A stretch of 64,000 nucleotides of DNA from Oscillospiraceae bacterium. GTDB lineage: Bacteria > Bacillota > Clostridia > Oscillospirales > UBA929. The stretch covers positions 62,001 through 126,000 of the forward strand of contig JAISCT010000047.1 in the NCBI GenBank assembly GCA_031265355.1, in the 5' to 3' direction. The position numbers were made by a program, and so were the translations under genes. The notes beneath the pieces are model-generated. The model did no database searches, had not been told where the DNA came from, and saw only the letters and a list, made by a program, of their open reading frames with translations. Of the stretch, positions 1 through 64,000 are shown piece by piece (the first letter of the stretch is position 1; each line of letters begins with the position of its first letter).

Positions 1-209
1 TTCGCAAGGCCCGTCTCCGTCTTGACCGTCACTTGGATGTCCGCGTTGCCGCTGGCCGCGTATATCTGATCCAAATACATCTCCCGGCAGGTGCGGCTCA
101 TACCCTCGGTGGCAAACAACAGCGCGGCGGACACGGCGATCGAGAACAAAACGAGGAAGAACCTCGCCTTGTTTTCCATCATGTTGCGAACCAGATACCT
201 AAAGATCAT
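1..209 (-). CDS. FtsX-like ABC transporter permease, N-terminal fragment (runs off the window)
   Basis: The reverse strand stays open from an ATG at 209 to the left edge, giving about 69 residues that begin MIFRYLVRNMMENKARFFLV. A short basic, amphipathic start, then one hydrophobic segment (residues about 17-34), then an extracellular-looking stretch is the usual N-terminus of FtsX/MacB/LolC-type permeases. Its start lies 28 nt after the thioesterase stop on the same strand, so it is probably the next gene of the biosynthetic operon, and would most simply help export the peptide or give self-resistance. In-frame alternative starts exist at 215 (GTG) and 227 (ATG), close to a purine-rich GGGGAGGGG. 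The ATPase partner is not in the window. The family call rests on the N-terminus only. Confidence 0.6.
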   Translation of the reverse strand, partial: MIFRYLVRNMMENKARFFLVLFSIAVSAALLFATEGMSRTCREMYLDQIYAASGNADIQVTVKTETGLA

Positions 210-236
210 CTTCACAGTTAGCATCCCCTCCCCATC

Positions 237-1025
237 TCAACCGGCCGCGGGCCGTCTCCGTCCCCATGTCAGCGGCGCGGGCGCGGCGGGGGCGCACGGC
301 GCCCCGTCCGCTGTCTCTCCCCCCGCGAGGGCACTGCGTATCAGTGCGACGATCTCCGGCACATGCTCATAAAAATAGAAATGATCCCCCTCAAACGCGT
401 GGTATCGGCATGCCCTGTCGGTGCACGCCCGCCACCGCAGCATGTCTTCCGCCCGCCCCAAAAACGCCCTGTCCCCCAGCCCGGAGAATACTGTGAGGCC
501 GCAGGGCAGCGGGCGGAGCGGCTCGCTCAGCGCCCTGGTCGCCATCATCCGGTAATCGGCCTTCAAGATAGGGACGATCAGATCCATGAGCTCCTTGTGC
601 CGCACGATCTCTCGCGGCGTCCCGCCCAGAGCGAGCACGCGTTCCATGAACGTCTCGTCCGGCAGCTCATGCAGCGGCGCTCGCCGTGCGGACGGGACCG
701 GCGGCACATTGGCCGACACAAAGACGTGCGCCGGCGGCGGCGCGCCCATCTCCTCCAGCCGAAAACAGACGTCATAGGCCAGCCAGCTCCCCATGCTGTG
801 CCCAAACAGCGCGTAACGGCCCCGGATACGCCGCCGGACGACGGCCCCGACGTCGTCCACGGCCTGCGCGAAGGTGTCGTACAAAGGCTCCGTGAAGCGT
901 CGGCCCCGGCCAGCCAGCTCGATGGGCTCAAAGGCGAGTCCCCGGTCCGTGTGCTTTCGAAAACACGCGTATGCGGACGTCATACCGCCCGCGTGGGGGA
1001 GGCAAAACACCTGCGCCGATCCCAT
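237..1025 (-). CDS. Type II thioesterase of the NRPS/PKS operon
   Basis: This is an alpha/beta hydrolase of about 262 residues, the usual size for external thioesterases that remove stalled or wrong acyl groups from carrier proteins. It shows an N-terminal FCLPHAGG (oxyanion region), the nucleophile elbow GHSMGSWLAYDV and a late GDHFYFYEH carrying the catalytic His, all typical of the GrsT/SrfAD family. ATG codons occur at 1031 and 1025. The second has AGGAG at a proper 6-nt distance and was chosen; the first would overlap its own ribosome site. It follows the flavoprotein gene with a 61-nt gap and precedes the permease. No integrated thioesterase is visible in the three NRPS proteins, so this protein is more likely an editing enzyme than the release enzyme, although release cannot be excluded. 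Confidence 0.9.
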   Translation of the reverse strand: MGSAQVFCLPHAGGMTSAYACFRKHTDRGLAFEPIELAGRGRRFTEPLYDTFAQAVDDVGAVVRRRIRGRYALFGHSMGSWLAYDVCFRLEEMGAPPPAHVFVSANVPPVPSARRAPLHELPDETFMERVLALGGTPREIVRHKELMDLIVPILKADYRMMATRALSEPLRPLPCGLTVFSGLGDRAFLGRAEDMLRWRACTDRACRYHAFEGDHFYFYEHVPEIVALIRSALAGGETADGAPCAPAAPAPLTWGRRRPAAG

Positions 1026-1086
1026 TTCCATCTCCTGACCCTCTCTCTGTGTTTTCTCTTGTCCGCCAAAACAATGGCCCGACCAA

Positions 1087-2190
1087 TCATCCGGGACGCG
1101 CTGCGGTGTTGCCATAGACAAACACCTCCGAAAAGAGCGGAAGGACCGACAGATTCCCCTGCACCAGCAGCTGTCCCTGGGTCATGGCTTTCAAAAAACT
1201 CTCTTCCGATTTGCCGAAGACCTGCATCCACTGCGTCAGCGTCGTTCGGACGCTGAGATCCGCCCGGCTCTCAAGGTCCTCCGTGATCTCCAGCTCTTTG
1301 CCGCGCACGTGGAACACGCACACGCCCGGCGCATCGCCGACGAAAGTAAATTTTACCGTGAAATCCCTGCCCTCGCCGGCACCCCTGAACATCAGCAACA
1401 TCAGGTTCTTAAAGTTTTGCACGCTACCGGGCGGCACCGCTTCGCGGTGTTTCAGCCACCGCGAAGCCAGCTCCAGCGAGCTGATGCGCGCCTTTGTGCC
1501 TATCTCCAAACTCAGATTGTGCGAGAGGATTGTCTTTTCCAGGTCCCCCAGATCCTGTGAGACCCGCCGCGCCGTTTCCACGTCCACGGCGCCCGTCTCC
1601 GCCATCTGCCGCCCGGCGTCCCGGCATGCCTGCAAGACAGACTCTCGCTTCTCCCGAAAGGCGCCCCAGAACAAAAACGCACTCGCATTGCCCCGGTAAA
1701 GTTCCGCTGTCAGCGCGTTTCCCAGCAGGTAGTGCAAATACGCCGACATCTGGGCAAACGCGTGGCTCACATGCCAGGATGCGGACGCAATCACCACCGT
1801 TTTGGGCAGGGGCCCTCGAAACGGCTGGCTGACGGTACCGCCAAAGACGTCCTGACGCGCCTGCAGCGCCGGAAACAGTCGTTCAATGAACCGTTTCAGG
1901 GTGGCGCTGACCATCCCAAAATACACCGGCGTGACCAACACTAGGATGTCGGTCTGCATGAACAGCGGGAAGATCCGCCGCGTCATCTCGTCCGGCAGCA
2001 CGCATCGCCCCACAGAGGGCGTCATACAGCAGGTACAGTCCCGGCAGTCGTCGATGCGAACCGCCGTCAAGTCGATGTCCGTGACCTCGGCGCCGGCGCT
2101 CTGCAATCCCTCGATGAACCGCCCCGCCATCTGCCGCGAGGTACTGAGCAGAAGCTCCCTGGGACTCGACTGCACAACCAACGCTCTCAA
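1087..2190 (-). CDS. Flavodoxin-fold NAD(P)H:FMN reductase fused to an SCP2-like domain
   Basis: The start is a TTG at 2190 that overlaps the TGA stop of the upstream membrane-protein gene (TTGA), indicating translational coupling. The product has about 367 residues. Residues 1-190 look like an iron-sulfur-flavoprotein/FMN-reductase type flavodoxin fold: VVQSSPREL at the phosphate-binding loop, a cysteine cluster CRDCTCC and a nearby GRC, then DILVLVTPVYFGMVSATLKR. The last 110 residues resemble an SCP2 lipid-binding domain, with ITEDLESRADLSVRTT followed by MTQGQLLVQGNLSVLPLF. Reduction of a hydrophobic, carrier-bound or released intermediate is a reasonable inference but is not shown by the sequence. 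The fusion is unusual for an NRPS operon. A longer reading frame upstream only shadows the neighbouring gene. Confidence 0.7.
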   Translation of the reverse strand: MRALVVQSSPRELLLSTSRQMAGRFIEGLQSAGAEVTDIDLTAVRIDDCRDCTCCMTPSVGRCVLPDEMTRRIFPLFMQTDILVLVTPVYFGMVSATLKRFIERLFPALQARQDVFGGTVSQPFRGPLPKTVVIASASWHVSHAFAQMSAYLHYLLGNALTAELYRGNASAFLFWGAFREKRESVLQACRDAGRQMAETGAVDVETARRVSQDLGDLEKTILSHNLSLEIGTKARISSLELASRWLKHREAVPPGSVQNFKNLMLLMFRGAGEGRDFTVKFTFVGDAPGVCVFHVRGKELEITEDLESRADLSVRTTLTQWMQVFGKSEESFLKAMTQGQLLVQGNLSVLPLFSEVFVYGNTAARPG

Positions 2191-2957
2191 CCCGCAGCCG
2201 CCTCCCTCTCCTCCGATGCCGACGCCTGCGCCGCGGCCCGGAAATACTTCCGGCAGCCGAAGCAGTAGAGCGGCCCTGTGACGCCGCCCAGCGTGCCGGC
2301 CACCAGCATCATCAGGCTGTATGACATGCCGGCGATGCTGACCGCTATCTGGCTGATGTAACTCAACACCAACACGATGCACTGCACGCTGGCGACAATG
2401 CCCAGAATGCACTGTTTGCGAGAAAATCGGTTGCTGCGCAGCGCGACGAGGTTTGTGGCCAGGTACCCCACGCCGAACAACCCCCACGTCCAGAGAAAAT
2501 AGGGGTCCAGTGGGAAGTAGTGCGGCGCCGTGATCTCTTCGAGCGTGAATCCCGCGGCGTACTGCTGCAGCATCACCCGGGTGACCTCGACGAAGTGCAC
2601 CCAGTTGGCCGCCCCCAACAAAAGGCCAAAGAGCATACAGATCTTGCTCCAGGTAAGTACGCCCGCGTGCCGTTCATTGCCCTTGCCGACATACACGTTC
2701 AGCGCGACGACCACCGCGATGTTCAGAATGTACAGGACCGCAAACAGCAACCGCCATATGATGTTGATGTACGGACGATGCAGCAGCGTCCCGAACCCCT
2801 CTCCGCCGGCGATGTACATGCCGACCGGGTCCACTGCGATCATCACGGTGACAGTCACATAGAGGAGAGCCACCACGGCCGTCAAGAGACCGCCAAGCCG
2901 CAGAATGCTTCTCTCACTTTGGGTGTACGTCTCTCCAAGAACCGCCTGGTATTTCAT
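2187..2957 (-). CDS. Multi-pass membrane protein of unknown function in the NRPS operon
   Basis: This is a protein of 256 residues with about six hydrophobic segments, for example LGGLLTAVVALLYVTVTVMI, IIWRLLFAVLYILNIAVVVA, ICMLFGLLLGAANWV, FLWTWGLFGVGYLATNLVAL, CILGIVASVQCIVLVLSYI and MLVAGTLGGVTGPLYCFG. The overall look resembles poorly characterised DUF4386-like membrane proteins, but I do not recognise a motif. ATG 2957 was chosen because AAGGAAG lies about 7 nt upstream; the frame is open further but there overlaps the end of the NRPS gene. The stop overlaps the TTG start of the flavoprotein gene. Roles in export, immunity or membrane-located tailoring are all possible. Confidence 0.75.
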   Translation of the reverse strand: MKYQAVLGETYTQSERSILRLGGLLTAVVALLYVTVTVMIAVDPVGMYIAGGEGFGTLLHRPYINIIWRLLFAVLYILNIAVVVALNVYVGKGNERHAGVLTWSKICMLFGLLLGAANWVHFVEVTRVMLQQYAAGFTLEEITAPHYFPLDPYFLWTWGLFGVGYLATNLVALRSNRFSRKQCILGIVASVQCIVLVLSYISQIAVSIAGMSYSLMMLVAGTLGGVTGPLYCFGCRKYFRAAAQASASEEREAAAG

Positions 2958-3013
2958 GCAACTTCTTCCTTTCCCGTCCGGTCTTTCTTTTTTCCGTCCC
3001 ATCCCGCCGCGCG

Positions 3014-6000
3014 TCAGCGCCGTCGGCGCACCGGCGACAGCGCGGCCCGCTCCTCCGACAGGAGCGAACCGACGGTCCGCTGCGGGCACTGCGTGATTTG
3101 CCCGAGCACGGCGACAAAGCGGGCCGCGATTCTGGCCGCCGTGGCGTCCAGAAACAGTGACGTGCTGTACTCAAGCCGCAGCCACAGAGACGTCGGCGTC
3201 TCCACAAAGTTAAACACCAGATCGCACTTGCTCTGGGTGGAGGGCGTAGTAATAATTTCCATTTCTCCCCCGTCGAAAGGGATCGTCCGTTCCCGCTGTG
3301 AGGAGACCAACTGCACCAGCACCGCAACCAGCGGGGTCTCCTCTGCGCGCGGCGGGACCATTGCGCGCAGAATGCTGGAATACGGGCACGTCTGATGGGC
3401 AAACGCCTGCAGCAGGACCTCCCGCACCCCCGCCACCAGAGCGGTAAAATCGTCTTCGGCCCGGAAATGCAGCCTGAGCGGCAGGATGTTGAGGTAGTAG
3501 CCCACCTGGTCAAACAGCTGGACATGATCCCGGCCGCTGACCACCGTACCGAGGACGATGTCCCTCTGCCCCGTGTACTTGTGCATCAGCGCGTACACCG
3601 CCGTCAACAGACCCATAAACAGGGTGCCCCCGTGGGCCTGCGCGAGCGCCCTGAGAGACCGGACCAGCGCGTCGTCCAGAGATACGTCGATACTTCGCCC
3701 CGCGTGCTCCGCCCCGCGCCGGTCCGGAAAATCGGCGTTGAGCGTCAGCACCGGGACGGGCGGCGTCAGCACGCGCGCCCAGTGGCGCTTCAGTTCCTCC
3801 CCGTAGGACCCCTGCAGCCGGTTTCGCAACCACACGGCGTAGTCCGCGTACTGGATCGACAGCGGCGGCAGGTCCGGCGTGCGGCGCGCGCGGCGTGCGC
3901 AGTAGAAGGCCTGCAAATCCCGGCACAGGATCTCCAGGGAGTGTGCGTCGGCGATGATGTGATGCATCACCAGCACAAACAGATGCCGATTCTCGCCGAG
4001 ATACGCCGCCGCGGCCCGGACGGGCCGTTCCGCCTCAAGATCAAACGGTCCGGCCACTTGCGGCAGCAATCTCTCCAGGGCCTCTTCCGCTGCCGCGCCG
4101 TCGAAGTTCAAAACGTCAAAGTCGCCGAAACTGTCGTTGTAGGGCCGCACCCGCTGGGCGGGGACGCCGTCCGCCACGGCGAACTCCGTCCGCAGCGCGT
4201 GGTGCCGCCGGATGAGATCCCGCAGGGCGCCGCGCAACGTCTCCATCTCCATCCGATGGCACAGCAGCGGCAGGACAATGTTCAACGTACCGCCGTCCCG
4301 ATGCAGTTTGACCGTCGTCCAGATGTCCTCCTGCATCGGGGACAACACATAGTACGCGGCCTCGGGCGCGGCCGGGATGTCCTCCGCCGTCCCGCAGGGC
4401 GCCTCCTCGCGGCGGAGTCGGTCCACATACGCCGCAAGCTGCGAGACCACCGGCCGGCGAAACAGTTCGGCCAGCGGGAAATGGATGGAGAAGGCCTTCT
4501 CCACGACCGCGGCCAGGCGGGCGGCGTTTAAGCTGTGGCCGCCCAGATCGAAGAAATCGTCCTCTCGACCCACATCCTCGACCCGCAAGATTTCCGCCAT
4601 CGCCGCGGCGATCCGCTCCTCGGTCTCCGTCTGCGGCGCCGTGGCCGTTCGCCCGGCCGCGGCCGCCAGATCGTCCAATTTTCCCCTGTCCAATTTGCAG
4701 TTGTCCGTGAGCGGCAGCGCGTCCAAAAAGACGATCCGCGCCGGCACCATGTACGGCGGCAGAAAAGCCCCTATCCGCTCTTTGACTGTCTCGGCGTCTC
4801 GCGCGCCGCCGGCGACAAACGCGCAGAGGTATGGGTCGCCCGCCGCGCTCCGTTTGACGACGACCGCCGCATCCTCCGCCCCCGCATGGATCCTGAGCGC
4901 GTGCTCAATCTCCTTGGTCTCAATGCGAAACCCCCTGATTTTGACTTGTCCGTCCGCCCGGCCCAGGTACTCGATCTCCCCGCTCTCCAACCACCGGCCC
5001 AGGTCGCCGGAGTGGTACAGCCGCTTGCCCGCCAGCGCCGTACAGGGAACGAAGCGCTCCGCGGTGAGTGTTTCGTTGCCCACATAGCCACGCGCCAGTC
5101 CCGCCCCGGCCACGCGGATCTCCCCCGTCATGCCAACGTCGCACAGCCGGTCTCCGCACATCACATAGGCATCCAATGTGGGCAGCGGCCGGCCAATGTT
5201 GCTGACCGGACGCAGCGTGTCGGCCGGCGTCAGCTCTTTGTACGTCGTGTGTACGGTCGTCTCCGTGATGCCGTACATGTTGACGACCTTGACCCGCGGG
5301 TGGCGTTCCATAAAGCCGCGCAGTTTGTCCGGCGCCAGCGCCTCTCCGCCGAAGATCAGATACCGCAGGCTGTCGAGGGGCGGCCCTGCCGCCGCCAACA
5401 GGCTGTAGAAGGCGGAGGGCACTTGGTTGAACACCGTGACACCCCGGGCGCGAACGATCTCCGCCACCGTCTGCCCGTCCCGCGCCTCTTCTTTAGAGAT
5501 GACGACCAGCGTCCCGCCAAAGAGCAGCGCGCCAAAGATCTCCCAGACCGAAAAATCGAAGCAGGCCGAGTGGAACATCATCCAGACGTCTCTCTCGGTA
5601 AAATCAAACGGGAAACCTGCGTTGAAGAACAGCCTTACGACCTGCGCGTGCTCCACCATGACGCCTTTGGGCTGCCCGGACGTACCGGAGGTAAAGATGA
5701 CATAGGCCGGATCTTCGGGCCGGGCACCGCCGTCCACGTCCCCAGCTTCACCGGCAAATGTCCCCTCGTCGCGCAGGTCGATCACCGGCGCCACCGTGTC
5801 GAAGGGCGCCGCGGGCCCGTCGGTCAGCACGGCCCGCGCGCCGGCCGTTTCGCACATGTAGGCCAGTCGTCCGGCCGGGTAGTCCGGATCCATCGGAACG
5901 TAGTGGGCCCCCGCCTTCAGCACCGCCAGAAGACCAACAATCAACCGAATCGATTTGGGGCAGCAGAGGCATACCGCGTCCCCCGGTCCGATCCCCATCT

Positions 6001-7537
6001 CGACCAGCTTGCGCGCCAGCCGATTGGCCCGTTTCTCAAGCTGCCCGTAAGAGATCTCTTTGTCCCCGCACACCACGGCCGCGCGGTCGGGGCGGCGGCG
6101 GCACGCGCGCGCAAACAACGTGTGCACACAGACGTCCCGCGGGTAGTCGACGGCGCTGTTTTGCGACCATGAGAGGATCCGGGCCTCCGCCTGCGGGTCG
6201 AGCACCGAGACGGCCCCGACACGCATGTCCGGGGTTCCCGTCACCTGTTCCAGTACCCGGACCAGTTCCGCACCGAGGCGCGTCATCTCCGCCTCGGTGA
6301 ACACCTCGGCGTTGTACTGAAACAGGACCCGCGCCTCTTCAAGGGGCATGACCACCACCGTGAGGCCGTAATTGGTCTGCTCCCGTCCGGTGAGCCGGCC
6401 GACGGCAAAGCCCCGCTCGGCCACGGCGGCCGGATCGTTTTGCACCCTGTCGATCGGATAATTTTCAAAGACCAAGATGGTGTTCACAGCGTCGCGCGCC
6501 AGGCATCCGGCGTTTTGAAGTTCAGTCAGCGAGGTGTATTCAAACGTCTGCCCAATGAGACAGCCGTCGTGCACCGCGCGCAACAACGCAAAAAACGTCA
6601 TGTCCGATCCCTGCGTCTTCACCCGGCAGGGGATGGTGTTGATCAGCAGACCCACGGTCTGGTGGAAATCCTCCCCGCCGCTCCGGCCGGAGGTCACCAC
6701 ACCGAACAGCACGTCGTCGGCCCGGCTGTGACACTGCAGCAGCACACCCCAGACAGCCTGCACCAACATGTTGAGCGTCGTTTCCGCCCGCTGGGCCAAC
6801 ACCTTGGCCCGTTCGGTGAGCGCCCGCCCAAGAGGCACCGCCTTCTCCGCCGCCCGGCAGCGGTATCCGGCGGCGTCCGGCGGCTTGCCAAACAGCGTCA
6901 CATCCGTGTCGTAGCCCTCAAGGTAGGCCCGCCAATGTGCGAGACCCGCTCCACTCCTCGGCAGCAGCCATTTGACAAACCCGTCGAACGCGTTGCGCGT
7001 CCGCTCGTCCAGCGGCCTGTGCTGTCGGATATCCGTGTATATCCGGATGAAATCACCCAGGAGGATGCCGACGCTCCAGCCGTCCAAGATGATGTGGTGC
7101 ATGGTCCATACCAGCTCGAACCGATCCGTCCCCATCTGAAACACGTCCAATTTCAGCAGCGCCTCCCGACCGAGGTCGAAGCCCTTGTCCCGGACCGCCT
7201 CCATGTGCGCTTCCAGTCGACGCTCCTGCGCCGCCTCGGGCAGCGTCGTCAGGTCGAAAAACCCGGCCTTCAGCGCGCGCGTCCGCAGCACCACCTGCAC
7301 GGGCGTCTCCTGCGCATCGGCCGCAAAGAAGGTGCGCAGCACCTCATATTTCCGCCCCAAATGGGCCAGCGTCCCCTCCAACGCCGCCCAATCCAGCGTG
7401 CCCGTCACGGCGATCCGCTTTTGAACAATATACATTCCCTGCCCATACAGCTTGTCACAGGCAAGGATCCCCCGCTGCAGCGGGGTCAGCGGGTAAATCT
7501 TTTCGACGTTGGTCCGCGCTGCGGCGCCGTTGTTCAT
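3014..7537 (-). CDS. NRPS, C-A(Thr)-PCP-C
   Basis: A four-domain synthetase of about 1507 residues. The first condensation domain (about 10-430) begins YPLTPLQRGIL and carries MHHIILDGWS, features of DCL domains that accept a D-residue. This agrees with the epimerase domain ending the preceding protein. The adenylation domain (about 450-960) has VIFTSGTSGQPKGVM. Reading the GrsA positions gives D-F-W-N-I-G-M-V-H, which matches the established threonine code. The usual NGK motif before the final Lys is NCK here. PCP carries LGGHSL. A second condensation domain (about 1060-1490) has HHIIADA, with Ala replacing the usual Gly, and ends the protein with no A, PCP or TE after it. The ATG at 7537 follows GGGAGG. 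The terminal C domain may release or cyclise the peptide, or wait for a partner outside the window. Confidence 0.93.
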   Translation of the reverse strand: MNNGAAARTNVEKIYPLTPLQRGILACDKLYGQGMYIVQKRIAVTGTLDWAALEGTLAHLGRKYEVLRTFFAADAQETPVQVVLRTRALKAGFFDLTTLPEAAQERRLEAHMEAVRDKGFDLGREALLKLDVFQMGTDRFELVWTMHHIILDGWSVGILLGDFIRIYTDIRQHRPLDERTRNAFDGFVKWLLPRSGAGLAHWRAYLEGYDTDVTLFGKPPDAAGYRCRAAEKAVPLGRALTERAKVLAQRAETTLNMLVQAVWGVLLQCHSRADDVLFGVVTSGRSGGEDFHQTVGLLINTIPCRVKTQGSDMTFFALLRAVHDGCLIGQTFEYTSLTELQNAGCLARDAVNTILVFENYPIDRVQNDPAAVAERGFAVGRLTGREQTNYGLTVVVMPLEEARVLFQYNAEVFTEAEMTRLGAELVRVLEQVTGTPDMRVGAVSVLDPQAEARILSWSQNSAVDYPRDVCVHTLFARACRRRPDRAAVVCGDKEISYGQLEKRANRLARKLVEMGIGPGDAVCLCCPKSIRLIVGLLAVLKAGAHYVPMDPDYPAGRLAYMCETAGARAVLTDGPAAPFDTVAPVIDLRDEGTFAGEAGDVDGGARPEDPAYVIFTSGTSGQPKGVMVEHAQVVRLFFNAGFPFDFTERDVWMMFHSACFDFSVWEIFGALLFGGTLVVISKEEARDGQTVAEIVRARGVTVFNQVPSAFYSLLAAAGPPLDSLRYLIFGGEALAPDKLRGFMERHPRVKVVNMYGITETTVHTTYKELTPADTLRPVSNIGRPLPTLDAYVMCGDRLCDVGMTGEIRVAGAGLARGYVGNETLTAERFVPCTALAGKRLYHSGDLGRWLESGEIEYLGRADGQVKIRGFRIETKEIEHALRIHAGAEDAAVVVKRSAAGDPYLCAFVAGGARDAETVKERIGAFLPPYMVPARIVFLDALPLTDNCKLDRGKLDDLAAAAGRTATAPQTETEERIAAAMAEILRVEDVGREDDFFDLGGHSLNAARLAAVVEKAFSIHFPLAELFRRPVVSQLAAYVDRLRREEAPCGTAEDIPAAPEAAYYVLSPMQEDIWTTVKLHRDGGTLNIVLPLLCHRMEMETLRGALRDLIRRHHALRTEFAVADGVPAQRVRPYNDSFGDFDVLNFDGAAAEEALERLLPQVAGPFDLEAERPVRAAAAYLGENRHLFVLVMHHIIADAHSLEILCRDLQAFYCARRARRTPDLPPLSIQYADYAVWLRNRLQGSYGEELKRHWARVLTPPVPVLTLNADFPDRRGAEHAGRSIDVSLDDALVRSLRALAQAHGGTLFMGLLTAVYALMHKYTGQRDIVLGTVVSGRDHVQLFDQVGYYLNILPLRLHFRAEDDFTALVAGVREVLLQAFAHQTCPYSSILRAMVPPRAEETPLVAVLVQLVSSQRERTIPFDGGEMEIITTPSTQSKCDLVFNFVETPTSLWLRLEYSTSLFLDATAARIAARFVAVLGQITQCPQRTVGSLLSEERAALSPVRRRR

Positions 7538-7576
7538 GTGCCTCCCTACCCTTCCGCCATCCCGGCGTTTAGTACC

Positions 7577-7638
7577 TTGTTGCCGCGAAGCGGCAACAAA
7601 AACAAGAATTTGGGTTGTGGGTTGCAGGTGCAACCCAC
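7577..7638 (-). repeat. Two perfect hairpins between NRPS genes
   Basis: Two independent perfect inverted repeats fill the gap between the NRPS stop at 7640 and the next NRPS start at 7537. One has 10-bp arms at 7617-7626 and 7629-7638 with a 2-nt spacer and begins directly after the stop codon. The other has 10-bp arms at 7577-7586 and 7590-7599 with a 3-nt loop. In the mRNA neither is followed by a clean U-run, so they look more like processing or stability elements than terminators, although partial attenuation is possible. Confidence 0.8.
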
Positions 7639-7639
7639 G

Positions 7640-10600
7640 TTAGTGTCCCGCCAACTGGCCGCCCAGACGCAAAATCTCCGCCAGTTCCTCCATCGACAGC
7701 GACGTCTCGCCGAAGTCGGATGGCGTGTACGCCACATCCCTCCGTCCGGCGCAGTGCTCGATCACATCGACGATCTCGCGCTCCAGGCGCGCCGCGAAGG
7801 CGTGCAGCGCCGCGTCTGAGAGTGTGTCGGGCCGGCCAGTCAGCTTCAGACAGAGCCGGCCGTTTTCGACATACGCGTTGATCTCCAACGCGAACGGGCC
7901 GGCGTCGCGGCGGCTGTGCAGGGCGCCGTAGCTCCTGTCCAATATCGCAAAGCCGCCCTCCTCCGGCGTGTCCCGGAGTTCCCCCAGGTAGTTGAAACCG
8001 ACGTCCGGCCGCATCGCGTACTGCCGGTATCGGGGGGAGCCTTCTACATAGTGCAAAATGCCGTACCCGACGCCCCGGCGCGGGACCTGGCGCACCGCCT
8101 CTTTGACGCCGACAATCGTCTGCTCCAGACTTTCCTCCGGCAGGTCGCCCAGCACCAGCGGGTAATACGACGTGAACCAGCCGACGGTACGGCCGATGTC
8201 GACTCCCGGCAGCACGTCCTCCCGGCCGTGCCCCTCCAGTCCGACGGCCAACGCCCCGGCGGTCCCCCGGCAGGCGCTCAGCACCCGCTTCAGCGCCGCC
8301 AGCAGCAGCTCGCGGACCTCCGTGTTGTAAGGGCGCAGCGCCTCGGCGAGCAAGCGGCGCGTGTGCGTCTCGGCAAGCAGAACCTCCGCCGTCAGCGCTT
8401 CGCCCCCCAGTGGGACTGCTGGGGGCGGAAACACGGGCGAGACGCCCATCTTGTTCTTTTCGTCCCAATATCGGATCTCCCCGGCCGTCTCCGGCCTGTC
8501 GAAATACCGCGACAGGCTGTTTGCCCACAGCAGGTACGCATCTGTCTTGTCGGGCAGTACGACCGGCCGCTCCTCCAAGATCAGCCGATAGGCGACGATG
8601 AAATCTTCAATGATGTACTTCCACGAAATGCTGTCCACCACCAAGTGGTGCGCCGTCAGCAGCAGCCTGTCCCCCGCCCTGAGACTGACGATCATCGCCT
8701 TGAACAGCGGGCCCTCCGCCAGACAAAAACTGCTTTGGAGCGCCTGCGCCAACGTCCTCATCGTGTCGTCGGCGTTTTCGTCCTCCGTCAGGTCGTGGAA
8801 GGCACACGCAAACAAAGCCCCCTCCAGCCCCCGATTTCGGGCACGGACAACCCCGTCCTCTTCGGCGAAAACCATGCGCAGCGCGTCGTGGTGCAGCGCC
8901 ACCGTCTGCAGCGCCGTCTCCACACAGCCCCTATCCAGCAGTTTCGCACTGCCCAGCAGTACGGTCTGGTTGTAGTGGTGGCGGTCGGTGAGGCCCAGGT
9001 CGAAGAACCACGTCTGGATAGGGGTAAGCGCCGAGAGCCCCTGGACGATCCCCTGCTCGGCCGTCGTGACGGCCGTGTCCACACAACCGGCCAGCGCGCG
9101 GATGGTCTGGTGCTGGAAGATGCTCTCCAGCGACACCCGCAGGCCCTTCTTTCGCATCTGCTCCACCAGTTGCAACGCCTTGATGGAGTCCCCGCCGCAG
9201 ACGAAAAAGTTGTCGTCAATGCCGATGTGTTTGAGATCCAACAGTTCCTGCCAACACGCCAACAACAGTTCCTCCGTGGGGTTCGTCGGCCGGCTGCTCC
9301 CCCTCGCGCCGCCGTCCAGCCAGTCCTTGGCGTCGGGCAGCGCCTCCAGATCTCGTTTGCCGTTCGCCGTCAGGGGTACGGCGTCTATCGGCACAAAAAA
9401 ATGCGGGACCATGTATTCCGGCAGCCTCTCGAGCAGAAAGTTCCTGAGCGCGGCGCCAGGCGGCGCCGTGTCCGCGGCATAGTAGGCAGTGAGCTTCGTC
9501 TCGTCGCCGTATTCCCTCGCGACCGCCGCCACCTCCCGGACACCGTCGTACTGTCTCAGCTGGTGTTCGATCTCCCCGAGCTCCACGCGGTAGCCCCGGA
9601 CCTGCACCTGTTCGTCCTTCCGGCCGAGGTATTCGATCTCCCCGCTCTCCAGCCAGCGGCCGATGTCGCCCGAGCGATACATCCGCTCCGACGGCCGCAG
9701 GGGATTTGGCACAAATTTCTCCGCCGTCAGCACGGGGTCGTTTAAATATCCACGCGCCAGCCCGTGCCCCGCCACACAGATCTCCCCCGGGATCCCAACG
9801 CCGCAGGGGTTGTCCCCGTCGAACAGATACACATCCAATGTGGGAATGGCCCGGCCGATGTTGGAGCGGCTGCCAGCCGCATCCTCGTCGGTGATCTCCT
9901 TGTACGTCACATGGACCGTCGTCTCGGTGATCCCGTACATGTTGACAATTCGAACCTCCCTGTGGGCTCGGCGCCATGCGGCCAGACGGCTCGGCATCAG
10001 TTTTTCCCCACCGAAAATGAGATACCGCAACGACAGCATATCCCGGGATTCGAGCCGCATGAGGCCGGCAAACGCCGACGGGACCTGATTGAGTACGGTC
10101 ACCCGTTCGCGGACGAGCCGTTCGTGCACCGCCCGGGCGTCGGCCGCCAGCGATTCCTCCATAAGGACCAACGTGCCCCCGTACAGCGTGGCGCCAAAGA
10201 TCTCCCACACCGAGAAGTCGAAACAGAACGAGTGAAACATCAGCCAGACGTCTCTCTCGCAAAAATCGAACGGAAAAGCGTCGTTGAACAGCAGCCTCAC
10301 CAAATTGCGGTGCTCGATCATCACGCCTTTGGGCCGCCCGGTGGTGCCCGACGTGAAGATCACATAGAGCAGATGGTCCGGACGGCTCAACATGGCCACA
10401 TTGTCCCCGCCGCCCACGAAGAGCGCCGGATCTCCGAGAGACAGGACTGTCTCCCCCGCCGCCGCCGGCGCCTGACAGTCCAGGGTGAGGATCACCTTGG
10501 CGCGGCACTCTTTGATGATATGCGCAATCCGCTCCGGCGGATACTGGGGATTCACGGGCACATAGGCGCCGCCCGCCTTGATGATCGCATAGAGGCCGAC

Positions 10601-13600
10601 GATCATCTCCGGCGACCGGGGTGCCAGGAAAGGGACCAAATCGTCCGCCCCCACGCCCAGCGCCCGCAACCGGCCCGCCAAGGCGTTGGCGCGCCGGTTC
10701 AGCTCCCGGTAGGTAAGGCTGCGCCCTTCCATCTTGACGGCCACCCTGTCCGGATACCGGGCAGCGCAGTCCTCAAAGATCTGCTGCACACACAGCGCAG
10801 GGTACCCCACGTCGGCGCCTCTCGGCGCCTGCGGGTCCCACGCCGCTCCCGACAGTCGGATGTCCGCCACGGCGATGTCCGGCGCATCCAGCTGCTCTAA
10901 AATTTCCAAATATTGTCTCATCAGCCGTTCCATGGTCTTAGCGCGAAAGAGATGGCTGTCGTAAATGAGCTGCAGCGCCAGACCCGTATCCTGCTCCACC
11001 GCGGCCAGCTCGACGTCGAACTTGGCGCGGACCTCTTTGACTGGGCAGGACCGGGCGCGGACGCCCTCCAGGTCGATGTCCCTCAGCATGTAGTCGTGGT
11101 AGGCAAACACCATGTCGAACAGCGGCGTCCGGCCGGTGTCCCGCGGGATGTCCAAATGGCTAATCAGCGTCTCCAACGGATAGCCCTGGTGCTCCAGCGC
11201 CTCCACGACGACGTCGTGGAGCGCGGCAAGCAGCGCGCCCACCGGCTGCTCGGGCGCCAGATGGGCGCGCAGCGGCACGCTGCTGACAAACATGCCGATG
11301 AGCGCCTGAAGCGCGGGGTGTTCCCGCCCCTGGACCGGCGTCCCGACGACCATGTCTTGCTGTCCGGTGTATTTGTGCAACAGGATAACAAAGGCCGAAA
11401 ACAACACGGTAAACAGCGTGACGCCGTGCGTGTCCGCGACCAAGCGCAGCCGCGCTTTCAGCGCCTCGTCCATGACCGCGCCGACCTGCTGCCCGTCGTA
11501 TGTCTTGACGGCGCCGCGCGGCGTGTCCGTGGGAAAGTCCAGCACGGGGATACGCCCGCCAAAGCGTTCCAGCCAATAGTCCTCGCTCTCGATCATTTTC
11601 ATTGACAGCATCTGCTCGCGCTGCCACTGGACGTAATCCCGGTACCGGATGTCGAGCGCGTCCGGTGTCTGCCCGGCGCATATCTGCAGCAACTCCCGCG
11701 CGAACACGGTCAGCGACGTGCCGTCGGACACGATGTGATGCATGTCGTAGAGAAAGTAATGCACCTCCTCGGAGATCTCAACCAGCTGCACCCGGAGAAG
11801 CGGGAGGCGGTCCAACTGAAAGGGCCGCACAAAACGTCCGACGACGCCGTCCAGCGCGTCTTCGGCGGCCCGGACGACGGGCATCTCCAGCGGGCATGTC
11901 TCGCAGACATGCTGCATGATCTCATCGCCGCGCATCGCAAACACCGTCCGCAGGCTCTCGTGCCGCGCTACGATCCGCCGCACCGCGCCAAGCAGCGCCT
12001 CTCTGTCGATCCGCCCCTCCAGCCGGATAGCGTGGGGAAGGTTGTACACGGTGCTCCCGCCAATGAGCCTATCCAGCATGAACATACGCTTTTGCGCGGG
12101 CGACACCGGGTACCACTCGGCCGGCTCGGCCGGCGAGATGGGCGCAAACGACCCCCCGGCCTGCACTGTCACAAAGGCGGCCAGCTGGCTGACGCTGCCC
12201 CTCTCAAAGATCTCGCGCAGCGGTACTTCCACGCCAAACTCCCGGTGGAGTTCCCCCAGAAAGCGCATGGCGCTGAGCGAGCTGCCGCCCGCCTTAAAAA
12301 ACGGCGCATCGAGACCGGCGGGTCTCATCTGCAAAACGCGTTCCCAGATGTCGAGGATCCGGCGCTCGGTCTCGTTTTGCGGCTGCGCCGCACAGGCAGC
12401 CTGCGCCTCCCGCCGAAGTCGGTCGAGCGCCGCGAAATCTGTCTTCCCATTGGGCGTGCGCGGAATGCTCTCAAGGACAAAACCGGTCTGCGGCACCATA
12501 TAATCCGGCAGCACGGCGCTCAGCGCGACGCTGAGCGCCGGCCAGTCGGCGTGCCGTCTCGCCGCCGGCGCCAAAAATGCGCACAACAGGTCCGCTGTCT
12601 CTGTCCTCTCATGGGTAACAACGGCCTCTTTGACGACGTCGAGCGCCGTCAGCCTGTTTTCGATCTCGCTGAGTTCCACCCTAAACCCCCGGATCTTCAC
12701 CTGGCGGTCCACGCGGGAAAGGAACACAAAACTACCGTCCTCCAACTGTTTGGCCAGATCGCCCGTCTTAAAGATCAGGTCCGTTCCGGCCGCCTGCGTG
12801 TCTTTTTGAAAAGGATTTGGCACAAAACGGCTTGTCGCGCTCTCGTCGGCGGACAGCGCCGCTTCCGACGCGTACTTGGTCCTGATGTAAATCTCCCCGA
12901 CGGTACCCTTGGGGCACACATTCATCCGGCTGTCGAGCAGGATGGCCGCCGCCCCGGGAATGGGTTTGCCGATTGGGATCGTGTGCCCGTCGAAATCCTC
13001 GGGCCGCACAATGTGGAATAATTTAGCAAGTGTCGTCTCGGTGGGCCCATAAAGGTTCACCAGTTGCACTCTGTCGCCCAGCAGCGCATGCCAGCGCGCC
13101 AGCATGGCCGGCAGCAACCGCTCGCCGGCCAGCAGTACATGCCGCAAATCGGGATAACTGCCGCTTGTCAAGGCGTCGTGACTGATGAGGGAGAACAGAC
13201 TGGGCGTGCAGTGCACCAATTGGACGCGCTCCGCCTCCATCCAGCGGGTCAGCGTCTCCTCGGAAAGCAGCGTGTTTTTCTCCGGCGGTATGCACAAGGT
13301 ACCGCCGGAGCACAACGGCACGAGAACGTCCCGCAAAAACGGGTCGTGGCAGACCGCAGTGAACTGGCTGCCGCGCACACCCTCCGAGAGCCCGAAGGCG
13401 CCGATCTCCCAGTCGATGAAATGGGCGAGACTCTCATTGAGGCCCACGATGGGTTTCGGTTTGCCTGTGGTGCCCGACGTGAAGTATACATACATCCGAT
13501 CCCGGGGCGCGTACGCCGTCTCCACCGAACCCGCCGCCGCCGAACCGGAAGCACCGTCGGCCCATAGGTTCTCCAGGACCGCGTACCACCCGTCCGGCAG

Positions 13601-13957
13601 GATCGCCTGCGCCCGCTCCGACAGTGCGGCCCCGTCTCCAAGCAGGCAGGACATCCCCGAGAGCTGTGCCATCTCCCGCAGGCGGGGGCTTGGATACTCG
13701 CCCTCCAGCGGAACAAAGACACAGCCCGCCCGCCAGATGCCCAGCATCGCGGCCACCATGCCGTACCGGTCCTCCGTCAGCACGCCCACGCAGGTCCCTT
13801 GGGCGCATCCGTCCGCCCGCAGACGCGCGGTTACCCGGTCCGCGTCGTTTTGCAGTGTACGATATGTATAGGCCCGCCCGCGGTAGGTCACGCAGACACT
13901 GTCCCGGCGGGTCCGGAAACTTTCGTCCAGATAGTGCTGCAGCACGGCGTATTTCAT
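7640..13957 (-). CDS. NRPS, A(unassigned)-PCP-C-A(Thr)-PCP-E
   Basis: A six-domain synthetase of about 2105 residues. It begins directly with an adenylation domain, so its condensation partner is the C domain ending the upstream NRPS: module 3 is split over two proteins. A1 has TSGTTGKPKPIV instead of the common PKGV, and HDPFLRD where FDxSVWE is normal. Its specificity residues read D-P-R-H-L-A-L-L-A, which I cannot assign. PCP1 has AGGSSL. The C domain has MHHIVSDG. A2 reads D-F-W-N-I-G-M-V-H, the threonine code. PCP2 has CGGDSI, as often seen before epimerases. The last domain is an epimerase: HHLVVDSISW, GRTVGWFT and FNYLG are its hallmarks. Thr is therefore expected to be converted to the D-allo form. 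ATG 13957 follows GGGGAGAAG; a longer in-frame start at 13996 would reach into asnB. Confidence 0.93.
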   Translation of the reverse strand: MKYAVLQHYLDESFRTRRDSVCVTYRGRAYTYRTLQNDADRVTARLRADGCAQGTCVGVLTEDRYGMVAAMLGIWRAGCVFVPLEGEYPSPRLREMAQLSGMSCLLGDGAALSERAQAILPDGWYAVLENLWADGASGSAAAGSVETAYAPRDRMYVYFTSGTTGKPKPIVGLNESLAHFIDWEIGAFGLSEGVRGSQFTAVCHDPFLRDVLVPLCSGGTLCIPPEKNTLLSEETLTRWMEAERVQLVHCTPSLFSLISHDALTSGSYPDLRHVLLAGERLLPAMLARWHALLGDRVQLVNLYGPTETTLAKLFHIVRPEDFDGHTIPIGKPIPGAAAILLDSRMNVCPKGTVGEIYIRTKYASEAALSADESATSRFVPNPFQKDTQAAGTDLIFKTGDLAKQLEDGSFVFLSRVDRQVKIRGFRVELSEIENRLTALDVVKEAVVTHERTETADLLCAFLAPAARRHADWPALSVALSAVLPDYMVPQTGFVLESIPRTPNGKTDFAALDRLRREAQAACAAQPQNETERRILDIWERVLQMRPAGLDAPFFKAGGSSLSAMRFLGELHREFGVEVPLREIFERGSVSQLAAFVTVQAGGSFAPISPAEPAEWYPVSPAQKRMFMLDRLIGGSTVYNLPHAIRLEGRIDREALLGAVRRIVARHESLRTVFAMRGDEIMQHVCETCPLEMPVVRAAEDALDGVVGRFVRPFQLDRLPLLRVQLVEISEEVHYFLYDMHHIVSDGTSLTVFARELLQICAGQTPDALDIRYRDYVQWQREQMLSMKMIESEDYWLERFGGRIPVLDFPTDTPRGAVKTYDGQQVGAVMDEALKARLRLVADTHGVTLFTVLFSAFVILLHKYTGQQDMVVGTPVQGREHPALQALIGMFVSSVPLRAHLAPEQPVGALLAALHDVVVEALEHQGYPLETLISHLDIPRDTGRTPLFDMVFAYHDYMLRDIDLEGVRARSCPVKEVRAKFDVELAAVEQDTGLALQLIYDSHLFRAKTMERLMRQYLEILEQLDAPDIAVADIRLSGAAWDPQAPRGADVGYPALCVQQIFEDCAARYPDRVAVKMEGRSLTYRELNRRANALAGRLRALGVGADDLVPFLAPRSPEMIVGLYAIIKAGGAYVPVNPQYPPERIAHIIKECRAKVILTLDCQAPAAAGETVLSLGDPALFVGGGDNVAMLSRPDHLLYVIFTSGTTGRPKGVMIEHRNLVRLLFNDAFPFDFCERDVWLMFHSFCFDFSVWEIFGATLYGGTLVLMEESLAADARAVHERLVRERVTVLNQVPSAFAGLMRLESRDMLSLRYLIFGGEKLMPSRLAAWRRAHREVRIVNMYGITETTVHVTYKEITDEDAAGSRSNIGRAIPTLDVYLFDGDNPCGVGIPGEICVAGHGLARGYLNDPVLTAEKFVPNPLRPSERMYRSGDIGRWLESGEIEYLGRKDEQVQVRGYRVELGEIEHQLRQYDGVREVAAVAREYGDETKLTAYYAADTAPPGAALRNFLLERLPEYMVPHFFVPIDAVPLTANGKRDLEALPDAKDWLDGGARGSSRPTNPTEELLLACWQELLDLKHIGIDDNFFVCGGDSIKALQLVEQMRKKGLRVSLESIFQHQTIRALAGCVDTAVTTAEQGIVQGLSALTPIQTWFFDLGLTDRHHYNQTVLLGSAKLLDRGCVETALQTVALHHDALRMVFAEEDGVVRARNRGLEGALFACAFHDLTEDENADDTMRTLAQALQSSFCLAEGPLFKAMIVSLRAGDRLLLTAHHLVVDSISWKYIIEDFIVAYRLILEERPVVLPDKTDAYLLWANSLSRYFDRPETAGEIRYWDEKNKMGVSPVFPPPAVPLGGEALTAEVLLAETHTRRLLAEALRPYNTEVRELLLAALKRVLSACRGTAGALAVGLEGHGREDVLPGVDIGRTVGWFTSYYPLVLGDLPEESLEQTIVGVKEAVRQVPRRGVGYGILHYVEGSPRYRQYAMRPDVGFNYLGELRDTPEEGGFAILDRSYGALHSRRDAGPFALEINAYVENGRLCLKLTGRPDTLSDAALHAFAARLEREIVDVIEHCAGRRDVAYTPSDFGETSLSMEELAEILRLGGQLAGH

Positions 13958-13992
13958 CGCTCTTCTCCCCACATCTCTTCTCTGTTTCGCCT

Positions 13993-15846
13993 TCACGCTC
14001 CGGAGATCCGGTAGATATCCAGCAAGATCCCCAAAGTGATCACGATGATCAGCATGTCGTTGTCATAGGGCAGGTGCAGTGTGAAGCCCTCCGCGCTGTA
14101 CGTCCGCTTCATCCGTTCCACCGCGTCCGGGTCAAAAAAGCCCTGCCGCTTCACGGTCTCATAACTCAGCAGGTCCATGATGTATTCGTCGTTTTCCCGC
14201 AGTATGTCCGCGCTCCCGGGCGCCACGAAGGCAAATTTGGGGCGTTTTAGAATCTCTGGCGGGACATAGGCCTGCGCCATCTTTTTCAGAATGTATTTCT
14301 CGTCCAGCCCCTTCAGCTTGAGCTCGGAGGGCACGCAGGCCGCGAAATTGACCACCTCCAGATCCAAAAAGGGGTACCGCGCCTCCACGGAATTGGCGTA
14401 GGCCATTCTGTCTCCGTGATCGGCCAGCAGATGGTCCGCGAGCCGGAGCTTGCAATCCAGATACGAGCGTTTCTGCAGCGGATCCAGCCGCCGGAGCCTC
14501 TGCACATCGACCGGCGGGGACGCGGTGCATTCAAACTCGTGCATGGCTTCGCGCAGACGCGCGGCATACAACGCCCGTTTTTTCTCCATGAAGGACGCGT
14601 GGTTCTTTTCATAGACGAACAGCGGGTCCCCCCAGAGGCGTTCGTTGAGCGCCCTGTCCTCGTCCGAACACGACGGATCGACGCCGGACATCCTGCGCAT
14701 TTTGTCGAACTTGTATCCGACATAGCCCCCGAACAGCTCGTCCGCTCCCTCGCCCGTGAGAACCACTTTGATTCCGGCCGCCCGCACCAGCTCCGAGAGG
14801 ATCACCGAAGCCGTGTTGTACGTCTCCTTCAGCGCCGACTCTGAGTGGTAGACCACCTTTTTCAAATGCTCCAAAATGCTGTCCGTCCCAAAGATTCTCT
14901 CGTGGTGAATGGAGCGCACCCGCCGTGTCACCAGCTTCTGATAGAGCCGCTCGGAGATGTCCTTTCTGGCAAAGTCGATGGAAAACGAGTGCCGGGCAAC
15001 GTCCCCGCCCAACGCCCCCACCTTGGCGGCAATGATGGAGGAGTCGAGGCCGCCGCTCACATAAAACCCGACCGGCACATCCGCGTTCAGCCGGTACCGC
15101 ACCGCCTGCGAGAGCAACGCATCCAGCCGTTCACTGTAATACGACTCCTCTCGCGTCTCGCCGCCGGCGTCAAACGTCAGATCCCAATATTCCGAGAGCG
15201 CGAGCCCTTCGCCGTCGAGTCTCAGATATTGGCCGCCCGGCAAACTGCATATGCCCTGAAACATCGTGCGCGGGCTGACGACGCCCGGGAAGGTGAGCAC
15301 CTGGTCGAGCGCCGTCAGATCGATCCGCCGCGGTACGCCGGGGTACCGCAGCAGCGCCTTGATCTCCGAGGCAAACAGGAAGACGCCGCCCAGCTGCGTA
15401 TAAAACAGCGGCGCGATCCCCAGTGGGTCGCGGGCGCAGTACAGCGCGCCGCGCCTCATATCGTACAGCGCCACGGCGAACTGGCCGTTCAACCTCTTTA
15501 AAAAATCGATGCCGTACTCCTCGTACAGGTGCGGGATGACCTCCACATCGCACTGCGTCCGAAAGACATGCCCCCGGCCGGCGAGCTCCTGCCGCAACGC
15601 CCGGTAGTTGTAGATCTCGCCGTTGCAAATCGAAACCACCGAGCCGTCCTCACTTGTCATGGGCTGCATCCCGGTCCGCAGGTCCACAATGCTCAACCTG
15701 GCAAATCCCAGCGTCACGCCGCCGTACACGCTCACCCCGCGGTCGTCCGGCCCGCGATGCCTCAGCGCCGACACCATGTCGTCCACCACGTCCGTCCACG
15801 CGCGCGCGCCGCCGCGCGCGTCCCACACCCCGCAGATCCCGCACAT
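13993..15846 (-). CDS. asnB: AsnB-type glutamine-dependent asparagine synthetase/amidotransferase
   Basis: A 617-residue class II amidotransferase. The ATG at 15846 puts Cys at position 2 (MCGICGVW), which becomes the N-terminal nucleophile of the glutaminase domain; an upstream in-frame start would bury that Cys. The synthetase half has the PP-loop SGGLDSS and GEGADELFGGY, which bind and use ATP to activate a carboxylate for amidation. It lies between two NRPS genes (14 nt after one, 35 nt before the next) exactly where module 3 is split, so it is co-transcribed with the assembly line. It may supply Asn as a building block, or amidate a carboxyl group of the peptide or of a precursor; the sequence does not decide. 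It could also simply be the cell's AsnB captured in the operon. Confidence 0.92.
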   Translation of the reverse strand: MCGICGVWDARGGARAWTDVVDDMVSALRHRGPDDRGVSVYGGVTLGFARLSIVDLRTGMQPMTSEDGSVVSICNGEIYNYRALRQELAGRGHVFRTQCDVEVIPHLYEEYGIDFLKRLNGQFAVALYDMRRGALYCARDPLGIAPLFYTQLGGVFLFASEIKALLRYPGVPRRIDLTALDQVLTFPGVVSPRTMFQGICSLPGGQYLRLDGEGLALSEYWDLTFDAGGETREESYYSERLDALLSQAVRYRLNADVPVGFYVSGGLDSSIIAAKVGALGGDVARHSFSIDFARKDISERLYQKLVTRRVRSIHHERIFGTDSILEHLKKVVYHSESALKETYNTASVILSELVRAAGIKVVLTGEGADELFGGYVGYKFDKMRRMSGVDPSCSDEDRALNERLWGDPLFVYEKNHASFMEKKRALYAARLREAMHEFECTASPPVDVQRLRRLDPLQKRSYLDCKLRLADHLLADHGDRMAYANSVEARYPFLDLEVVNFAACVPSELKLKGLDEKYILKKMAQAYVPPEILKRPKFAFVAPGSADILRENDEYIMDLLSYETVKRQGFFDPDAVERMKRTYSAEGFTLHLPYDNDMLIIVITLGILLDIYRISGA

Positions 15847-15860
15847 GACCACCACCACCT

Positions 15861-18800
15861 TCACACAAAATCTTCCGAAAAGGCCCGCAGCTGCGCCTCA
15901 TCCTCATCTTTGAGGGGGAACAGCGCCGCGAGCGGCGCACGCGCGTCGCGACATGCGAGCCGCGTCACCTCGGTAAAGCGCTCGATGAAACGTTCGATCG
16001 TCTCCCGTCGGAAGAGATCCGTCGCGTAATCCAACACAAAACGGATCTGCGCGCCCATATCGTAGGCCTCCAGTTTGATGTCGAACTTGGCGGCCTGATA
16101 GCGGATCGGCACATGGGAAAACGAGACGCCCTCGATGTCGACGGGGAACTGGGCGGCGTTTTGCATGATGAACATGGTGTCAAACAGCGGGTTCCGGTCG
16201 GCGGCCACAGCCGTCCGCAGGTCCTCGACGAGCTTGTCGTATGGGTAGTCCTGGTTTTCGAAGGCGTCGACGGCCGTCTCCTTCACCTCCTCTAGGAAAG
16301 CGAGGAACGACTTGTCCGCGCGCGGCGCGCTACGGATGCACAGTGTGTTTAAAAAAAGACCGACGATGTTTTCGACGCCGGCCAAAGTCCGGCCTGCGAC
16401 CGGCGTACCGACGACAATGTCCTCCTGGCCCGTGTAGCGCCACAGGAGCGCCTTGTACAGGGAGAGTAACACCACGAAAAGCGTGGTCCTTGTCCGGCCG
16501 GCCAACTGCCGGACCGCCTCCGACAGCGGAGTGTCGAAGGAAAAAAACAGCGTGTCCCCCGCGAAGCTCTTGACCGAAGGTCTGCAAAAGTCGGCCGGTA
16601 TGTCCAACGCGGGGATCTGGCCGCTCAACTGCCGCCGCCAATACGCCCGCTGCCGCCGGATCTTCTCCGTCTCCAGGGACCCATTTTGCCAGGCCGCGCA
16701 GTCGCGGTAGCGAAACGGCAGCGGCGGCAGGGGAAGCCCTCCGTAGATAAGGCAAAATTCCCGCAAAAAGATATCCAGCGAGACGCCGTCGAAGACGGCG
16801 TGGTGAAAGTCTCCGAGCAGGAGATGCGACCCGTCGCTCTCCCGCAGCAGTTTCAATCTGAACAGCGGCGCCGCGCTCAGATCAAACGGCCGGATAAACG
16901 CCGCCAGCTCTTCTTCTATCGACCTCTCGCGCCGGCCGCCGTCGAGGACAAACGTCACCTGCTCGTGCACACACTGTACGATCCGATTGCCCTTCACCGC
17001 GAAACTCGTGCGCAGAGATTCCTGCCTGCCGATCAGGACGCGGACGGCGCGTTCGAAGGCGTCCGGCTCCACAGGCCCCTCGATGCGGACCGCGAACGGG
17101 ATGTTGTACGCGAGGCTTTTGTCGTTTCTGAGGTGCAGCAGCACCATGCGCAGCTGCGACGGCGACACCTCGTAGTCGTCCCCGTCGGGCAGCCGGGTCG
17201 GCGTCTCGGACGCGGCCGGCGCACCGGCCTCCACCAGCGCCGCCATGTCACGGATGTGCGCCGCGCCGAAGAGCGCGCGCAGGGAGACGTCGACGCAAAG
17301 ATGCTGTCTCATCAAGGACGAGAGCCGGGACAACTGTATCGAATCGCCCCCCAAGTCGAAGAAATTTTCCGTCACGCCGATCTCTTCCCGGCCCAGGACC
17401 TCTCGCCACAGGCCGAGGAGAATCCGCTCGGTTTCGGTATCCGCCGGCGCCAACGTGCGCGCCTGCCGCAGGTCGGGCGGCGGCAGTTTTGTCTTGTCCG
17501 TCTTCCCGTTCCGGGTGACCGGAATGGCGTCCAGCAGGACATAGTGGGCGGGGAGCATATAGGGAGGCAGCCGTTCGGCTAGGATCTCCCTCAGCGTCTC
17601 GATCGAGAACCCGTCCGCCGTCTCGAGGTAGGCGCACAGGTACTGTCCCCGTCCCTCGTCGTCCCGGAGCGTCACAACCGCTTTTTTCACCCCCGGCGCG
17701 TACAAAATCATCCGCTCGATTTCACCCAGCTCGATGCGAAATCCCCGCAGTTTCACCTGCGCGTCCCTCCGGCCACAGAAGAGGATCTGTCCGTCCGCCC
17801 GCCACCGGCCCACGTCGCCCGTCCGGTAACAGCGGCCGGAGGGTTCGTGAGGGCAGGCGATGAATTTATCCAGTTCCAGTTCCGGTCTGTTCAGATAGCC
17901 CCGGGCCAACCGCGGTCCGCCGATCAAAATCTCGCCTTTGACGCCCACCGGCTGCACATTGCCCGCCCGGTTCATGATATACACGGAGGTGTGGGAGACA
18001 GGTCTGCCGATGGGGATGTCCCCGCATGGGCACGCATCGATGGGAAAGACCGTGGAAAACACCGTCGCCTCGGTGGGTCCGTAGATGTTGTGGAGTTTCC
18101 CCGGCCCCATCGCGGCCAGCGCGCGCCGCATATGGATCTCCGAGGCGCGCTCTCCGCCGGCAAACAGTTTGCGCAGACGGGGCAGGCATGAAACGTCGCA
18201 GTCCACGATGGCGTTGAACAGCGCAGTCGTGACAAACATGACCGTGACCCCTTGGTCTCGGATGGTTCCGGCAATCGCCCGCACATCCATCGCGTTCTCC
18301 CTGTCCAACAGCACAAGGCCGGCCCCGTTCAGCAGCGCGCCGAAGATGTCAAACACCGAGCCGTCAAAGGCGATGTTCGAGAGTTGCAGCAGTTTGTCGT
18401 CCGCCTCGTACGTCAGGTAATCGTTGTCGATCACCGTCGCCAGCAACTGCCTGTGCTCCACCAAGATACCCTTCGGCGCGCCCGTCGTCCCCGATGTGTA
18501 GACGACATAGGCCAAGTCCTCCGATCGGCCGACCGGCAGCGGACCGGCGCACGCGGCGTACGCCAGCGCCCGGGCCAGCGACAGGATCCGGACGCCGAGG
18601 CAGAGCGCTTCGCAAGCATCCGGATCGTCCGTCAGCAAAATCCGCGCGCCGCAATCCTCAAGGATCCTCCTGAGCCGCGCGGGCGGGCTGGCGCCGTCGA
18701 GCGGAACATACGCGGCGCCACTCCGTAAGATCCCAAGTACGGCCGCTATCTGAGACACGCCCCGCGCCGCCATCAGTGCCACCCGGCCCTCCGGGGCAGC

Positions 18801-20426
18801 GCCCTCGGCGCGCAGTGCATGGGCGACGCGCGCCGCCATGTCGTCCAAGGCTCGGTAGGAGACGACCCGGGAGCCCATAAACAGCGCGGGTTTGTCTGGG
18901 TGGGCGGCCACTTGCGCCGCAAAGGCCTCCGACGCCGTCCGGTCCCCACACCACGCCGCCGCGGCCCCGCGGCCAAACGCCAGTATCTGTTCGATCTTCT
19001 CGGGAGACAGCACCTCAAACCGGGCGATGGGATCGGACGGTCGCATCACCATGGCCCGCAGGAGATGCAGGTAGGCACCGGCGAACTCCTCGACGTACGG
19101 GCGCGCAAACAGCCCCTCCCGGCAGTTGATCCACCCGTCGACGACATCCCCCAGGCGGTTCAGTTCGACCTCCATCTCGCTGCGGACAAAGCCTGTCACG
19201 ATCTCTTCGAAGTCAATCCGCGCGCCCTCCACGTCAATGTGGTTCCCGGGATGCTCTTCGTAGCTGAACAAAATCTGGCGGCTCTCCGTCCGGTCGCCGG
19301 CCCGGTCGTACGCATCCTTGTGACGCACCGCCGTCACAAACGTCTCATACACCCGCCGGACAAACGCCGCCGCCGTCTCCGGCCGGCCGGCGTCGAGGCA
19401 GACGGGCAGGCTGTCGATGAAACAGCCGATGAGGTTTCCTATCTCCCGGCGATCCCGGCCGGACAACAGGACGCCCAGCACCAGTTCGTTCTGCTGCGAA
19501 TACTTGTGAATCAGCAGAAACAGCGCAGCCAGCAAAAACCCAAACACAGTGACTTTCTGCGCCTGCGCCTGCCTTTTCAGCGCGTGCACGAGCGTCTCCT
19601 CCAGGTGGAGTGGCACACGAAAACCGCGCGTCTCGGCGTCGCTGCGCGGGCGGCAGTCTTCAAAAAAGTCCAGCGGCGCATCCGTCGGTGTGTCCAGCCA
19701 GTACTGCACGGAGGGGCTGTCCGGCGGGACGCCGTCGCACTGACCGCGTTTCCACCAGGCGTAATCGGCATAGGTGATCGGCTGCACGCCGACGTCGGGC
19801 GGCCGGCCAGCCTCTTTGGCCTCGTAGTAACGGATGATTTGTTGGAAAATTATTCCAGTCGAGAGGCCGTCCACAGCCAGGTGGTGCGCCACCAGCAGCA
19901 GCGACCAGTCGTCTGGCGCGGTGCACAGCAGCGTCCCCCTGAGAAGCGGCGGTTCGGACAGGTCAAATGGTCTGTCCAGTTCGTCCCTGACCAGGCTGTC
20001 CAGCAGGGTCCGACGGTCCGCCTGTCTGTCCGACACATCCAGCACCTTGAGGGCGAAGAGAACATTCTCCGCCACCTGGGCGTAGGGCGTTCCCGTCTCA
20101 TCCGCGGCAAAGCCGGTCCGGAGGATGTCGTGCCGCGCGGGCAGCGACGCAAAGGCCTCCGCGATCCACTCCGACCGCAACGCAGTCCGGATGCGGGCGA
20201 TACCCCCGATGGTATAGAGCCTGTGATCTTGCGCCATGCTGCTGGCCAGCCAGATTCTCCGCAGCCCGGCGGGCAGCGGATATCGGGCCCGCTGCCCGGG
20301 CGGCACGGGGCGGATGGCCGCCTCGTCGGTTTTTTCGAGGCGCTTTTTGTCCCGCAGTTTGCGCCTCAGCGCCTCCAACTGTTCCTCGGAGAGCATCGCT
20401 ATCCTCTCCTGCGCGCTGTTGTTCAT
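15861..20426 (-). CDS. NRPS, C-A(Ile/Val-like)-PCP-C
   Basis: A four-domain synthetase of about 1521 residues that follows the PKS. An N-terminal helical stretch rich in charged residues (LSEEQLEALRRKLRDKKRLE) may dock with the PKS C-terminus. Domains: C (about 50-470, HHLAVDG), which would condense the polyketide acyl chain with the first amino acid; A (about 490-985, VVYTSGTTGAPKG, NGKTDKTKL); PCP (FDLGGDSI); and a second C (about 1085-1510, HHAVFDG) whose matching A-PCP is on the next NRPS protein. The specificity residues read D-G-F-F-F-G-I-V-F, closest in my memory to the isoleucine code DGFFLGVVYK, so a branched aliphatic residue is inferred. ATG 20426 sits 6 nt from AGGGAG; the ATG at 20432 is too close to it. 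Confidence 0.93.
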   Translation of the reverse strand: MNNSAQERIAMLSEEQLEALRRKLRDKKRLEKTDEAAIRPVPPGQRARYPLPAGLRRIWLASSMAQDHRLYTIGGIARIRTALRSEWIAEAFASLPARHDILRTGFAADETGTPYAQVAENVLFALKVLDVSDRQADRRTLLDSLVRDELDRPFDLSEPPLLRGTLLCTAPDDWSLLLVAHHLAVDGLSTGIIFQQIIRYYEAKEAGRPPDVGVQPITYADYAWWKRGQCDGVPPDSPSVQYWLDTPTDAPLDFFEDCRPRSDAETRGFRVPLHLEETLVHALKRQAQAQKVTVFGFLLAALFLLIHKYSQQNELVLGVLLSGRDRREIGNLIGCFIDSLPVCLDAGRPETAAAFVRRVYETFVTAVRHKDAYDRAGDRTESRQILFSYEEHPGNHIDVEGARIDFEEIVTGFVRSEMEVELNRLGDVVDGWINCREGLFARPYVEEFAGAYLHLLRAMVMRPSDPIARFEVLSPEKIEQILAFGRGAAAAWCGDRTASEAFAAQVAAHPDKPALFMGSRVVSYRALDDMAARVAHALRAEGAAPEGRVALMAARGVSQIAAVLGILRSGAAYVPLDGASPPARLRRILEDCGARILLTDDPDACEALCLGVRILSLARALAYAACAGPLPVGRSEDLAYVVYTSGTTGAPKGILVEHRQLLATVIDNDYLTYEADDKLLQLSNIAFDGSVFDIFGALLNGAGLVLLDRENAMDVRAIAGTIRDQGVTVMFVTTALFNAIVDCDVSCLPRLRKLFAGGERASEIHMRRALAAMGPGKLHNIYGPTEATVFSTVFPIDACPCGDIPIGRPVSHTSVYIMNRAGNVQPVGVKGEILIGGPRLARGYLNRPELELDKFIACPHEPSGRCYRTGDVGRWRADGQILFCGRRDAQVKLRGFRIELGEIERMILYAPGVKKAVVTLRDDEGRGQYLCAYLETADGFSIETLREILAERLPPYMLPAHYVLLDAIPVTRNGKTDKTKLPPPDLRQARTLAPADTETERILLGLWREVLGREEIGVTENFFDLGGDSIQLSRLSSLMRQHLCVDVSLRALFGAAHIRDMAALVEAGAPAASETPTRLPDGDDYEVSPSQLRMVLLHLRNDKSLAYNIPFAVRIEGPVEPDAFERAVRVLIGRQESLRTSFAVKGNRIVQCVHEQVTFVLDGGRRERSIEEELAAFIRPFDLSAAPLFRLKLLRESDGSHLLLGDFHHAVFDGVSLDIFLREFCLIYGGLPLPPLPFRYRDCAAWQNGSLETEKIRRQRAYWRRQLSGQIPALDIPADFCRPSVKSFAGDTLFFSFDTPLSEAVRQLAGRTRTTLFVVLLSLYKALLWRYTGQEDIVVGTPVAGRTLAGVENIVGLFLNTLCIRSAPRADKSFLAFLEEVKETAVDAFENQDYPYDKLVEDLRTAVAADRNPLFDTMFIMQNAAQFPVDIEGVSFSHVPIRYQAAKFDIKLEAYDMGAQIRFVLDYATDLFRRETIERFIERFTEVTRLACRDARAPLAALFPLKDEDEAQLRAFSEDFV

Positions 20427-20462
20427 GTCCATCTCCCTCTCACGCGCGGCCGCGGGCCCGCC

Positions 20463-23400
20463 TCAGCCCGCCGCGTCCGTCTGGATCTCCAATTCATCCA
20501 ACAGACCCTGCAGCTCGTCCTCGCTGATGTCCGCGAGCAATTCCTCCATCGTGTCCAGCCCCAGCGTCGTCCGCAGCGCCCCGGAGAGTTCGCTCACCAG
20601 ATCCGCGATGGATTGATTGTTCAAAATGTTCACAATCGGGACATTGACGCCGAGATTCAGCTCGACGCGGTTGCGCAGCTCCATCGACAGCATCGAATCC
20701 ATGCCGAGTTCGCTGAGGGAATTTTGCAGCCGGATGCCCTGCGGCGGCAAATGCAGTACCCGGCCGACCAACGCCAGCAGTTTTTCCTCCAAGTAGGCCT
20801 GTCGCGCCGTCTCCTCCTGCCGGAGATACGCCTCCTGGAAGCGCTTCAAAATCTCCTCGTCGGAGAGAGCGACAACGTCTGACCCGGCGTCCGCGTCGAG
20901 ATGGTCCAGGTACGGTGTCTGGCTCCTGGGCCCCGACTCGATGATCCGTTTCCAATCGGCCTCCAGGACTACGGCGTAGGCGATGTCCTGCCGGAGAAGC
21001 CTCTGAAGCGCCATATCGCCGCTCTCGCCCGTCAAGGGCGTCATCCCTTTCTTCACATAGAGCTCTTCGAGGTGCAAGTCCTTGATCATCCCCTCCGCCC
21101 AGGGCCCCCACAGGATGCTCAGCGCCGCGAGGCCCCGGTCGCGCCGGTATTGCGCCAGCGCGTCCAAAAACGCGTTCGCGGCCGCGTAGTTCGCCTGCCC
21201 GGCCGACGTGATCATCGACGCGACGGACGAATACAGCACAAAGAAGTCCAGCTCCTGCTGCTGGAAACGCTCGTGCAGCCGCCAATTGCCGATGGCCTTG
21301 CTGTCGAAGACCTCGTGGAACAGATCGTTTGTCATATTGCCGATGAGCGCGTCCCTCACGACGCCGGCTGTGCTGATGACCCCCCGGATGCGGTCCGCCG
21401 TATCCCCCAGGGCGTCGAAGAATCGGTCCAGCGCCGCTTTGTCCCGCATATCGGCCGCGCCGATGTGCACCTGTGCGCCCGCCTCCTCAAGGGCGCGCAC
21501 GAAGTCCACCCGCGCCTTGACCGACGGACTCAGGTCGTTCCGCTCCCACTGCGCGCGGTCCGGAAGCGGCGTCCGTCCCAGCAGCGCCAGCTGTCTGGCG
21601 CCCCGCGCCACGAGCCAGCGGGTCGCGAGCTGCCCCAGCGCGCCGAACGCCCCTGTTACCAGATAACAGTGCTCTGAACTGAGCGTCACCGGCAGCGGCT
21701 TTGGCAGCGTCTGTATGTTGTTCAGCCGGGCGACGTATCGTCTCCCCCGCCGGTACGCGATCTGGTCCTCCCCGTCGCTGCCCATGATTTCCTCATAAAA
21801 CAGCCGGGCATCCCCCGTCAAGTCCGTCGGGTCGACGTCTACAATACCGCCCCAATTGCCGGTGTATTCTTGGTTGCCAATCAACCGCGCCATGCCCCAC
21901 ACGGGATTTTGCAGCATCTGGCCGGTCTCATCCGGCCCGATCGTCTGGGCTCCGCCGGTCACGATCCACAGTTTGTTCTTTTCTCCTTTGTCGGCGATGA
22001 AAGCCCGGATGGTGTGCAGAAGGGAGTATAGCCCCACGTCCGCCGCCGCGCGCAGGATATCGGCGTTTACCCGCTCGTTTGCCTCCGCGTCGAGGTTCCA
22101 GCAGTGGACAATCCCCTGCACCGGCGCCCCGCAGGCCTCGTACACCCGAGAAAAATCCGCCTCCACATCTCCTCTGACCGTGGCGCGTCCACCGGGGATG
22201 TCCAGCGAACAGGCAGGCCCGCGCTCCACAAGCAGGCATCGGCCCCCGGCGTTCCGAATGTGCCGGGCCAACGCCGCGGCAAATCCCCGCCCATCGGCCA
22301 GCAATACCCACAGCCCCGGCGCCGCACCGCCTTCCGCGCGTGCTTTCTCCACCCAGTCGAGCCGATACAGCCGGCGGTCCAGCGCGGACGGCGACAGTTC
22401 ACCGGCCGTCAGCCCCAGCGGCCTCACCGCGAAACCGCCGACAAAGGCGATGAGCCGACCGTCCTCTCCGTACAACGAGATGTCGCTAAGGGAACCGTTT
22501 TCGTCCTCCGAGGTCAGCCGGCAGTGGATCCACATCGTGCCCGCCGGCGGCCGGCAGACCCTGTATTCGCCCACGCCGACCGGCAGCCGGAGCTCCTCGC
22601 CCTCTCTGGTGAAACCCAGGGCGACGACGGTCTGGAAACAGGCATCCAAGATGCCCGGGTGCAGTTTGTAGGCCTCAGCCTCCGTCAGCATACCGTCTGG
22701 CAGCACCAGCCTGGCGGCTACGTGCGCGGGAGACACCCAGATCTGCTCCAAGCAGGCAAACCGGTTTTGATAGTCAAATCCCATCTCGCCAAACTTCCGA
22801 TACGCCGCCTCTTTTGTGTACAGAACATATCCGCCGCCGGTCAGCGCACCGGCCATCCCGGCCACGTCGGCGCGCCGGCCGCGCCCCAGATTTTGGCCCT
22901 GCCGGAACGAACCTCGGGCCGCCAGATGGGCGTGCCCCTCCGAGACGGCGTAGATGGAAAACGCAGGCCGGTCCCCGCCGATGTGCAGTTGGAGCTTGGT
23001 GGTCACCTGCGGATTTACAAACGTCGCTTTGACAAATTCGATCTCCCGCAGACTGAAAAAACCGTCCCCATAGCAGGCCTTCGCCGCCTGCATGGCCATT
23101 TCCAGATAACCGGCGGCGGGGAAAACCACATTGCCCTGAATCTGATGATCCTCCAAAAAAGGCACCAATTCCCGCTTGAGCTCGGTCTCCCAAATCGGCT
23201 CCACCGTTTCGGCTCTCAGGCCCAGCAGGCTGTCCTCATACAGGCCCAGGCGGCGCCGGCGGCCCGCCTCGGACTCCCGCCAGTAGGATGCCTGACACCA
23301 AGCGTAGCCGGGCAGTTTGACGTAGTTGCCCGGCGCCGGGTACAGGGGCGTCCAGTCCGTCAGGTATCCGTTTGCGTACAGCGCCGCCACGGCGCCGTAA

Positions 23401-25934
23401 TAGGTGTCCCGCTCGTCCTGCCGTCTGTGCAGGGAACTCACCACCGCGACATCCGCGTTTCTGTCCCCGGCAATCTCCTTTATGTAGCGGCTGAGCGCGG
23501 GGTGCGGGCCTATCTCCAAAAACCCTGTGTAGCCCTCGTCCAGCAGGGCGCTCACCGCATCGGCGAAGAGCACCGGACGCCGGATGTTGTCCCACCAATA
23601 GTCGTCGGACACCGCCCCGGTGACGGCGCGCCCGGTGACGGTGGAATAGAGCGCGGTGGCGGGACTGTGGTATGCTATCCCGGCCACACCGGCCAAAAAG
23701 CGCTCTCGGATCCGCTCCATAAAGCGGCTGTGGAACGGCACGTTCACATCCAAAAATTTGTTAAACACCGACTGCGCCTGCAGCGCGGCGGCGACGGCCT
23801 CCAATGCCGCTAAGTCTCCCACCAGCGTGACGCCGCTGTGGCTGTTTACGGCCACGATGTCCACCCCGGGGCGGTCCGCAATGAGCGCGGCCGTGCTCCG
23901 GTGGTCCAGCCCGACCGCCAGCATCTTTCCAAGCCCCGTCAGTTCGTGCTGCAGGGCGCTCCGGTAGTAGACGAGCTTTATGGCGTCTTCAAAGCTCATG
24001 ACGCCGGCCTCATAAAATGCGGCGATTTCGCCCGCACTGTGTCCCACAATGGCGGCGGGCCGGAACCCTTTGGACCGCCACAGCGCCGTCAGAGCGACCT
24101 GAAGCGCAAAGTTCGCCGGCTGCGCGACTCTGGTCTCCCCCATGGCGGACGACGACTCCTCCGCCGTGAGCGCCTCGTAAAGCGACCACCCCGCATAGCG
24201 GCCAAATACCTCGTCGCAGCGCAGAACGGTCTGCCGGAAAACTTCCTCCGTCTCCAGCAGCGTGCGGCCCATCTTCCACCACTGGGGACCCATCCCGGTG
24301 TAGACAAACACCAGCCCGGCGTCCTTCTTTCGCCGCACCCCCAAGGCCACGGCGGGACTCTTTTCGCCCGCCAAAAAACCGGTCAGCTTGCGGCCGAGGT
24401 CCGCGGCGTTGTCCGCCGCTACCGCCAGCCGGAAGTCGTGGTGGTCGCGGCGAAAGGCCATGCTGTACCCAAGATCGTAGGGGTCGAGAGGGCCGGACGA
24501 CGACAGGAACCGGTCGTATTTTTCCGTCAGCCCCCTCAGGGCGTCCTCCGCGCGCGCCGAGAGACAGTAGAGCAGCGGTGACGCGGCGTCCGGGGTTTCG
24601 ATCGGGACGCTCTCGGGGGCCTGCGTCATCACGACGCTTGCGTTCGTGCCGCCGAATCCGAAGCCGTTGACGCCCGCGAGCGCCCGCGGCCCATACGCGG
24701 GCCAGTCCGTCAAGGCGTCGGGGATCCGCATGTGATACCGCGCCGGGTTGATCGCGGGGTTCAACGCGTGCAAATTCAGGTGGGGCGGTATCTGCCTGTG
24801 CTTTAAGCACAGGGACGTTTTGATGAGCGCGGCCACGCCCGCGGCCCCCTCCAAATGCCCGATGTTTGTCTTGAGGGACCCGGCATAAAATGGGTGATTT
24901 GGATCTCTGCCCTCCGACAGCACGCCGCCGACCGCCTGGGCCTCAAGCGGATCGCCCACGCTCGTGCCGGTGCCGTGCATCTCGAAATATTGGATCTGCG
25001 CCGGGTCCACCCGCGCCTGGGCGCAAGCCGCTCGAATCACTTTTGTCTGTGAGACCGGACTCGGCACCGTGATGGAGCTCGTGTGCCCGTCCTGGTTGAC
25101 CGCACTCCCCAAAATCACCGCGTAGATGCTGTCGCGGTCGGCCACCGCGTCCGCCAACCGCTTCAGGACCACCACGCCCACCCCTTCGCCGCGGACATAG
25201 CCGTTCGCGCCCGCATCGAAAGTCTTGCAGCGGCCGTCCGCCGACAAAAAACCGCCCTGGGACTCCGCAATGGTATACTGCGGAGCGAGATTCAGCAGCA
25301 CGCCGCCGGCCAGCGCCATACTACATTCGCCGCTTCGGATGCTCTGACAGGCCAGGTGCGTGGTCACCAACGAGGAGGAGCAGGCGGTATCCACCGTCAT
25401 GCTGGGTCCGGTGAAATCGTACACGTAGGAGATGCGATTGGAAATCAGCGTCATCATGGATCCGGTGGCCGTGTGCAGGTCGATCATGTCAAAGCTCGAC
25501 CCGCCGAATTGGAGAATCTTATAGTCCAGCGTGAAGGCGCCCATGAACACGCCCACATCTCTCCCGGCCTGCCGTTCCACCACCAGGCCCGCGTCCTCCA
25601 TGGCCTCCCAGCTGACCTCCAGCAGAAGCCGCTGCTGCGGGTCTATAAAGGGCGCCTCTCGCGGGGTGATGCCGAAAAACTGCGGGTCAAATTGGTCGAC
25701 GCCATCGATGAAGCCCCCGTATTGACTCACGGTCTTCCCCTTAAAACTCCGGTTTTCGTGGTAATATGTCTTCCGATCCCAACGATCCGCCGGGATCTCG
25801 ACAATGGCGTCGGTTCCGTTCGCGAGCATGTCCCAAAACATGTTCGTGCTGCTTACACCGCCGGGAAAGCGGCAGCCGATCCCCACGAGCGCAATCGCCT
25901 GGTCTCCGTAAGCGCTCAGCACCTCTCCACCCAT
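20463..25934 (-). CDS. Type I polyketide synthase module, KS-AT-DH-KR-ACP
   Basis: A single-module PKS of 1823 residues, first gene of the operon. KS (about 12-440) has the active Cys185 in DTACSSS, His320 in HGTGT and His360 in KTNIGH. AT (about 540-830) has GHSAGE (Ser633) and VPFH (His735), which is closer to malonyl- than methylmalonyl-type signatures. DH (about 905-1175) has the HxxxGxxxxP motif from His930 and Asp1097 in GILDACFQ. KR (about 1425-1615) has TGAFGALG and Ser1570, Tyr1583 and Asn1587. ACP has GMDSML (Ser1747). There is no enoyl reductase, so one extension should give an alpha,beta-unsaturated acyl chain. No loading domain is present; the starter must come from elsewhere, for example a fatty acyl donor. 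AGGAGG lies 8 nt before ATG 25934. The acidic C-terminal tail may dock to the next NRPS. Confidence 0.95.
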   Translation of the reverse strand: MGGEVLSAYGDQAIALVGIGCRFPGGVSSTNMFWDMLANGTDAIVEIPADRWDRKTYYHENRSFKGKTVSQYGGFIDGVDQFDPQFFGITPREAPFIDPQQRLLLEVSWEAMEDAGLVVERQAGRDVGVFMGAFTLDYKILQFGGSSFDMIDLHTATGSMMTLISNRISYVYDFTGPSMTVDTACSSSLVTTHLACQSIRSGECSMALAGGVLLNLAPQYTIAESQGGFLSADGRCKTFDAGANGYVRGEGVGVVVLKRLADAVADRDSIYAVILGSAVNQDGHTSSITVPSPVSQTKVIRAACAQARVDPAQIQYFEMHGTGTSVGDPLEAQAVGGVLSEGRDPNHPFYAGSLKTNIGHLEGAAGVAALIKTSLCLKHRQIPPHLNLHALNPAINPARYHMRIPDALTDWPAYGPRALAGVNGFGFGGTNASVVMTQAPESVPIETPDAASPLLYCLSARAEDALRGLTEKYDRFLSSSGPLDPYDLGYSMAFRRDHHDFRLAVAADNAADLGRKLTGFLAGEKSPAVALGVRRKKDAGLVFVYTGMGPQWWKMGRTLLETEEVFRQTVLRCDEVFGRYAGWSLYEALTAEESSSAMGETRVAQPANFALQVALTALWRSKGFRPAAIVGHSAGEIAAFYEAGVMSFEDAIKLVYYRSALQHELTGLGKMLAVGLDHRSTAALIADRPGVDIVAVNSHSGVTLVGDLAALEAVAAALQAQSVFNKFLDVNVPFHSRFMERIRERFLAGVAGIAYHSPATALYSTVTGRAVTGAVSDDYWWDNIRRPVLFADAVSALLDEGYTGFLEIGPHPALSRYIKEIAGDRNADVAVVSSLHRRQDERDTYYGAVAALYANGYLTDWTPLYPAPGNYVKLPGYAWCQASYWRESEAGRRRRLGLYEDSLLGLRAETVEPIWETELKRELVPFLEDHQIQGNVVFPAAGYLEMAMQAAKACYGDGFFSLREIEFVKATFVNPQVTTKLQLHIGGDRPAFSIYAVSEGHAHLAARGSFRQGQNLGRGRRADVAGMAGALTGGGYVLYTKEAAYRKFGEMGFDYQNRFACLEQIWVSPAHVAARLVLPDGMLTEAEAYKLHPGILDACFQTVVALGFTREGEELRLPVGVGEYRVCRPPAGTMWIHCRLTSEDENGSLSDISLYGEDGRLIAFVGGFAVRPLGLTAGELSPSALDRRLYRLDWVEKARAEGGAAPGLWVLLADGRGFAAALARHIRNAGGRCLLVERGPACSLDIPGGRATVRGDVEADFSRVYEACGAPVQGIVHCWNLDAEANERVNADILRAAADVGLYSLLHTIRAFIADKGEKNKLWIVTGGAQTIGPDETGQMLQNPVWGMARLIGNQEYTGNWGGIVDVDPTDLTGDARLFYEEIMGSDGEDQIAYRRGRRYVARLNNIQTLPKPLPVTLSSEHCYLVTGAFGALGQLATRWLVARGARQLALLGRTPLPDRAQWERNDLSPSVKARVDFVRALEEAGAQVHIGAADMRDKAALDRFFDALGDTADRIRGVISTAGVVRDALIGNMTNDLFHEVFDSKAIGNWRLHERFQQQELDFFVLYSSVASMITSAGQANYAAANAFLDALAQYRRDRGLAALSILWGPWAEGMIKDLHLEELYVKKGMTPLTGESGDMALQRLLRQDIAYAVVLEADWKRIIESGPRSQTPYLDHLDADAGSDVVALSDEEILKRFQEAYLRQEETARQAYLEEKLLALVGRVLHLPPQGIRLQNSLSELGMDSMLSMELRNRVELNLGVNVPIVNILNNQSIADLVSELSGALRTTLGLDTMEELLADISEDELQGLLDELEIQTDAAG

Positions 25935-26002
25935 TTTACACCCCTCCTGCGTCCGTCAAACACACGTCCGTCGATTCGAACGTCTCATCAATGCTGTCTG
26001 TG

Positions 26003-26218
26003 TCAAACGTCCCGCCTGATCAAGTAAATCATACTAAAGCGATGTGGATTTTGTGTCATATACCTTCCATTTTTCGCATCCCATCCGGTTCGGCATAGCC
26101 GAACAGCAAAGTTTGAATCCTCATACCCAAGCTGTCGGGCGGCACAAAAAATAACAAGACAAACACACACCCGTGAACAGATGCGTGAGTGCCCTGTTTT
26201 GCTCAACACCAAACACAC
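26003..26218 (-). CDS. Possible 71-residue leader ORF, AraC-HTH-like remnant
   Basis: Inside the predicted 5' leader of the PKS/NRPS operon, a GTG at 26218 has a strong AGGAGG about 5 nt upstream and opens 71 codons ending 69 nt before the PKS start. The middle, AARQLGYEDSNFAVRLCR, resembles the second helix-turn-helix of AraC-family regulators (GYxDxxxFxRxF), and a following GRYM sits where AraC proteins have YR. It is too short to be a working AraC protein, so it may be a decayed regulator, a small DNA-binding protein or a translated leader. The region is less GC-rich than the rest of the operon. The call rests on the ribosome site and a visual motif match only. Confidence 0.35.
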   Translation of the reverse strand: MCLVLSKTGHSRICSRVCVCLVIFCAARQLGYEDSNFAVRLCRTGWDAKNGRYMTQNPHRFSMIYLIRRDV

Positions 26219-26282
26219 TATACCCTCCTGTCTGCCTCCAAAAGGGCCTTTTCAAAACCCACAAACAGTGTTGCACCGCTCC

Positions 26283-26317
26283 CTCTGCCACAGCATCGTC
26301 CGCCGACTATGGCAGAG
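26283..26317 (-). promoter_or_regulatory. Inverted repeat at the 5' end of the PKS/NRPS transcript
   Basis: Perfect 8-bp arms at 26283-26290 and 26310-26317 (CTCTGCCA/TGGCAGAG) with a 19-nt loop. If transcription starts near 26320 from the promoter at 26327-26355, this covers about +3 to +38, so it could be a 5' stabilising hairpin or an operator. Confidence 0.6.
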
Positions 26318-26326
26318 GCGAACGCC

Positions 26327-26355
26327 ATTATATTCCAATAATTTTTGCCTGTCAA
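26327..26355 (-). promoter_or_regulatory. Consensus sigma-A promoter of the PKS/NRPS operon
   Basis: On the minus strand TTGACA (26350-26355), a 17-bp spacer and TATAAT (26327-26332) match both consensus hexamers perfectly. It lies about 390 bp before the PKS start, with no other gene between except the possible leader ORF. The predicted leader RNA is about 385 nt. Confidence 0.85.
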
Positions 26356-26604
26356 GTAATTCCTTCTAAGTTTTTGCACTTTTTTCAAAAGCCTTATCGA
26401 CCTTTTTGTCTATAATTTCCATTTTCTTCCTCTGCTCTTCTTCAGCTCCTCCTGATTTCCATACCCTTTTTTTCGTGAATTTTAAATATGTTCAACCTGA
26501 CAGGCAGGCGACAATTCATCGCGTAAATCGACTGGCGACTTCATCACTTTACCATGCTTTATATGTGCAATCACGCGGGAGTCCGCCGTACGTATCTTCA
26601 TCAT
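26356..26604. other. AT-richer spacer upstream of the operon promoter
   Basis: About 250 bp between the operon promoter and the spo0A terminator. I see no convincing gene. A plus-strand TATAAT at about 26410 lacks a matching -35 element. Confidence 0.5.
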
Positions 26605-26655
26605 AAAAAACGAGGCGTCCCGGCCGATAGGTCTCGGCGGGACGCCTCGTTTTTA
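26605..26655 (-). terminator. Intrinsic terminator of spo0A
   Basis: A long stem with arms AACGAGGCGTCCCG and CGGGACGCCTCGTT around a 15-nt loop is flanked by A-run and T-run, so it can work on both strands. It starts 18 bp after the spo0A stop. Confidence 0.9.
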
Positions 26656-26672
26656 TGGCGGCTTGGTCTCTC

Positions 26673-27464
26673 TCAGGCGCCGGCTTTGAGCTGGAGAGAC
26701 AGGCGGTCGGCGATCATGGCGATGAATTCGGAATTGGTCGGCTTCCCCTTGACATTGGACACCGTATAACCAAAGAACCCCTGCAGTGTCTCGATATCGC
26801 CTCGGTCCCAGGCCACCTCGATGGCGTGGCGGATGGCCCGCTCCACGCGGGAGGGCGTGGTGGCAAAGGTCTTGGCCACGGCAGGGTAGAGCACCTTGGT
26901 GATGGCGTTGATCGCCTCTCTGTCCTTGACGGCCACCATGATGGCCTCACGCAGGTACTGGTAACCCTTGATGTGGGCGGGCACGCCGATCTCGTGGATG
27001 ATGTCGGTCACGCGTGTCTCGATGTCCAGATCCGAGCGCAGCCCGCGCGCGGGCGCGGCGGCTCGTAAAGGCTGCGTGCGTCTGGCCCTGCCCACCGCGC
27101 GGACACGCTCCACCAGCCCCGCGATGTCAAAAGGTTTGAGGATAAAATACTGGGCGCCCAGCGCCGCCGCCTCCGCCGTGGTCTGGTCGGTGGCAAAGCC
27201 AGACAGAACAATGACGCCGGGCCGGCTCCCCGTCGCCATGCTCCCGATGGCCTTCATCACGCCAAACCCGTCGAGTACGGGCAGGACAATGTCCAGCAAA
27301 ACGACGTCGGGCAAAAGCGTCATGATCTGCTGTACCGCCTGGTACCCGTCGGTGGACACACCGACAATCTCAAAGTCTTTCTCGCCTTCCAGTGCACTCG
27401 TCAGCAGGGAACGGAAATCCGCGTTGTCGTCCGCTATCAAAATTTTCACCGTGTTGTCCATCAT
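26673..27464 (-). CDS. spo0A: Sporulation master response regulator Spo0A
   Basis: A 263-residue protein with an N-terminal receiver domain ([14 protein letters not shown] with the acidic pair, phospho-acceptor Asp in VVLLDIVLP, conserved Lys region FILKPFD) and the C-terminal Spo0A DNA-binding domain ([20 protein letters not shown], then [20 protein letters not shown]). Spo0A, when phosphorylated, commits the cell to sporulation and controls many stationary-phase genes. ATG 27464 follows GAGGGGG at about 7 nt; a second ATG is the next codon. As in many Firmicutes it lies downstream of spoIVB on the same strand. Upstream are a sigma-H-like promoter and two AT-rich dyads. The biosynthetic operon begins just beyond its terminator. 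Confidence 0.98.
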
Positions 27465-27571
27465 GCAGTTACCCCCTCATTTCGTTCAAACATCCACTTC
27501 AAAATTGCCGGTCTTGCATCACCACCTGTAAAATATCATAATGGGACACGATATGCAAGACAAAAATGGAA

Positions 27572-27626
27572 ATTATTGTAAATAATCGTTCGCCCTTTTT
27601 TTACAATAATTTACATTTATGTAAAT
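27572..27626. promoter_or_regulatory. AT-rich dyads in the spo0A upstream region
   Basis: Two overlapping symmetric elements: arms ATTATTGTAA at 27572-27581 and TTACAATAAT at 27601-27610 (19-nt spacer), and an 18-bp palindrome at 27609-27626 (ATTTACAT, TT, ATGTAAAT). They lie between the sigma-H-like promoter and the spo0A start, fitting an operator or a leader RNA structure. I do not recognise the binding protein. Confidence 0.55.
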
Positions 27627-27634
27627 ATCAGGTC

Positions 27635-27661
27635 ATTCAACACACTTATCGTATCTCCTGT
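27635..27661 (-). promoter_or_regulatory. Sigma-H-like promoter upstream of spo0A
   Basis: On the minus strand AGGAGAT (27653-27659), then 14 nt, then GAAT (27635-27638), close to the Bacillus sigma-H pattern RnAGGAwWW-N11-12-RnnGAATww. spo0A is a known sigma-H target in Bacillus, so position and motif agree. Predicted leader about 160 nt. Confidence 0.55.
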
Positions 27662-27747
27662 ATGCGCTGTGTCCCAACGCTTTCACTGTTTTTACATTTC
27701 TTGGAATTTCTTCTTGACATGTCAGCGCCCGTAAGGAACACACCCCC

Positions 27748-27789
27748 AGCACTCGACACTCAGCACTCAACACTCAGCACTCAGCACTC
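27748..27789. repeat. Six tandem 7-bp repeats (AGCACTC type)
   Basis: Six consecutive heptamers: AGCACTC, GACACTC, AGCACTC, AACACTC, AGCACTC, AGCACTC. The array sits between spo0A and spoIVB and abuts the GC-rich hairpin that follows. Confidence 0.9.
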
Positions 27790-27823
27790 CCCGGGGCCCG
27801 CGGCTATGCCGCGGGCCCCGGGG
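27789..27823 (-). terminator. GC-rich perfect hairpin after spoIVB
   Basis: Perfect 16-bp arms (27789-27804 and 27808-27823) around a TAT/ATA loop, beginning 4 nt after the spoIVB stop. There is no U-tract after it on the minus strand, so it may slow or protect the mRNA end rather than act as a classical terminator. Confidence 0.6.
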
Positions 27824-27827
27824 ACAT

Positions 27828-28883
27828 TCAAGCCGCCGCCCGCGCCAGGCAGAGAGCTCCCTCGCGGAGCATTGTCTGCGCAAAAATGCCGTAGCCGCGT
27901 TTGGGGTCGCTCACGAGGACATGGGTCACCGCGCCCAGCAGTTTTCCATCCTGCACCACAGGGCTGCCGCTCATGCCCTGTACGATGCCGCCTGTCAGGG
28001 CCAGCAGACTGGGATCCGTCACTTTCAGCATGAAATGCCGCCCTTCGCCGTCCCCTTCACCGCCGTAGAGCTTGACGATTTCAACATCGAAGGCCTCGAC
28101 CTCACCGCCCCGTACGTTGGAGAGAATTCGGGCAGCGCCGGTGTGCGCCTCATCCGGCGCGGCGACCGGCATCACCGGCCGGCGGCCGGCCAGGGCCGTG
28201 TCCTGCAGCACCCCGAAGATCCCGTGGTCGGTGTTGGCCAGCACGGCGCCGGCGCTCTCCTCGGAGACAAATTCTCCTTTGAGCTCGCCCGGGCTGCCCA
28301 CCGTACTCTTTGTGATATCTCGCACCGTGGCGCCCAGAATGCTGCCCGTCGCGAGGGGCAGCGGATCGCTGCCGCCCGCCTCCGCGATGCTGTGCCCCAG
28401 CGCGCCAAAGAGGCCGGTCTGCGGATCGTAGAATGTCATGGTCCCGAGACCGGCCAGCCCGTCGCGGGTCAGCGCGCCGATCCGGTACTGCCCGTCCTCG
28501 CTGCAGCGGACCGACCGCACGGAGAGCGTCACGGGCGTACCCTGCCGGACGACCTCCAGGACAAGCGGCGCGTCGCCGGTCTCCACCACGGCGCGCCGCA
28601 GGTCCTCCGTGCCGCCCACCGGGCCGGCGCCTGCCCGCACGATGCGGTCGCCCACCCGCAGCCCGGCTTCCTCCGCCGGGCAGCGGACACCGCCGGCCGT
28701 CGGCACTTCGGAGAGCTCTGTCACAAGCAGGCCGTCTGTCTGGATACGCACGCCCACCGTTTGTCCGACGGGGATCACGCCGGGCGGTGAGCCGGCCGCG
28801 GCGGCTGCCGGCTCACTGGGCCGGCAGCAGAGCCCGGCGAGCAGCAGCGCCCCGAGTACCCGTGCGTTCTTTCTTATTTTCAT
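27828..28883 (-). CDS. spoIVB: SpoIVB serine peptidase (S55), sporulation checkpoint protease
   Basis: About 351 residues: an N-terminal signal/anchor (VLGALLLAGLCC), a PDZ domain (about 50-130, EEAGLRVGDRIVRA), and the S55 peptidase domain with His in GALGHSI and the catalytic Ser in QGMSGSPVV. SpoIVB is secreted from the forespore and cleaves SpoIVFA to trigger activation of pro-sigma-K. ATG 28883 has AGGAG 8 nt upstream; a longer frame upstream lacks a signal peptide and was rejected. The spoIVB-spo0A order is conserved in Bacillus and Clostridia. A 24-bp palindrome lies just before the ribosome site. Confidence 0.95.
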   Translation of the reverse strand: MKIRKNARVLGALLLAGLCCRPSEPAAAAAGSPPGVIPVGQTVGVRIQTDGLLVTELSEVPTAGGVRCPAEEAGLRVGDRIVRAGAGPVGGTEDLRRAVVETGDAPLVLEVVRQGTPVTLSVRSVRCSEDGQYRIGALTRDGLAGLGTMTFYDPQTGLFGALGHSIAEAGGSDPLPLATGSILGATVRDITKSTVGSPGELKGEFVSEESAGAVLANTDHGIFGVLQDTALAGRRPVMPVAAPDEAHTGAARILSNVRGGEVEAFDVEIVKLYGGEGDGEGRHFMLKVTDPSLLALTGGIVQGMSGSPVVQDGKLLGAVTHVLVSDPKRGYGIFAQTMLREGALCLARAAA

Positions 28884-28902
28884 TAATCTGACTCCTGTTT
28901 CC

Positions 28903-28926
28903 CCGGTGCGGACATGTCCGCACCGG
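28903..28926. promoter_or_regulatory. Perfect 24-bp palindrome in the spoIVB leader
   Basis: CCGGTGCGGACA is followed directly by its exact reverse complement. The dyad starts 20 nt upstream of the spoIVB ATG and only a few nt before its ribosome site, so it could be a protein operator or an mRNA structure affecting translation. Confidence 0.8.
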
Positions 28927-29375
28927 ATCTGCTTTGTCGACGGAAGAAATTTTTGTTTTCTTCCCACTGTTACTATGGTCCGATCGACCGGAAAACAAGC
29001 GTCCGCCGCCCTGTCAATTTGCGGCCAAATCTCCTTGTCAGGATTTCGCAGATGCGAAATACCGCCGTCTATGCGCCGCCGCCATTCCAATGACCGGCGA
29101 AAAAGGAATTTTTATGTTTTCAGGCTTTGTTGATCGATGATTATGCCGGATAGTTTTCCTCCCATCTTCCCATATTATCAAATCAAAGCGCCTTTGCCGG
29201 TGCCTTTTTATGATCCAAATTTTTCCTATTTTCTCGTCACCGCGCCGTCTTCGGCTCGCCGCCGGAAGTGAAGGCACCGATAAGGAACCGATGTGGTTGC
29301 CCTCTGTGCGGGTGCAGACCACACGGCCGGCGCGGCGCCGGATCTTTTTTCCGACAGAAGTTTTTAGAGGCCCTC
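28927..29375. other. Intergenic region between spoIVB and the alr operon
   Basis: About 450 bp without a convincing gene. It holds an inverted repeat at 28942-28964 (8-bp arms GGAAGAAA/TTTCTTCC) and an 18-bp dyad at 29043-29060 (ATTTCGCA, GA, TGCGAAAT). The spoIVB promoter should be here, but I could not identify a clear sporulation-sigma motif. Confidence 0.5.
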
Positions 29376-29404
29376 TTGACACAACCGGCGAAGCCCTGTA
29401 TCAT
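29376..29404 (+). promoter_or_regulatory. Sigma-A promoter of the alr-to-glmU-like operon
   Basis: TTGACA (29376-29381), 17-bp spacer, TATCAT (29399-29404). A small dyad GGTGA/TCACC at 29413-29427 falls at about the transcription start, and a 14-bp palindrome at 29432-29445 lies in the leader. Confidence 0.8.
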
Positions 29405-29594
29405 TTGTATAAGGTGACACGATCACCCTTGGCGGACGCGTCCGCTACCCGCAAAAGCGCACAAAAAACGGAGCGCCCCAACCGATCGACGAGTGAGGCC
29501 GGTCTGGCAAGCGGCGCGTTCCCACGCGCGACGCGCTCTCATCTTGCGACACGGGACCCCGGGACCGCCCGGCTGAGACGGAGGGGAGACCCCA

Positions 29595-30644
29595 ATGAAA
29601 CATCTGATCGTGGAAAAAGAGAAGATGCGACACAATCTGGCGCTGACGCGCGAACGCGCCCGCGGCGCGGCGCTCATCGGCGTGCTCAAGGGGGACGCTT
29701 ACGGGCTCGGCCTCTTGGAGACAGCCCGCCTCATGCGCGATGCGGGCGTCCGCCGCTTTGCCGTCTCCGAGCCTTCCGAGGGCGCGCTGCTGCGCCGCGC
29801 GGGCTTCACCGACGAGGAGATCTTGCTGCTGCGTTCCACCGCGGACCCCGCCGAGATCGAGGCTCTCCTCGACGCGGGCCTTGTGGCCACCGTCGGTTCC
29901 CGCGACGCGGCGCTGACGCTCTCCGGCCTAGCCGAGCGGCGCAGCACAGTGGCCGAGGCCCATCTGAAGATCGATACAGGCATCGGCCGGTACGGTTTTC
30001 TGCCCGAGGAATTCGACAAGATTCTGTCTCTCTACCGCTACATACCAAATCTGGCGTTCTCCGGCGTGTATACCCATCTCAATGCCCACGCGCGCCCGAA
30101 GGCCGTGGCCGAGCAGATGGCCCTCTTTCGCGGGGTGCTCACCCGCCTCCAGGCCGAGGGCATTGAGACGGGCCTCATCCATGCGGCCGGCAGCGAGGCG
30201 CTCTTCCGCCACGATCTCCCCAAACTCGACGCGGTGCGCGTCGGGCTCTCCGTGTCGGGCCGTGTGCCCGGCCGGTACGGGCTTCAGTCGGTGGGCTATC
30301 TTGAGGCCGCCGTCACCGAGGTGCGCTGGCTCCCGAAGGGAACCCGCGTAGGGACATCCGACGTCCATACCTGCCGCCGTTCAACCCGCGTGGGGATCCT
30401 CCCGGTGGGCCTCGCGGACGGCTTCACGGCGGAGCGTGCCGACAGGCCTCATCTGCTCGACCGCGTACGGCCCTTCCGCGCGCCGTCCGTGCGCGTCGCG
30501 GGCGGGCGAGCCCGCGTGCTGGGCAATGTGGGCCTGCACCACACGGTGATCGACATCACCCCGCTGTCCTGCGGTCTGGGCGATGCCGTCTGCCTCGATG
30601 TAAACCCCCTCTTTGCGGCGCGCCTGCCAAAACTGTACCGATGA
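29595..30644 (+). CDS. Alanine racemase-fold PLP protein with an altered active site
   Basis: A 349-residue fold-type III PLP protein. The N-terminal barrel has VLKGDAYGLG, with the Lys that binds PLP, and KIDTGIGRYGF, with the conserved Arg. The C-terminal part aligns with the alanine racemase beta domain, but the motif normally GYADG, which supplies the second catalytic base Tyr, reads GLADG. The preceding motif is also diverged (GTRVGTSDVH where a GYG-like stretch is usual). It may therefore be an inactive or differently acting relative rather than a true Alr. GGAGGGGAG precedes ATG 29595. The stop overlaps the start of the decarboxylase gene by 4 nt, so the two are coupled. Confidence 0.8.
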   Translation: MKHLIVEKEKMRHNLALTRERARGAALIGVLKGDAYGLGLLETARLMRDAGVRRFAVSEPSEGALLRRAGFTDEEILLLRSTADPAEIEALLDAGLVATVGSRDAALTLSGLAERRSTVAEAHLKIDTGIGRYGFLPEEFDKILSLYRYIPNLAFSGVYTHLNAHARPKAVAEQMALFRGVLTRLQAEGIETGLIHAAGSEALFRHDLPKLDAVRVGLSVSGRVPGRYGLQSVGYLEAAVTEVRWLPKGTRVGTSDVHTCRRSTRVGILPVGLADGFTAERADRPHLLDRVRPFRAPSVRVAGGRARVLGNVGLHHTVIDITPLSCGLGDAVCLDVNPLFAARLPKLYR

Positions 30645-32011
30645 CGCCGCTGTACGACGCACTCGCGGCCCGCGCCGCCCGGGACCAGGCCCGTTTCCAC
30701 ATGCCTGGCCACAAGGGCTACCCGATCGGCGCGCTCTGGGGGGAGATCACGGCCATCGACTTCACCGAGCTGTCGGATACCGGGGACCTGTACCGCGGCG
30801 GAGACGACGGGCCTATCCGCGCGGCCGAGCGTCTCTATGCCGAGGCTTACGGCGCGGGCGACTGTCTCTTCCTCACTGGTGGTTCCACCCAGGGGGTGCT
30901 GGCGATGCTGGCTGCCTTCGCCCACCCCGGGGACACTGTGCTCGTGGACCGCAACGCCCACGCCAGTGTGCACCATGCGCTGGCGCTGTTGGATCTGCAC
31001 CCGGTCTGGCTGTTCAGCCAAGTCGTCGAGCCTTTCGGCGTGAGCGGCGGACTGCCGGCGCGGACGTTGGAAATGGCGCTGGTCGCGCACCCGGAGGCCG
31101 CCTGCGCACTGGTCACCTCCCCCACCTATCACGGCGTGCAGTCCGACCTTGTCACTCTGTCCGCCGCCGCCCGCCGGCACGGCGTGCCACTGCTGGCGGA
31201 CGCCGCGCACGGGGCTCATCTGCCCTATGTGGACGGCCAGGTGGGGCCGACCGCGCAGGGCGCGGCCGCCGCCTGTCTGTCGGCACACAAGACGCTGCCC
31301 GCACTGGGGCAGGCTGCCTTTCTGCTGGCCGCCGACCCCCGGGACACCGGGCGGCTGCGAGACGGCGCACGGCTGTTTGGCACCGCCAGCCCCTCCTATG
31401 TGCTGATGGCGTCGCTGGATCTGGCGCGCGATTATATGATGCACCAGGGCCGAACCCGGCTCGCCGAGGTCGTCCAATGGGCGGACCGCTGGCGGGACCA
31501 GCCGGGCGGGCCCTTTCTCGCCGGCGCCGTCGATCCGGCCCGGCTCTGCCTGTTCACGGGCCGGGGCGTCGGCGACGCGGCGTGGCTGGAACAGGCCTGC
31601 GGCGTGGTCTGTGAAATGGCCGACGCACGCAATGTGGTCTTTCTGCTCTCCGCGCTCGACAGCGCGCAGGATCTTGAGCGGCTCTCCGCCGCGCTGCACG
31701 CGCTGTGGCGGGACCGGCCGCCGCCGGCCGTCTCGCCCGCCCTGCGCCCCCCCGATTGGCCGCCGCCTTTCGCCGCCCTGTCGCCGCGCCAGGCGTTCTT
31801 CGCCCGGCACGTCGTCTGTCCTCTGGCCGCCGCCGCCGGGCGGGCGGCCGCGCGCGCCATCGCTCCTTATCCGCCGGGCGTGCCGCTGGTGGCGCCGGGC
31901 GAACTGATCGATAAGAACCACACGGAACTGCTCTATCAAATGGGTTACGACGGAAATACCCCGGTCTGCGTCGTGGACGAACCGGATCTCATGAAAGGAC
32001 CACGACTATGA
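30641..32011 (+). CDS. Orn/Lys/Arg decarboxylase family PLP enzyme
   Basis: A 456-residue fold-type I PLP enzyme. It shows HMPGHKG near the N-terminus, the PLP-binding GGSTQGV, the Asp/His of LLADAAHGAHL, and the Schiff-base Lys in SAHKTLPALGQ. Proteins of this family make cadaverine, agmatine or putrescine, but the substrate cannot be read here. In Firmicutes a gene of this type commonly heads the darA-holB-ricT-tatD cluster, as here, although tmk and yaaR, often present in that cluster, are absent. It overlaps both neighbours by 4 nt (ATGA). Confidence 0.9.
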   Translation: MTPLYDALAARAARDQARFHMPGHKGYPIGALWGEITAIDFTELSDTGDLYRGGDDGPIRAAERLYAEAYGAGDCLFLTGGSTQGVLAMLAAFAHPGDTVLVDRNAHASVHHALALLDLHPVWLFSQVVEPFGVSGGLPARTLEMALVAHPEAACALVTSPTYHGVQSDLVTLSAAARRHGVPLLADAAHGAHLPYVDGQVGPTAQGAAAACLSAHKTLPALGQAAFLLAADPRDTGRLRDGARLFGTASPSYVLMASLDLARDYMMHQGRTRLAEVVQWADRWRDQPGGPFLAGAVDPARLCLFTGRGVGDAAWLEQACGVVCEMADARNVVFLLSALDSAQDLERLSAALHALWRDRPPPAVSPALRPPDWPPPFAALSPRQAFFARHVVCPLAAAAGRAAARAIAPYPPGVPLVAPGELIDKNHTELLYQMGYDGNTPVCVVDEPDLMKGPRL

Positions 32012-32331
32012 AATTGATCTTGGCGATCATCAACCACGACGACGCCCATATCGTCATCCAGCACCTGACCCAGGTGGGTTTCCCCGTGACAAAACTGGCC
32101 ACCACCGGCGGATTCCTGATGGTGGGCAACGTCACGGTTTTGGTCGGGGTGGACGACGACAAAGTGGACGGGGCGATGGAGATCATCGGGCGGTATTCGA
32201 ACAGCCGCCGTCAGGCGGTCCCCGCCGCGTCCGAACTGGGCCTCGGCCTCTACGCGCCGATGCCCGTCGAGGTGACGGTGGGCGGCGCCACCGCGTTTGT
32301 GCTCCATGTCGACCAATACCACAAATTCTGA
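32008..32331 (+). CDS. darA: Cyclic di-AMP receptor DarA (PII-like)
   Basis: A 107-residue PII-like protein with the family signature KLATTGGFLMVGNVTVLVGV and a C-terminal GATAFVLHVDQYHKF. DarA/PstA trimers bind c-di-AMP. The partner of the bound protein is not known from sequence. It is translationally coupled to the decarboxylase, and its 3' end overlaps the holB start by 26 nt. Confidence 0.95.
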   Translation: MKLILAIINHDDAHIVIQHLTQVGFPVTKLATTGGFLMVGNVTVLVGVDDDKVDGAMEIIGRYSNSRRQAVPAASELGLGLYAPMPVEVTVGGATAFVLHVDQYHKF

Positions 32332-33100
32332 GGGCGCACGGCGGCATGCGCTGATCCTGTCCGGCGGCACTGAAGAGGCCCGGCGGGCCGAGGCGTTGCG
32401 CCTCGCGGCGGAAGCGCTCTGCCTCGCGGAGGCGGGCGACCGGCCGTGCGGACACTGCACGGCCTGCCGCAAGCTGTACGGCGTCGGACATGTGGACGTC
32501 CTGTTCCTGCTGGCGCCGCCGGAGGACAAAAAATGGATGCCCGTGGATTTGGTGCGCCGACTGCGCGGCGAGATGTATGTGCGGCCCAACGAAGGGCGCC
32601 GAAAGATCGCCGTTGTGAACGCGGACATTTTGAACCCACAGGGACAAAACGCGCTGCTGTCCGTACTGGAGGACCCGCCGCACTACGCGGTGTTCTTGCT
32701 GTTGACCCAAAACGCCGCCGCCCTGCTGCCCACCGTGCGCTCCCGTTGCGCGCTGCTGCGGCTGCCGCCGGCCGCCGCAGCGGAGGACGAAGCGGGCCCG
32801 GAGGTCGAAGCCGTGCTGGCGGCGCTGCGCGCGAAGGACGAGTGGGCGATTTTGTGTGCCTGTCTCGCCCTCGAAAAGCTCGGGCGGGAGGCGCTTTTTG
32901 GCGCGCTGGACACACTGGCTGCGGGCGTTTTCAGGGAGATCGCCGGCGCCGACGTCTTGACCGCCCGCCGATATGGCGATATAATAATACAAATACGCCG
33001 CTGGCAGGCGGCGCTGGACTTCAACGTGCACCCGGGGCACCTCTGCGGCGCTCTGGCCGCCGTCCTGGCCACGCTAGTAGACAGCAACGAGCCATTATAA
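32306..33100 (+). CDS. holB: DNA polymerase III subunit delta'
   Basis: A clamp-loader subunit of 264 residues. A four-Cys zinc motif is visible as CLAEAG...CGHCTACRK, then NPQGQNALLSVLEDPP and a TVRSRCALLRL stretch (SRC motif). The Walker A motif is degenerate, as expected for delta', which does not hydrolyse ATP. ATG 32306 lies inside the end of darA; a TTG at 32297 is an alternative. It works with the tau and delta subunits to load the beta clamp. Confidence 0.92.
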   Translation: MSTNTTNSEGARRHALILSGGTEEARRAEALRLAAEALCLAEAGDRPCGHCTACRKLYGVGHVDVLFLLAPPEDKKWMPVDLVRRLRGEMYVRPNEGRRKIAVVNADILNPQGQNALLSVLEDPPHYAVFLLLTQNAAALLPTVRSRCALLRLPPAAAAEDEAGPEVEAVLAALRAKDEWAILCACLALEKLGREALFGALDTLAAGVFREIAGADVLTARRYGDIIIQIRRWQAALDFNVHPGHLCGALAAVLATLVDSNEPL

Positions 33101-33165
33101 CAACTGGGCAGGCTTTTAGGAACTGTTAAGGGCGTTCCTGAGGCTCCGCGAGAGGGAGTTACATC

Positions 33166-34029
33166 TTGGTCAAAGTGATATCGGTCCGATTCAAACGGGT
33201 GGGCAAAGCCTATTATTTTGACCCGGGCGCGCTGGAGATCCCGAAGGGAGCCGCCGTGGTCGTCGAAACCTCCTACGGGCAGGAGATGGGCACCTGCATT
33301 TTGAGCATCCATGAAGTGGACGAAGAGAAGATCGTTCCTCCGCTGCGTCGGGTGCTGCGACTGGCCACGCCAGCGGACTGCGGCACCGTCCGAAAGAACG
33401 CCGAAAAAGAAAAACGGGCGCTGGAGATCTGCGTGAAAAAGGTGGCCGCCCACAAGCTGGAGATGAAATGCATCGACGTGGAGTACGCCTTCGACGGCAG
33501 CAAGATCATCTTCTATTTCACAGCCGACGGCCGCGTCGATTTCCGCGAATTGGTCAAAGATCTGGCCGGGGTGTTCCGCATGCGCATCGAGCTGCGTCAG
33601 GTCGGCGTGCGCGACGAGGCCAAGATGCTGGGCGGCCTCGGCATCTGCGGCAAACCTTTCTGCTGCGCCACCTTCTTGGAGGAGTTTCAGCCCGTGTCAA
33701 TCAAGATGGCCAAAGAACAAAATCTGTCGCTCAACCCGACCAAGATCTCCGGCACCTGCGGTCGGTTGATGTGTTGTCTGAAATATGAGCAGGAGGCCTA
33801 CGAGGAACTGCTGCGCACGACGCCCCGGGCGGACTCCGTGGTCAAAACGTCAGAGGGCGTCGGGCTGGTGACGGACGTGAATCTCCTGCGCGGCAAGCTC
33901 AAGGTGCGGCTGGACAACGCGCCCGAGACGCTGCGAGTGTTTGACAAACGGGAGGTCACCGTGCTGAAAGGCCCTCAAAAGGGCAAGAAAAAGGGCGCCC
34001 CTTCCCCCGCCGCCGAGGTGGAAGTATGA
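33166..34029 (+). CDS. ricT: PSP1-domain protein RicT (YaaT)
   Basis: A 287-residue protein with a PSP1 C-terminal domain and clustered cysteines (GICGKPFCCATF and GTCGRLMCCLKYEQ). In Bacillus RicT these hold iron-sulfur clusters of the RicA-F-T complex, which helps RNase Y mature mRNAs and supports Spo0A phosphorylation. The start is a TTG at 33166 with GAGGGAG 7 nt upstream. It overlaps tatD by 4 nt. Confidence 0.93.
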   Translation: MVKVISVRFKRVGKAYYFDPGALEIPKGAAVVVETSYGQEMGTCILSIHEVDEEKIVPPLRRVLRLATPADCGTVRKNAEKEKRALEICVKKVAAHKLEMKCIDVEYAFDGSKIIFYFTADGRVDFRELVKDLAGVFRMRIELRQVGVRDEAKMLGGLGICGKPFCCATFLEEFQPVSIKMAKEQNLSLNPTKISGTCGRLMCCLKYEQEAYEELLRTTPRADSVVKTSEGVGLVTDVNLLRGKLKVRLDNAPETLRVFDKREVTVLKGPQKGKKKGAPSPAAEVEV

Positions 34030-34793
34030 CGCTCTTCGACACGCACGCGCACTATACGGACGAACAGTTTGACGAGGACCGCGACGCCGTGCTCGCCGCG
34101 CTGCCCGCGGCGGATGTGGCGCGGGTGGTGGTGCCGGGCGTCAACATCGCCTCCTCTCGCCGGGGCGCGGCGCTGGCGGAGGCGTATTCCTATGTCTGGG
34201 CGGCGGTGGGCGTCCACCCCCATGACGCGGCGGAGGCGCCGCCGGACATGGAAGCGGCGCTGGCCGAGCTGGCCGGCCGCCGCAAGGTGGCGGCCATTGG
34301 GGAGATCGGCCTCGACTACCACTACGACTTCTCGCCGCGGGACGTGCAGCGAACGGTGTTTGGACGGCAAATGGAAGCGGCGCGCACCCTCTCGCTCCCC
34401 GTGATCATTCACGACCGCGAGGCCCACGCCGACGTGCTGGAGATCGTGCGGGCGTTTCCCGATGTGCGCGGTGTGTTTCACTGCTACTCCGGCAGCCTGG
34501 AGAGCGCCAAGGTTCTGGTGTCGCTGGGCTGGTACCTCTCCTTCACCGGGGTCGTCACCTACAAAAACGCCCGCCGGCTGCTGGAGGTGGCCGCCTGGCT
34601 GCCCGAGGACCGGCTGCTAATCGAGACCGACGCGCCCTATCTCACGCCGGAGCCCCACCGCGGCGGCCGCAACGACTCCCGCCACGTCCGCTTGGTCGCC
34701 GAGGCGCTTGCGCGCGCGCGGGGCACCTCCCCAGAAGAGATCGCGGCCCTCACGTGGGAGAACGGGCACCGTCTATTTTCCAAAATTTGTTAA
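34026..34793 (+). CDS. tatD: TatD family metal-dependent deoxyribonuclease
   Basis: A 255-residue amidohydrolase-fold nuclease. Metal ligands are seen in DTHAHY, GEIGLDYHY, the HDRE region, FHCYSGS and IETDAPYL. These enzymes trim DNA 3' ends. The gene is coupled to ricT and lies 16 nt before its usual radical SAM partner. Confidence 0.95.
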   Translation: MTLFDTHAHYTDEQFDEDRDAVLAALPAADVARVVVPGVNIASSRRGAALAEAYSYVWAAVGVHPHDAAEAPPDMEAALAELAGRRKVAAIGEIGLDYHYDFSPRDVQRTVFGRQMEAARTLSLPVIIHDREAHADVLEIVRAFPDVRGVFHCYSGSLESAKVLVSLGWYLSFTGVVTYKNARRLLEVAAWLPEDRLLIETDAPYLTPEPHRGGRNDSRHVRLVAEALARARGTSPEEIAALTWENGHRLFSKIC

Positions 34794-34808
34794 TTAGAGG
34801 TTTTCATC

Positions 34809-35429
34809 ATGACGATCACGTACCGGGTCGGCGCCGGGCTCTATGTGAATCTGACAAACCGCTGCGGCAACCGCTGCGACTTCTGTGTGCGGACGTTTTC
34901 CGATGCCGTGGGGGACGCCCTCACGCTCTGGCTGCCGCGGGAACCGACGCGCGCGGAGGTGTGGGAGAGCGTTATGTCGCGCATGACCACCTGCCGGGAA
35001 CTGGTGTTTTGCGGATACGGCGAACCCACCGAGCGGCTGGACGACCTGCTGTGGGTGTGCACCCGGATGCGTGAGACCTACCCCGACATCCCCACCCGGA
35101 TCAACACAAATGGGCAAGCCAATCTGATCCACGGCGCCGACGTGACGCCGCGGCTGTGCGGTCTTGTGGACACGGTCTCGGTGTCGCTCAACTACCCCGA
35201 CGCGGCGCGTTACGAGGCGCACTGCCACCCCGTGTACGGGGGCGCTTTTGAGGCGCTCCTCACATTCACCCGTCTGGCGGCGGCCCAAGTGCCCACGGTG
35301 GTCATGACGGTGGTCGACCTGTTGTCCGCCTCCGACATCGAGCGCTGCCGCACGCTGGCCGCCTCCTGCGGCGCCGGATTCCGGGTGCGCAGTGCGATGC
35401 TGCCGGAGGGCGGGGGCGCGGCGGGATGA
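34809..35429 (+). CDS. TatD-associated radical SAM protein
   Basis: A 206-residue protein with the CxxxCxxC cluster motif as CGNRCDFC, followed by VFCGYGEPTERLDDL. It matches the short radical SAM family often found next to tatD in Clostridia; its substrate is not established. The protein is small for a radical SAM enzyme (partial TIM barrel). It overlaps the next gene by 4 nt. Confidence 0.88.
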   Translation: MTITYRVGAGLYVNLTNRCGNRCDFCVRTFSDAVGDALTLWLPREPTRAEVWESVMSRMTTCRELVFCGYGEPTERLDDLLWVCTRMRETYPDIPTRINTNGQANLIHGADVTPRLCGLVDTVSVSLNYPDAARYEAHCHPVYGGAFEALLTFTRLAAAQVPTVVMTVVDLLSASDIERCRTLAASCGAGFRVRSAMLPEGGGAAG

Positions 35430-36187
35430 AGGCGATTGTGCTGGCGGCCGGCCAGGGCACGCGGATGGACGCCGGGACGGACGGTCCGCCCAAAGTGCTG
35501 CACACGGTTTGCGGCCGCCCGATGATCTCTTATGTCCTGCGCGCGCTGGATTTCATCGCGCCGGCGGATACGGTGCTGGTGGTGGGGTACAAGCGGGAGG
35601 CCGTCCGAGCGGCGCTGGGGCCGGCGTATGTCTACGCCGAGCAGGCGCGCCAGCTCGGTACCGGCCACGCCGTGCTGTGCGCCGAACCGGCGCTGGTCGG
35701 TCACCCGGGGCCGGTGCTCATCTGTTATGGGGACATGCCGCTCATCCGGCGGGAAACCTTTCGGGCGCTCCTCGACGTCCACCGGCGGGAAAAAAACGTC
35801 TGCACGCTGCTTTCCGGCGTCTCCCGGCATCCGCTCCCTTACGGCCGCGTCGTGCGGGACGCGGCCGGCGCCTTTGCCGGCATTGTGGAGGACGCCGACT
35901 GTACGCCGGCCCAGAGACAGATCCCCGAACTGAATGCCGGCGTCTATGTGATGGAGACCGCGCTCCTCTTCCCGGCCCTGCGCCGGGTCGGCGGCATCAA
36001 CGCCCAGGGCGAGTATTATCTCACCGATGTGCCGGCGCTCCTCCAGGCGGACGGTGGCCGCGTCGGCATCTGCCGTAGCGGGCATGAGGGTGAGATCCTA
36101 GGCGTCAATACCGCTGCACAGCTCGCCGATGTGGAGGCGCGGCTCCGGGCAATCGGTTCGGACGCGGATTTTTCTTTGACATTTTGA
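35426..36187 (+). CDS. GlmU-like nucleotidyltransferase without the acetyltransferase domain
   Basis: A 253-residue NTP transferase: [10 protein letters not shown] with [17 protein letters not shown], and CYGDMPLI closely follow the pyrophosphorylase half of GlmU (UDP-GlcNAc synthesis). A typical GlmU is about 455 residues with a left-handed beta-helix acetyltransferase domain; here the stop follows the N-terminal domain directly and nothing downstream resembles the missing half. It may act with a separate acetyltransferase or make another nucleotide sugar. The rpsO promoter overlaps its 3' end. Confidence 0.82.
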
Positions 36188-36204
36188 GACGAATGTGTTA
36201 CGAT
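36176..36204 (+). promoter_or_regulatory. Sigma-A promoter of rpsO-pnp
   Basis: TTGACA (36176-36181), 17-bp spacer, TACGAT (36199-36204), overlapping the stop codon of the upstream gene. Predicted leader about 115 nt. Confidence 0.75.
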
Positions 36205-36329
36205 GGATTCGTTTTACGGGACCCTTTGCGCAGTCTTGGGGCATCGGCCCGCCAGTCGGGGATTTCACCCGCCCATCACCGCGCTCCGGGAATCTTTGCC
36301 CGCATTCGGGAAGAAAGGTGAATCACACT

Positions 36330-36596
36330 ATGCTGCTCAAGGAAAAAAAGACGGAAGTCATCCAGGAAAACCGCATCCATGAGACCGACACCGGTTCGCC
36401 GGAGGTACAGGTGGCCATCCTCACCGAGCGCATCAATCAGCTTACGGAGCATCTCAAGGAGCACAAGAAGGACAACCACTCCCGGCGGGGCCTGCTCAAG
36501 ATGGTCGGCCAGCGCCGCAGTCTGCTCGATTATCTGCAAAAAAAAGACGTCGAGCGTTACCGCGCGTTGATCGCCCGGCTGGGCATCCGCAAGTAA
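36330..36596 (+). CDS. rpsO: Small ribosomal subunit protein uS15
   Basis: 88 residues, the normal length of S15, with the signature [16 protein letters not shown] and the conserved [17 protein letters not shown]. It binds 16S rRNA in the platform. GAAAGGTG precedes ATG 36330; the longer reading frame to 36195 is not conserved-looking. It is followed by pnp, as in most bacteria. Confidence 0.98.
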
Positions 36597-36636
36597 GGGT
36601 TCGCGCGTACGCGCGGCTGACTCTGAAAAAGGGGGC

Positions 36637-36671
36637 GGGAGAGGGGTTTGGGCCTCTTTTCCCTCCCTTTT
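36637..36671 (+). terminator. Weak imperfect hairpin after rpsO
   Basis: GGGAGAGG can pair with a bulged CCTCTTTTCCC segment. It might be a partial terminator between rpsO and pnp; pairing is imperfect and the T-run is poor. A second small dyad (CCGGAC, CTT, GTCCGG) at 36801-36815 lies just upstream of the pnp ribosome site. Confidence 0.3.
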
Positions 36672-36842
36672 GGTCCATCCGGTGCAAGGCGCTTCCGTTT
36701 AGCCTTTGAACGCGCCCCCGAGCCGCCCGGCTCGGAGTCGGTTTCAATCGCTAAACATCGTGTGGCGTGTTGTCCCGGCGGATCCTATTTTAACGGGCGT
36801 CCGGACCTTGTCCGGCCGTTCCCAAGTAAAGGAAGGACAACC

Positions 36843-38984
36843 ATGATCACAAAACGCGAATTCCCGGCGCAGCGCCTGTTTTCCACCACGCTGGGCCCCC
36901 GGGCGCTGACCGTCGAGACGGGCAAACTGGCCGAGCTGGCCGGCGGCGCTTGTCTCGTCCGTTACGGCGAGACCGCCGTGCTGGTCACCGCCACCGCCTC
37001 TTCGACGCCCCGCCAAGGCATCGACTATTTCCCGCTGTCCGTGGACTTTGAGGAGCGACTGTATTCGGTGGGCCGCATCCCTGGTTCGTTTCTGCGCCGC
37101 GAGGGGCGCCCGTCGGAGAAGGCCGTCCTCGCCTCCCGCCTCATCGACCGGCCCATCCGCCCGCTCTTCCCCTCCGACATGCGCAACGACGTGGCCATCA
37201 TGGCGACCGTTTTGAGCATGGAGCCGGACTGCGCGCCCGAGATCCCCGCGATGATCGGCGCCTCCGTGGCGCTCTCGATCTCCGACATCCCTTGGGGCGG
37301 GCCAATCGCCGGCGTCGCCGTAGGTCTTGTGGACGGCCGATGCATCATCAGCCCCACTGCGGCCCAGCGGGAGCAGAGCGCCCTGTCGCTCGTGGTGGCC
37401 GGCACCAAAGAGAAGGTTGTCATGATCGAAGCCGGCGCCCGCGAGGTGCCGGAGGATACGATGTTCGACGCCATCACCGCCGCCCATGAGGAGATCAAAA
37501 AACTCGTCGCCTTCATCGAGGAGATCAAAGCGGCGGTCGGCCGCGAGAAGTTCGCGTACGCCCGCGCGGCCTTCGACGGCGAATTGTACGAAGAATTGAA
37601 AGCGGCCATTTTGGACAGACTGCGCACCTGCCTGGACACGGACGACAAAAACGTGCGTGAGGAGCGCCTGAAGGCGCTGCGCGCCGAACTCACGGAGGAA
37701 TATATCGCGCGGTACCCCGAGATCGAATCCTCGCTGGGCGACGTGCTCTACAAGCTGCAAAAGCATGTGGTGCGCCGCTGGTTGCTGGACGAGAACAAAC
37801 GGGTGGACGGGCGCGGCTTGCTGGACATCCGGCCGCTGTCGGCCGAGGTGGCCCTGTTTCCGCGCGCGCACGGTTCCGGGCTGTTTTCGCGCGGGCAGAC
37901 CCAGGTGCTCACCGTGGCCACGCTGGGTACGATCTCGGACCAGCAGAAGCTGGACAACATCTTCGACTCCGAGACAAAGCGCTTCATGCACCACTACAAC
38001 TTCCCGTCGTACTCGGTGGGCGAGGCGCGGCCCTCGCGCGGCCCCGGGCGCCGGGAGATTGGACACGGCGCGCTGGCCGAGCGGGCGCTGGAGCCCGTCA
38101 TCCCCTCGGAGGAGGCGTTCCCCTATTGCATCCGTCTGGTGAGCGAGGTGCTCTCAAGCAACGGTTCCACGTCCCAGGGAAGCGTGTGCGGCTCCACTCT
38201 CGCACTCATGGACGCCGGCGTACCCATCAAGGCCCCGGTGGCCGGTATCTCTTGCGGTCTCGTGACCGAGGGCGATCGCTGGCTGACCTTCGTCGACATC
38301 CAGGGTGTGGAGGATTTTTACGGCGATATGGATTTCAAGGTGGCCGGCACAAAGGCGGGCATCACGGCCATTCAGATGGACCTTAAGACGGACGGGCTGA
38401 CCCCCGAGATCATCCGGAGCGCCCTCACGCTCACCCGCGACGCGCGCTACAATATCTTGGATGAGGTCATGGCGCCCTGCATCGCGAAGCCCCGCGATGA
38501 TCTCTCGCCCTATGCGCCCAAGATGCTTCAGACCACGATCGACCCCGAGAAAATCCGCGAAGTCATCGGCAAGGGCGGCAGTGTGATTCAAAAGATCACG
38601 GCCGAGACGGGCACCAAGATCGACATCGAAGACGATGGGCGCATCTTCATCTCGGCCCCCAACCGGGACGATTGCGAGCGCGCCCTCAAAATCATCGAGG
38701 CCATCGTGCTCGACCCCAAGATCGGCGACCTTTTCTACGGTCGGGTGACGCGTCTCATGACGTTCGGCGTCTTCGTCGAATTCGCCCCCGGCAAGGAGGG
38801 CATGATCCACATCTCCAAACTGGCCCCCCAACGGGTAGCCAAGGTGGAGGATGTCGTGAACATCGGCGATATGACCTGGGTCAAGGTAATTGAGATCGAC
38901 GAAAAGGGCCGCATCAACCTCTCGCGTAAAGACGCGATGGCCGACCTGGCCCGTCAGGGCGGGCAGCCGGCCGCGCCGAAGTGA
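36843..38984 (+). CDS. pnp: Polyribonucleotide nucleotidyltransferase
   Basis: 713 residues with the full PNPase layout: first RNase PH domain, alpha-helical domain, second RNase PH domain (RREIGHGALAERAL), KH domain (REVIGKGGSVIQKITAETG) and S1 domain (FYGRVTRLMTFGVFVEF). It degrades RNA 3' to 5' by phosphorolysis. ATG 36843 follows AAAGGAAGG. A strong terminator follows the gene. Confidence 0.98.
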   Translation: MITKREFPAQRLFSTTLGPRALTVETGKLAELAGGACLVRYGETAVLVTATASSTPRQGIDYFPLSVDFEERLYSVGRIPGSFLRREGRPSEKAVLASRLIDRPIRPLFPSDMRNDVAIMATVLSMEPDCAPEIPAMIGASVALSISDIPWGGPIAGVAVGLVDGRCIISPTAAQREQSALSLVVAGTKEKVVMIEAGAREVPEDTMFDAITAAHEEIKKLVAFIEEIKAAVGREKFAYARAAFDGELYEELKAAILDRLRTCLDTDDKNVREERLKALRAELTEEYIARYPEIESSLGDVLYKLQKHVVRRWLLDENKRVDGRGLLDIRPLSAEVALFPRAHGSGLFSRGQTQVLTVATLGTISDQQKLDNIFDSETKRFMHHYNFPSYSVGEARPSRGPGRREIGHGALAERALEPVIPSEEAFPYCIRLVSEVLSSNGSTSQGSVCGSTLALMDAGVPIKAPVAGISCGLVTEGDRWLTFVDIQGVEDFYGDMDFKVAGTKAGITAIQMDLKTDGLTPEIIRSALTLTRDARYNILDEVMAPCIAKPRDDLSPYAPKMLQTTIDPEKIREVIGKGGSVIQKITAETGTKIDIEDDGRIFISAPNRDDCERALKIIEAIVLDPKIGDLFYGRVTRLMTFGVFVEFAPGKEGMIHISKLAPQRVAKVEDVVNIGDMTWVKVIEIDEKGRINLSRKDAMADLARQGGQPAAPK

Positions 38985-39009
38985 GCTGCGTTTCGCACGC
39001 GCATCTGTT

Positions 39010-39053
39010 ACGGGTCCGCCCCCGCCGAAAGCCGGGGCGAACCCGTTTTCTTC
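39010..39053 (+). terminator. Intrinsic terminator after pnp
   Basis: ACGGGTCCGCCCC and GGGGCGAACCCGT pair around a GAAA-containing loop and are followed by TTTCTT. One mismatch in the stem. Confidence 0.85.
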
Positions 39054-39137
39054 TGATGTCTGACTGAACTGCCCGCAGGCGTACTGCGGGCGTATCGACA
39101 CCCCAACCACGGATTGGAGAGGAGCGGCGGTGGCAAA

Positions 39138-40391
39138 ATGGAAAATATAGAAAAAATCACGCTCCCGAACGGCGTACGGCTGTTGTTTGAGGAGATCCCC
39201 CACGTGCGATCGGCGGCGGTCGGTATCTGGGTGGGCAGTGGATCCCGGCACGAACCGGCACATCTGTCCGGCGTCTCCCACGCGATCGAGCACATGGTAT
39301 TCAAAGGGACGCGCACCCGCAGCGCCGCGCAGATCGCCGCGGAGATGGACGCCATTGGCGGGCAGGTCAACGCTTTCACCACGAAGGAGTGCACCTGCTT
39401 TTACGTCCGCGCGCTCGACACCCATCTGCCGCAGGCGCTCGACGTGCTGACGGACATTTTTTTCGAGCCCTCCCTCGGCGAGGGCGACTGGGAGACGGAG
39501 CGGGGCGTCATCTTAGAGGAAATCGATATGTACGAAGACACGCCGGAGGACCTCGTCTCCGAGCGTCTTTTCGCCGCCGCCTACCGCGGCTGTCCGCTGG
39601 GCCGGCCCATCCTCGGGACGCCGGGCGTCCTGCGCCGTCTGCGGGCGGAGCGGCTCCGCGCCTACATGCGGGAGAATTACCGTCCGGACCGCATTGTCGT
39701 GGCCATAAGCGGGCGGTTTGCCGCGCGGGACCGGGCCTTTTTGCTGGCGCGGTTTGCCGCGCTTACGCCGTCTTCGGGTCTGGACACCGAGACGGCCGCC
39801 TTTGCCCCCGCCTTCACCGCGCGGCACAAGGACATCGAGCAAAACCATTTGTGCCTAGCTTTCCCGGCACTTGCGTACAACCATCCGGCGCGTCACGCGC
39901 AGCAGGTGCTCTCCGGCATTTTAGGCGGCGGCATGTCCTCCCGGCTCTTCCAGACGGTGCGCGAACAACGGGGGCTCTGTTACTCCATCTATTCCTTCTC
40001 CGTCGGCCACGAGGACACGGGTCTCTTCTGCCTCTACACGGCGCTGAGCCGAGAAACAGAGCGGGAGGCGCTGCGGCTGATCGCCGACATCGTGCGTCAG
40101 TTCGCCGACGAGGGCCCGACGAGAGAGGAGACGGAGCGCGCGCGCGAGCAGGTGAAGGCCAATGTACTGATGGGCATGGAGTCGACGTCCTCACGGATGA
40201 ACCACCTGGGGCGCAACGAACTCCTGCTGGAGGCCATCCCCTCCCCCGAGGAGATCATGGCCTGCTACGACGCCGTCACGCCGGAGATTGTGAGAGACCT
40301 GGCGGGGCAGCTCTTCGACTTCTCCCGCCTCTGCTTCTCCGCCGTAGGCCGCACAGTCCACACAGCACAGTACCGCCGCGCGCTCCAGTGA
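39138..40391 (+). CDS. M16 family zinc peptidase (processing-peptidase type)
   Basis: 417 residues with the inverted zinc motif HxxEH as HAIEHMVFKG and the distal Glu in ERGVILEEIDMYEDTPED. The C-terminal half carries GGGMSSRLFQTVREQRGLCY, typical of the inactive-domain half of M16 proteases. Such genes often follow pnp in Firmicutes; the natural substrate is not known. ATG 39138 was chosen; the nearest GAGGAG is a long 13 nt away, and a TTG at 39114 is an alternative. Confidence 0.9.
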   Translation: MENIEKITLPNGVRLLFEEIPHVRSAAVGIWVGSGSRHEPAHLSGVSHAIEHMVFKGTRTRSAAQIAAEMDAIGGQVNAFTTKECTCFYVRALDTHLPQALDVLTDIFFEPSLGEGDWETERGVILEEIDMYEDTPEDLVSERLFAAAYRGCPLGRPILGTPGVLRRLRAERLRAYMRENYRPDRIVVAISGRFAARDRAFLLARFAALTPSSGLDTETAAFAPAFTARHKDIEQNHLCLAFPALAYNHPARHAQQVLSGILGGGMSSRLFQTVREQRGLCYSIYSFSVGHEDTGLFCLYTALSRETEREALRLIADIVRQFADEGPTREETERAREQVKANVLMGMESTSSRMNHLGRNELLLEAIPSPEEIMACYDAVTPEIVRDLAGQLFDFSRLCFSAVGRTVHTAQYRRALQ

Positions 40392-40411
40392 GCGCACGAG
40401 AAGCGGACTTC

Positions 40412-40459
40412 CGCAAAACGCCGGGCCGCGAACCTTGTTCCGCAGCCCGGCGTTTTGCG
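40412..40459 (+). terminator. Inverted repeat after the M16 peptidase gene
   Basis: Perfect 15-bp arms (40412-40426 and 40445-40459, CGCAAAACGCCGGGC and its complement) with an 18-nt loop, 20 bp after the stop. The T-run lies inside the stem. Confidence 0.7.
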
Positions 40460-40488
40460 AGGTGCCGCGGCGCCTCGATTTGTTTTGA

Positions 40489-40519
40489 CGTCTGTCGGAA
40501 GTACCGCCCCCGACAGACG
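40489..40519. repeat. Inverted repeat beside the 23-residue ORF
   Basis: Perfect 10-bp arms CGTCTGTCGG (40489-40498) and CCGACAGACG (40510-40519), starting 8 nt after the stop of the minus-strand small ORF. Confidence 0.7.
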
Positions 40520-40527
40520 TTGATGCG

Positions 40528-40599
40528 TCAGGACTGCGGTACGGACGGCGTGTCGCCGGACGGCGGCGCCGGGCGTCTGTTTTTCTTCCCCTTGGCCAT
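40528..40599 (-). CDS. Possible 23-residue basic peptide
   Basis: A minus-strand ATG at 40599 with GAGGTG 5 nt upstream opens 23 codons. The peptide begins MAKGKKNRRPAPPS and ends PSVPQS: strongly basic at the N-terminus, proline-rich after. It sits in a gene-free interval with a 10-bp dyad just downstream. No family is recognised; support is the ribosome site and context only. Confidence 0.35.
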   Translation of the reverse strand: MAKGKKNRRPAPPSGDTPSVPQS

Positions 40600-40706
40600 T
40601 CTCTCACCTCGCCTTCTCCGCCATGGGACGGATGGAGTGGCTTTACCATAGTGTGTGCGGCTTTGGGCCGTTTATACCGCCTTTGGGGACGACTCTCGTC
40701 ACTCCG

Positions 40707-40789
40707 TGGTTCAGGCGTCAAAAGTCCCGCCCGGCAGCCGTGCCCGGCGGCGCGGGAAAACTCTTGTTCCGAGCTTCGGTTCTATGATA
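40707..40789. repeat. 83-bp direct repeat, left copy
   Basis: Nearly identical (one visible mismatch, C/T) to 42055-42137. The two copies bracket the 1.3-kb AT-richer segment with the winged-helix ATP-binding-type gene. This copy lacks the -10 hexamer found just after the right copy. Confidence 0.95.
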
Positions 40790-40870
40790 CAGCCCGAGTT
40801 TAACAGCATAGAAGAGCGCAACCAACGCAGTGGACAACGACAGCGATCACGCGAGCCGCGCAAAACGCAA

Positions 40871-40898
40871 ATTTATCTTGTCAAATGACAAGATAAAT
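40871..40898. promoter_or_regulatory. Perfect 28-bp palindromic operator over a promoter
   Basis: ATTTATCTTGTCA, AA, TGACAAGATAAAT. The right half of the left arm forms a -35 TTGTCA (40878-40883), followed by a 17-bp spacer and a -10 TATGAT (40901-40906), so a bound repressor would cover the -35 and spacer. A second copy of the palindrome lies inside the gene it precedes. Confidence 0.85.
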
Positions 40899-40939
40899 GA
40901 TATGATAACCTCAACATCTATTGTGGCGGAGGTTTGAAA

Positions 40940-41938
40940 ATGCAGGAGAACATCGGAATGTCGGAGCGGGGCTGTTTTGTTCGTGTTGGCAGTTCGTCAC
41001 AGCCTATGAGCGAGCAGTTGATCGAAGAGTTGCTGTCTAAACGCCAGCAGATTACGCTCCAAACAATGCTCTCGCCGCGCCAAACGCTCACGTTCAAACA
41101 GCTTTGCATTTACTACGAGGAAAAGAACCTTGAACCGACGGAACAATTTATCGAAAGCCTTGATCTGCGGCAAAGCGGCGGCGAGTTTAACTACGCCGCG
41201 TATCTGTTCGCGGACGAAAATGGCGTATCCGTCAAAGTCGCGGCGTATGCGGGAACGGACAAGGTTGACCTGCTCGAAACACGGGAATACGGCAACCGCT
41301 GCCTGATTACCGCGACACAGCGGATTCTTGACCGCCTGGACTCCGAAAATCGCACATTCGCAAAGATTACGGCGAAAAACCGTCTTGAAAAAGAACGTGT
41401 GAATACAATCGCGTTGCGCGAGGCCGTGATAAACGCGATCGTCCACAATGACTACACAAAAGGCGTCCCGCTTGTCGAAATTTTCACCAACAGAATCGTC
41501 GTTACATCCTGCGGCGGTTTGGTGGATGGACTCTGCGAAGCGGATTTTTTCAAGTGCCGCTCAATGCCGCGAAACCGCGAACTTATGCGCGTATTTCGCG
41601 ATATGGAACTTGTGGAGCAAATAGGGTCAGGAATGAGTCGTATCCTCAAAGTCTATGACCGTTCGATTTTTGAGTTGACGCCGAGTTTTACTGTGGTGAC
41701 ATTTCCATTTGAGCGGCCATTTATCTTGTCAGATGACAAGATAAATGGCAAGATAAACGAAAAGACAAGAACGACGCTCGACGTGATAAATAAAAACCCG
41801 ACCGCGACGATTCCGGCGCTGTCCGAACTCACGGGCAAATCGCAAAGCACGATCTCCCGTGAGCTGAAAGAATATCAGGCGGCGGGGCTTTTGCGCCGCG
41901 AGGGTGCGAGAAAAAAGGGGCGGTGGGTGGTCATATGA
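40940..41938 (+). CDS. Winged-helix, RecG-like ATP-binding-type regulator, short at the N-terminus
   Basis: 332 residues. Residues 5-300 match the C-terminal part of the widespread AlbA_2/Schlafen-type putative transcriptional regulators: GCFVRVGSSSQPMSEQLIEE, REAVINAIVHNDYTKGVPLVEIF, and GSGMSRILKVYD. The last 60 residues form a winged helix (IPALSELTGKSQSTISREL). Full-length relatives have an AlbA_2 domain of about 100 residues before GCFVRVG; here it is missing, yet ATG 40940 has a good GGAGG 7 nt upstream. Base composition is less GC-rich than the neighbours. The operator-overlapped promoter suggests autoregulation. It is flanked by 83-bp direct repeats. Confidence 0.8.
   Translation: MQENIGMSERGCFVRVGSSSQPMSEQLIEELLSKRQQITLQTMLSPRQTLTFKQLCIYYEEKNLEPTEQFIESLDLRQSGGEFNYAAYLFADENGVSVKVAAYAGTDKVDLLETREYGNRCLITATQRILDRLDSENRTFAKITAKNRLEKERVNTIALREAVINAIVHNDYTKGVPLVEIFTNRIVVTSCGGLVDGLCEADFFKCRSMPRNRELMRVFRDMELVEQIGSGMSRILKVYDRSIFELTPSFTVVTFPFERPFILSDDKINGKINEKTRTTLDVINKNPTATIPALSELTGKSQSTISRELKEYQAAGLLRREGARKKGRWVVI
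41719..41746. promoter_or_regulatory. Intragenic second copy of the 28-bp palindrome
   Basis: ATTTATCTTGTCA, GA, TGACAAGATAAAT: identical arms to the promoter operator, 848 bp downstream, inside the coding region where it encodes ILSDDKIN. A further half-like GGCAAGATAAAC follows. It could serve as an auxiliary operator for looping. Confidence 0.75.
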
Positions 41939-42054
41939 ATGCCATGGATAAAGCGGGTATTGGCTTGATTTGTACGATTTCAGCAAAATCACAGCGTGGC
42001 AGAGCGCTGCGGCATCCGCAGTCAAGTTGTTCGCATACGGGTTCGTTGCGCTTA

Positions 42055-42137
42055 TGGTTCAGGCGTCAAAAGTCTCGCCCGGCAGCCGTGCCCGGCGGCG
42101 CGGGAAAACTCTTGTTCCGAGCTTCGGTTCTATGATA
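42055..42137. repeat. 83-bp direct repeat, right copy
   Basis: Right-hand copy of 40707-40789, 1348 bp downstream. It contains the -35 region of the malQ promoter. Confidence 0.95.
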
Positions 42138-42141
42138 TACT
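42112..42141 (+). promoter_or_regulatory. Probable malQ promoter
   Basis: TTGTTC (42112-42117), 18-bp spacer, TATACT (42136-42141). It overlaps the end of the right direct repeat; the left copy has the -35 but not the -10. Confidence 0.55.
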
Positions 42142-42213
42142 GATACCGATCCGTTATACCCGCTATCCGCAGACCCGCGCCGGCGGTCCGGGCGCGGGGG
42201 AAAGGAGTTTTCC

Positions 42214-43704
42214 GTGCTGCATCAGCGAAAAAGCGGCGTGGTCCTGCCGATTTCGTCCCTGCCCGGGCTCTACGGCATCGGGACCTTCGGCGTCGAGGCC
42301 AGACGTTTCATCGACTTTTTGGCCGACGCGGGGCAGTCCTATTGGCAGGTGCTGCCGCTGGGACCGACCGGCTTCGGCGATTCCCCCTACCAAAGCTGCT
42401 CCGCCATGGCCGGGAACCCCTATTTCATCGACCTGCCGCTGCTCTGCCGGCAGGGACTCCTGACATCCGACGAACTCGCGGTCTTCGACTTTGGAGACGA
42501 CCCGGACCGTGTGGACTATGGGAAGCTCTACCACACCAGGCTGGAGGCGCTGCGGCTCGCTTTCGCGCGGCGCAGGCCCCTGGCCCGCACCCTGCGGTCC
42601 TTCCGCACGGCGCAGGCGGATTGGCTGCCCGATTACGCGCTCTTTATGGCGGTCAAGGCGCACTTCGGCATGGCGGGGCTGGACGACTGGCCCGACCCGG
42701 CCATCCGAGCGCGCACCCAGGCGGCGCTCCGGCAATATAAAGTCGAACTCGCCGAGGAGATCGCGTTTTATGAGTTCCTTCAGTACTTATTCGACGTGCA
42801 GTGGACGGCGCTCAAAGCGTACGCCGGCGAGCGGCGCATTCAGATCGTGGGGGATCTCCCCATCTATGTCTCGCGGGACAGCGTCGAGCTGTGGACCCAC
42901 CCCGAGCTTTTTCAAACGCGCCGGGACGGCGGCCCCCGCGACGTGGCCGGCGTGCCGTCCGACTATTACTCGGAGACCGGGCAGCTCTGGGGCAACCCTC
43001 TGTACGACTGGCACTATCACGAGCAGACCGGGTGGGCGTGGTGGCTCCGCCGCCTCGGCCACACCCAAAAGTTTTTCGACGTCATCCGCATCGATCATTT
43101 TCGCGGTTTTTACAACTATTGGGCCGTGCCCGCCGAGGCGGAGACCGCCCTGCACGGCCGCTGGCGGCGCGGCCCCGGCCTGAAACTGATCCGCGCCATC
43201 CGGGCCGCGTACCCCGACCTGCCGCTCATCGCCGAGGACTTGGGCGACCTGGACGACACGGTGCGCGCCTTCTTCGCCAAAACCGGGCTGCCCGGCATGG
43301 ATGTACTGGTGTATGCCTTTGACCCGGACGGCGACAGCAGCTACCTGCCCCACAACACACGGTCGAACCGGGTGTTTTATACTTCGACGCACGACTCCCC
43401 CCCGTTCTTGGACTGGCTGTCCGGCGAGGCGTCGGAGGCCCAGCGGGCGATGGCCTGCGCGTATCTGCGCCTGCGGGAAGACGAGGGTCTCTCCTGGGGC
43501 GCCGTCAAAGCGGTCTGGGGCAGCGCGGCGGGGCTGGCCATGGCGCCGCTGCAGGACGTGCTGGGCCTGGGGGGCGACGCGCGGATCAACACGCCCTCCA
43601 CGCTGGGGGGCGGCAATTGGTGCTGGCGGGTGCGCGCCGAGGCGCTGAACGACGAGGTGTCCGCGCGGCTGCGCGCCATCACACACGTCTACCGCCGGCT
43701 GTGA
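42214..43704 (+). CDS. malQ: 4-alpha-glucanotransferase (GH77)
   Basis: 496 residues, normal length for MalQ. N-terminal SGVVLPISSLPGLYGIGTFG, WQVLPLGPTGFGDSPYQ, nucleophile region IRIDHFRGFYNYW, acid/base IAEDLG and the STHDSPP region are all present. The enzyme transfers alpha-1,4-glucan segments in maltodextrin/glycogen use. The GTG start has AAAGGAG 6 nt upstream. No other glycogen gene is adjacent. Confidence 0.96.
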   Translation: MLHQRKSGVVLPISSLPGLYGIGTFGVEARRFIDFLADAGQSYWQVLPLGPTGFGDSPYQSCSAMAGNPYFIDLPLLCRQGLLTSDELAVFDFGDDPDRVDYGKLYHTRLEALRLAFARRRPLARTLRSFRTAQADWLPDYALFMAVKAHFGMAGLDDWPDPAIRARTQAALRQYKVELAEEIAFYEFLQYLFDVQWTALKAYAGERRIQIVGDLPIYVSRDSVELWTHPELFQTRRDGGPRDVAGVPSDYYSETGQLWGNPLYDWHYHEQTGWAWWLRRLGHTQKFFDVIRIDHFRGFYNYWAVPAEAETALHGRWRRGPGLKLIRAIRAAYPDLPLIAEDLGDLDDTVRAFFAKTGLPGMDVLVYAFDPDGDSSYLPHNTRSNRVFYTSTHDSPPFLDWLSGEASEAQRAMACAYLRLREDEGLSWGAVKAVWGSAAGLAMAPLQDVLGLGGDARINTPSTLGGGNWCWRVRAEALNDEVSARLRAITHVYRRL

Positions 43705-43786
43705 GCGGACCCGTAAGAGAATTGACGTAAAATCGTAAAAATATGGAAATTCAGAAAGAGACCGATGGGTGAGGACAGAACTTGGC

Positions 43787-45292
43787 ATGAAAAAATTTGT
43801 TTCCGCATTTCTCTTCCTGCTGATACTGGCCGCGCTGGGCTTGGCCGGCCTCCGCTGGGGACCCGGCCTGTTGTACGACTACCACGAGGGGCGGGCCGAA
43901 TACGCCCTCAACGCGGAGGACGGTGCGCGCGCCGCCGAACATCTGCTGTGGATGCTGACGCGCCGGCCGGAGGACACGGACCTGCGGCTGCGCACGGTGG
44001 ACGCCTATCTGTCGCTGGGTAACTACACCCGCGCCGAGTACCTTCTGGTCAAAGGCATGGAGGTGCAGGCCGGGCAACTTGCCCTGTACACCAAACTCTG
44101 CGCGGTGTATGTGGCGCAGGACAAGCTGAGCGACGCGGTCTCGCTGCTGAATGACCCGTCGAACCCGTTCATCGCGGAGGAGCTCGCGCGCCTGCGGCCT
44201 CGCCCGCCTACGCTGTCGCCGGCGCCGGGGACCTACCAGCAGCAGGTGGATCTCGTGCCGGAGAACGGCGCGGACACGTTCTGTTATCTGCGGCTGGACG
44301 GGAACATCCCCTCCGTGGCAGACGGACCTTGCGCCGAGATCATCCCACTGCCGGCGGGTGAGAGCCGCGTCCGCGCGGTGGCCGTCGACCGGGACGGATT
44401 GGTGTCGGACTGGGTCGAGGGCGTCTATCGGTTAGAAAACGTCGTACAGCCGGTGACATTTTCCGACCCTATTTTGGAGGCCCATTTCCGCATGTTGCTC
44501 GACAAGCCGGTCGACCCCATCATGAGCAGCGAATTGTGGGAGATCGACGCGCTCGTGCTGGAGAACAACGCGGATTACCAGTCCCTGGAGGACCTTGTCT
44601 TCCTGCCCTCCCTCACGCGGCTCACCCTGCGCGGGCACGGGCAGCGCCTTGATCTTTCTCCCCTCTCCGCGCTGACGAAACTCTCGGAACTCAGCCTACG
44701 CCACGTGCGTCTCGCCCCGGAGGACCTGGAAAGGATCGCTGAAAAGACGTCGCTCACCGTCCTCGACCTGCAGGACACATACCTCGCTTCGCTGGACATG
44801 GTCACCCCACTGACCGGGCTCACAAGCCTCTATGTGCACGGCAACAGCATCACCGATCTCACCCCACTCGCGGACCTGACGGCGCTTCGTACCCTGGACA
44901 TCTCGCTGAATGCTGTGGGGGACTCCGCGCCGCTGGCCGGACTGTCCGGCCTGCAGACCCTGCTGGCCTCCGACAACCTGATCGCGGACCTGCGCGGCCT
45001 GCGTCCGCTGAGAGCGCTGGAGACCGTAGATCTCACGCGCAACCAAGTGGAGGATCTCGCCCCGCTCGCGGACCACGATCAGTTGGCCACGCTGCTGTGC
45101 AACGGCAACCAGATCACATCGATCGAGCCGTTGGCCGGACTGCCGGCCCTCTCTGCACTGCACATCGAGGACAACGAGGTGGAAACTTTGTCGGCCCTCT
45201 CCGGTTGTCCCGCCCTGCAGACACTGCGCGCGGAGGGCAACCCCGCCAACGACGCTCCTTCCCTTGGCACAGAGCCCTCCCCGGAGGGTTGA
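43787..45292 (+). CDS. Membrane-anchored TPR/leucine-rich-repeat protein
   Basis: About 501 residues. The N-terminus has a Lys-Lys pair and a hydrophobic segment (FVSAFLFLLILAALGLAGL), consistent with a signal anchor. Residues about 35-125 look TPR-like. Residues about 145-210 (PAPGTYQQQVDLVPENGA...YLRLDG) resemble a chitobiase-type beta-sandwich. From about residue 245 there are some ten internalin-type leucine-rich repeats (for example LTGLTSLYVHGNSITDLTPL, LRPLRALETVDLTRNQVEDL). It is probably surface-exposed and may bind a ligand; no catalytic motif is seen. ATG 43787 was preferred; GTG 43769 is possible. It precedes the alkyltransferase-like gene by 16 nt. Confidence 0.85.
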   Translation: MKKFVSAFLFLLILAALGLAGLRWGPGLLYDYHEGRAEYALNAEDGARAAEHLLWMLTRRPEDTDLRLRTVDAYLSLGNYTRAEYLLVKGMEVQAGQLALYTKLCAVYVAQDKLSDAVSLLNDPSNPFIAEELARLRPRPPTLSPAPGTYQQQVDLVPENGADTFCYLRLDGNIPSVADGPCAEIIPLPAGESRVRAVAVDRDGLVSDWVEGVYRLENVVQPVTFSDPILEAHFRMLLDKPVDPIMSSELWEIDALVLENNADYQSLEDLVFLPSLTRLTLRGHGQRLDLSPLSALTKLSELSLRHVRLAPEDLERIAEKTSLTVLDLQDTYLASLDMVTPLTGLTSLYVHGNSITDLTPLADLTALRTLDISLNAVGDSAPLAGLSGLQTLLASDNLIADLRGLRPLRALETVDLTRNQVEDLAPLADHDQLATLLCNGNQITSIEPLAGLPALSALHIEDNEVETLSALSGCPALQTLRAEGNPANDAPSLGTEPSPEG

Positions 45293-45308
45293 GGATAGAG
45301 GTGAGAGC

Positions 45309-45626
45309 ATGACGGCATTTGACAGGGCGGTCTACGACACGGTACGGCAGATTCCCCCCGGTCGGGTGGCCTCCTACGGACAAGTGGCCGCGCTGGCCGG
45401 ACGCTGGGGCGCCGCCCGGGCGGTCGGCCGCGCGCTGCACCACAACCCGTGGCCGGGGGCGGTCCCCTGTCACCGGGTGGTATTTCAAAACGGAGCGCTG
45501 ACGAGCGCCTTCGCCTTCGGCGGCGCCAACATCCAGCGCTCCCTGCTGGAGGCCGAGGACGTCGCTTTCACTCCGGACGGCCGCGTAGACATGACGCGAC
45601 ATCGCCTGATGGCAGTTGAGAATTGA
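45309..45626 (+). CDS. MGMT C-terminal-domain protein (O6-alkylguanine alkyltransferase-like)
   Basis: 105 residues, only the DNA-binding/active-site domain of O6-methylguanine-DNA methyltransferase: IPPGRVASYGQVAALAG (helix-turn-helix), an RAVGRALHHNP stretch and the active-site PCHRVV. The Cys is kept, in contrast to alkyltransferase-like ATL proteins with Trp at that place, so it could accept alkyl groups. The N-terminal domain of full-length Ogt is absent. GAGGTGAG precedes ATG 45309. A terminator follows. Confidence 0.88.
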   Translation: MTAFDRAVYDTVRQIPPGRVASYGQVAALAGRWGAARAVGRALHHNPWPGAVPCHRVVFQNGALTSAFAFGGANIQRSLLEAEDVAFTPDGRVDMTRHRLMAVEN

Positions 45627-45733
45627 TAATTGGATATTTTTGTCAGCCTAGACAGCCCTCCGTGTGTCGGGGGGCTGTTTGCGTTTTGTCCGCCGTCTTG
45701 CAAAATTGTCCATTCTCCATTCTCAATTGTCAA
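45614..45733. repeat. MITE-like element with imperfect terminal inverted repeats
   Basis: The left end GTTGAGAATTGATAATTGGA (45614-45633, in the last codons of the upstream gene) resembles the complement of the right end at 45708-45733. The ends differ at several positions. The 120-bp unit encloses a terminator. Sequences of the kind TTGAGAATTGATAATTG are common in small repeated elements of Clostridia, from memory. Confidence 0.4.
45652..45687 (+). terminator. Intrinsic terminator after the alkyltransferase-like gene
   Basis: Arms ACAGCCCTCCG (45652-45662) and CGGGGGGCTGT (45668-45678) pair with one G-T wobble, followed by TTTGCGTTTTG. Confidence 0.8.
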
Positions 45734-45804
45734 CCGCCGTCGCCGGTGCATATGATGTCCTGTGCAAAACCCTCGCATAGATGGTTCAAGTAGGAGGGAT
45801 TCGT

Positions 45805-46677
45805 TTGAAAACCACGCGTTTTTCCCTCATCGGCGGGGATGCCCGTCAGGCCAGTCTCGCGGGTCTGATCGCCGCGGACGGGCATGCGGTGTCCACCTTC
45901 GGCATCGACGCACCGGCGACCGAAATGACCGGGACGCCGGCCAAGACGCTGGCGGACTGCCTGCATGGAGCGGACTGCATTGTGCTGCCTATCCCCATGA
46001 CGCTGGACCACGGGGCCCTGAACGCGCCGGCGCTCCGCCACCCGCCGGCAGCGACGGAGATTTGGCAGATGACCAGAGCCGGGCAGGTGCTGGCGGGCGG
46101 ACGCATCCCGGAGGCCCTGCGGCAAGCGGGCGCCGCGCGCGGGTTCGCAGTGTGGGACGTCCTGACGCGGGACGACTTCGCCGTGCGCAACGCGGTGCCC
46201 ACCGCAGAGGGAGCACTGCAGATCGCTATGGAAAATATGCCCATCACATTGCATGGCGCGCGCTGTCTCGTCGTCGGATACGGGCGCATCGGCAAGGTGC
46301 TCTCCCGCCGTTTGCGGTCCCTCGGCGCACAGGTGACGTCGTCGGCCCGCCGGCAGGCGGACCTCGCTTGGATCGAAATTGAGGGCGGCCGGGCCGTCCC
46401 CACGCAGGCGTTGGAGGCGGCCCTCGGAGAGTGCGACGCCGTCTTCAACACAGTGCCCGCGCCTGTGCTGACACAGGACCGCCTGAAGCTGCTGCCCCCC
46501 GGCTGCCTATGCATCGACCTGGCTTCCGCGCCGGGCGGCGTCGACTTCGACGCCGCTCACAGATTGGGGCTGCACTGCATCTGGGCACTGAGCCTGCCGG
46601 GCAAGGTAGCGCCCCGGACCGCCAACCTCATCCTGCGCGACACACTGTATCACATCATGATGGAGGGATTGTCATGA
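45805..46677 (+). CDS. dpaA: Dipicolinate synthase subunit A
   Basis: 290 residues. The C-terminal Rossmann motif VVGYGRIGKVLSRRL binds NAD(P)H; the N-terminal part (LIGGDARQASLAGLIAADGH) is typical of DpaA/SpoVFA. With DpaB it makes dipicolinic acid for the spore core from a lysine-pathway intermediate. The start is TTG 45805 with AGGAGGG 6 nt upstream. It overlaps dpaB by 4 nt. Expression in the mother cell from a sigma-K promoter would be expected, but I could not place one. Confidence 0.95.
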   Translation: MKTTRFSLIGGDARQASLAGLIAADGHAVSTFGIDAPATEMTGTPAKTLADCLHGADCIVLPIPMTLDHGALNAPALRHPPAATEIWQMTRAGQVLAGGRIPEALRQAGAARGFAVWDVLTRDDFAVRNAVPTAEGALQIAMENMPITLHGARCLVVGYGRIGKVLSRRLRSLGAQVTSSARRQADLAWIEIEGGRAVPTQALEAALGECDAVFNTVPAPVLTQDRLKLLPPGCLCIDLASAPGGVDFDAAHRLGLHCIWALSLPGKVAPRTANLILRDTLYHIMMEGLS

Positions 46678-47273
46678 ATACCCCCATACGCGTGGGCTTT
46701 GCCGTGTGTGGTTCTTTTTGTTCTTTGGCCCAGGCGATGACCACCCTGGAGGAACTGACGGCGCGGGATTACGAGCTATGGCCCATCATGTCGGAAAACG
46801 CCTACGCCACAGACACCCGCTTCGGCCGCGCCGCTCTCTTCATCGAACAAATGGAGGCGCTCTGCGCCCGCCCGGTCCGCCACACCATCGCAGAGACCGA
46901 ACCCATCGGCCCACGCCGGCTGCTCGATGTGTTGACCGTCGTCCCCTGCACCGGGAACACACTGGCCAAACTGGCCTGCGGTATCACCGACACCAGCGTC
47001 ACGATGGCCTGCAAGGCACATCTGCGCAACGAACGGCCTCTGGTCCTCGCCATCGCCTCGAACGACGCATTGGCAGCCAACTGGCACAACATCGGGCGCC
47101 TATCGGCGCGCAAGCACGTCTACTTTGTCCCCTTTGGACAGGATGATCCGGTCCAAAAACAAAACAGCCTGGTGTCCGACTTCTCGCTGCTGCCCGCCAC
47201 ACTGGAGGCAGCCCTGGCAGGCAGCCAACTCCAACCGCTGCTAACCCCACCCGCCTGCCCGGTCTCTCATTGA
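46674..47273 (+). CDS. dpaB: Dipicolinate synthase subunit B
   Basis: 199-residue flavoprotein-family subunit, with VGFAVCGSFCSLAQAM at the N-terminus and VVPCTGNTLAKLACGITD in the middle, as in SpoVFB. It pairs with DpaA. The stop overlaps the -35 of the uvrB promoter. Confidence 0.95.
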   Translation: MNTPIRVGFAVCGSFCSLAQAMTTLEELTARDYELWPIMSENAYATDTRFGRAALFIEQMEALCARPVRHTIAETEPIGPRRLLDVLTVVPCTGNTLAKLACGITDTSVTMACKAHLRNERPLVLAIASNDALAANWHNIGRLSARKHVYFVPFGQDDPVQKQNSLVSDFSLLPATLEAALAGSQLQPLLTPPACPVSH

Positions 47274-47298
47274 CGGCATCGCAATATGACGATATAAT
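47270..47298 (+). promoter_or_regulatory. Sigma-A promoter of uvrB
   Basis: TTGACG (47270-47275), 17-bp spacer, TATAAT (47293-47298). I saw no SOS box nearby. Confidence 0.8.
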
Positions 47299-47345
47299 AT
47301 TAACAAAAGACAACGGGCGCGGGCCGCCTGGGAGGAGTGATGCCT

Positions 47346-49304
47346 ATGCCTGCTTTTCGCGTGTCCAGCCCTTTCGAACCGGCGGGCGACCAGCCGCACG
47401 CCATCGAAGCGTTGGCCGCCGGTCTCGAAAACAGTCTTCAGGAACAGACGCTGCTCGGCGTGACCGGGTCCGGCAAGACCTTCACGATTGCCAAGGTGAT
47501 CGAGGCGGTGCAGCGGCCCACGCTGGTACTGGCCCACAACAAGACGCTGGCGGCCCAGCTCTGCGCGGAATTTCGTGAATTCTTCCCCGATAACGCCGTG
47601 GAATATTTCGTGTCATATTACGACTACTACCAGCCGGAGGCCTATATCCCGCACACGGACACTTACATCGAGAAGGACTCCGCCATCAACGACGAGATCG
47701 AGCGGCTGCGCCACAGCGCCACCTCGTCGTTGTTTGAGCGGCGGGACGTGGTGGTGGTGTCCAGCGTGTCGTGCATCTATTCGCTGGGCGACCCCATCGA
47801 TTACGCCAATATGGTGCTCTCCCTGCGTCCGGGCCTCCGGTATGATCGCGACCGGATGCTGCGCAAGTTGATCGAAATCCGTTACGAACGCAACGACATC
47901 GCCTTCGAGCGCAACAAATTCCGGGTGCGCGGCGACACGGTGGAGATCTTCCCGGTGTATACAAACGACTTCGCCATTCGCGTGGAGTTCTTTGGAGATG
48001 AGATCGAGCGTCTCTCAGAGATCAACGTGGTCACGGGCGTACCCCGCCGGATTTTGCAGCACGCGGCCATCTACCCAGCCTCGCACTATGTCACGAGCGC
48101 CGACAAGATGGAGCGGGCCGCCCAGACGCTGGAGGAGGAGATGTGGACCCAGGTGCGCCTGTTTGAGAGCGAGGACAAACTGCTTGAGGCACAGCGCATC
48201 AAACAGCGCACGCTGTATGACATCGAGATGATGCGGGAACTGGGACACTGCTCCGGCATCGAAAACTACTCCCGCGTGATCTCCGGGCGTGCGCCCGGCT
48301 CGACGCCCAATACGCTGCTCGACTACTTCCCAAAAGATTTTCTGCTGGTCGTGGACGAATCACACGTCACACTGCCACAGGTGCGCGCCATGTACGCGGG
48401 AGACCGTTCCCGCAAGGAAACGCTGGTGAACTTCGGGTTTCGTCTGCCGTCGGCGCTCGACAACCGCCCGCTGAACTTCGAGGAGTTCAACGCGCGGAAA
48501 GGACAGGCCGTCTACGTGTCGGCCACACCCGGCGAATACGAGCGTTCCCGCTCGGGGCAGCTCGTGGAACAGGTCATCCGCCCCACCGGCCTCGTCGACC
48601 CGGAGATCTCCGTGCGTCCGATTGAGGGACAGATCGACAACCTTATCGAGGAGATCGAGACCCGGGCGGCGCGGGACGAGCGCGTGCTGGTGACCACACT
48701 GACGAAGAAGATGGCCGAAGACCTGACCGCCTATCTTCAGACCGTCGGCATCAAGGTGCGCTATATGCACCACGACGTCGACACGATCGAGCGTATGGAA
48801 CTCATCCGGGACCTGCGCCTCGGCGTGTTCCATGTGCTGGTGGGCATCAACCTGCTCCGCGAAGGGCTCGACCTGCCGGAGGTGTCACTGGTGGCCATCC
48901 TGGACGCCGACAAGGAGGGGTTTTTGCGCTCCGAAACTTCGCTCATTCAGACCGTCGGCCGAGCGGCGCGCAACGCGCAGGGCCTCGTCGTCATGTACGC
49001 CGACCGGGTCACGGACTCCATGCGCCGTGCGATCGATGAGACGAACCGCCGCCGCGCGCGGCAGGTCGCCCACAATGAGGCGCACGGAATCACCCCACAG
49101 ACCATCCGCAAAGGGGTGCGCGGCCTTTTGGAGATCTCCAGCGCCACGAACAAGCCGGAGAAGGCCGTGCCGCTGTCTCCGCAAGAAAAAAAGGCGGCCA
49201 TCGCCCGCCTGGAAAAGGCCATGCGCGAAGCCGCCCACATGTTGGAGTTCGAATACGCCGCCGTCCTGCGTGACCAGCTCATCCAACTGCGCGACGGGGG
49301 ATGA
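47346..49304 (+). CDS. uvrB: Excinuclease ABC subunit B
   Basis: 652 residues, normal for UvrB. Walker A in [13 protein letters not shown], the DNA-gripping beta-hairpin region [20 protein letters not shown], the helicase motif DESHVTLPQ, and the C-terminal UVR helix pair ([17 protein letters not shown]) that contacts UvrC. ATG 47346 is 8 nt from GGAGGAG; GTG 47337 and ATG 47340 are in frame but too close. uvrA and uvrC are not adjacent. Confidence 0.98.
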
Positions 49305-49328
49305 CAGTTTACAGTGAACAGTGAACGA

Positions 49329-49940
49329 TTAACAGTCCGCTTGCGTGGCGGTGCGGTGCGTCGCTATGAGCGCGAGGAAGTATTGGTGGATGCGGGTGTC
49401 GGCGGTGAGTTCCGGGTGAAAGGCGGTCGCGAGCAGGCGACCCTGGCGGACGGCCACGATTTTTCCGTTCACCCTGGCCAGCACCTCGACGTGATCCGCC
49501 GTCTGAACGATGTGAGGCGCGCGGATGAAGACCGCGGTGACGTCGCCCACGCCTTCAAACCGGGTCGTCGTTTGAAAGCTGCCGAGCTGCCGGCCGTAAG
49601 CGTTGCGCTGTGTGACGATGTCCATCTCTCCCAGAGGGCCGCGCGCTGTCCCATGCGGCGTCTGGATGCGCTTTGAGAGCAAAATCAGACCGGCGCAGGT
49701 GCCGAACACCGGCAGTCCCGCCCGGACAGCCGCCCGGATCGGCGCCAACAGGCCGTACTCCGCCAGCAGCATCCCTACCACCGTGCTCTCTCCGCCCGGT
49801 ATGATCAGACCGTCCACGCCCCGGACAAAGTCCCCGCGCCGACGGATCTCTATGCTCTCCACCCCCAGGGCGGAGAGCATATTTCGATGCTCCTGAAAGG
49901 CCCCCTGCAGTGCCAATACCCCCACGCGCGCCGCGCTCAT
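49329..49940 (-). CDS. pdxT: Pyridoxal 5'-phosphate synthase glutaminase subunit
   Basis: 203 residues: class I glutaminase with [30 protein letters not shown], the nucleophile Cys in [10 protein letters not shown] and the His/Glu pair in FHPEL. It provides ammonia to PdxS. The start overlaps the pdxS stop by 4 nt. The gene converges with uvrB with 24 bp between stops and no clear terminator. Confidence 0.97.
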
Positions 49941-50812
49941 TGACCCCGCTCCGCCATGAGCAGGCTGATCTCCTGCTCACTCATCCCCACCATCGCCTCG
50001 CCGAGGTCCTCGGAGAGCGCGGCGAGCTGCCCGGCGTCTGTGTAGTGTGTGACGGCCCGCACAATGGCCGCCGCCCGCTTTGCGGGGTTACCGGATTTGA
50101 AGATCCCCGACCCCACAAAAACGCCCTCGGCACCGAGCAGCATCATCAGCGCCGCATCCGCCGGTGTGGCCACGCCGCCCGCGGCAAAGTTTACCACCGG
50201 AAGTTTTCCATTTTCTGCCACATATTGTACAAGTTCATATGGTGCGGCGAGCCGCTTGGCCGCTTCGTACAGTTCGTCCTTCGACCGGGTGGTCAGCGCA
50301 CGAATCTCTCCCATGATCTTCCGTATGTGGCGCACGGCCTGCACGACGTCGCCGGTCCCCGGTTCTCCCTTGGTGCGTATCATCGCCGCGCCCTCGCCGA
50401 TGCGGCGCAGCGCCTCGCCCAGGTCCTTGGCGCCGCAGACGAACGGAATCCGAAACACCCGCTTGTTGATGTGGTACACGTCATCCGCCGGAGAGAGCAC
50501 CTCGCTTTCGTCGATGTAGTCGATCTCGAGGGCCTCCAGGATCTGCGCCTCCGCAATGTGCCCGATGCGGCACTTGGCCATGACGGGGATGGAGACGGCC
50601 GCCTGAATGCCCTTGATCATCTTTGGATCGCTCATGCGCGACACGCCGCCGGCTGCCCGGATGTCCGCCGGAATCCGCTCCAGCGCCATGACCGCCGAGG
50701 CGCCGGCCGCCTCGGCGATCTGCGCCTGTTCTGGCGTGCTCACATCCATAATAACGCCGCCCTTCAACATTTGGGCCAAATTCTTATTCAGTTCATAACG
50801 GTCTTCCTGCAT
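49937..50812 (-). CDS. pdxS: Pyridoxal 5'-phosphate synthase subunit PdxS
   Basis: 291 residues with the family signatures [14 protein letters not shown], the essential Lys in [20 protein letters not shown] and [16 protein letters not shown]. It makes PLP from ribose 5-phosphate, glyceraldehyde 3-phosphate and ammonia. ATG 50812 follows GGAGG at 11 nt. It is divergent from the MocR gene, the usual place of its regulator PdxR. Confidence 0.98.
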
Positions 50813-50845
50813 GTTTGTCGCTTCCTCCCTCTTGCCTGACGCCAC

Positions 50846-50886
50846 CCAGTATAGTATGATTATACATAGAACTGGCACGTCTGCAA
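50846..50886 (-). promoter_or_regulatory. pdxST promoter with overlapping dyad
   Basis: On the minus strand TTGCAG (50881-50886), 16-bp spacer, TATAAT (50859-50864). A partial inverted repeat, CCAGT at 50846 and ACTGG ending at 50875, brackets the -10, and another CCAGT lies at 50890. These could be sites for the divergent MocR regulator. Confidence 0.6.
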
Positions 50887-50932
50887 TATCCAGTTTGTGA
50901 TTATTTTGCCATGCCAGATGGGAGGATGCGCT

Positions 50933-52315
50933 GTGATCACGCCGCTGTTTTCCGCCGCGTCAAAAAAGCCTCTCTATGAGCAGCTCTATGTCTCCATCGT
51001 GCGTGACATCGAAACCGGGGCGCTCGGCCGGGGTGCGCGACTCCCCTCCAAACGCAAGCTGGCGGTCCACGCCAACATCAGCCAGAGTACAGTCGAAAAC
51101 GCTTACGCGCAGCTGAAGGCGGAGGGATATATCGAGTCCCGGCCCAAGCGGGGGTACTTTGTCGCCCGGCTAACGCCGGCGGCACAGCCGGCTCAGACCC
51201 GACGCGAACCGACGCCGCCGGCGCCCCCCGACGCGCCGCTCTGCCGGTTCGACCTGAGGACAAACGCGGTGGACGCCGAACTCTTCCCGTTTTCCATCTG
51301 GAACCGACTGCTGCGGGGGTGCCAGCAGGACGATCGCACTTCTCTGCTCGCGCCGATCCATCCGCAGGGCAACGCCGATTTGCGCGAGGAGATCGTGCGG
51401 TATCTGCGGGCCTTCAGGGGCCTTGAGGCGCGCGCCGACCAGGTGGTCCTCGGAGCGGGCATGGAGTACTTGCTCGGCCTGCTGCTGGAGCTCATGCCCG
51501 ACGCGCCGGTCGCGTTTGAAAATCCGGGCTACCCCCAGGCAGCCCGGATCTTGACCGCCCGGCGCAGGCCGATGTTCCCCATCCCCCTGGATGGGGAAGG
51601 GCTGTGCGCCGGCGCGCTGGCGGACACCGACGCGTCGGTCGCGCTTGTCACGCCGTCCCATCATTTCCCGCTGGGCATCACGATGAGCATCGGCCGCCGC
51701 CGGCAGCTCCTGCAGTGGACGGCCGGGCGGGCAGACCGCTACCTGATCGAGGACGACTTCGACGGTGAGTTTCGATTTGTCCTGAGGCCGATTCCCACGC
51801 TCTACAGCCTCGACGGCGGCGGCCGCGTCATCTACATGAACAGCTTCGCCCGGACACTCTCTCCCTCCCTGCGCATCGCATACATGGTGCTGCCGGAAAC
51901 CCTGCTGCTGCGCTACCGGGAGATGCTGTCCTTTTACAGCTGCACTGTCTCGGAGTTTGAGCAGCGGATCATCCGCTCCTTTTTTCAGGGCGGGCACTAC
52001 GAACGCCACCTCAACCGAATGCGTCTCGTCTACAAAAAGAAGCGGGACGCGCTGCTGGAGGGGCTGTCCCCTCTGGGGTCCGCCCTGTCGATCGACGGAC
52101 CCAATGCGGGGCTCCATCTGCTGCTGCGGGTCCGGGGGTTGAACGAAGCGGCGCTCGTGGCCCGGGCCGCCGCGCGGGACGTACGCGTCTACCCGCTCTC
52201 CCACTACCACTGGGGTCCGCCGCCGCCCTCGCACACCGTCGTGGCGGGGTACGCCGGTCACACCGCAGACACCCTGCGCCAGGCAGCCCGCCGGCTGGTC
52301 GAGGCCTGGGGTTGA
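50933..52315 (+). CDS. MocR/GabR-type regulator, likely of pdxST (PdxR-like)
   Basis: 460 residues: GntR-type winged helix ([22 protein letters not shown]) fused to an aminotransferase-like domain. Divergence from pdxST suggests it is their activator, sensing PLP. In such regulators the PLP-binding Lys normally lies in a TFSKTLAPxxRxGY motif; here the segment reads [19 protein letters not shown], with Arg in that place, so covalent PLP binding may be lost or shifted. The GTG start at 50933 has GGAGG 7 nt upstream. Confidence 0.88.
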
Positions 52316-52349
52316 GGAAAGCGGTGACACCGCCAAGGCCGCCGGACTG

Positions 52350-52378
52350 TTGCCGCCGGCCGTGGGGCATGATACAAT
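52350..52378 (+). promoter_or_regulatory. Probable promoter of the HipA-like gene
   Basis: TTGCCG (52350-52355), 17-bp spacer, TACAAT (52373-52378), 25 bp before the start codon. Confidence 0.6.
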
Positions 52379-52402
52379 GATACTGGGAGGGAGGGCTGTC
52401 CG

Positions 52403-53482
52403 GTGCAGGACCTGCTGCTTTTGTCAAAGGATGTGCCCGTCGCAAGCATCATCGGCGAGGCGCCGGAACCGTTGCTTTCGTCCCGGCTGCCGCTGTTTTT
52501 GCGGCGGACGGGCGACGCGCGGGCCTGGCTGGAATCGCGAGCTGTCGACGGGCACCGCACCAACTCGCGACTGCTGAAACGCGCTTTGCGCCTGGCTCAT
52601 AAGGACGACCTGACGGCCGTGCTGGCGGTGAACGCCGCCACCATCACCGACAACTATTGGGTGAGGCCGCTTTTCGACGACTCCCTGCGGTATGAGGACA
52701 TCCGCTTCAAAATGAATCTGTTTGACGAACTCGCGCTGACCGGCGACGTCAACGCCTTTGACCAACCGCCGGACCGGACGCCGGAGCTCACCAACACCGG
52801 CAGCTTTGAAAAGTGCTGGCGGCTGATGGACGGCACATGGTGGATGTTCAAGGCCGGCAAACAGGAGGAGCTGTTTTCGGAACTGCTGGCCTGCCGACTG
52901 GGCACACTCCTGGGCTTTCCGATGGCGGAATACGAACCGACGGGTGATTTTATCCGCAGCCGGGACTTCACGGACAATGCCCGGGTGGACTTTGAGCCCG
53001 CCCGTGGGATCATCGAGGACGAATCGGACTACGTCAAAATCTATGAGGCGTTTCGGGCCGTCAGCGAAACCGTCGCGTCGCAATATGTGCCGATGTGCTA
53101 TTTTGACGGGCTGATTTTCAACATGGACCGACACGAGAACAACTTCGGCGTCCTGCGCGACAGCGACACCGGCGAGGTGCTGTCGCTCGCGCCGTTTTAC
53201 GACCACAACATCGCGCTGGTGGCGCGCGGGTATCCGCACCGCGCACCGGACGATCTGTTGATCCGCGACTTCGCCGCGCTGATGGAACACATCGGCGCAC
53301 CGCTGCTTCTGCCGCGGCTGACCGAGGAGGCGGCGCTCGCGCTCACGCGGAACATCTCTTTCACGCCGCCCGCGACCCGCGCTGTCCCCGACCCGCGCGC
53401 GTTTGCCGCCCGGTACCTCGTCCAACGGCAGGCGGCGCTGGAAGCGCGATGCGGCCCGCTGCTGCAGTTTGTCGACCTGTGA
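52403..53482 (+). CDS. HipA-like kinase-fold protein
   Basis: 359 residues. The C-terminal half has HipA/CtkA-type kinase features: WWMFKAGKQEELFSE (ATP-contact Lys region), the catalytic loop NMDRHENNFGVL and the metal-binding Asp in LAPFYDHN. The N-terminal 130 residues (NAATITDNYWVRP, ELTNTGSFEKCWRL) are of a type seen in stand-alone clostridial HipA-like proteins. No HipB-like antitoxin is adjacent on either side. The GTG start has GGGAGGGAGGG about 8 nt upstream. Substrate unknown. Confidence 0.75.
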   Translation: MQDLLLLSKDVPVASIIGEAPEPLLSSRLPLFLRRTGDARAWLESRAVDGHRTNSRLLKRALRLAHKDDLTAVLAVNAATITDNYWVRPLFDDSLRYEDIRFKMNLFDELALTGDVNAFDQPPDRTPELTNTGSFEKCWRLMDGTWWMFKAGKQEELFSELLACRLGTLLGFPMAEYEPTGDFIRSRDFTDNARVDFEPARGIIEDESDYVKIYEAFRAVSETVASQYVPMCYFDGLIFNMDRHENNFGVLRDSDTGEVLSLAPFYDHNIALVARGYPHRAPDDLLIRDFAALMEHIGAPLLLPRLTEEAALALTRNISFTPPATRAVPDPRAFAARYLVQRQAALEARCGPLLQFVDL

Positions 53483-53540
53483 TTGCCTGACTCCGGCGGC
53501 AAAAGTCTCACATGCGCCGCTCGGTCGCCAACAAAACAAC

Positions 53541-53575
53541 AAAGACGCCTACTTTCCGTTTCAAGTAGACGCCTT
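53541..53575. terminator. Bidirectional terminator between HipA-like gene and tsf
   Basis: Arms AAAGACGCCTACTT and AAGTAGACGCCTTT pair with two mismatches around a short loop; flanked by A-rich and T-rich sequence, so it can serve both convergent genes. Confidence 0.7.
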
Positions 53576-53677
53576 TGTCTCAAAGCCGCGGACCTCCCGA
53601 AGGAAAACACCTACCCGGAAGAGGGGCGCTTTTCGTATATTTTATTCGCGAACAGTTCTATGATCGGAGGCGTATAA

Positions 53678-54592
53678 TTATTTCACCATCCCGGCCACTT
53701 CGTCTGCGAAGTTGTCCTGCTTTTTTTCGATCCCCTCGCCCTTTTCATAGCGGACAAAACGGGTCACTTCGATCTCCCCGCCCAACTCTTTTGCCACCTG
53801 GGCCACGTGCTGCCCCACGGTGAGCTTGTTCTCCTTCACATAGGGCTGCGACAGCAGGCAAAACTCCTGATAGTATTTATTGATCCGCCCGGCCACCATC
53901 TTCTCAGCCACCGCCTGGGGCTTGCCCTCGCCCAGAGCCTGCGCCAGGAAGATCTCCTTCTCGCTCTCAAGGACAGCGGGGTCGACCGACGCCGTATCCA
54001 GCCACAGCGGCCGCATGGCAGCCGTCTGCATGGCAATGTCGCGGCCCAGCTCGGCCACCTTGGGGTTGTCTTTCAGGGCGTCGGAGACCTTGAGGTTGAC
54101 AAGCACGCCAATCTTGCCGCCCATATGGATATACGCCAGATTGAGCGGCTGCTCAAACAGGTCGAAACGGCGGATCTGGATGTTCTCGCCTATCGTCATC
54201 ACCTTCTCGCGTAGCGCCTCTTCCACCGTGCTCCCATCGTCGTAGCGGGCGGCCATCAATGCCGGCAGATCGGCCGGCTTCCGGGTTACGACGACACCGG
54301 CCACGCCGGCGACAAACGCTTGGAAGGCCTCGCTGTTTGCGGCAAAGTCCGTCTCGGAGTTGATCTCCACGATCGCGGCCGCGCCGGTGTCGGACACCAC
54401 GGCGCCCACGGCGCCTTCGGCGGCGATGCGACCCGCCTTTTTGGCCACAGCGGCAAGCCCCCGCTCACGCAGATAGGCGACGGCTTTTTCCATATCGCCC
54501 TCGGTCTCGGTCAGGGCTTTTTTACAATCCATCATGCCAACGCCCGTCGTCTCACGCAGCGCCTGCACGTCTTTTGCAGTAAACACAGCCAT
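53678..54592 (-). CDS. tsf: Translation elongation factor Ts
   Basis: 304 residues with TGVGMMDCKKAL and the core motif VEINSETDFAA. It recycles EF-Tu. AAGGAG lies 6 nt before ATG 54592. It is 17 nt after rpsB, the universal rpsB-tsf pair. Confidence 0.98.
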   Translation of the reverse strand: MAVFTAKDVQALRETTGVGMMDCKKALTETEGDMEKAVAYLRERGLAAVAKKAGRIAAEGAVGAVVSDTGAAAIVEINSETDFAANSEAFQAFVAGVAGVVVTRKPADLPALMAARYDDGSTVEEALREKVMTIGENIQIRRFDLFEQPLNLAYIHMGGKIGVLVNLKVSDALKDNPKVAELGRDIAMQTAAMRPLWLDTASVDPAVLESEKEIFLAQALGEGKPQAVAEKMVAGRINKYYQEFCLLSQPYVKENKLTVGQHVAQVAKELGGEIEVTRFVRYEKGEGIEKKQDNFADEVAGMVK

Positions 54593-54609
54593 AGTGTTCT
54601 CCTTTCTCC

Positions 54610-55371
54610 TTACGCCTCCGCCTTCTCCGCCGGCGCGGCGGCCGGCTGCTCGGCCGGTTTCTTTTCCGGCTCGGGGGTTTCGAGCTGCTCGCCCTGGCGG
54701 CCCTCCAGCACGGCGTTGGCCATGGTCTGGGAAATCAGCCGGATGGCGCGGATGGCGTCGTCATTGCCGGGGATGGGGTAGTCGATCTCGTCGGGATCGC
54801 AGTTTGTGTCGACAATAGCGACCACTGGGATACCCAATTTGTGCGCCTCGGCGATCGCATTGCGTTCCTTGCGCGGGTCGATGATGAACAGCGCGCCGGG
54901 CAGACGGCGCATCTCCTTGACGCCTCCGAGGTACTTCTCCAACTTTTCGATCTCGCCGTGCAGCTTGATGACCTCTTTTTTCGGCAACATGTCGAAGGTG
55001 CCGTCTTCCTGCATCTTCTTGATCTGGTTGAGTCGATCGACGCGGCGGCGCATGGTTTTGAAGTTGGTCAGCATGCCGCCCAGCCAACGGGCATTGACAA
55101 AGAACATGCTCACCCGCTCGGCCTCCTCGCGGATGGCCTCCTGCGCCTGCTTCTTGGTGCCGACAAAGAGCAGCGTCTCCCCTCCGGAAGAGAGTTCACG
55201 GACAAAGCGGTAGGCCTCCTCGAGTTTCTTCACCGTCTTTTGCAGGTCGATGATATAGATGCCGTTGCGTTCGGTGAAGATAAACTGGGCCATTTTGGGG
55301 TTCCAGCGCCGGGTCTGGTGCCCAAAGTGGACGCCGGCCTCCAGCAGCTGCTTCATGGATACGACTGCCAT
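54610..55371 (-). CDS. rpsB: Small ribosomal subunit protein uS2
   Basis: 253 residues with [29 protein letters not shown] and [12 protein letters not shown]. The C-terminus has an extra Ala/Glu/Pro-rich tail. ATG 55371 follows GAGGAGG; the longer frame upstream was rejected. Confidence 0.98.
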
Positions 55372-55454
55372 GGTATACCTCCTCGATTTGTTGTTTGCGA
55401 ACCGGCCGTTTCGAGCCCGTCCGCCCCGCCACCCGGCGTCATTCCGGGCGCCCA

Positions 55455-55472
55455 CCCCGCGCTCTCGCGGGG
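55455..55472. repeat. Hairpin in the rpsB leader
   Basis: CCCCGCG, CTCT, CGCGGGG: perfect 7-bp stem about 85 nt before the rpsB ATG. It may belong to a leader structure for S2 autoregulation; that is inference. Confidence 0.5.
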
Positions 55473-55551
55473 CACAGGGGCCGCCGGACCTCCGGATGTG
55501 TGGACTGCGCGCCGGACGTTTGATCTGTCTTTTCCGTTCACGCGCCTAAAT

Positions 55552-55581
55552 AGTATACCATAACACGCATCCCCGGCGCAA
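55552..55581 (-). promoter_or_regulatory. rpsB-tsf promoter
   Basis: On the minus strand TATACT (55552-55557) preceded by TGG (extended -10), 18-bp spacer, TTGCGC (55576-55581). Confidence 0.55.
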
Positions 55582-55661
55582 GCCTTTTCGCGGACATTTT
55601 ACAAATTTACGCAGGAGAGTGCGCCGCAAGCGCCGGGCTGCTCTTGCATGACACTGTATCA

Positions 55662-55697
55662 AAAAGCGCCGCTTTTTACTACAAAAACGGCGCTTTT
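55662..55697 (-). terminator. Second hairpin downstream of the GH3 gene
   Basis: Arms AAAAGCGCCG (55662-55671) and CGGCGCTTTT (55688-55697) with T-runs on both sides. It backs up the stronger terminator at 55764-55804. Confidence 0.75.
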
Positions 55698-55763
55698 GTT
55701 TTTATGCACAATCATCCACCCCGATGCCGTCTCTTGGCGGCCCTGTGGAGCGGACATAAAAAC

Positions 55764-55804
55764 GGGGCTGGGAACGGATTGTTTCACAATCCGTTCCCAG
55801 CCCC
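55764..55804 (-). terminator. Intrinsic terminator of the GH3 gene
   Basis: Perfect 19-bp stem (55764-55782 and 55786-55804) with a 3-nt loop, followed on the minus strand by GTTTTTATG. It begins 23 nt after the GH3 stop. Confidence 0.92.
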
Positions 55805-55827
55805 CGGCTGTCCATCCGCGAGGTGTC

Positions 55828-58800
55828 TTACCTCAGCGTGACGGCGTCTTCGAGCGGGGTTCTCTCCGCGCTCCAGAGGAACGCTCTGGCCGCCGCGGCC
55901 TCTCTGTCTACCGCAAAGGTCTGCGGCATCGCAAGGATAACCGCCGTCTGGACCACGGTAACCAGCCGGCCGGCCTCATCGTACTGGGCAATGAGCAATT
56001 GCGCGCCCGACTCGATATCCGATGTTCTGTCGTCATACGTCACGCTGTACTGCTCTGTGGTGGACGTGTTTGTCAGCGGATTTTTTCTCTGTGCAAACAA
56101 CCAGTCCATAATGGCCACGCCCTGCGTGGAACCCGGAATACCGCCGTTTTCAACAAACTCGTTGTTCAGCACCATGACCCAAGACCAGTGTCCATCCGGA
56201 TAATAACCAGGTCCGGGCTTGCCTGCTGCGCCGGGATATTCGTCATTCGGGACCTCTGTGCCGAACACGCCCGGGAAGCTGGTGCGGCGAGCGTCTTTCG
56301 CGTTCAGCGAAAGCAGCCGTTCGTAAGGTGTCAGCGAGTTGGGCTGTGTAACCGTCCTGTCATCGTCCGCGTGTATGTACCAGATGGGAATATGGGTGAT
56401 CGTCGCCAGCCGCGCCTCGGCAATGCTTGCGCCGCTAGCCGGACAAATCGGGATGGCGCCCGCCCACAAATCCGGATAATCCAACAGATAATTGTGGGTC
56501 TCCTGCCCCCCTGCCGAAGCGCCTGATACATAGACGCGGTTGCCGTCAACCAGCCCTCGGGCGACGAGGTCCCTGATAAAGGCAGCCACGCCAGCTCTTG
56601 AATAGGAACTATAGCCTCTCTGCGGAACCAGCACATAGGAGGCCGGCGCGTTCTTGACCCAGCCGACGCCGCCCATGTTGGCAAACAACTGCGCGCCTTC
56701 GTTGTTGACTGTCCCCGACGCCGCCGTTCCATACTGCTCACCCGCGCCGTGGTTAAACACAACCAGCGGGAGCGGCTTTCCGTCTTGGGCCTCTTCAGGC
56801 GTATACATTCTGTAGCGCTGCGCCGTATAGCCCTCCACGGGGTTGTCAACCAGCTTAAAATCGTCATAGAGCAGATGAGTTGTTGTGCGGTAAACAAACT
56901 CCGCATCCGCCGGAATCTCCGCGATGGCGTCCGCTGTTGTCACGGCATATGCCAAGTTGATCCAGTAGTTTCTGCCCCCCTGGTAAATAATCGCCGCAGA
57001 ACCGTCTATTTCCGCATTGGTCGCGTTGTACCCGTATTTCAGTTCCAGGACAATGTACTGCCCGCTGTCGGCGGGTTTGCCCTTCTCTTTGGTCGCGCTC
57101 ACGTACGCCTTTGTGACTGTCCGCGTCCCGTCATATATGACATTGTTGTTGGCCGGGTTCTTTGTCAGCGCGGTTACGTCAAACAGATCTGCACGAACCG
57201 CGGAGGCATCGACCGGGAAGCCGGCATCCACAATCAAATGCGTCACCGCGCTACCCCATTCGAGGACTTCCACTCCAATGTCAAATTTTGGTATAATCTT
57301 TTCGTATACGAACTGTTGAGTCGGGCCGGCCACCGGCGAATTCGGCTTCTCCGCGTTCTCCGCGTTGTCACGGATCGTGACGGTGAACACCGTGCCGTCC
57401 GCCACCGTCCAGCCGGTTCCGTTGCCATACTGCACATTGTCGGTGATGTTGTCTGGGTTGGCGTCGTCGTAGTACTGCAGATCCCGCAGCGTCAGCGACA
57501 GGCTCACGGTCTCGCTCTCGCCGGGCGCCAGGAGTTTCGTCTTCCCATAGGCGCGCAGCTCGTTCTTCGGGCGGCCCTCCTCCTGCCAGGTGTTGGCGCT
57601 CAGGTAGAGCTGCACGACCTCTTTTCCGGCCACGCCGCCCGTGTTTGTCACCTTCACCGTCGCGGTGATCTCTTCGTCCGGGTCGTCCTTGTCAAACACG
57701 AACTTGTTCAGCTTGAGGTCGCTGAAGGCAAATTTCGTGTAGCTGAGGCCATAACCGAACGGGTACGCCACCATCGTGTCGTACTTCTCGGGGAAGGTCT
57801 CGTAGTAGCGGTAGCCGATGTACACGCCCTCGTCGTAATAGGCGGGCCGGGAGTTGAAGGTCGTGCCCGGGTGCTTGTTCATTGCGATCGACGGGCTGTC
57901 GCTGTACGTCTGGGGGAATGTCTGGCCCAGTTTGCCAGAGGGATTCACCGCGCCCTTCAAAATGTCGGCGATGGCGCGCGTACCCTCGGTGCCGGGATTC
58001 CAGATATCGAGAATGGCGTCGGCCTTGGCGCGGAACTCCGTCGTGTTCACCGTGCCGCCCACGTTGATCAGCACGATCAGTTTCTTGCCGGCCGCGTGGA
58101 ATGCGTCCGCGTACGCGTCAAACACAGTCCGCTCCAGCGCCGTGAGGTTGAAGGCCGTCACCGCCAGGTCGGACCCCTCGCCGGAGACGCGCGTCAGCAC
58201 AAAGATACCGACGTCCGCCGTAGCCGCAGCGGCCGCAGCGGCCGCAGCCGCATTGGCGGCGCCGTCCGCGGCGCTGACACGGGTCGCGGCGGTGTTCGCG
58301 GCGAGCTCGGCCGCCTTCGCCTTCACCAGCTCGTCGCTGTACACATACTTGGCGTTGCCGTTTGCCGGCGGGTTGTCCGCAAAGGCCGCCTTGAAGGCCG
58401 CATCGTTGCCGCCGTAGGCGCCCGTATCGATCTTCCAGTCGACGACATCAAACCCGCGGTCCGCCAGCGCGTCCCGCAGCGAGAGCGTATAGGGGGTCGT
58501 GTTGTTGTTGAAACGCACCTGGGCGCTGCCCGTGCCCTGGATGACGACGTCGCCCACCGAGGCGCTGTCGCCGTACCAACGCGGGTCAAAGAACTCGGAC
58601 CAGGCCAGGCGGTTTGTCACAAGCGCCAGTTTGGTCCCCTCGGACAGCGGCAGCAGCGCGTCCTCGTTTTTCAGCATGACAATGGCCTCGTCCGCCGCCT
58701 GTTTGTTGACGAGCGCCGACGCCTTCTGGATCTCCGAGCCGCCAAAAGCGCCCGAACGGTAGCCGATGTCCGCCTGCGTCAGGCCCACGACGGGGGTGCC

Positions 58801-60570
58801 GTCGTTCTTCACGCCGTCGGCGTAGGAACCGTCCGGCTGGAGGACGCCGTAATCGCCCTGGAAGGCCGAGGTCTTCACCATGACCCCCAGAATGTTCCTG
58901 ATGCTGCGGTTCAGCACGCCGACCCGGCGCGCCCGCTCTTCTTCCGTGATGTTTGCGGCGGTGATCCAGGTGCGCACCGTGGCCGCGGTTCGGGAAGACT
59001 GACCCATGTCCATCTGCGCCTCAAGGGACGCGGTGGCGCTGTAGTCGGCGCCCCAGTCGGACATGACAAAACCCTTGAAACCCCAGTCGCCGCGCAGGAC
59101 GTCCGTCAGCAGGAACGGATCCGCCGACACGTTGACGCCGTTGACCGCGTTGTACCCGGCCATGTAGGTCCAGGGCTGGACCTCCGCCGCCATCTCAAAG
59201 CCGCGCAGATAGACCTCTCGGAGGGCGCGTTCGGAGACGTTGGAGCTGCCCCGGCTGCGGTTTGATTCCGCGTCGTTCGCGACGTAGTGCTTCAGCGAAG
59301 TGCCGACGCCACCGCTCTGGATGCCGCTGACATAGGACTGAGTGGCGATGCCGCTGATGTACGGATCTTCGGAATAATATTCGAAGTTGCGGCCCGCCAG
59401 CGGGTTGCGCTGCATGTTGAGGCCCGGGCCGAGGACGATGTCCACCGCATAGTGCCGGGCTTCGTCCGCCGTCACTTCGCCGATCTTCTTCGGGATCTCC
59501 GGGTTCCAGGTGGAGCCCAACCCCGCCGGGGCCATCCACACGGTCGCGTTCTTCCACATGCGCACGCCCGCCGGGCCGTCCGCCAGGACCAGCGAGGGGA
59601 TGTTGAAGCGCGGGAGCGCCGGGGTGCCGCCCGCCGGGCCGCCGCGCATTGGGATGCCGTCGTTGTTGCTCTCCAGCGGATAGTTGAGGCCGTTGAGCAG
59701 CATCGTCGGGTCGCCGCCGACGCCGCCTGTCAGGGAGATTCTCTCATCCAGCGTGAGCTGTGCGATGAAGGCGTCGAGGTCCGTCAGCAGGTTGCCGTCT
59801 TTGTCCGCCTGCAGCCGGACGATGTCACCCACGCGGCAGTAGAACGTGGCTACCGCACTGGGCGCCAGTGTCCCCTTGACTGCCGTGGCTTTGATCAAAA
59901 GCGCGGCGCCGCCGTCTTCCAGAACCGCTTGCGGGACCTGAAGCGGCACGCTGTACGGCTCGCCGCCGTCGCGCAGCTGCGCAGCCGTCACGCTGTCGAG
60001 TTCGGACGCGGCAAAGAGCCCCGTGTCCTCATCGTACGCCACAGCAGCCATCCGGAAATAGATCTCCTGCCCGTCGGGGACAGCCAGCTTGATGCCGCCG
60101 GCCACTTCGGCCGCCGCGTGCAGCCCGCTGGTCCCCAGCGGCGTGCCGTCGAGCTGTGTCCAGGTCGGGGCGTCGAGCGCGAACTGGTAGTCAACGATGT
60201 CGCTGGTCGCTTCTCCTTCGTAGGCGATGAGCCGATAGAGCGTGCCGCCCACCAGGCTGTCGATGTACGCGCGGGGCGCCCCCGTGCTCGGATACACTTT
60301 GATTCTCTCTCCGTTTGTCTTCGAGGGTGCGGTGCCGTCTGTCGTGTAATAGAAAGCGATGGCGTCGTCGCCTTCGTAGTCGGCCAGCAGGCGCATATTG
60401 TTCGCCGCGGTAAGCAACCCGTGGGTTACCCGCAAGAGCCGGTTGGATAACGCTGTCGTGGGGTTGGCGATGGTGTCCGCCGCCAGCGTCGCGGGCATCG
60501 CGGCCAGCAACAGGGCGGCCACAAGGGCCAGCGCGAGCATTTTGGTGGTTAAGGTTCTTCCTCTCCTCAT
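55828..60570 (-). CDS. Secreted glycoside hydrolase family 3 / esterase fusion
   Basis: About 1580 residues. Signal peptide (MLALALVAALLLAAMPATLAA). Residues about 60-250 are accessory sandwich domains, one chitobiase-like (YYTTDGTAPS). GH3 N-domain follows: LVLADGPAGVR, NPLAGRNFEYYSEDP, LKHYVANDAESNRS, and the nucleophile Asp in GFVMSDWGADYS (about 505). The GH3 C-domain has a poly-Ala linker (about 790). A fibronectin III-like domain follows (VTNTGGVAGKEVVQLYLS). A carbohydrate-esterase-like hydrolase domain near the C-terminus has VSGASAGGQETHNYL, HADDD and DGHWSWVM as a Ser-Asp-His triad. The last 80 residues form a small AFLW-type module. It likely removes sugars and acyl groups from plant or mucin glycans outside the cell. 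ATG 60570 has AAGGAG 11 nt upstream. Confidence 0.93.
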   Translation of the reverse strand: MRRGRTLTTKMLALALVAALLLAAMPATLAADTIANPTTALSNRLLRVTHGLLTAANNMRLLADYEGDDAIAFYYTTDGTAPSKTNGERIKVYPSTGAPRAYIDSLVGGTLYRLIAYEGEATSDIVDYQFALDAPTWTQLDGTPLGTSGLHAAAEVAGGIKLAVPDGQEIYFRMAAVAYDEDTGLFAASELDSVTAAQLRDGGEPYSVPLQVPQAVLEDGGAALLIKATAVKGTLAPSAVATFYCRVGDIVRLQADKDGNLLTDLDAFIAQLTLDERISLTGGVGGDPTMLLNGLNYPLESNNDGIPMRGGPAGGTPALPRFNIPSLVLADGPAGVRMWKNATVWMAPAGLGSTWNPEIPKKIGEVTADEARHYAVDIVLGPGLNMQRNPLAGRNFEYYSEDPYISGIATQSYVSGIQSGGVGTSLKHYVANDAESNRSRGSSNVSERALREVYLRGFEMAAEVQPWTYMAGYNAVNGVNVSADPFLLTDVLRGDWGFKGFVMSDWGADYSATASLEAQMDMGQSSRTAATVRTWITAANITEEERARRVGVLNRSIRNILGVMVKTSAFQGDYGVLQPDGSYADGVKNDGTPVVGLTQADIGYRSGAFGGSEIQKASALVNKQAADEAIVMLKNEDALLPLSEGTKLALVTNRLAWSEFFDPRWYGDSASVGDVVIQGTGSAQVRFNNNTTPYTLSLRDALADRGFDVVDWKIDTGAYGGNDAAFKAAFADNPPANGNAKYVYSDELVKAKAAELAANTAATRVSAADGAANAAAAAAAAAATADVGIFVLTRVSGEGSDLAVTAFNLTALERTVFDAYADAFHAAGKKLIVLINVGGTVNTTEFRAKADAILDIWNPGTEGTRAIADILKGAVNPSGKLGQTFPQTYSDSPSIAMNKHPGTTFNSRPAYYDEGVYIGYRYYETFPEKYDTMVAYPFGYGLSYTKFAFSDLKLNKFVFDKDDPDEEITATVKVTNTGGVAGKEVVQLYLSANTWQEEGRPKNELRAYGKTKLLAPGESETVSLSLTLRDLQYYDDANPDNITDNVQYGNGTGWTVADGTVFTVTIRDNAENAEKPNSPVAGPTQQFVYEKIIPKFDIGVEVLEWGSAVTHLIVDAGFPVDASAVRADLFDVTALTKNPANNNVIYDGTRTVTKAYVSATKEKGKPADSGQYIVLELKYGYNATNAEIDGSAAIIYQGGRNYWINLAYAVTTADAIAEIPADAEFVYRTTTHLLYDDFKLVDNPVEGYTAQRYRMYTPEEAQDGKPLPLVVFNHGAGEQYGTAASGTVNNEGAQLFANMGGVGWVKNAPASYVLVPQRGYSSYSRAGVAAFIRDLVARGLVDGNRVYVSGASAGGQETHNYLLDYPDLWAGAIPICPASGASIAEARLATITHIPIWYIHADDDRTVTQPNSLTPYERLLSLNAKDARRTSFPGVFGTEVPNDEYPGAAGKPGPGYYPDGHWSWVMVLNNEFVENGGIPGSTQGVAIMDWLFAQRKNPLTNTSTTEQYSVTYDDRTSDIESGAQLLIAQYDEAGRLVTVVQTAVILAMPQTFAVDREAAAARAFLWSAERTPLEDAVTLR

Positions 60571-60844
60571 GTCCCAAGTCACTCCTTACATACATATCTA
60601 TTGTGTTTTGGTACTTCGCTTGTGGGCGGCGTCGGCCCCCGCGGGCGGGACTGCTTGCACAGACAAACCCACCGGCGGCCGCTTCGTCTGCACAACAAAA
60701 CGGTCGCTTTTTCCTAAGGTAAAACACCAAACGGATACTTTTATATCCTCAATACCCACAAATACGCTTATTTTACACACAGATCACAAGTCTCGGGTAA
60801 ACCCCTCCGCCCTCGTATAACAGAAAGATAACTTCCAATGCACG

Positions 60845-60878
60845 ACAGTTTCAAAAAGGTATACCTTTTTGAAACTGT
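60845..60878. promoter_or_regulatory. 34-bp perfect palindrome downstream of the GH3 promoter
   Basis: ACAGTTTCAAAAAGGTA directly followed by its exact complement. Relative to the predicted transcription start near 60893 on the minus strand, it spans about +16 to +49, a classical operator position. Its left 24 bp recur at 60991-61014. Confidence 0.85.
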
Positions 60879-60899
60879 ATCACAGACGCTGATGTTATC

Positions 60900-60928
60900 A
60901 TTGTATTGCATGTAATTCGTAAAGTCAA
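60900..60928 (-). promoter_or_regulatory. Sigma-A promoter of the GH3 gene
   Basis: On the minus strand TTGACT (60923-60928), 17-bp spacer, TACAAT (60900-60905). Leader about 320 nt before the GH3 start; I saw no gene in that leader. Confidence 0.8.
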
Positions 60929-60990
60929 GGGCTTGGCATAATATTTTTTGTGTATTTCGACCGAATCGGACGGGTCAAATCCTCAAAAAC

Positions 60991-61014
60991 GACAGTTTCA
61001 AAAAGGTATACCTT
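60991..61014. repeat. Second, partial operator copy upstream of the GH3 promoter
   Basis: Identical over 24 bp to 60844-60867 (GACAGTTTCAAAAAGGTATA and CCTT), 147 bp away and about 60 bp upstream of the -35. It includes the symmetric core AAAGGTATACCTT. Confidence 0.85.
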
Positions 61015-61020
61015 ATCAAA

Positions 61021-61069
61021 AACAACAAAAAACACCGTTTTTGCAATAAAAGCGGTGTTTTTTGTTGTT
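61021..61069 (-). terminator. Intrinsic terminator of the metallophosphoesterase gene
   Basis: Perfect 17-bp arms (61021-61037 and 61053-61069) around a 15-nt loop, rich in A/T runs at the outer ends, about 60 nt after the stop. Confidence 0.88.
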
Positions 61070-61131
61070 GTGTGCGGCATGAGCGCAATCTAACGGATCA
61101 AAGTCCCGGGCGCGGCCGGAAGCGGCAGGCG

Positions 61132-63690
61132 TCAGCCGACGCCAAGAGCGGCTTTGCGCAACCCCTCGAAGCGGGTATCAAAATCCAGCGCGAGGACGCC
61201 GTCCTGTCTGCCGCCCGGTTTATTGCCGGTAGGCAATCCGCTTCCTCCCGATATCGTATTTTTATAACCGGTCAAAGCGCTCGCATCCTTGAAATATCTG
61301 GTGAGATTTTTCACGTCAAACGGATGTATGACGCGATCCTGCCTGGGTAGCGATCTCCACCAATCTGAATCCGCCGCGCTTTCGACGAGCTTCTTCTCAA
61401 CCCAGGGCGAAAACGTGTGCATGGTAATGGCGCCTGCGGATTCGTCAAACTCAAACATGTCAAGCCACCCATTTCCGCCGTACACGTCGGACTGGTAATC
61501 GATCTGGATGTTCCAATAGCCCGGATTTGCACTGCTTTCGCCGGGCTCTACCCATTGCGCGTACGAACCGGACAAATGCCCCCACACATGCATGAACACC
61601 TGCGGGAAGGGATTGATCAGGTTGTTGATGACTGTGTTACCCGATGTGTGCTCCAATAGGATTGTAGGCAGATCTCTGTATGTCCTCAGCACGGCCAGGC
61701 ACCAGTTGAGTTCACTGCCCTGGGCGCCCAACGTGCTTCCGATGTTGCTCGACCCGCTGTTTGGCCCTCCGGTCGCCAGTACCAGGTAATTGTACGAGCC
61801 ACCGCGGACGATCATATAGCTCGAGTATCCGCCGCCGACACGCGTCGTGTCGTTTGCGGGATCGACTATAGGGGTCGACGAAGTGGCGAACTCGTATCCC
61901 TTGCCCTTGTTTCTGGATTCGGGGAACGTCGTGAGGAAGTTCGGCCGCCAGTCATGGTTGCCCGGAAGGACCGTGTACGGCACGCGCGCTTTGTCCAGAA
62001 TTTCAAAACTTTTGGACGCCGCCGCCCATTCTATGTCGCCTCTGGGCGATGAGTTGTTCTCGGTCACGTCGCCCACGTGCGACGCGCCGAAGATGTTGTA
62101 CTTGGCCCTATGGGCGCCGATCCATTCGAACATGGTGCTCATGATCAGAGACCCGCCGTCGGCGCCCCTCTTGTACTGCACGTAGTACTGCGTGTCGGGA
62201 ATGAACACGAAGTTGTAGTTCTCAGGCTTGCTCAAGAAACTGACGTCACCGTTGTGGCCCAGTTGATCCGTATACACCGCATCAGGGACAAGACCCTCAT
62301 TGTTTGGAATCAGCAGAAAGCTGTCCGGCCTGAAGCCTTTGGTCAGGCGGATTTCCTGAATCTCGCCTCTGAACTGCGGCGCGCCCAAGCTGCCGGCTGC
62401 CTCCAACGCCAGGAATTCCTCCTGCGTGAGCAGGTTGCTCGTCGTTTGGTTCCAGTTTGCCCCATTAAAGTATGTCCCTTTCAAATAACCGTAATTGGCT
62501 CCTACCGCCCACCCCAAACCATCCAGCTTATCGATGCCGGGCTGCGGACGGTTGTGGTTATCGCTCCTCAACACAGGCAAACCATCGATATAGAGCACGG
62601 TGGTGTCGCCGTCGTTCCTGATCACGGCATAATGCAGCCTATCCCGTGTGACGCCGTAAGGATCGCTCCAAAAACAGGATTGGTAATTGTTGTTCAAGAT
62701 TCTGGGGTCATGCGTTTTTACATGGGTGTTGTTGAACGTAAGCTGCAGATCCCCGGTCACACCGGCGTTCGTGTAATCGTTGCTTCCGCCGGTGTTGAAC
62801 GAACCTTGGCTTGAGCCGTCCAGCTCGTTGTGCCAGTCCGTCCTGATATCATACGCCGAATTGGGCGTGCCGCGCTTTCCGAGCATGGCGGCCCATTGGC
62901 CGGAATCCCGCGCCGAAAAGATGATCTCGAAGGTGTAGCCTTCCATGAATTCCTCGTCATCCAGCTCGCCGGAGGCGGTTACGAAGTATGCGCCCTGGTT
63001 AGACATCGGCGAGAACTTCAAACTTCGCGGACTTGTGCCAAGCGGTCCGCCGCCGCCTCGTAAAACATTGTCACCGAACGAAAGTGAATCGCCCGCGTTT
63101 TGCCCGGCGGCGATTTTTTGGCTCATCAGCAACAGGTCGTTGCCGCGCCCCGTCCTGTCTGAAATCTTCAAGCTGCTGTCCGCCAACGACCCGGACGTAT
63201 ACCCTTCTTCGTCGCTAAAGACCCAATGCGCCAGCGCCTCGTATTTCGCCGCGCCCAGCGTAAGCGTCTCCGCGCCGCAGAGCGGCGTCAAGACGGTTTC
63301 GTCCCAGGCAAAGGCCCTGACGATTTCGGCCTCTTCCGCCGCTGTGTGCCGCCAGACGGCGCCGCTTTCGAGCGCGGTGAGCGGGGCCGTCTCACTGTCC
63401 AACAGCCGGCCTTCGCCGTCATAACAGGCAAGCAGCAGTACGCCGCTCATCTCTTCCGTGTGCGCACCCGATACGGCCACCTCCCGGCGCTCCGGCACAT
63501 ACGCCAGCGAGAGGGCCACTCTCGCACCGCCGTCTCGCCTGTCCGGCGTGGTAAAGCTGTCTGCCGGCTCGGTCTCGCCATTTTCCACGGCATTTCTCTG
63601 CCATCCGTTCGCCGCAGCGCCGGGCATGAGAGAGAGCAGCACAACACCCGCCAGCAACCATGCCGTCCATGACTGTACTCGTTCGTTCAT
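61132..63690 (-). CDS. Secreted LamG-like / metallophosphoesterase protein
   Basis: About 852 residues. Signal peptide (WLLAGVVLLSLMPGAAA). An N-terminal module with VRAFAWDETVLTPL is like the C-terminal module of the neighbouring GH3 protein. A LamG-like concanavalin fold lies around residues 230-440 (YTFEIIFSARDSGQWAAMLG). A calcineurin-like phosphoesterase domain follows from about 490: FIPDTQYY, HVGDVTENN, LPGNHDWRP, and a late HVWGHLSG metal-ligand region. It is likely extracellular; the substrate is unknown. ATG 63690 follows GAGGAGG. Confidence 0.9.
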   Translation of the reverse strand: MNERVQSWTAWLLAGVVLLSLMPGAAANGWQRNAVENGETEPADSFTTPDRRDGGARVALSLAYVPERREVAVSGAHTEEMSGVLLLACYDGEGRLLDSETAPLTALESGAVWRHTAAEEAEIVRAFAWDETVLTPLCGAETLTLGAAKYEALAHWVFSDEEGYTSGSLADSSLKISDRTGRGNDLLLMSQKIAAGQNAGDSLSFGDNVLRGGGGPLGTSPRSLKFSPMSNQGAYFVTASGELDDEEFMEGYTFEIIFSARDSGQWAAMLGKRGTPNSAYDIRTDWHNELDGSSQGSFNTGGSNDYTNAGVTGDLQLTFNNTHVKTHDPRILNNNYQSCFWSDPYGVTRDRLHYAVIRNDGDTTVLYIDGLPVLRSDNHNRPQPGIDKLDGLGWAVGANYGYLKGTYFNGANWNQTTSNLLTQEEFLALEAAGSLGAPQFRGEIQEIRLTKGFRPDSFLLIPNNEGLVPDAVYTDQLGHNGDVSFLSKPENYNFVFIPDTQYYVQYKRGADGGSLIMSTMFEWIGAHRAKYNIFGASHVGDVTENNSSPRGDIEWAAASKSFEILDKARVPYTVLPGNHDWRPNFLTTFPESRNKGKGYEFATSSTPIVDPANDTTRVGGGYSSYMIVRGGSYNYLVLATGGPNSGSSNIGSTLGAQGSELNWCLAVLRTYRDLPTILLEHTSGNTVINNLINPFPQVFMHVWGHLSGSYAQWVEPGESSANPGYWNIQIDYQSDVYGGNGWLDMFEFDESAGAITMHTFSPWVEKKLVESAADSDWWRSLPRQDRVIHPFDVKNLTRYFKDASALTGYKNTISGGSGLPTGNKPGGRQDGVLALDFDTRFEGLRKAALGVG

Positions 63691-63889
63691 GACTTTTTCC
63701 TCCTCATTGTCTATATATTCCGATCGTAACGGCAAAGGAACCCCTCCGCCACCATATTTTCGTCATGTCCGTGTAAAATTTGTGCGCGCCAAAAGCGCCG
63801 CAAGCGTCCGCGGAGCATCACGAATTTTTATTTGATTGCTATTTTGATCGGATTGTAGTATGCTGATACTTGTCAGGGAGTGGATACCG

Positions 63890-64000
63890 ATGCCTTTCGA
63901 CAGCAGAGATATCATCGATGAAGCCGGACGCCATTTGGCCAACTGCCTTGGATCGAGTTTTAAGAAGGCAGCTCCGAGCCACAGGAGATATGAGCGCCCT
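63890..64000 (+). CDS. N-terminal fragment of an unidentified gene (runs off the window)
   Basis: A plus-strand ATG at 63890 with GGGAGTGG 6 nt upstream opens 37 codons to the window edge, beginning MPFDSRDIIDEAGRHLANCL. It is divergent from the metallophosphoesterase gene (199 bp apart). A possible promoter is TTGCTA, 17 bp, TATGCT at about 63840-63868, but it is weak. Too little sequence to name it; a divergent regulator is possible. Confidence 0.45.
   Translation, partial: MPFDSRDIIDEAGRHLANCLGSSFKKAAPSHRRYERP

Follow-up and report, generated by a model that had tools for sequence, protein, structure and literature searches.

A hybrid PKS-NRPS cluster of an Oscillospiraceae bacterium with a predicted enoyl-pentapeptide product released by reduction

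The minus strand of contig C47 in an Oscillospiraceae bacterium (genome of 3.08 Mb in 81 contigs) carries a PKS-NRPS hybrid cluster that spans about 33 kb (C47:54.6-88.4 kb). The window, that is, the whole stretch of 64,000 nucleotides that was analysed, corresponds to C47:62001-126000, and the cluster extends 7.4 kb past its start; coordinates without the contig prefix are those of the window. The model that we favor, and which we regard as reasonably probable when taken as a whole, is that the cluster makes an enoyl-pentapeptide with an acidic residue X amidated by an AsnB-type enzyme, that the chain is released reductively, and that the product is exported by ABC transport. The sequence itself establishes the domains and their order, the A-domain codes, the types of the C domains, and the arrangement and limits of the operon, while the starter, the identity of X, the amidation step, the product and its role are predictions. 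A preliminary description made from part of the window had predicted an acylated tetrapeptide. This prediction does not hold, as only part of the cluster lies within the window: beyond its edge there are a fifth module selecting Thr and a terminal thioester reductase.

Layout and borders of the cluster

Transcription appears to start at a perfect sigma-A-type promoter (TTGACA-17-TATAAT, 12/12 matches; 26327..26355, minus strand), whose first base is base 26355; a leader of roughly 400 nt comes next. Window positions 1-30000, with this leader, gave no match to an Rfam family. The upstream border is spo0A (26673..27464, minus strand), which lies outside the cluster; the presence of spo0A and spoIVB upstream of the PKS gene marks the host as a spore-former of the clostridial or bacillar line, probably a clostridial one. 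A single TGNCGAA motif was detected in 738 bases, compared with 0.34 expected in either orientation, and provides no evidence for control of the promoter by Spo0A. On the other side, the cluster is bordered by a transporter gene with an FMN riboswitch; given the riboswitch, the gene product is probably a riboflavin transporter.

All cluster genes are on the minus strand. The first one encodes a PKS of 1823 aa (20463..25934) whose profile matches give the order KS (24771-25898), AT (23412-24311), DH (22413-23228), KR (21093-21665) and ACP (20592-20786). It is followed by NRPS1 (C1-A1-PCP1-C2, 15861..20432), an asnB gene (13993..15846 from its ATG), NRPS2 (A2-PCP2-C3-A3-PCP3-E, 7640..13996, with A2 at 12392-13936, A3 at 9356-10777 and E at 7727-9076) and NRPS3 (C4-A4-PCP4-C5, 3014..7537 from a likely ATG within the frame 3014-7633). 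KS-AT-ACP and C-A-PCP modules share one transcription unit, as in hybrid type I PKS-NRPS systems. The core domains score far over the Pfam cut-offs, and catalytic residues are kept: the HHxxxD motif of C domains, the carrier serine and, on visual inspection, the motifs of KS, DH and KR. An ACPS/Sfp-family transferase for carrier activation was also found, in a frame of 233 aa.

Accessory genes complete the part of the operon that lies within the window. They encode a possible membrane protein with weak DUF4386 similarity (2187..3089; 21.5 bits, below the cut-off of 27.6), a flavodoxin-fold or NADPH-dependent FMN reductase-like protein whose gene start is uncertain (1087..2190), a free-standing, type II thioesterase (237..1031; PF00975, 122 bits), and an FtsX/LolCE-type permease of which the window holds the first 224 bases only (1..224; whole gene, C47:59720-62224). 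To the left of base 1, the minus strand goes on from the FtsX permease to its ABC ATPase (C47:58963-59658) and then to NRPS4 (C6-A5-PCP5-TR, C47:54568-58920), which lies about 3 kb outside the window; the strand does not change and the genes are tightly spaced. When the whole genome was searched for Condensation domains, all 7 matches fell on C47, and one of these is to the left of the window. Beyond NRPS4 are an ABC-2 exporter pair, the transporter gene with the FMN riboswitch, and a gene for a 1790-aa polysaccharide-deacetylase protein. Hence, the gene order and the domain orders that had been described for the window (PKS, NRPS1, AsnB, NRPS2, NRPS3 and accessory genes) stand, while the operon as then described lacked its terminal module and its release domain.

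The assembly line and its predicted product

The codes of the A domains were re-derived by aligning several hundred such domains; they coincide exactly with those previously read by hand: DGFFFGIVF in A1, DPRHLALLA in A2, and DFWNIGMVH, a Thr code, in both A3 and A4. The code of A1 is Ile/Val-like, with DGFFLGVVY domains as nearest neighbours, and A5 of NRPS4 shares the DFWNIGMVH code. C domains were typed with profiles made from 189 LCL, 53 DCL and 82 E domains. C4 reaches 354.9 bits with the DCL profile and 213.7 with the LCL profile, while the other C domains type as LCL; the earlier claim that the E domain is followed by a DCL-type C domain on the next protein is therefore borne out, and a hybrid line with modules selecting Ile/Val, X and Thr, and with D-Thr, is supported.

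No loading domain for a starter was found on the PKS, a point that counts against the model. In the model, the acyl starter would be supplied in trans and extended with one malonate by the lone PKS module, and KR and DH action would turn the extended acyl group into a 2-enoyl chain. NRPS1 would join Ile (or Val) to this chain, and its terminal C2 domain would hand the chain to residue X, held by A2-PCP2, the half-module with which NRPS2 begins. Addition of Thr and its epimerization may then take place on NRPS2, followed by addition of L-Thr by NRPS3, with a DCL domain, and of a third Thr by NRPS4. The C-terminal domain of NRPS4, on the last module, is a thioester reductase: it scores 206 bits with PF07993 and 280 bits with TIGR01746 (cut-off, 213), and contains the motifs GATGFLG and YAQTK. 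As NRPS4 has a Thr module and a reductase, an acyl-pentapeptide with reductive release is predicted. Release by the reductase would give a threoninal-type aldehyde or, if a second reduction follows, the alcohol, and the most likely collinear product would be 2-enoyl-Ile(Val)-X(amide?)-D-Thr-Thr-Thr-al or -ol. Export might involve the FtsX/ATPase pair and perhaps the neighbouring ABC-2 pair as well, and the free thioesterase would clear misloaded carriers.

Another arrangement would be that the line stops at NRPS3 and the free thioesterase frees an acyl tetrapeptide, NRPS4 and its reductase being a separate line. The accessory and transporter genes that separate NRPS3 from NRPS4 fit this view, and so does the unusual junction in which C5 is followed by C6. 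However, the terminal C domain of NRPS3 requires an acceptor further along the line, and apart from the NRPS genes in the window the genome has just one that encodes a C domain, NRPS4. NRPS4 would by itself have no amino-acid donor, is on the same strand with tight spacing, and the thioesterase is free-standing. For these reasons we consider separate lines improbable.

The C5-C6 junction is nevertheless abnormal and counts against the pentapeptide model, which does not explain the tandem: there is one C domain in excess between PCP4 and A5. C6 retains HHSLCDA but deviates from core motifs that C5 has; hence the last condensation may be carried out by C5, and C6 may be vestigial. The surplus domain admits another explanation, namely that C5 is a dehydrating domain that makes the Thr of module 4 into dehydrobutyrine, in which case the product would be enoyl-Ile-X-D-Thr-Dhb-Thr-al. 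In albopeptide, extra C domains flag the dehydrating type, and one domain of this type has Thr as its target (PMC10880069). Dehydrating C domains take their substrate from GGDSI-type carriers, while the motif of PCP4 is GGHSL, which belongs to carriers serving ordinary LCL domains (PMC10880069), and C5 types as LCL, with the reservation that the profile set comprised LCL, DCL and E only. As PCP4 does not have the GGDSx motif, the dehydrating role was down-weighted, and we give the dehydrobutyrine product a slim chance. An intact Thr in module 4 is kept in the pentapeptide model.

Residue X and the neighbouring AsnB

The preliminary description had left DPRHLALLA unassigned, but the code was already in print as 2-aminoadipate-type, both for A1 of Zmn16 in the zeamine line and in a survey from 2025. 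The zeamine paper gives DPRHLALLAK at Zmn16 A1, with 2-aminoadipate as predicted substrate, and the survey enters DPRHLALLAK as alpha-aminoadipate, next to DPRHVSLLAK for Asn. We tentatively place residue X in the acidic class (aminoadipate, glutamate or aspartate). This assignment is not certain, as 2,3-diaminobutyrate is a constituent of the fabclavine peptide, and the fabclavine cluster is reported to be homologous to that of zeamine, with nearly identical codes. 2,3-diaminobutyrate might be the residue loaded by the first fabclavine A domain. If X were a diamino acid of this kind, the zeamine line opening with DPRHLALLA and the residue found in its fabclavine homolog would be accounted for; however, no diamino-acid gene was recognised within the cluster, and AsnB would be left devoid of a substrate. 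A diamino X is therefore rather unlikely in our opinion, and an acidic X is retained.

Arg239 together with Pro or Ala at position 236 can also mark A domains in which a side-chain carboxylate is activated, as in iso-Glu and iso-MeAsp of microcystin and in the aminoadipate of ACV synthetase and Lys2. The Lys2 model TIGR03443 scores 171 bits in A2, compared with 195 and 193 in the Thr domains A3 and A4, but a stretch that passes alone exists in A2 only; at most, this may lend weak support to a Lys2-like ancestry of A2. In ACV synthetase, it is the side chain of aminoadipate that is adenylated (PMC7147772). Among the matches listed for solved structures, no A domain has the DPRH code. Multimodular DPRH lines with a readable upstream neighbour (this cluster, G487 C61, G487 C84, L028 and L065) share a split module: A-PCP opens a protein, and a C domain closes the one encoded upstream.

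The asnB gene stands immediately before this split module. Its frame, counted from a GTG at 15864, overlaps NRPS1 and NRPS2 by 4 bases each: the GTG start sits in the NRPS1 stop (GTGA), and the end of asnB shares another GTGA with NRPS2. The chosen ATG start places Cys at position 2 of the protein (MCGICG). The product is an Asparagine synthetase B family member with an N-terminal Cys2 glutaminase and a synthetase domain, and scores 451 bits with TIGR01536, over the curated cut-off of 267. In 391 genomes of the class, its nearest relative shares 53% identity (genome G577), and the next ones share 47%, 47% and 46%; in a phylum sample of 398 genomes nothing further was found at E<=1e-170 beyond G405. 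In G577 the gene directly 3' of AsnB encodes an A-PCP protein with the identical nine-residue code DPRHLALLA. Hence, the pairing of AsnB with this code has been seen twice, in clusters that are otherwise unlike, and we regard the coincidence as suggestive: AsnB probably amidates X or makes its precursor. One carboxylate of X would be converted to an amide either before loading or on the line.

A different role for AsnB must also be weighed, in which it only supplies metabolism with asparagine or nitrogen, or amidates another target such as the acyl starter or a cell-wall residue, its place beside A2 being due to chance. The enzyme passes NCBI's general asparagine-synthase model, several DPRH domains have no AsnB within the flanks examined, and the relatives at 46-47% stand close to A domains bearing other codes. 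On the other hand, an Asn code is absent from all A domains of the line, asnB overlaps both NRPS neighbours, and G577, which holds the closest AsnB, repeats the order. We thus view a role outside tailoring as unlikely, albeit worth bearing in mind, and maintain that AsnB probably acts on X or its precursor. No paper on amidation of a nonribosomal peptide by AsnB was recognised among the open-access papers searched.

One speculation goes further: AsnB and the DPRH split module might be a portable amidation device, in which A2 would activate the side-chain carboxylate of an acidic residue and AsnB would amidate the alpha-carboxylate, giving an isoglutamine-like residue in a new enoyl-pentapeptide aldehyde. 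The microcystin iso-Glu module and, with aminoadipate, ACV synthetase are precedents for side-chain activation. To our knowledge, no described nonribosomal line amidates an alpha-carboxylate after side-chain activation, and we consider such a device rather unlikely.

Known systems and history of the locus

Assembly lines of this kind are known, while the combination with a possible residue-amidating AsnB was not found elsewhere in the collections searched. NRPS2 had no match beyond single A domains in 17 other genomes of the family, a search of 295 genomes of the order gave no PKS that is comparable from end to end, and queries with the PKS, A2 and AsnB detected no second copy of the cluster in samples of the order, class and phylum. 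The nearest relatives in a collection of 84,980 genomes are 27-48% identical in the best segment.

Likeness to the zeamine and fabclavine lines (Zmn16-17, FclI-J) is seen in an A domain with DPRHLALLA that opens a protein and in a DFWNIGMVH Thr module. In those systems, however, the DPRH module serves for initiation, the order is X-Phe-Asn-Asn-Thr-Val, the line is joined to PUFA-type polyamine enzymes, and no AsnB is listed. Membership in that family was rejected, as module order and codes differ and there are no PUFA synthase genes in the cluster. A closer order, A(DPRHLALLV)-PCP-C-A(Thr)-PCP-E after a protein that ends in C, is found in Oceanirhabdus sp. W0125-5 (locus L028), where the pair of codes is that of NRPS2 but for one residue. 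Identity is nevertheless 37% in the best segment, the other modules are unlike, and there is no AsnB within the 10-kb flanks. In G577, which belongs to the same class, the A-PCP preceded by AsnB is a stand-alone protein that has further stand-alone A domains and an NRPS of another make-up as neighbours, unlike the arrangement described here.

NRPS that make dipeptide aldehydes in gut clostridia also end in a reductase domain. They probably come from the same bacterial group and have predicted aldehyde products (Guo et al. 2017 cited in PMC10794557; PMC12282076). Their products are dipeptide aldehydes, whereas the present cluster has a PKS, five amino-acid modules, an E domain and AsnB. Peptide aldehydes of this origin inhibit cathepsins (PMC10794557; PMC12282076). 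By analogy, we infer that the cluster product might have a role as protease inhibitor.

Comparison with congeners provides a view of the history of the locus. In G002, spo0A is directly followed by the transporter gene with the FMN riboswitch, an arrangement that represents an empty site. In G004 there are no synthetases, yet the promoter region is kept: after spo0A and the promoter region come a 62-bp match to the FtsX gene (88.7%), approximately the last 20 bases of NRPS4 and, next to these, the ABC-2 pair. The simplest reading, suggested by these remnants in a fragmentary assembly that is 68% complete (contig of 4.7 kb), is that the ancestor of G004 and of the source genome (G000) had the cluster and that G004 lost it. 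In the genes that flank the cluster, identity with congeners amounts to 95-97% for spo0A and 81-84% for the transporter, which speaks against contamination.

If the model is true, the cluster would provide an acylated, Thr-rich peptide aldehyde from poorly studied spore formers; peptide aldehydes are a compound type in which protease inhibitors are frequent. The DPRH adenylation code, which is poorly understood, would furthermore gain a rule that can be tested, namely to look for AsnB next to it. The locus itself appears to have caught the loss of a cluster under way, as a close relative retains the promoter region together with scraps of genes.

Leader and intergenic repeat of the PKS-NRPS cluster

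From the promoter to the PKS gene runs a leader of about 400 nt (window 25934–26327). It carries two terminator-like hairpins, and a search of this segment against Rfam returned no match. Attenuation is possible at this site.

The gap between the NRPS2 and NRPS3 genes harbors a copy of a dispersed repeat (window 7560–7650; C47:69560–69650), which is about 76 bp long and contains short inverted repeats. When the source genome was searched, at least 41 matches with 93–100% identity were detected, and related copies are found in the congener genome G003. The repeat resembles a REP-like or small mobile element.

Other large proteins in and near the window

A glycoside hydrolase family 3 protein of 1584 aa is encoded at window 55828–60582. 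The adjoining 867-aa ORF (window 61132–63735) had no match in a Pfam search. Outside the window, C47:46145–51517 (L011:145–5517) encodes a protein of 1790 aa that contains two polysaccharide-deacetylase domains; its region, between the transporter gene and C47:45959, is passed over in the alignment with congener G002.

Related loci

Cluster relics were detected in congener G004 (L128; G004:C124:2560–2860), between spo0A on one side and an ABC-2 pair on the other. One is a 62-bp piece that matches the FtsX gene, and the other is the 3′ end of NRPS4 (the last ~20 bases).

Genome G487, of the same class, possesses two NRPS genes with A domains of the DPRH type (specificity code beginning DPRH, as in A2 of NRPS2), both in large multimodular lines (contigs C61 and C84; loci L112/L113 and L111).

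The source genome also harbors a second PKS gene, truncated by the contig end (G000:C3:1–15000; L114), with AMP-ligase, KS and partial AT domains. It adjoins an acyl-CoA dehydrogenase gene and other genes whose products may synthesize an unusual extender unit.
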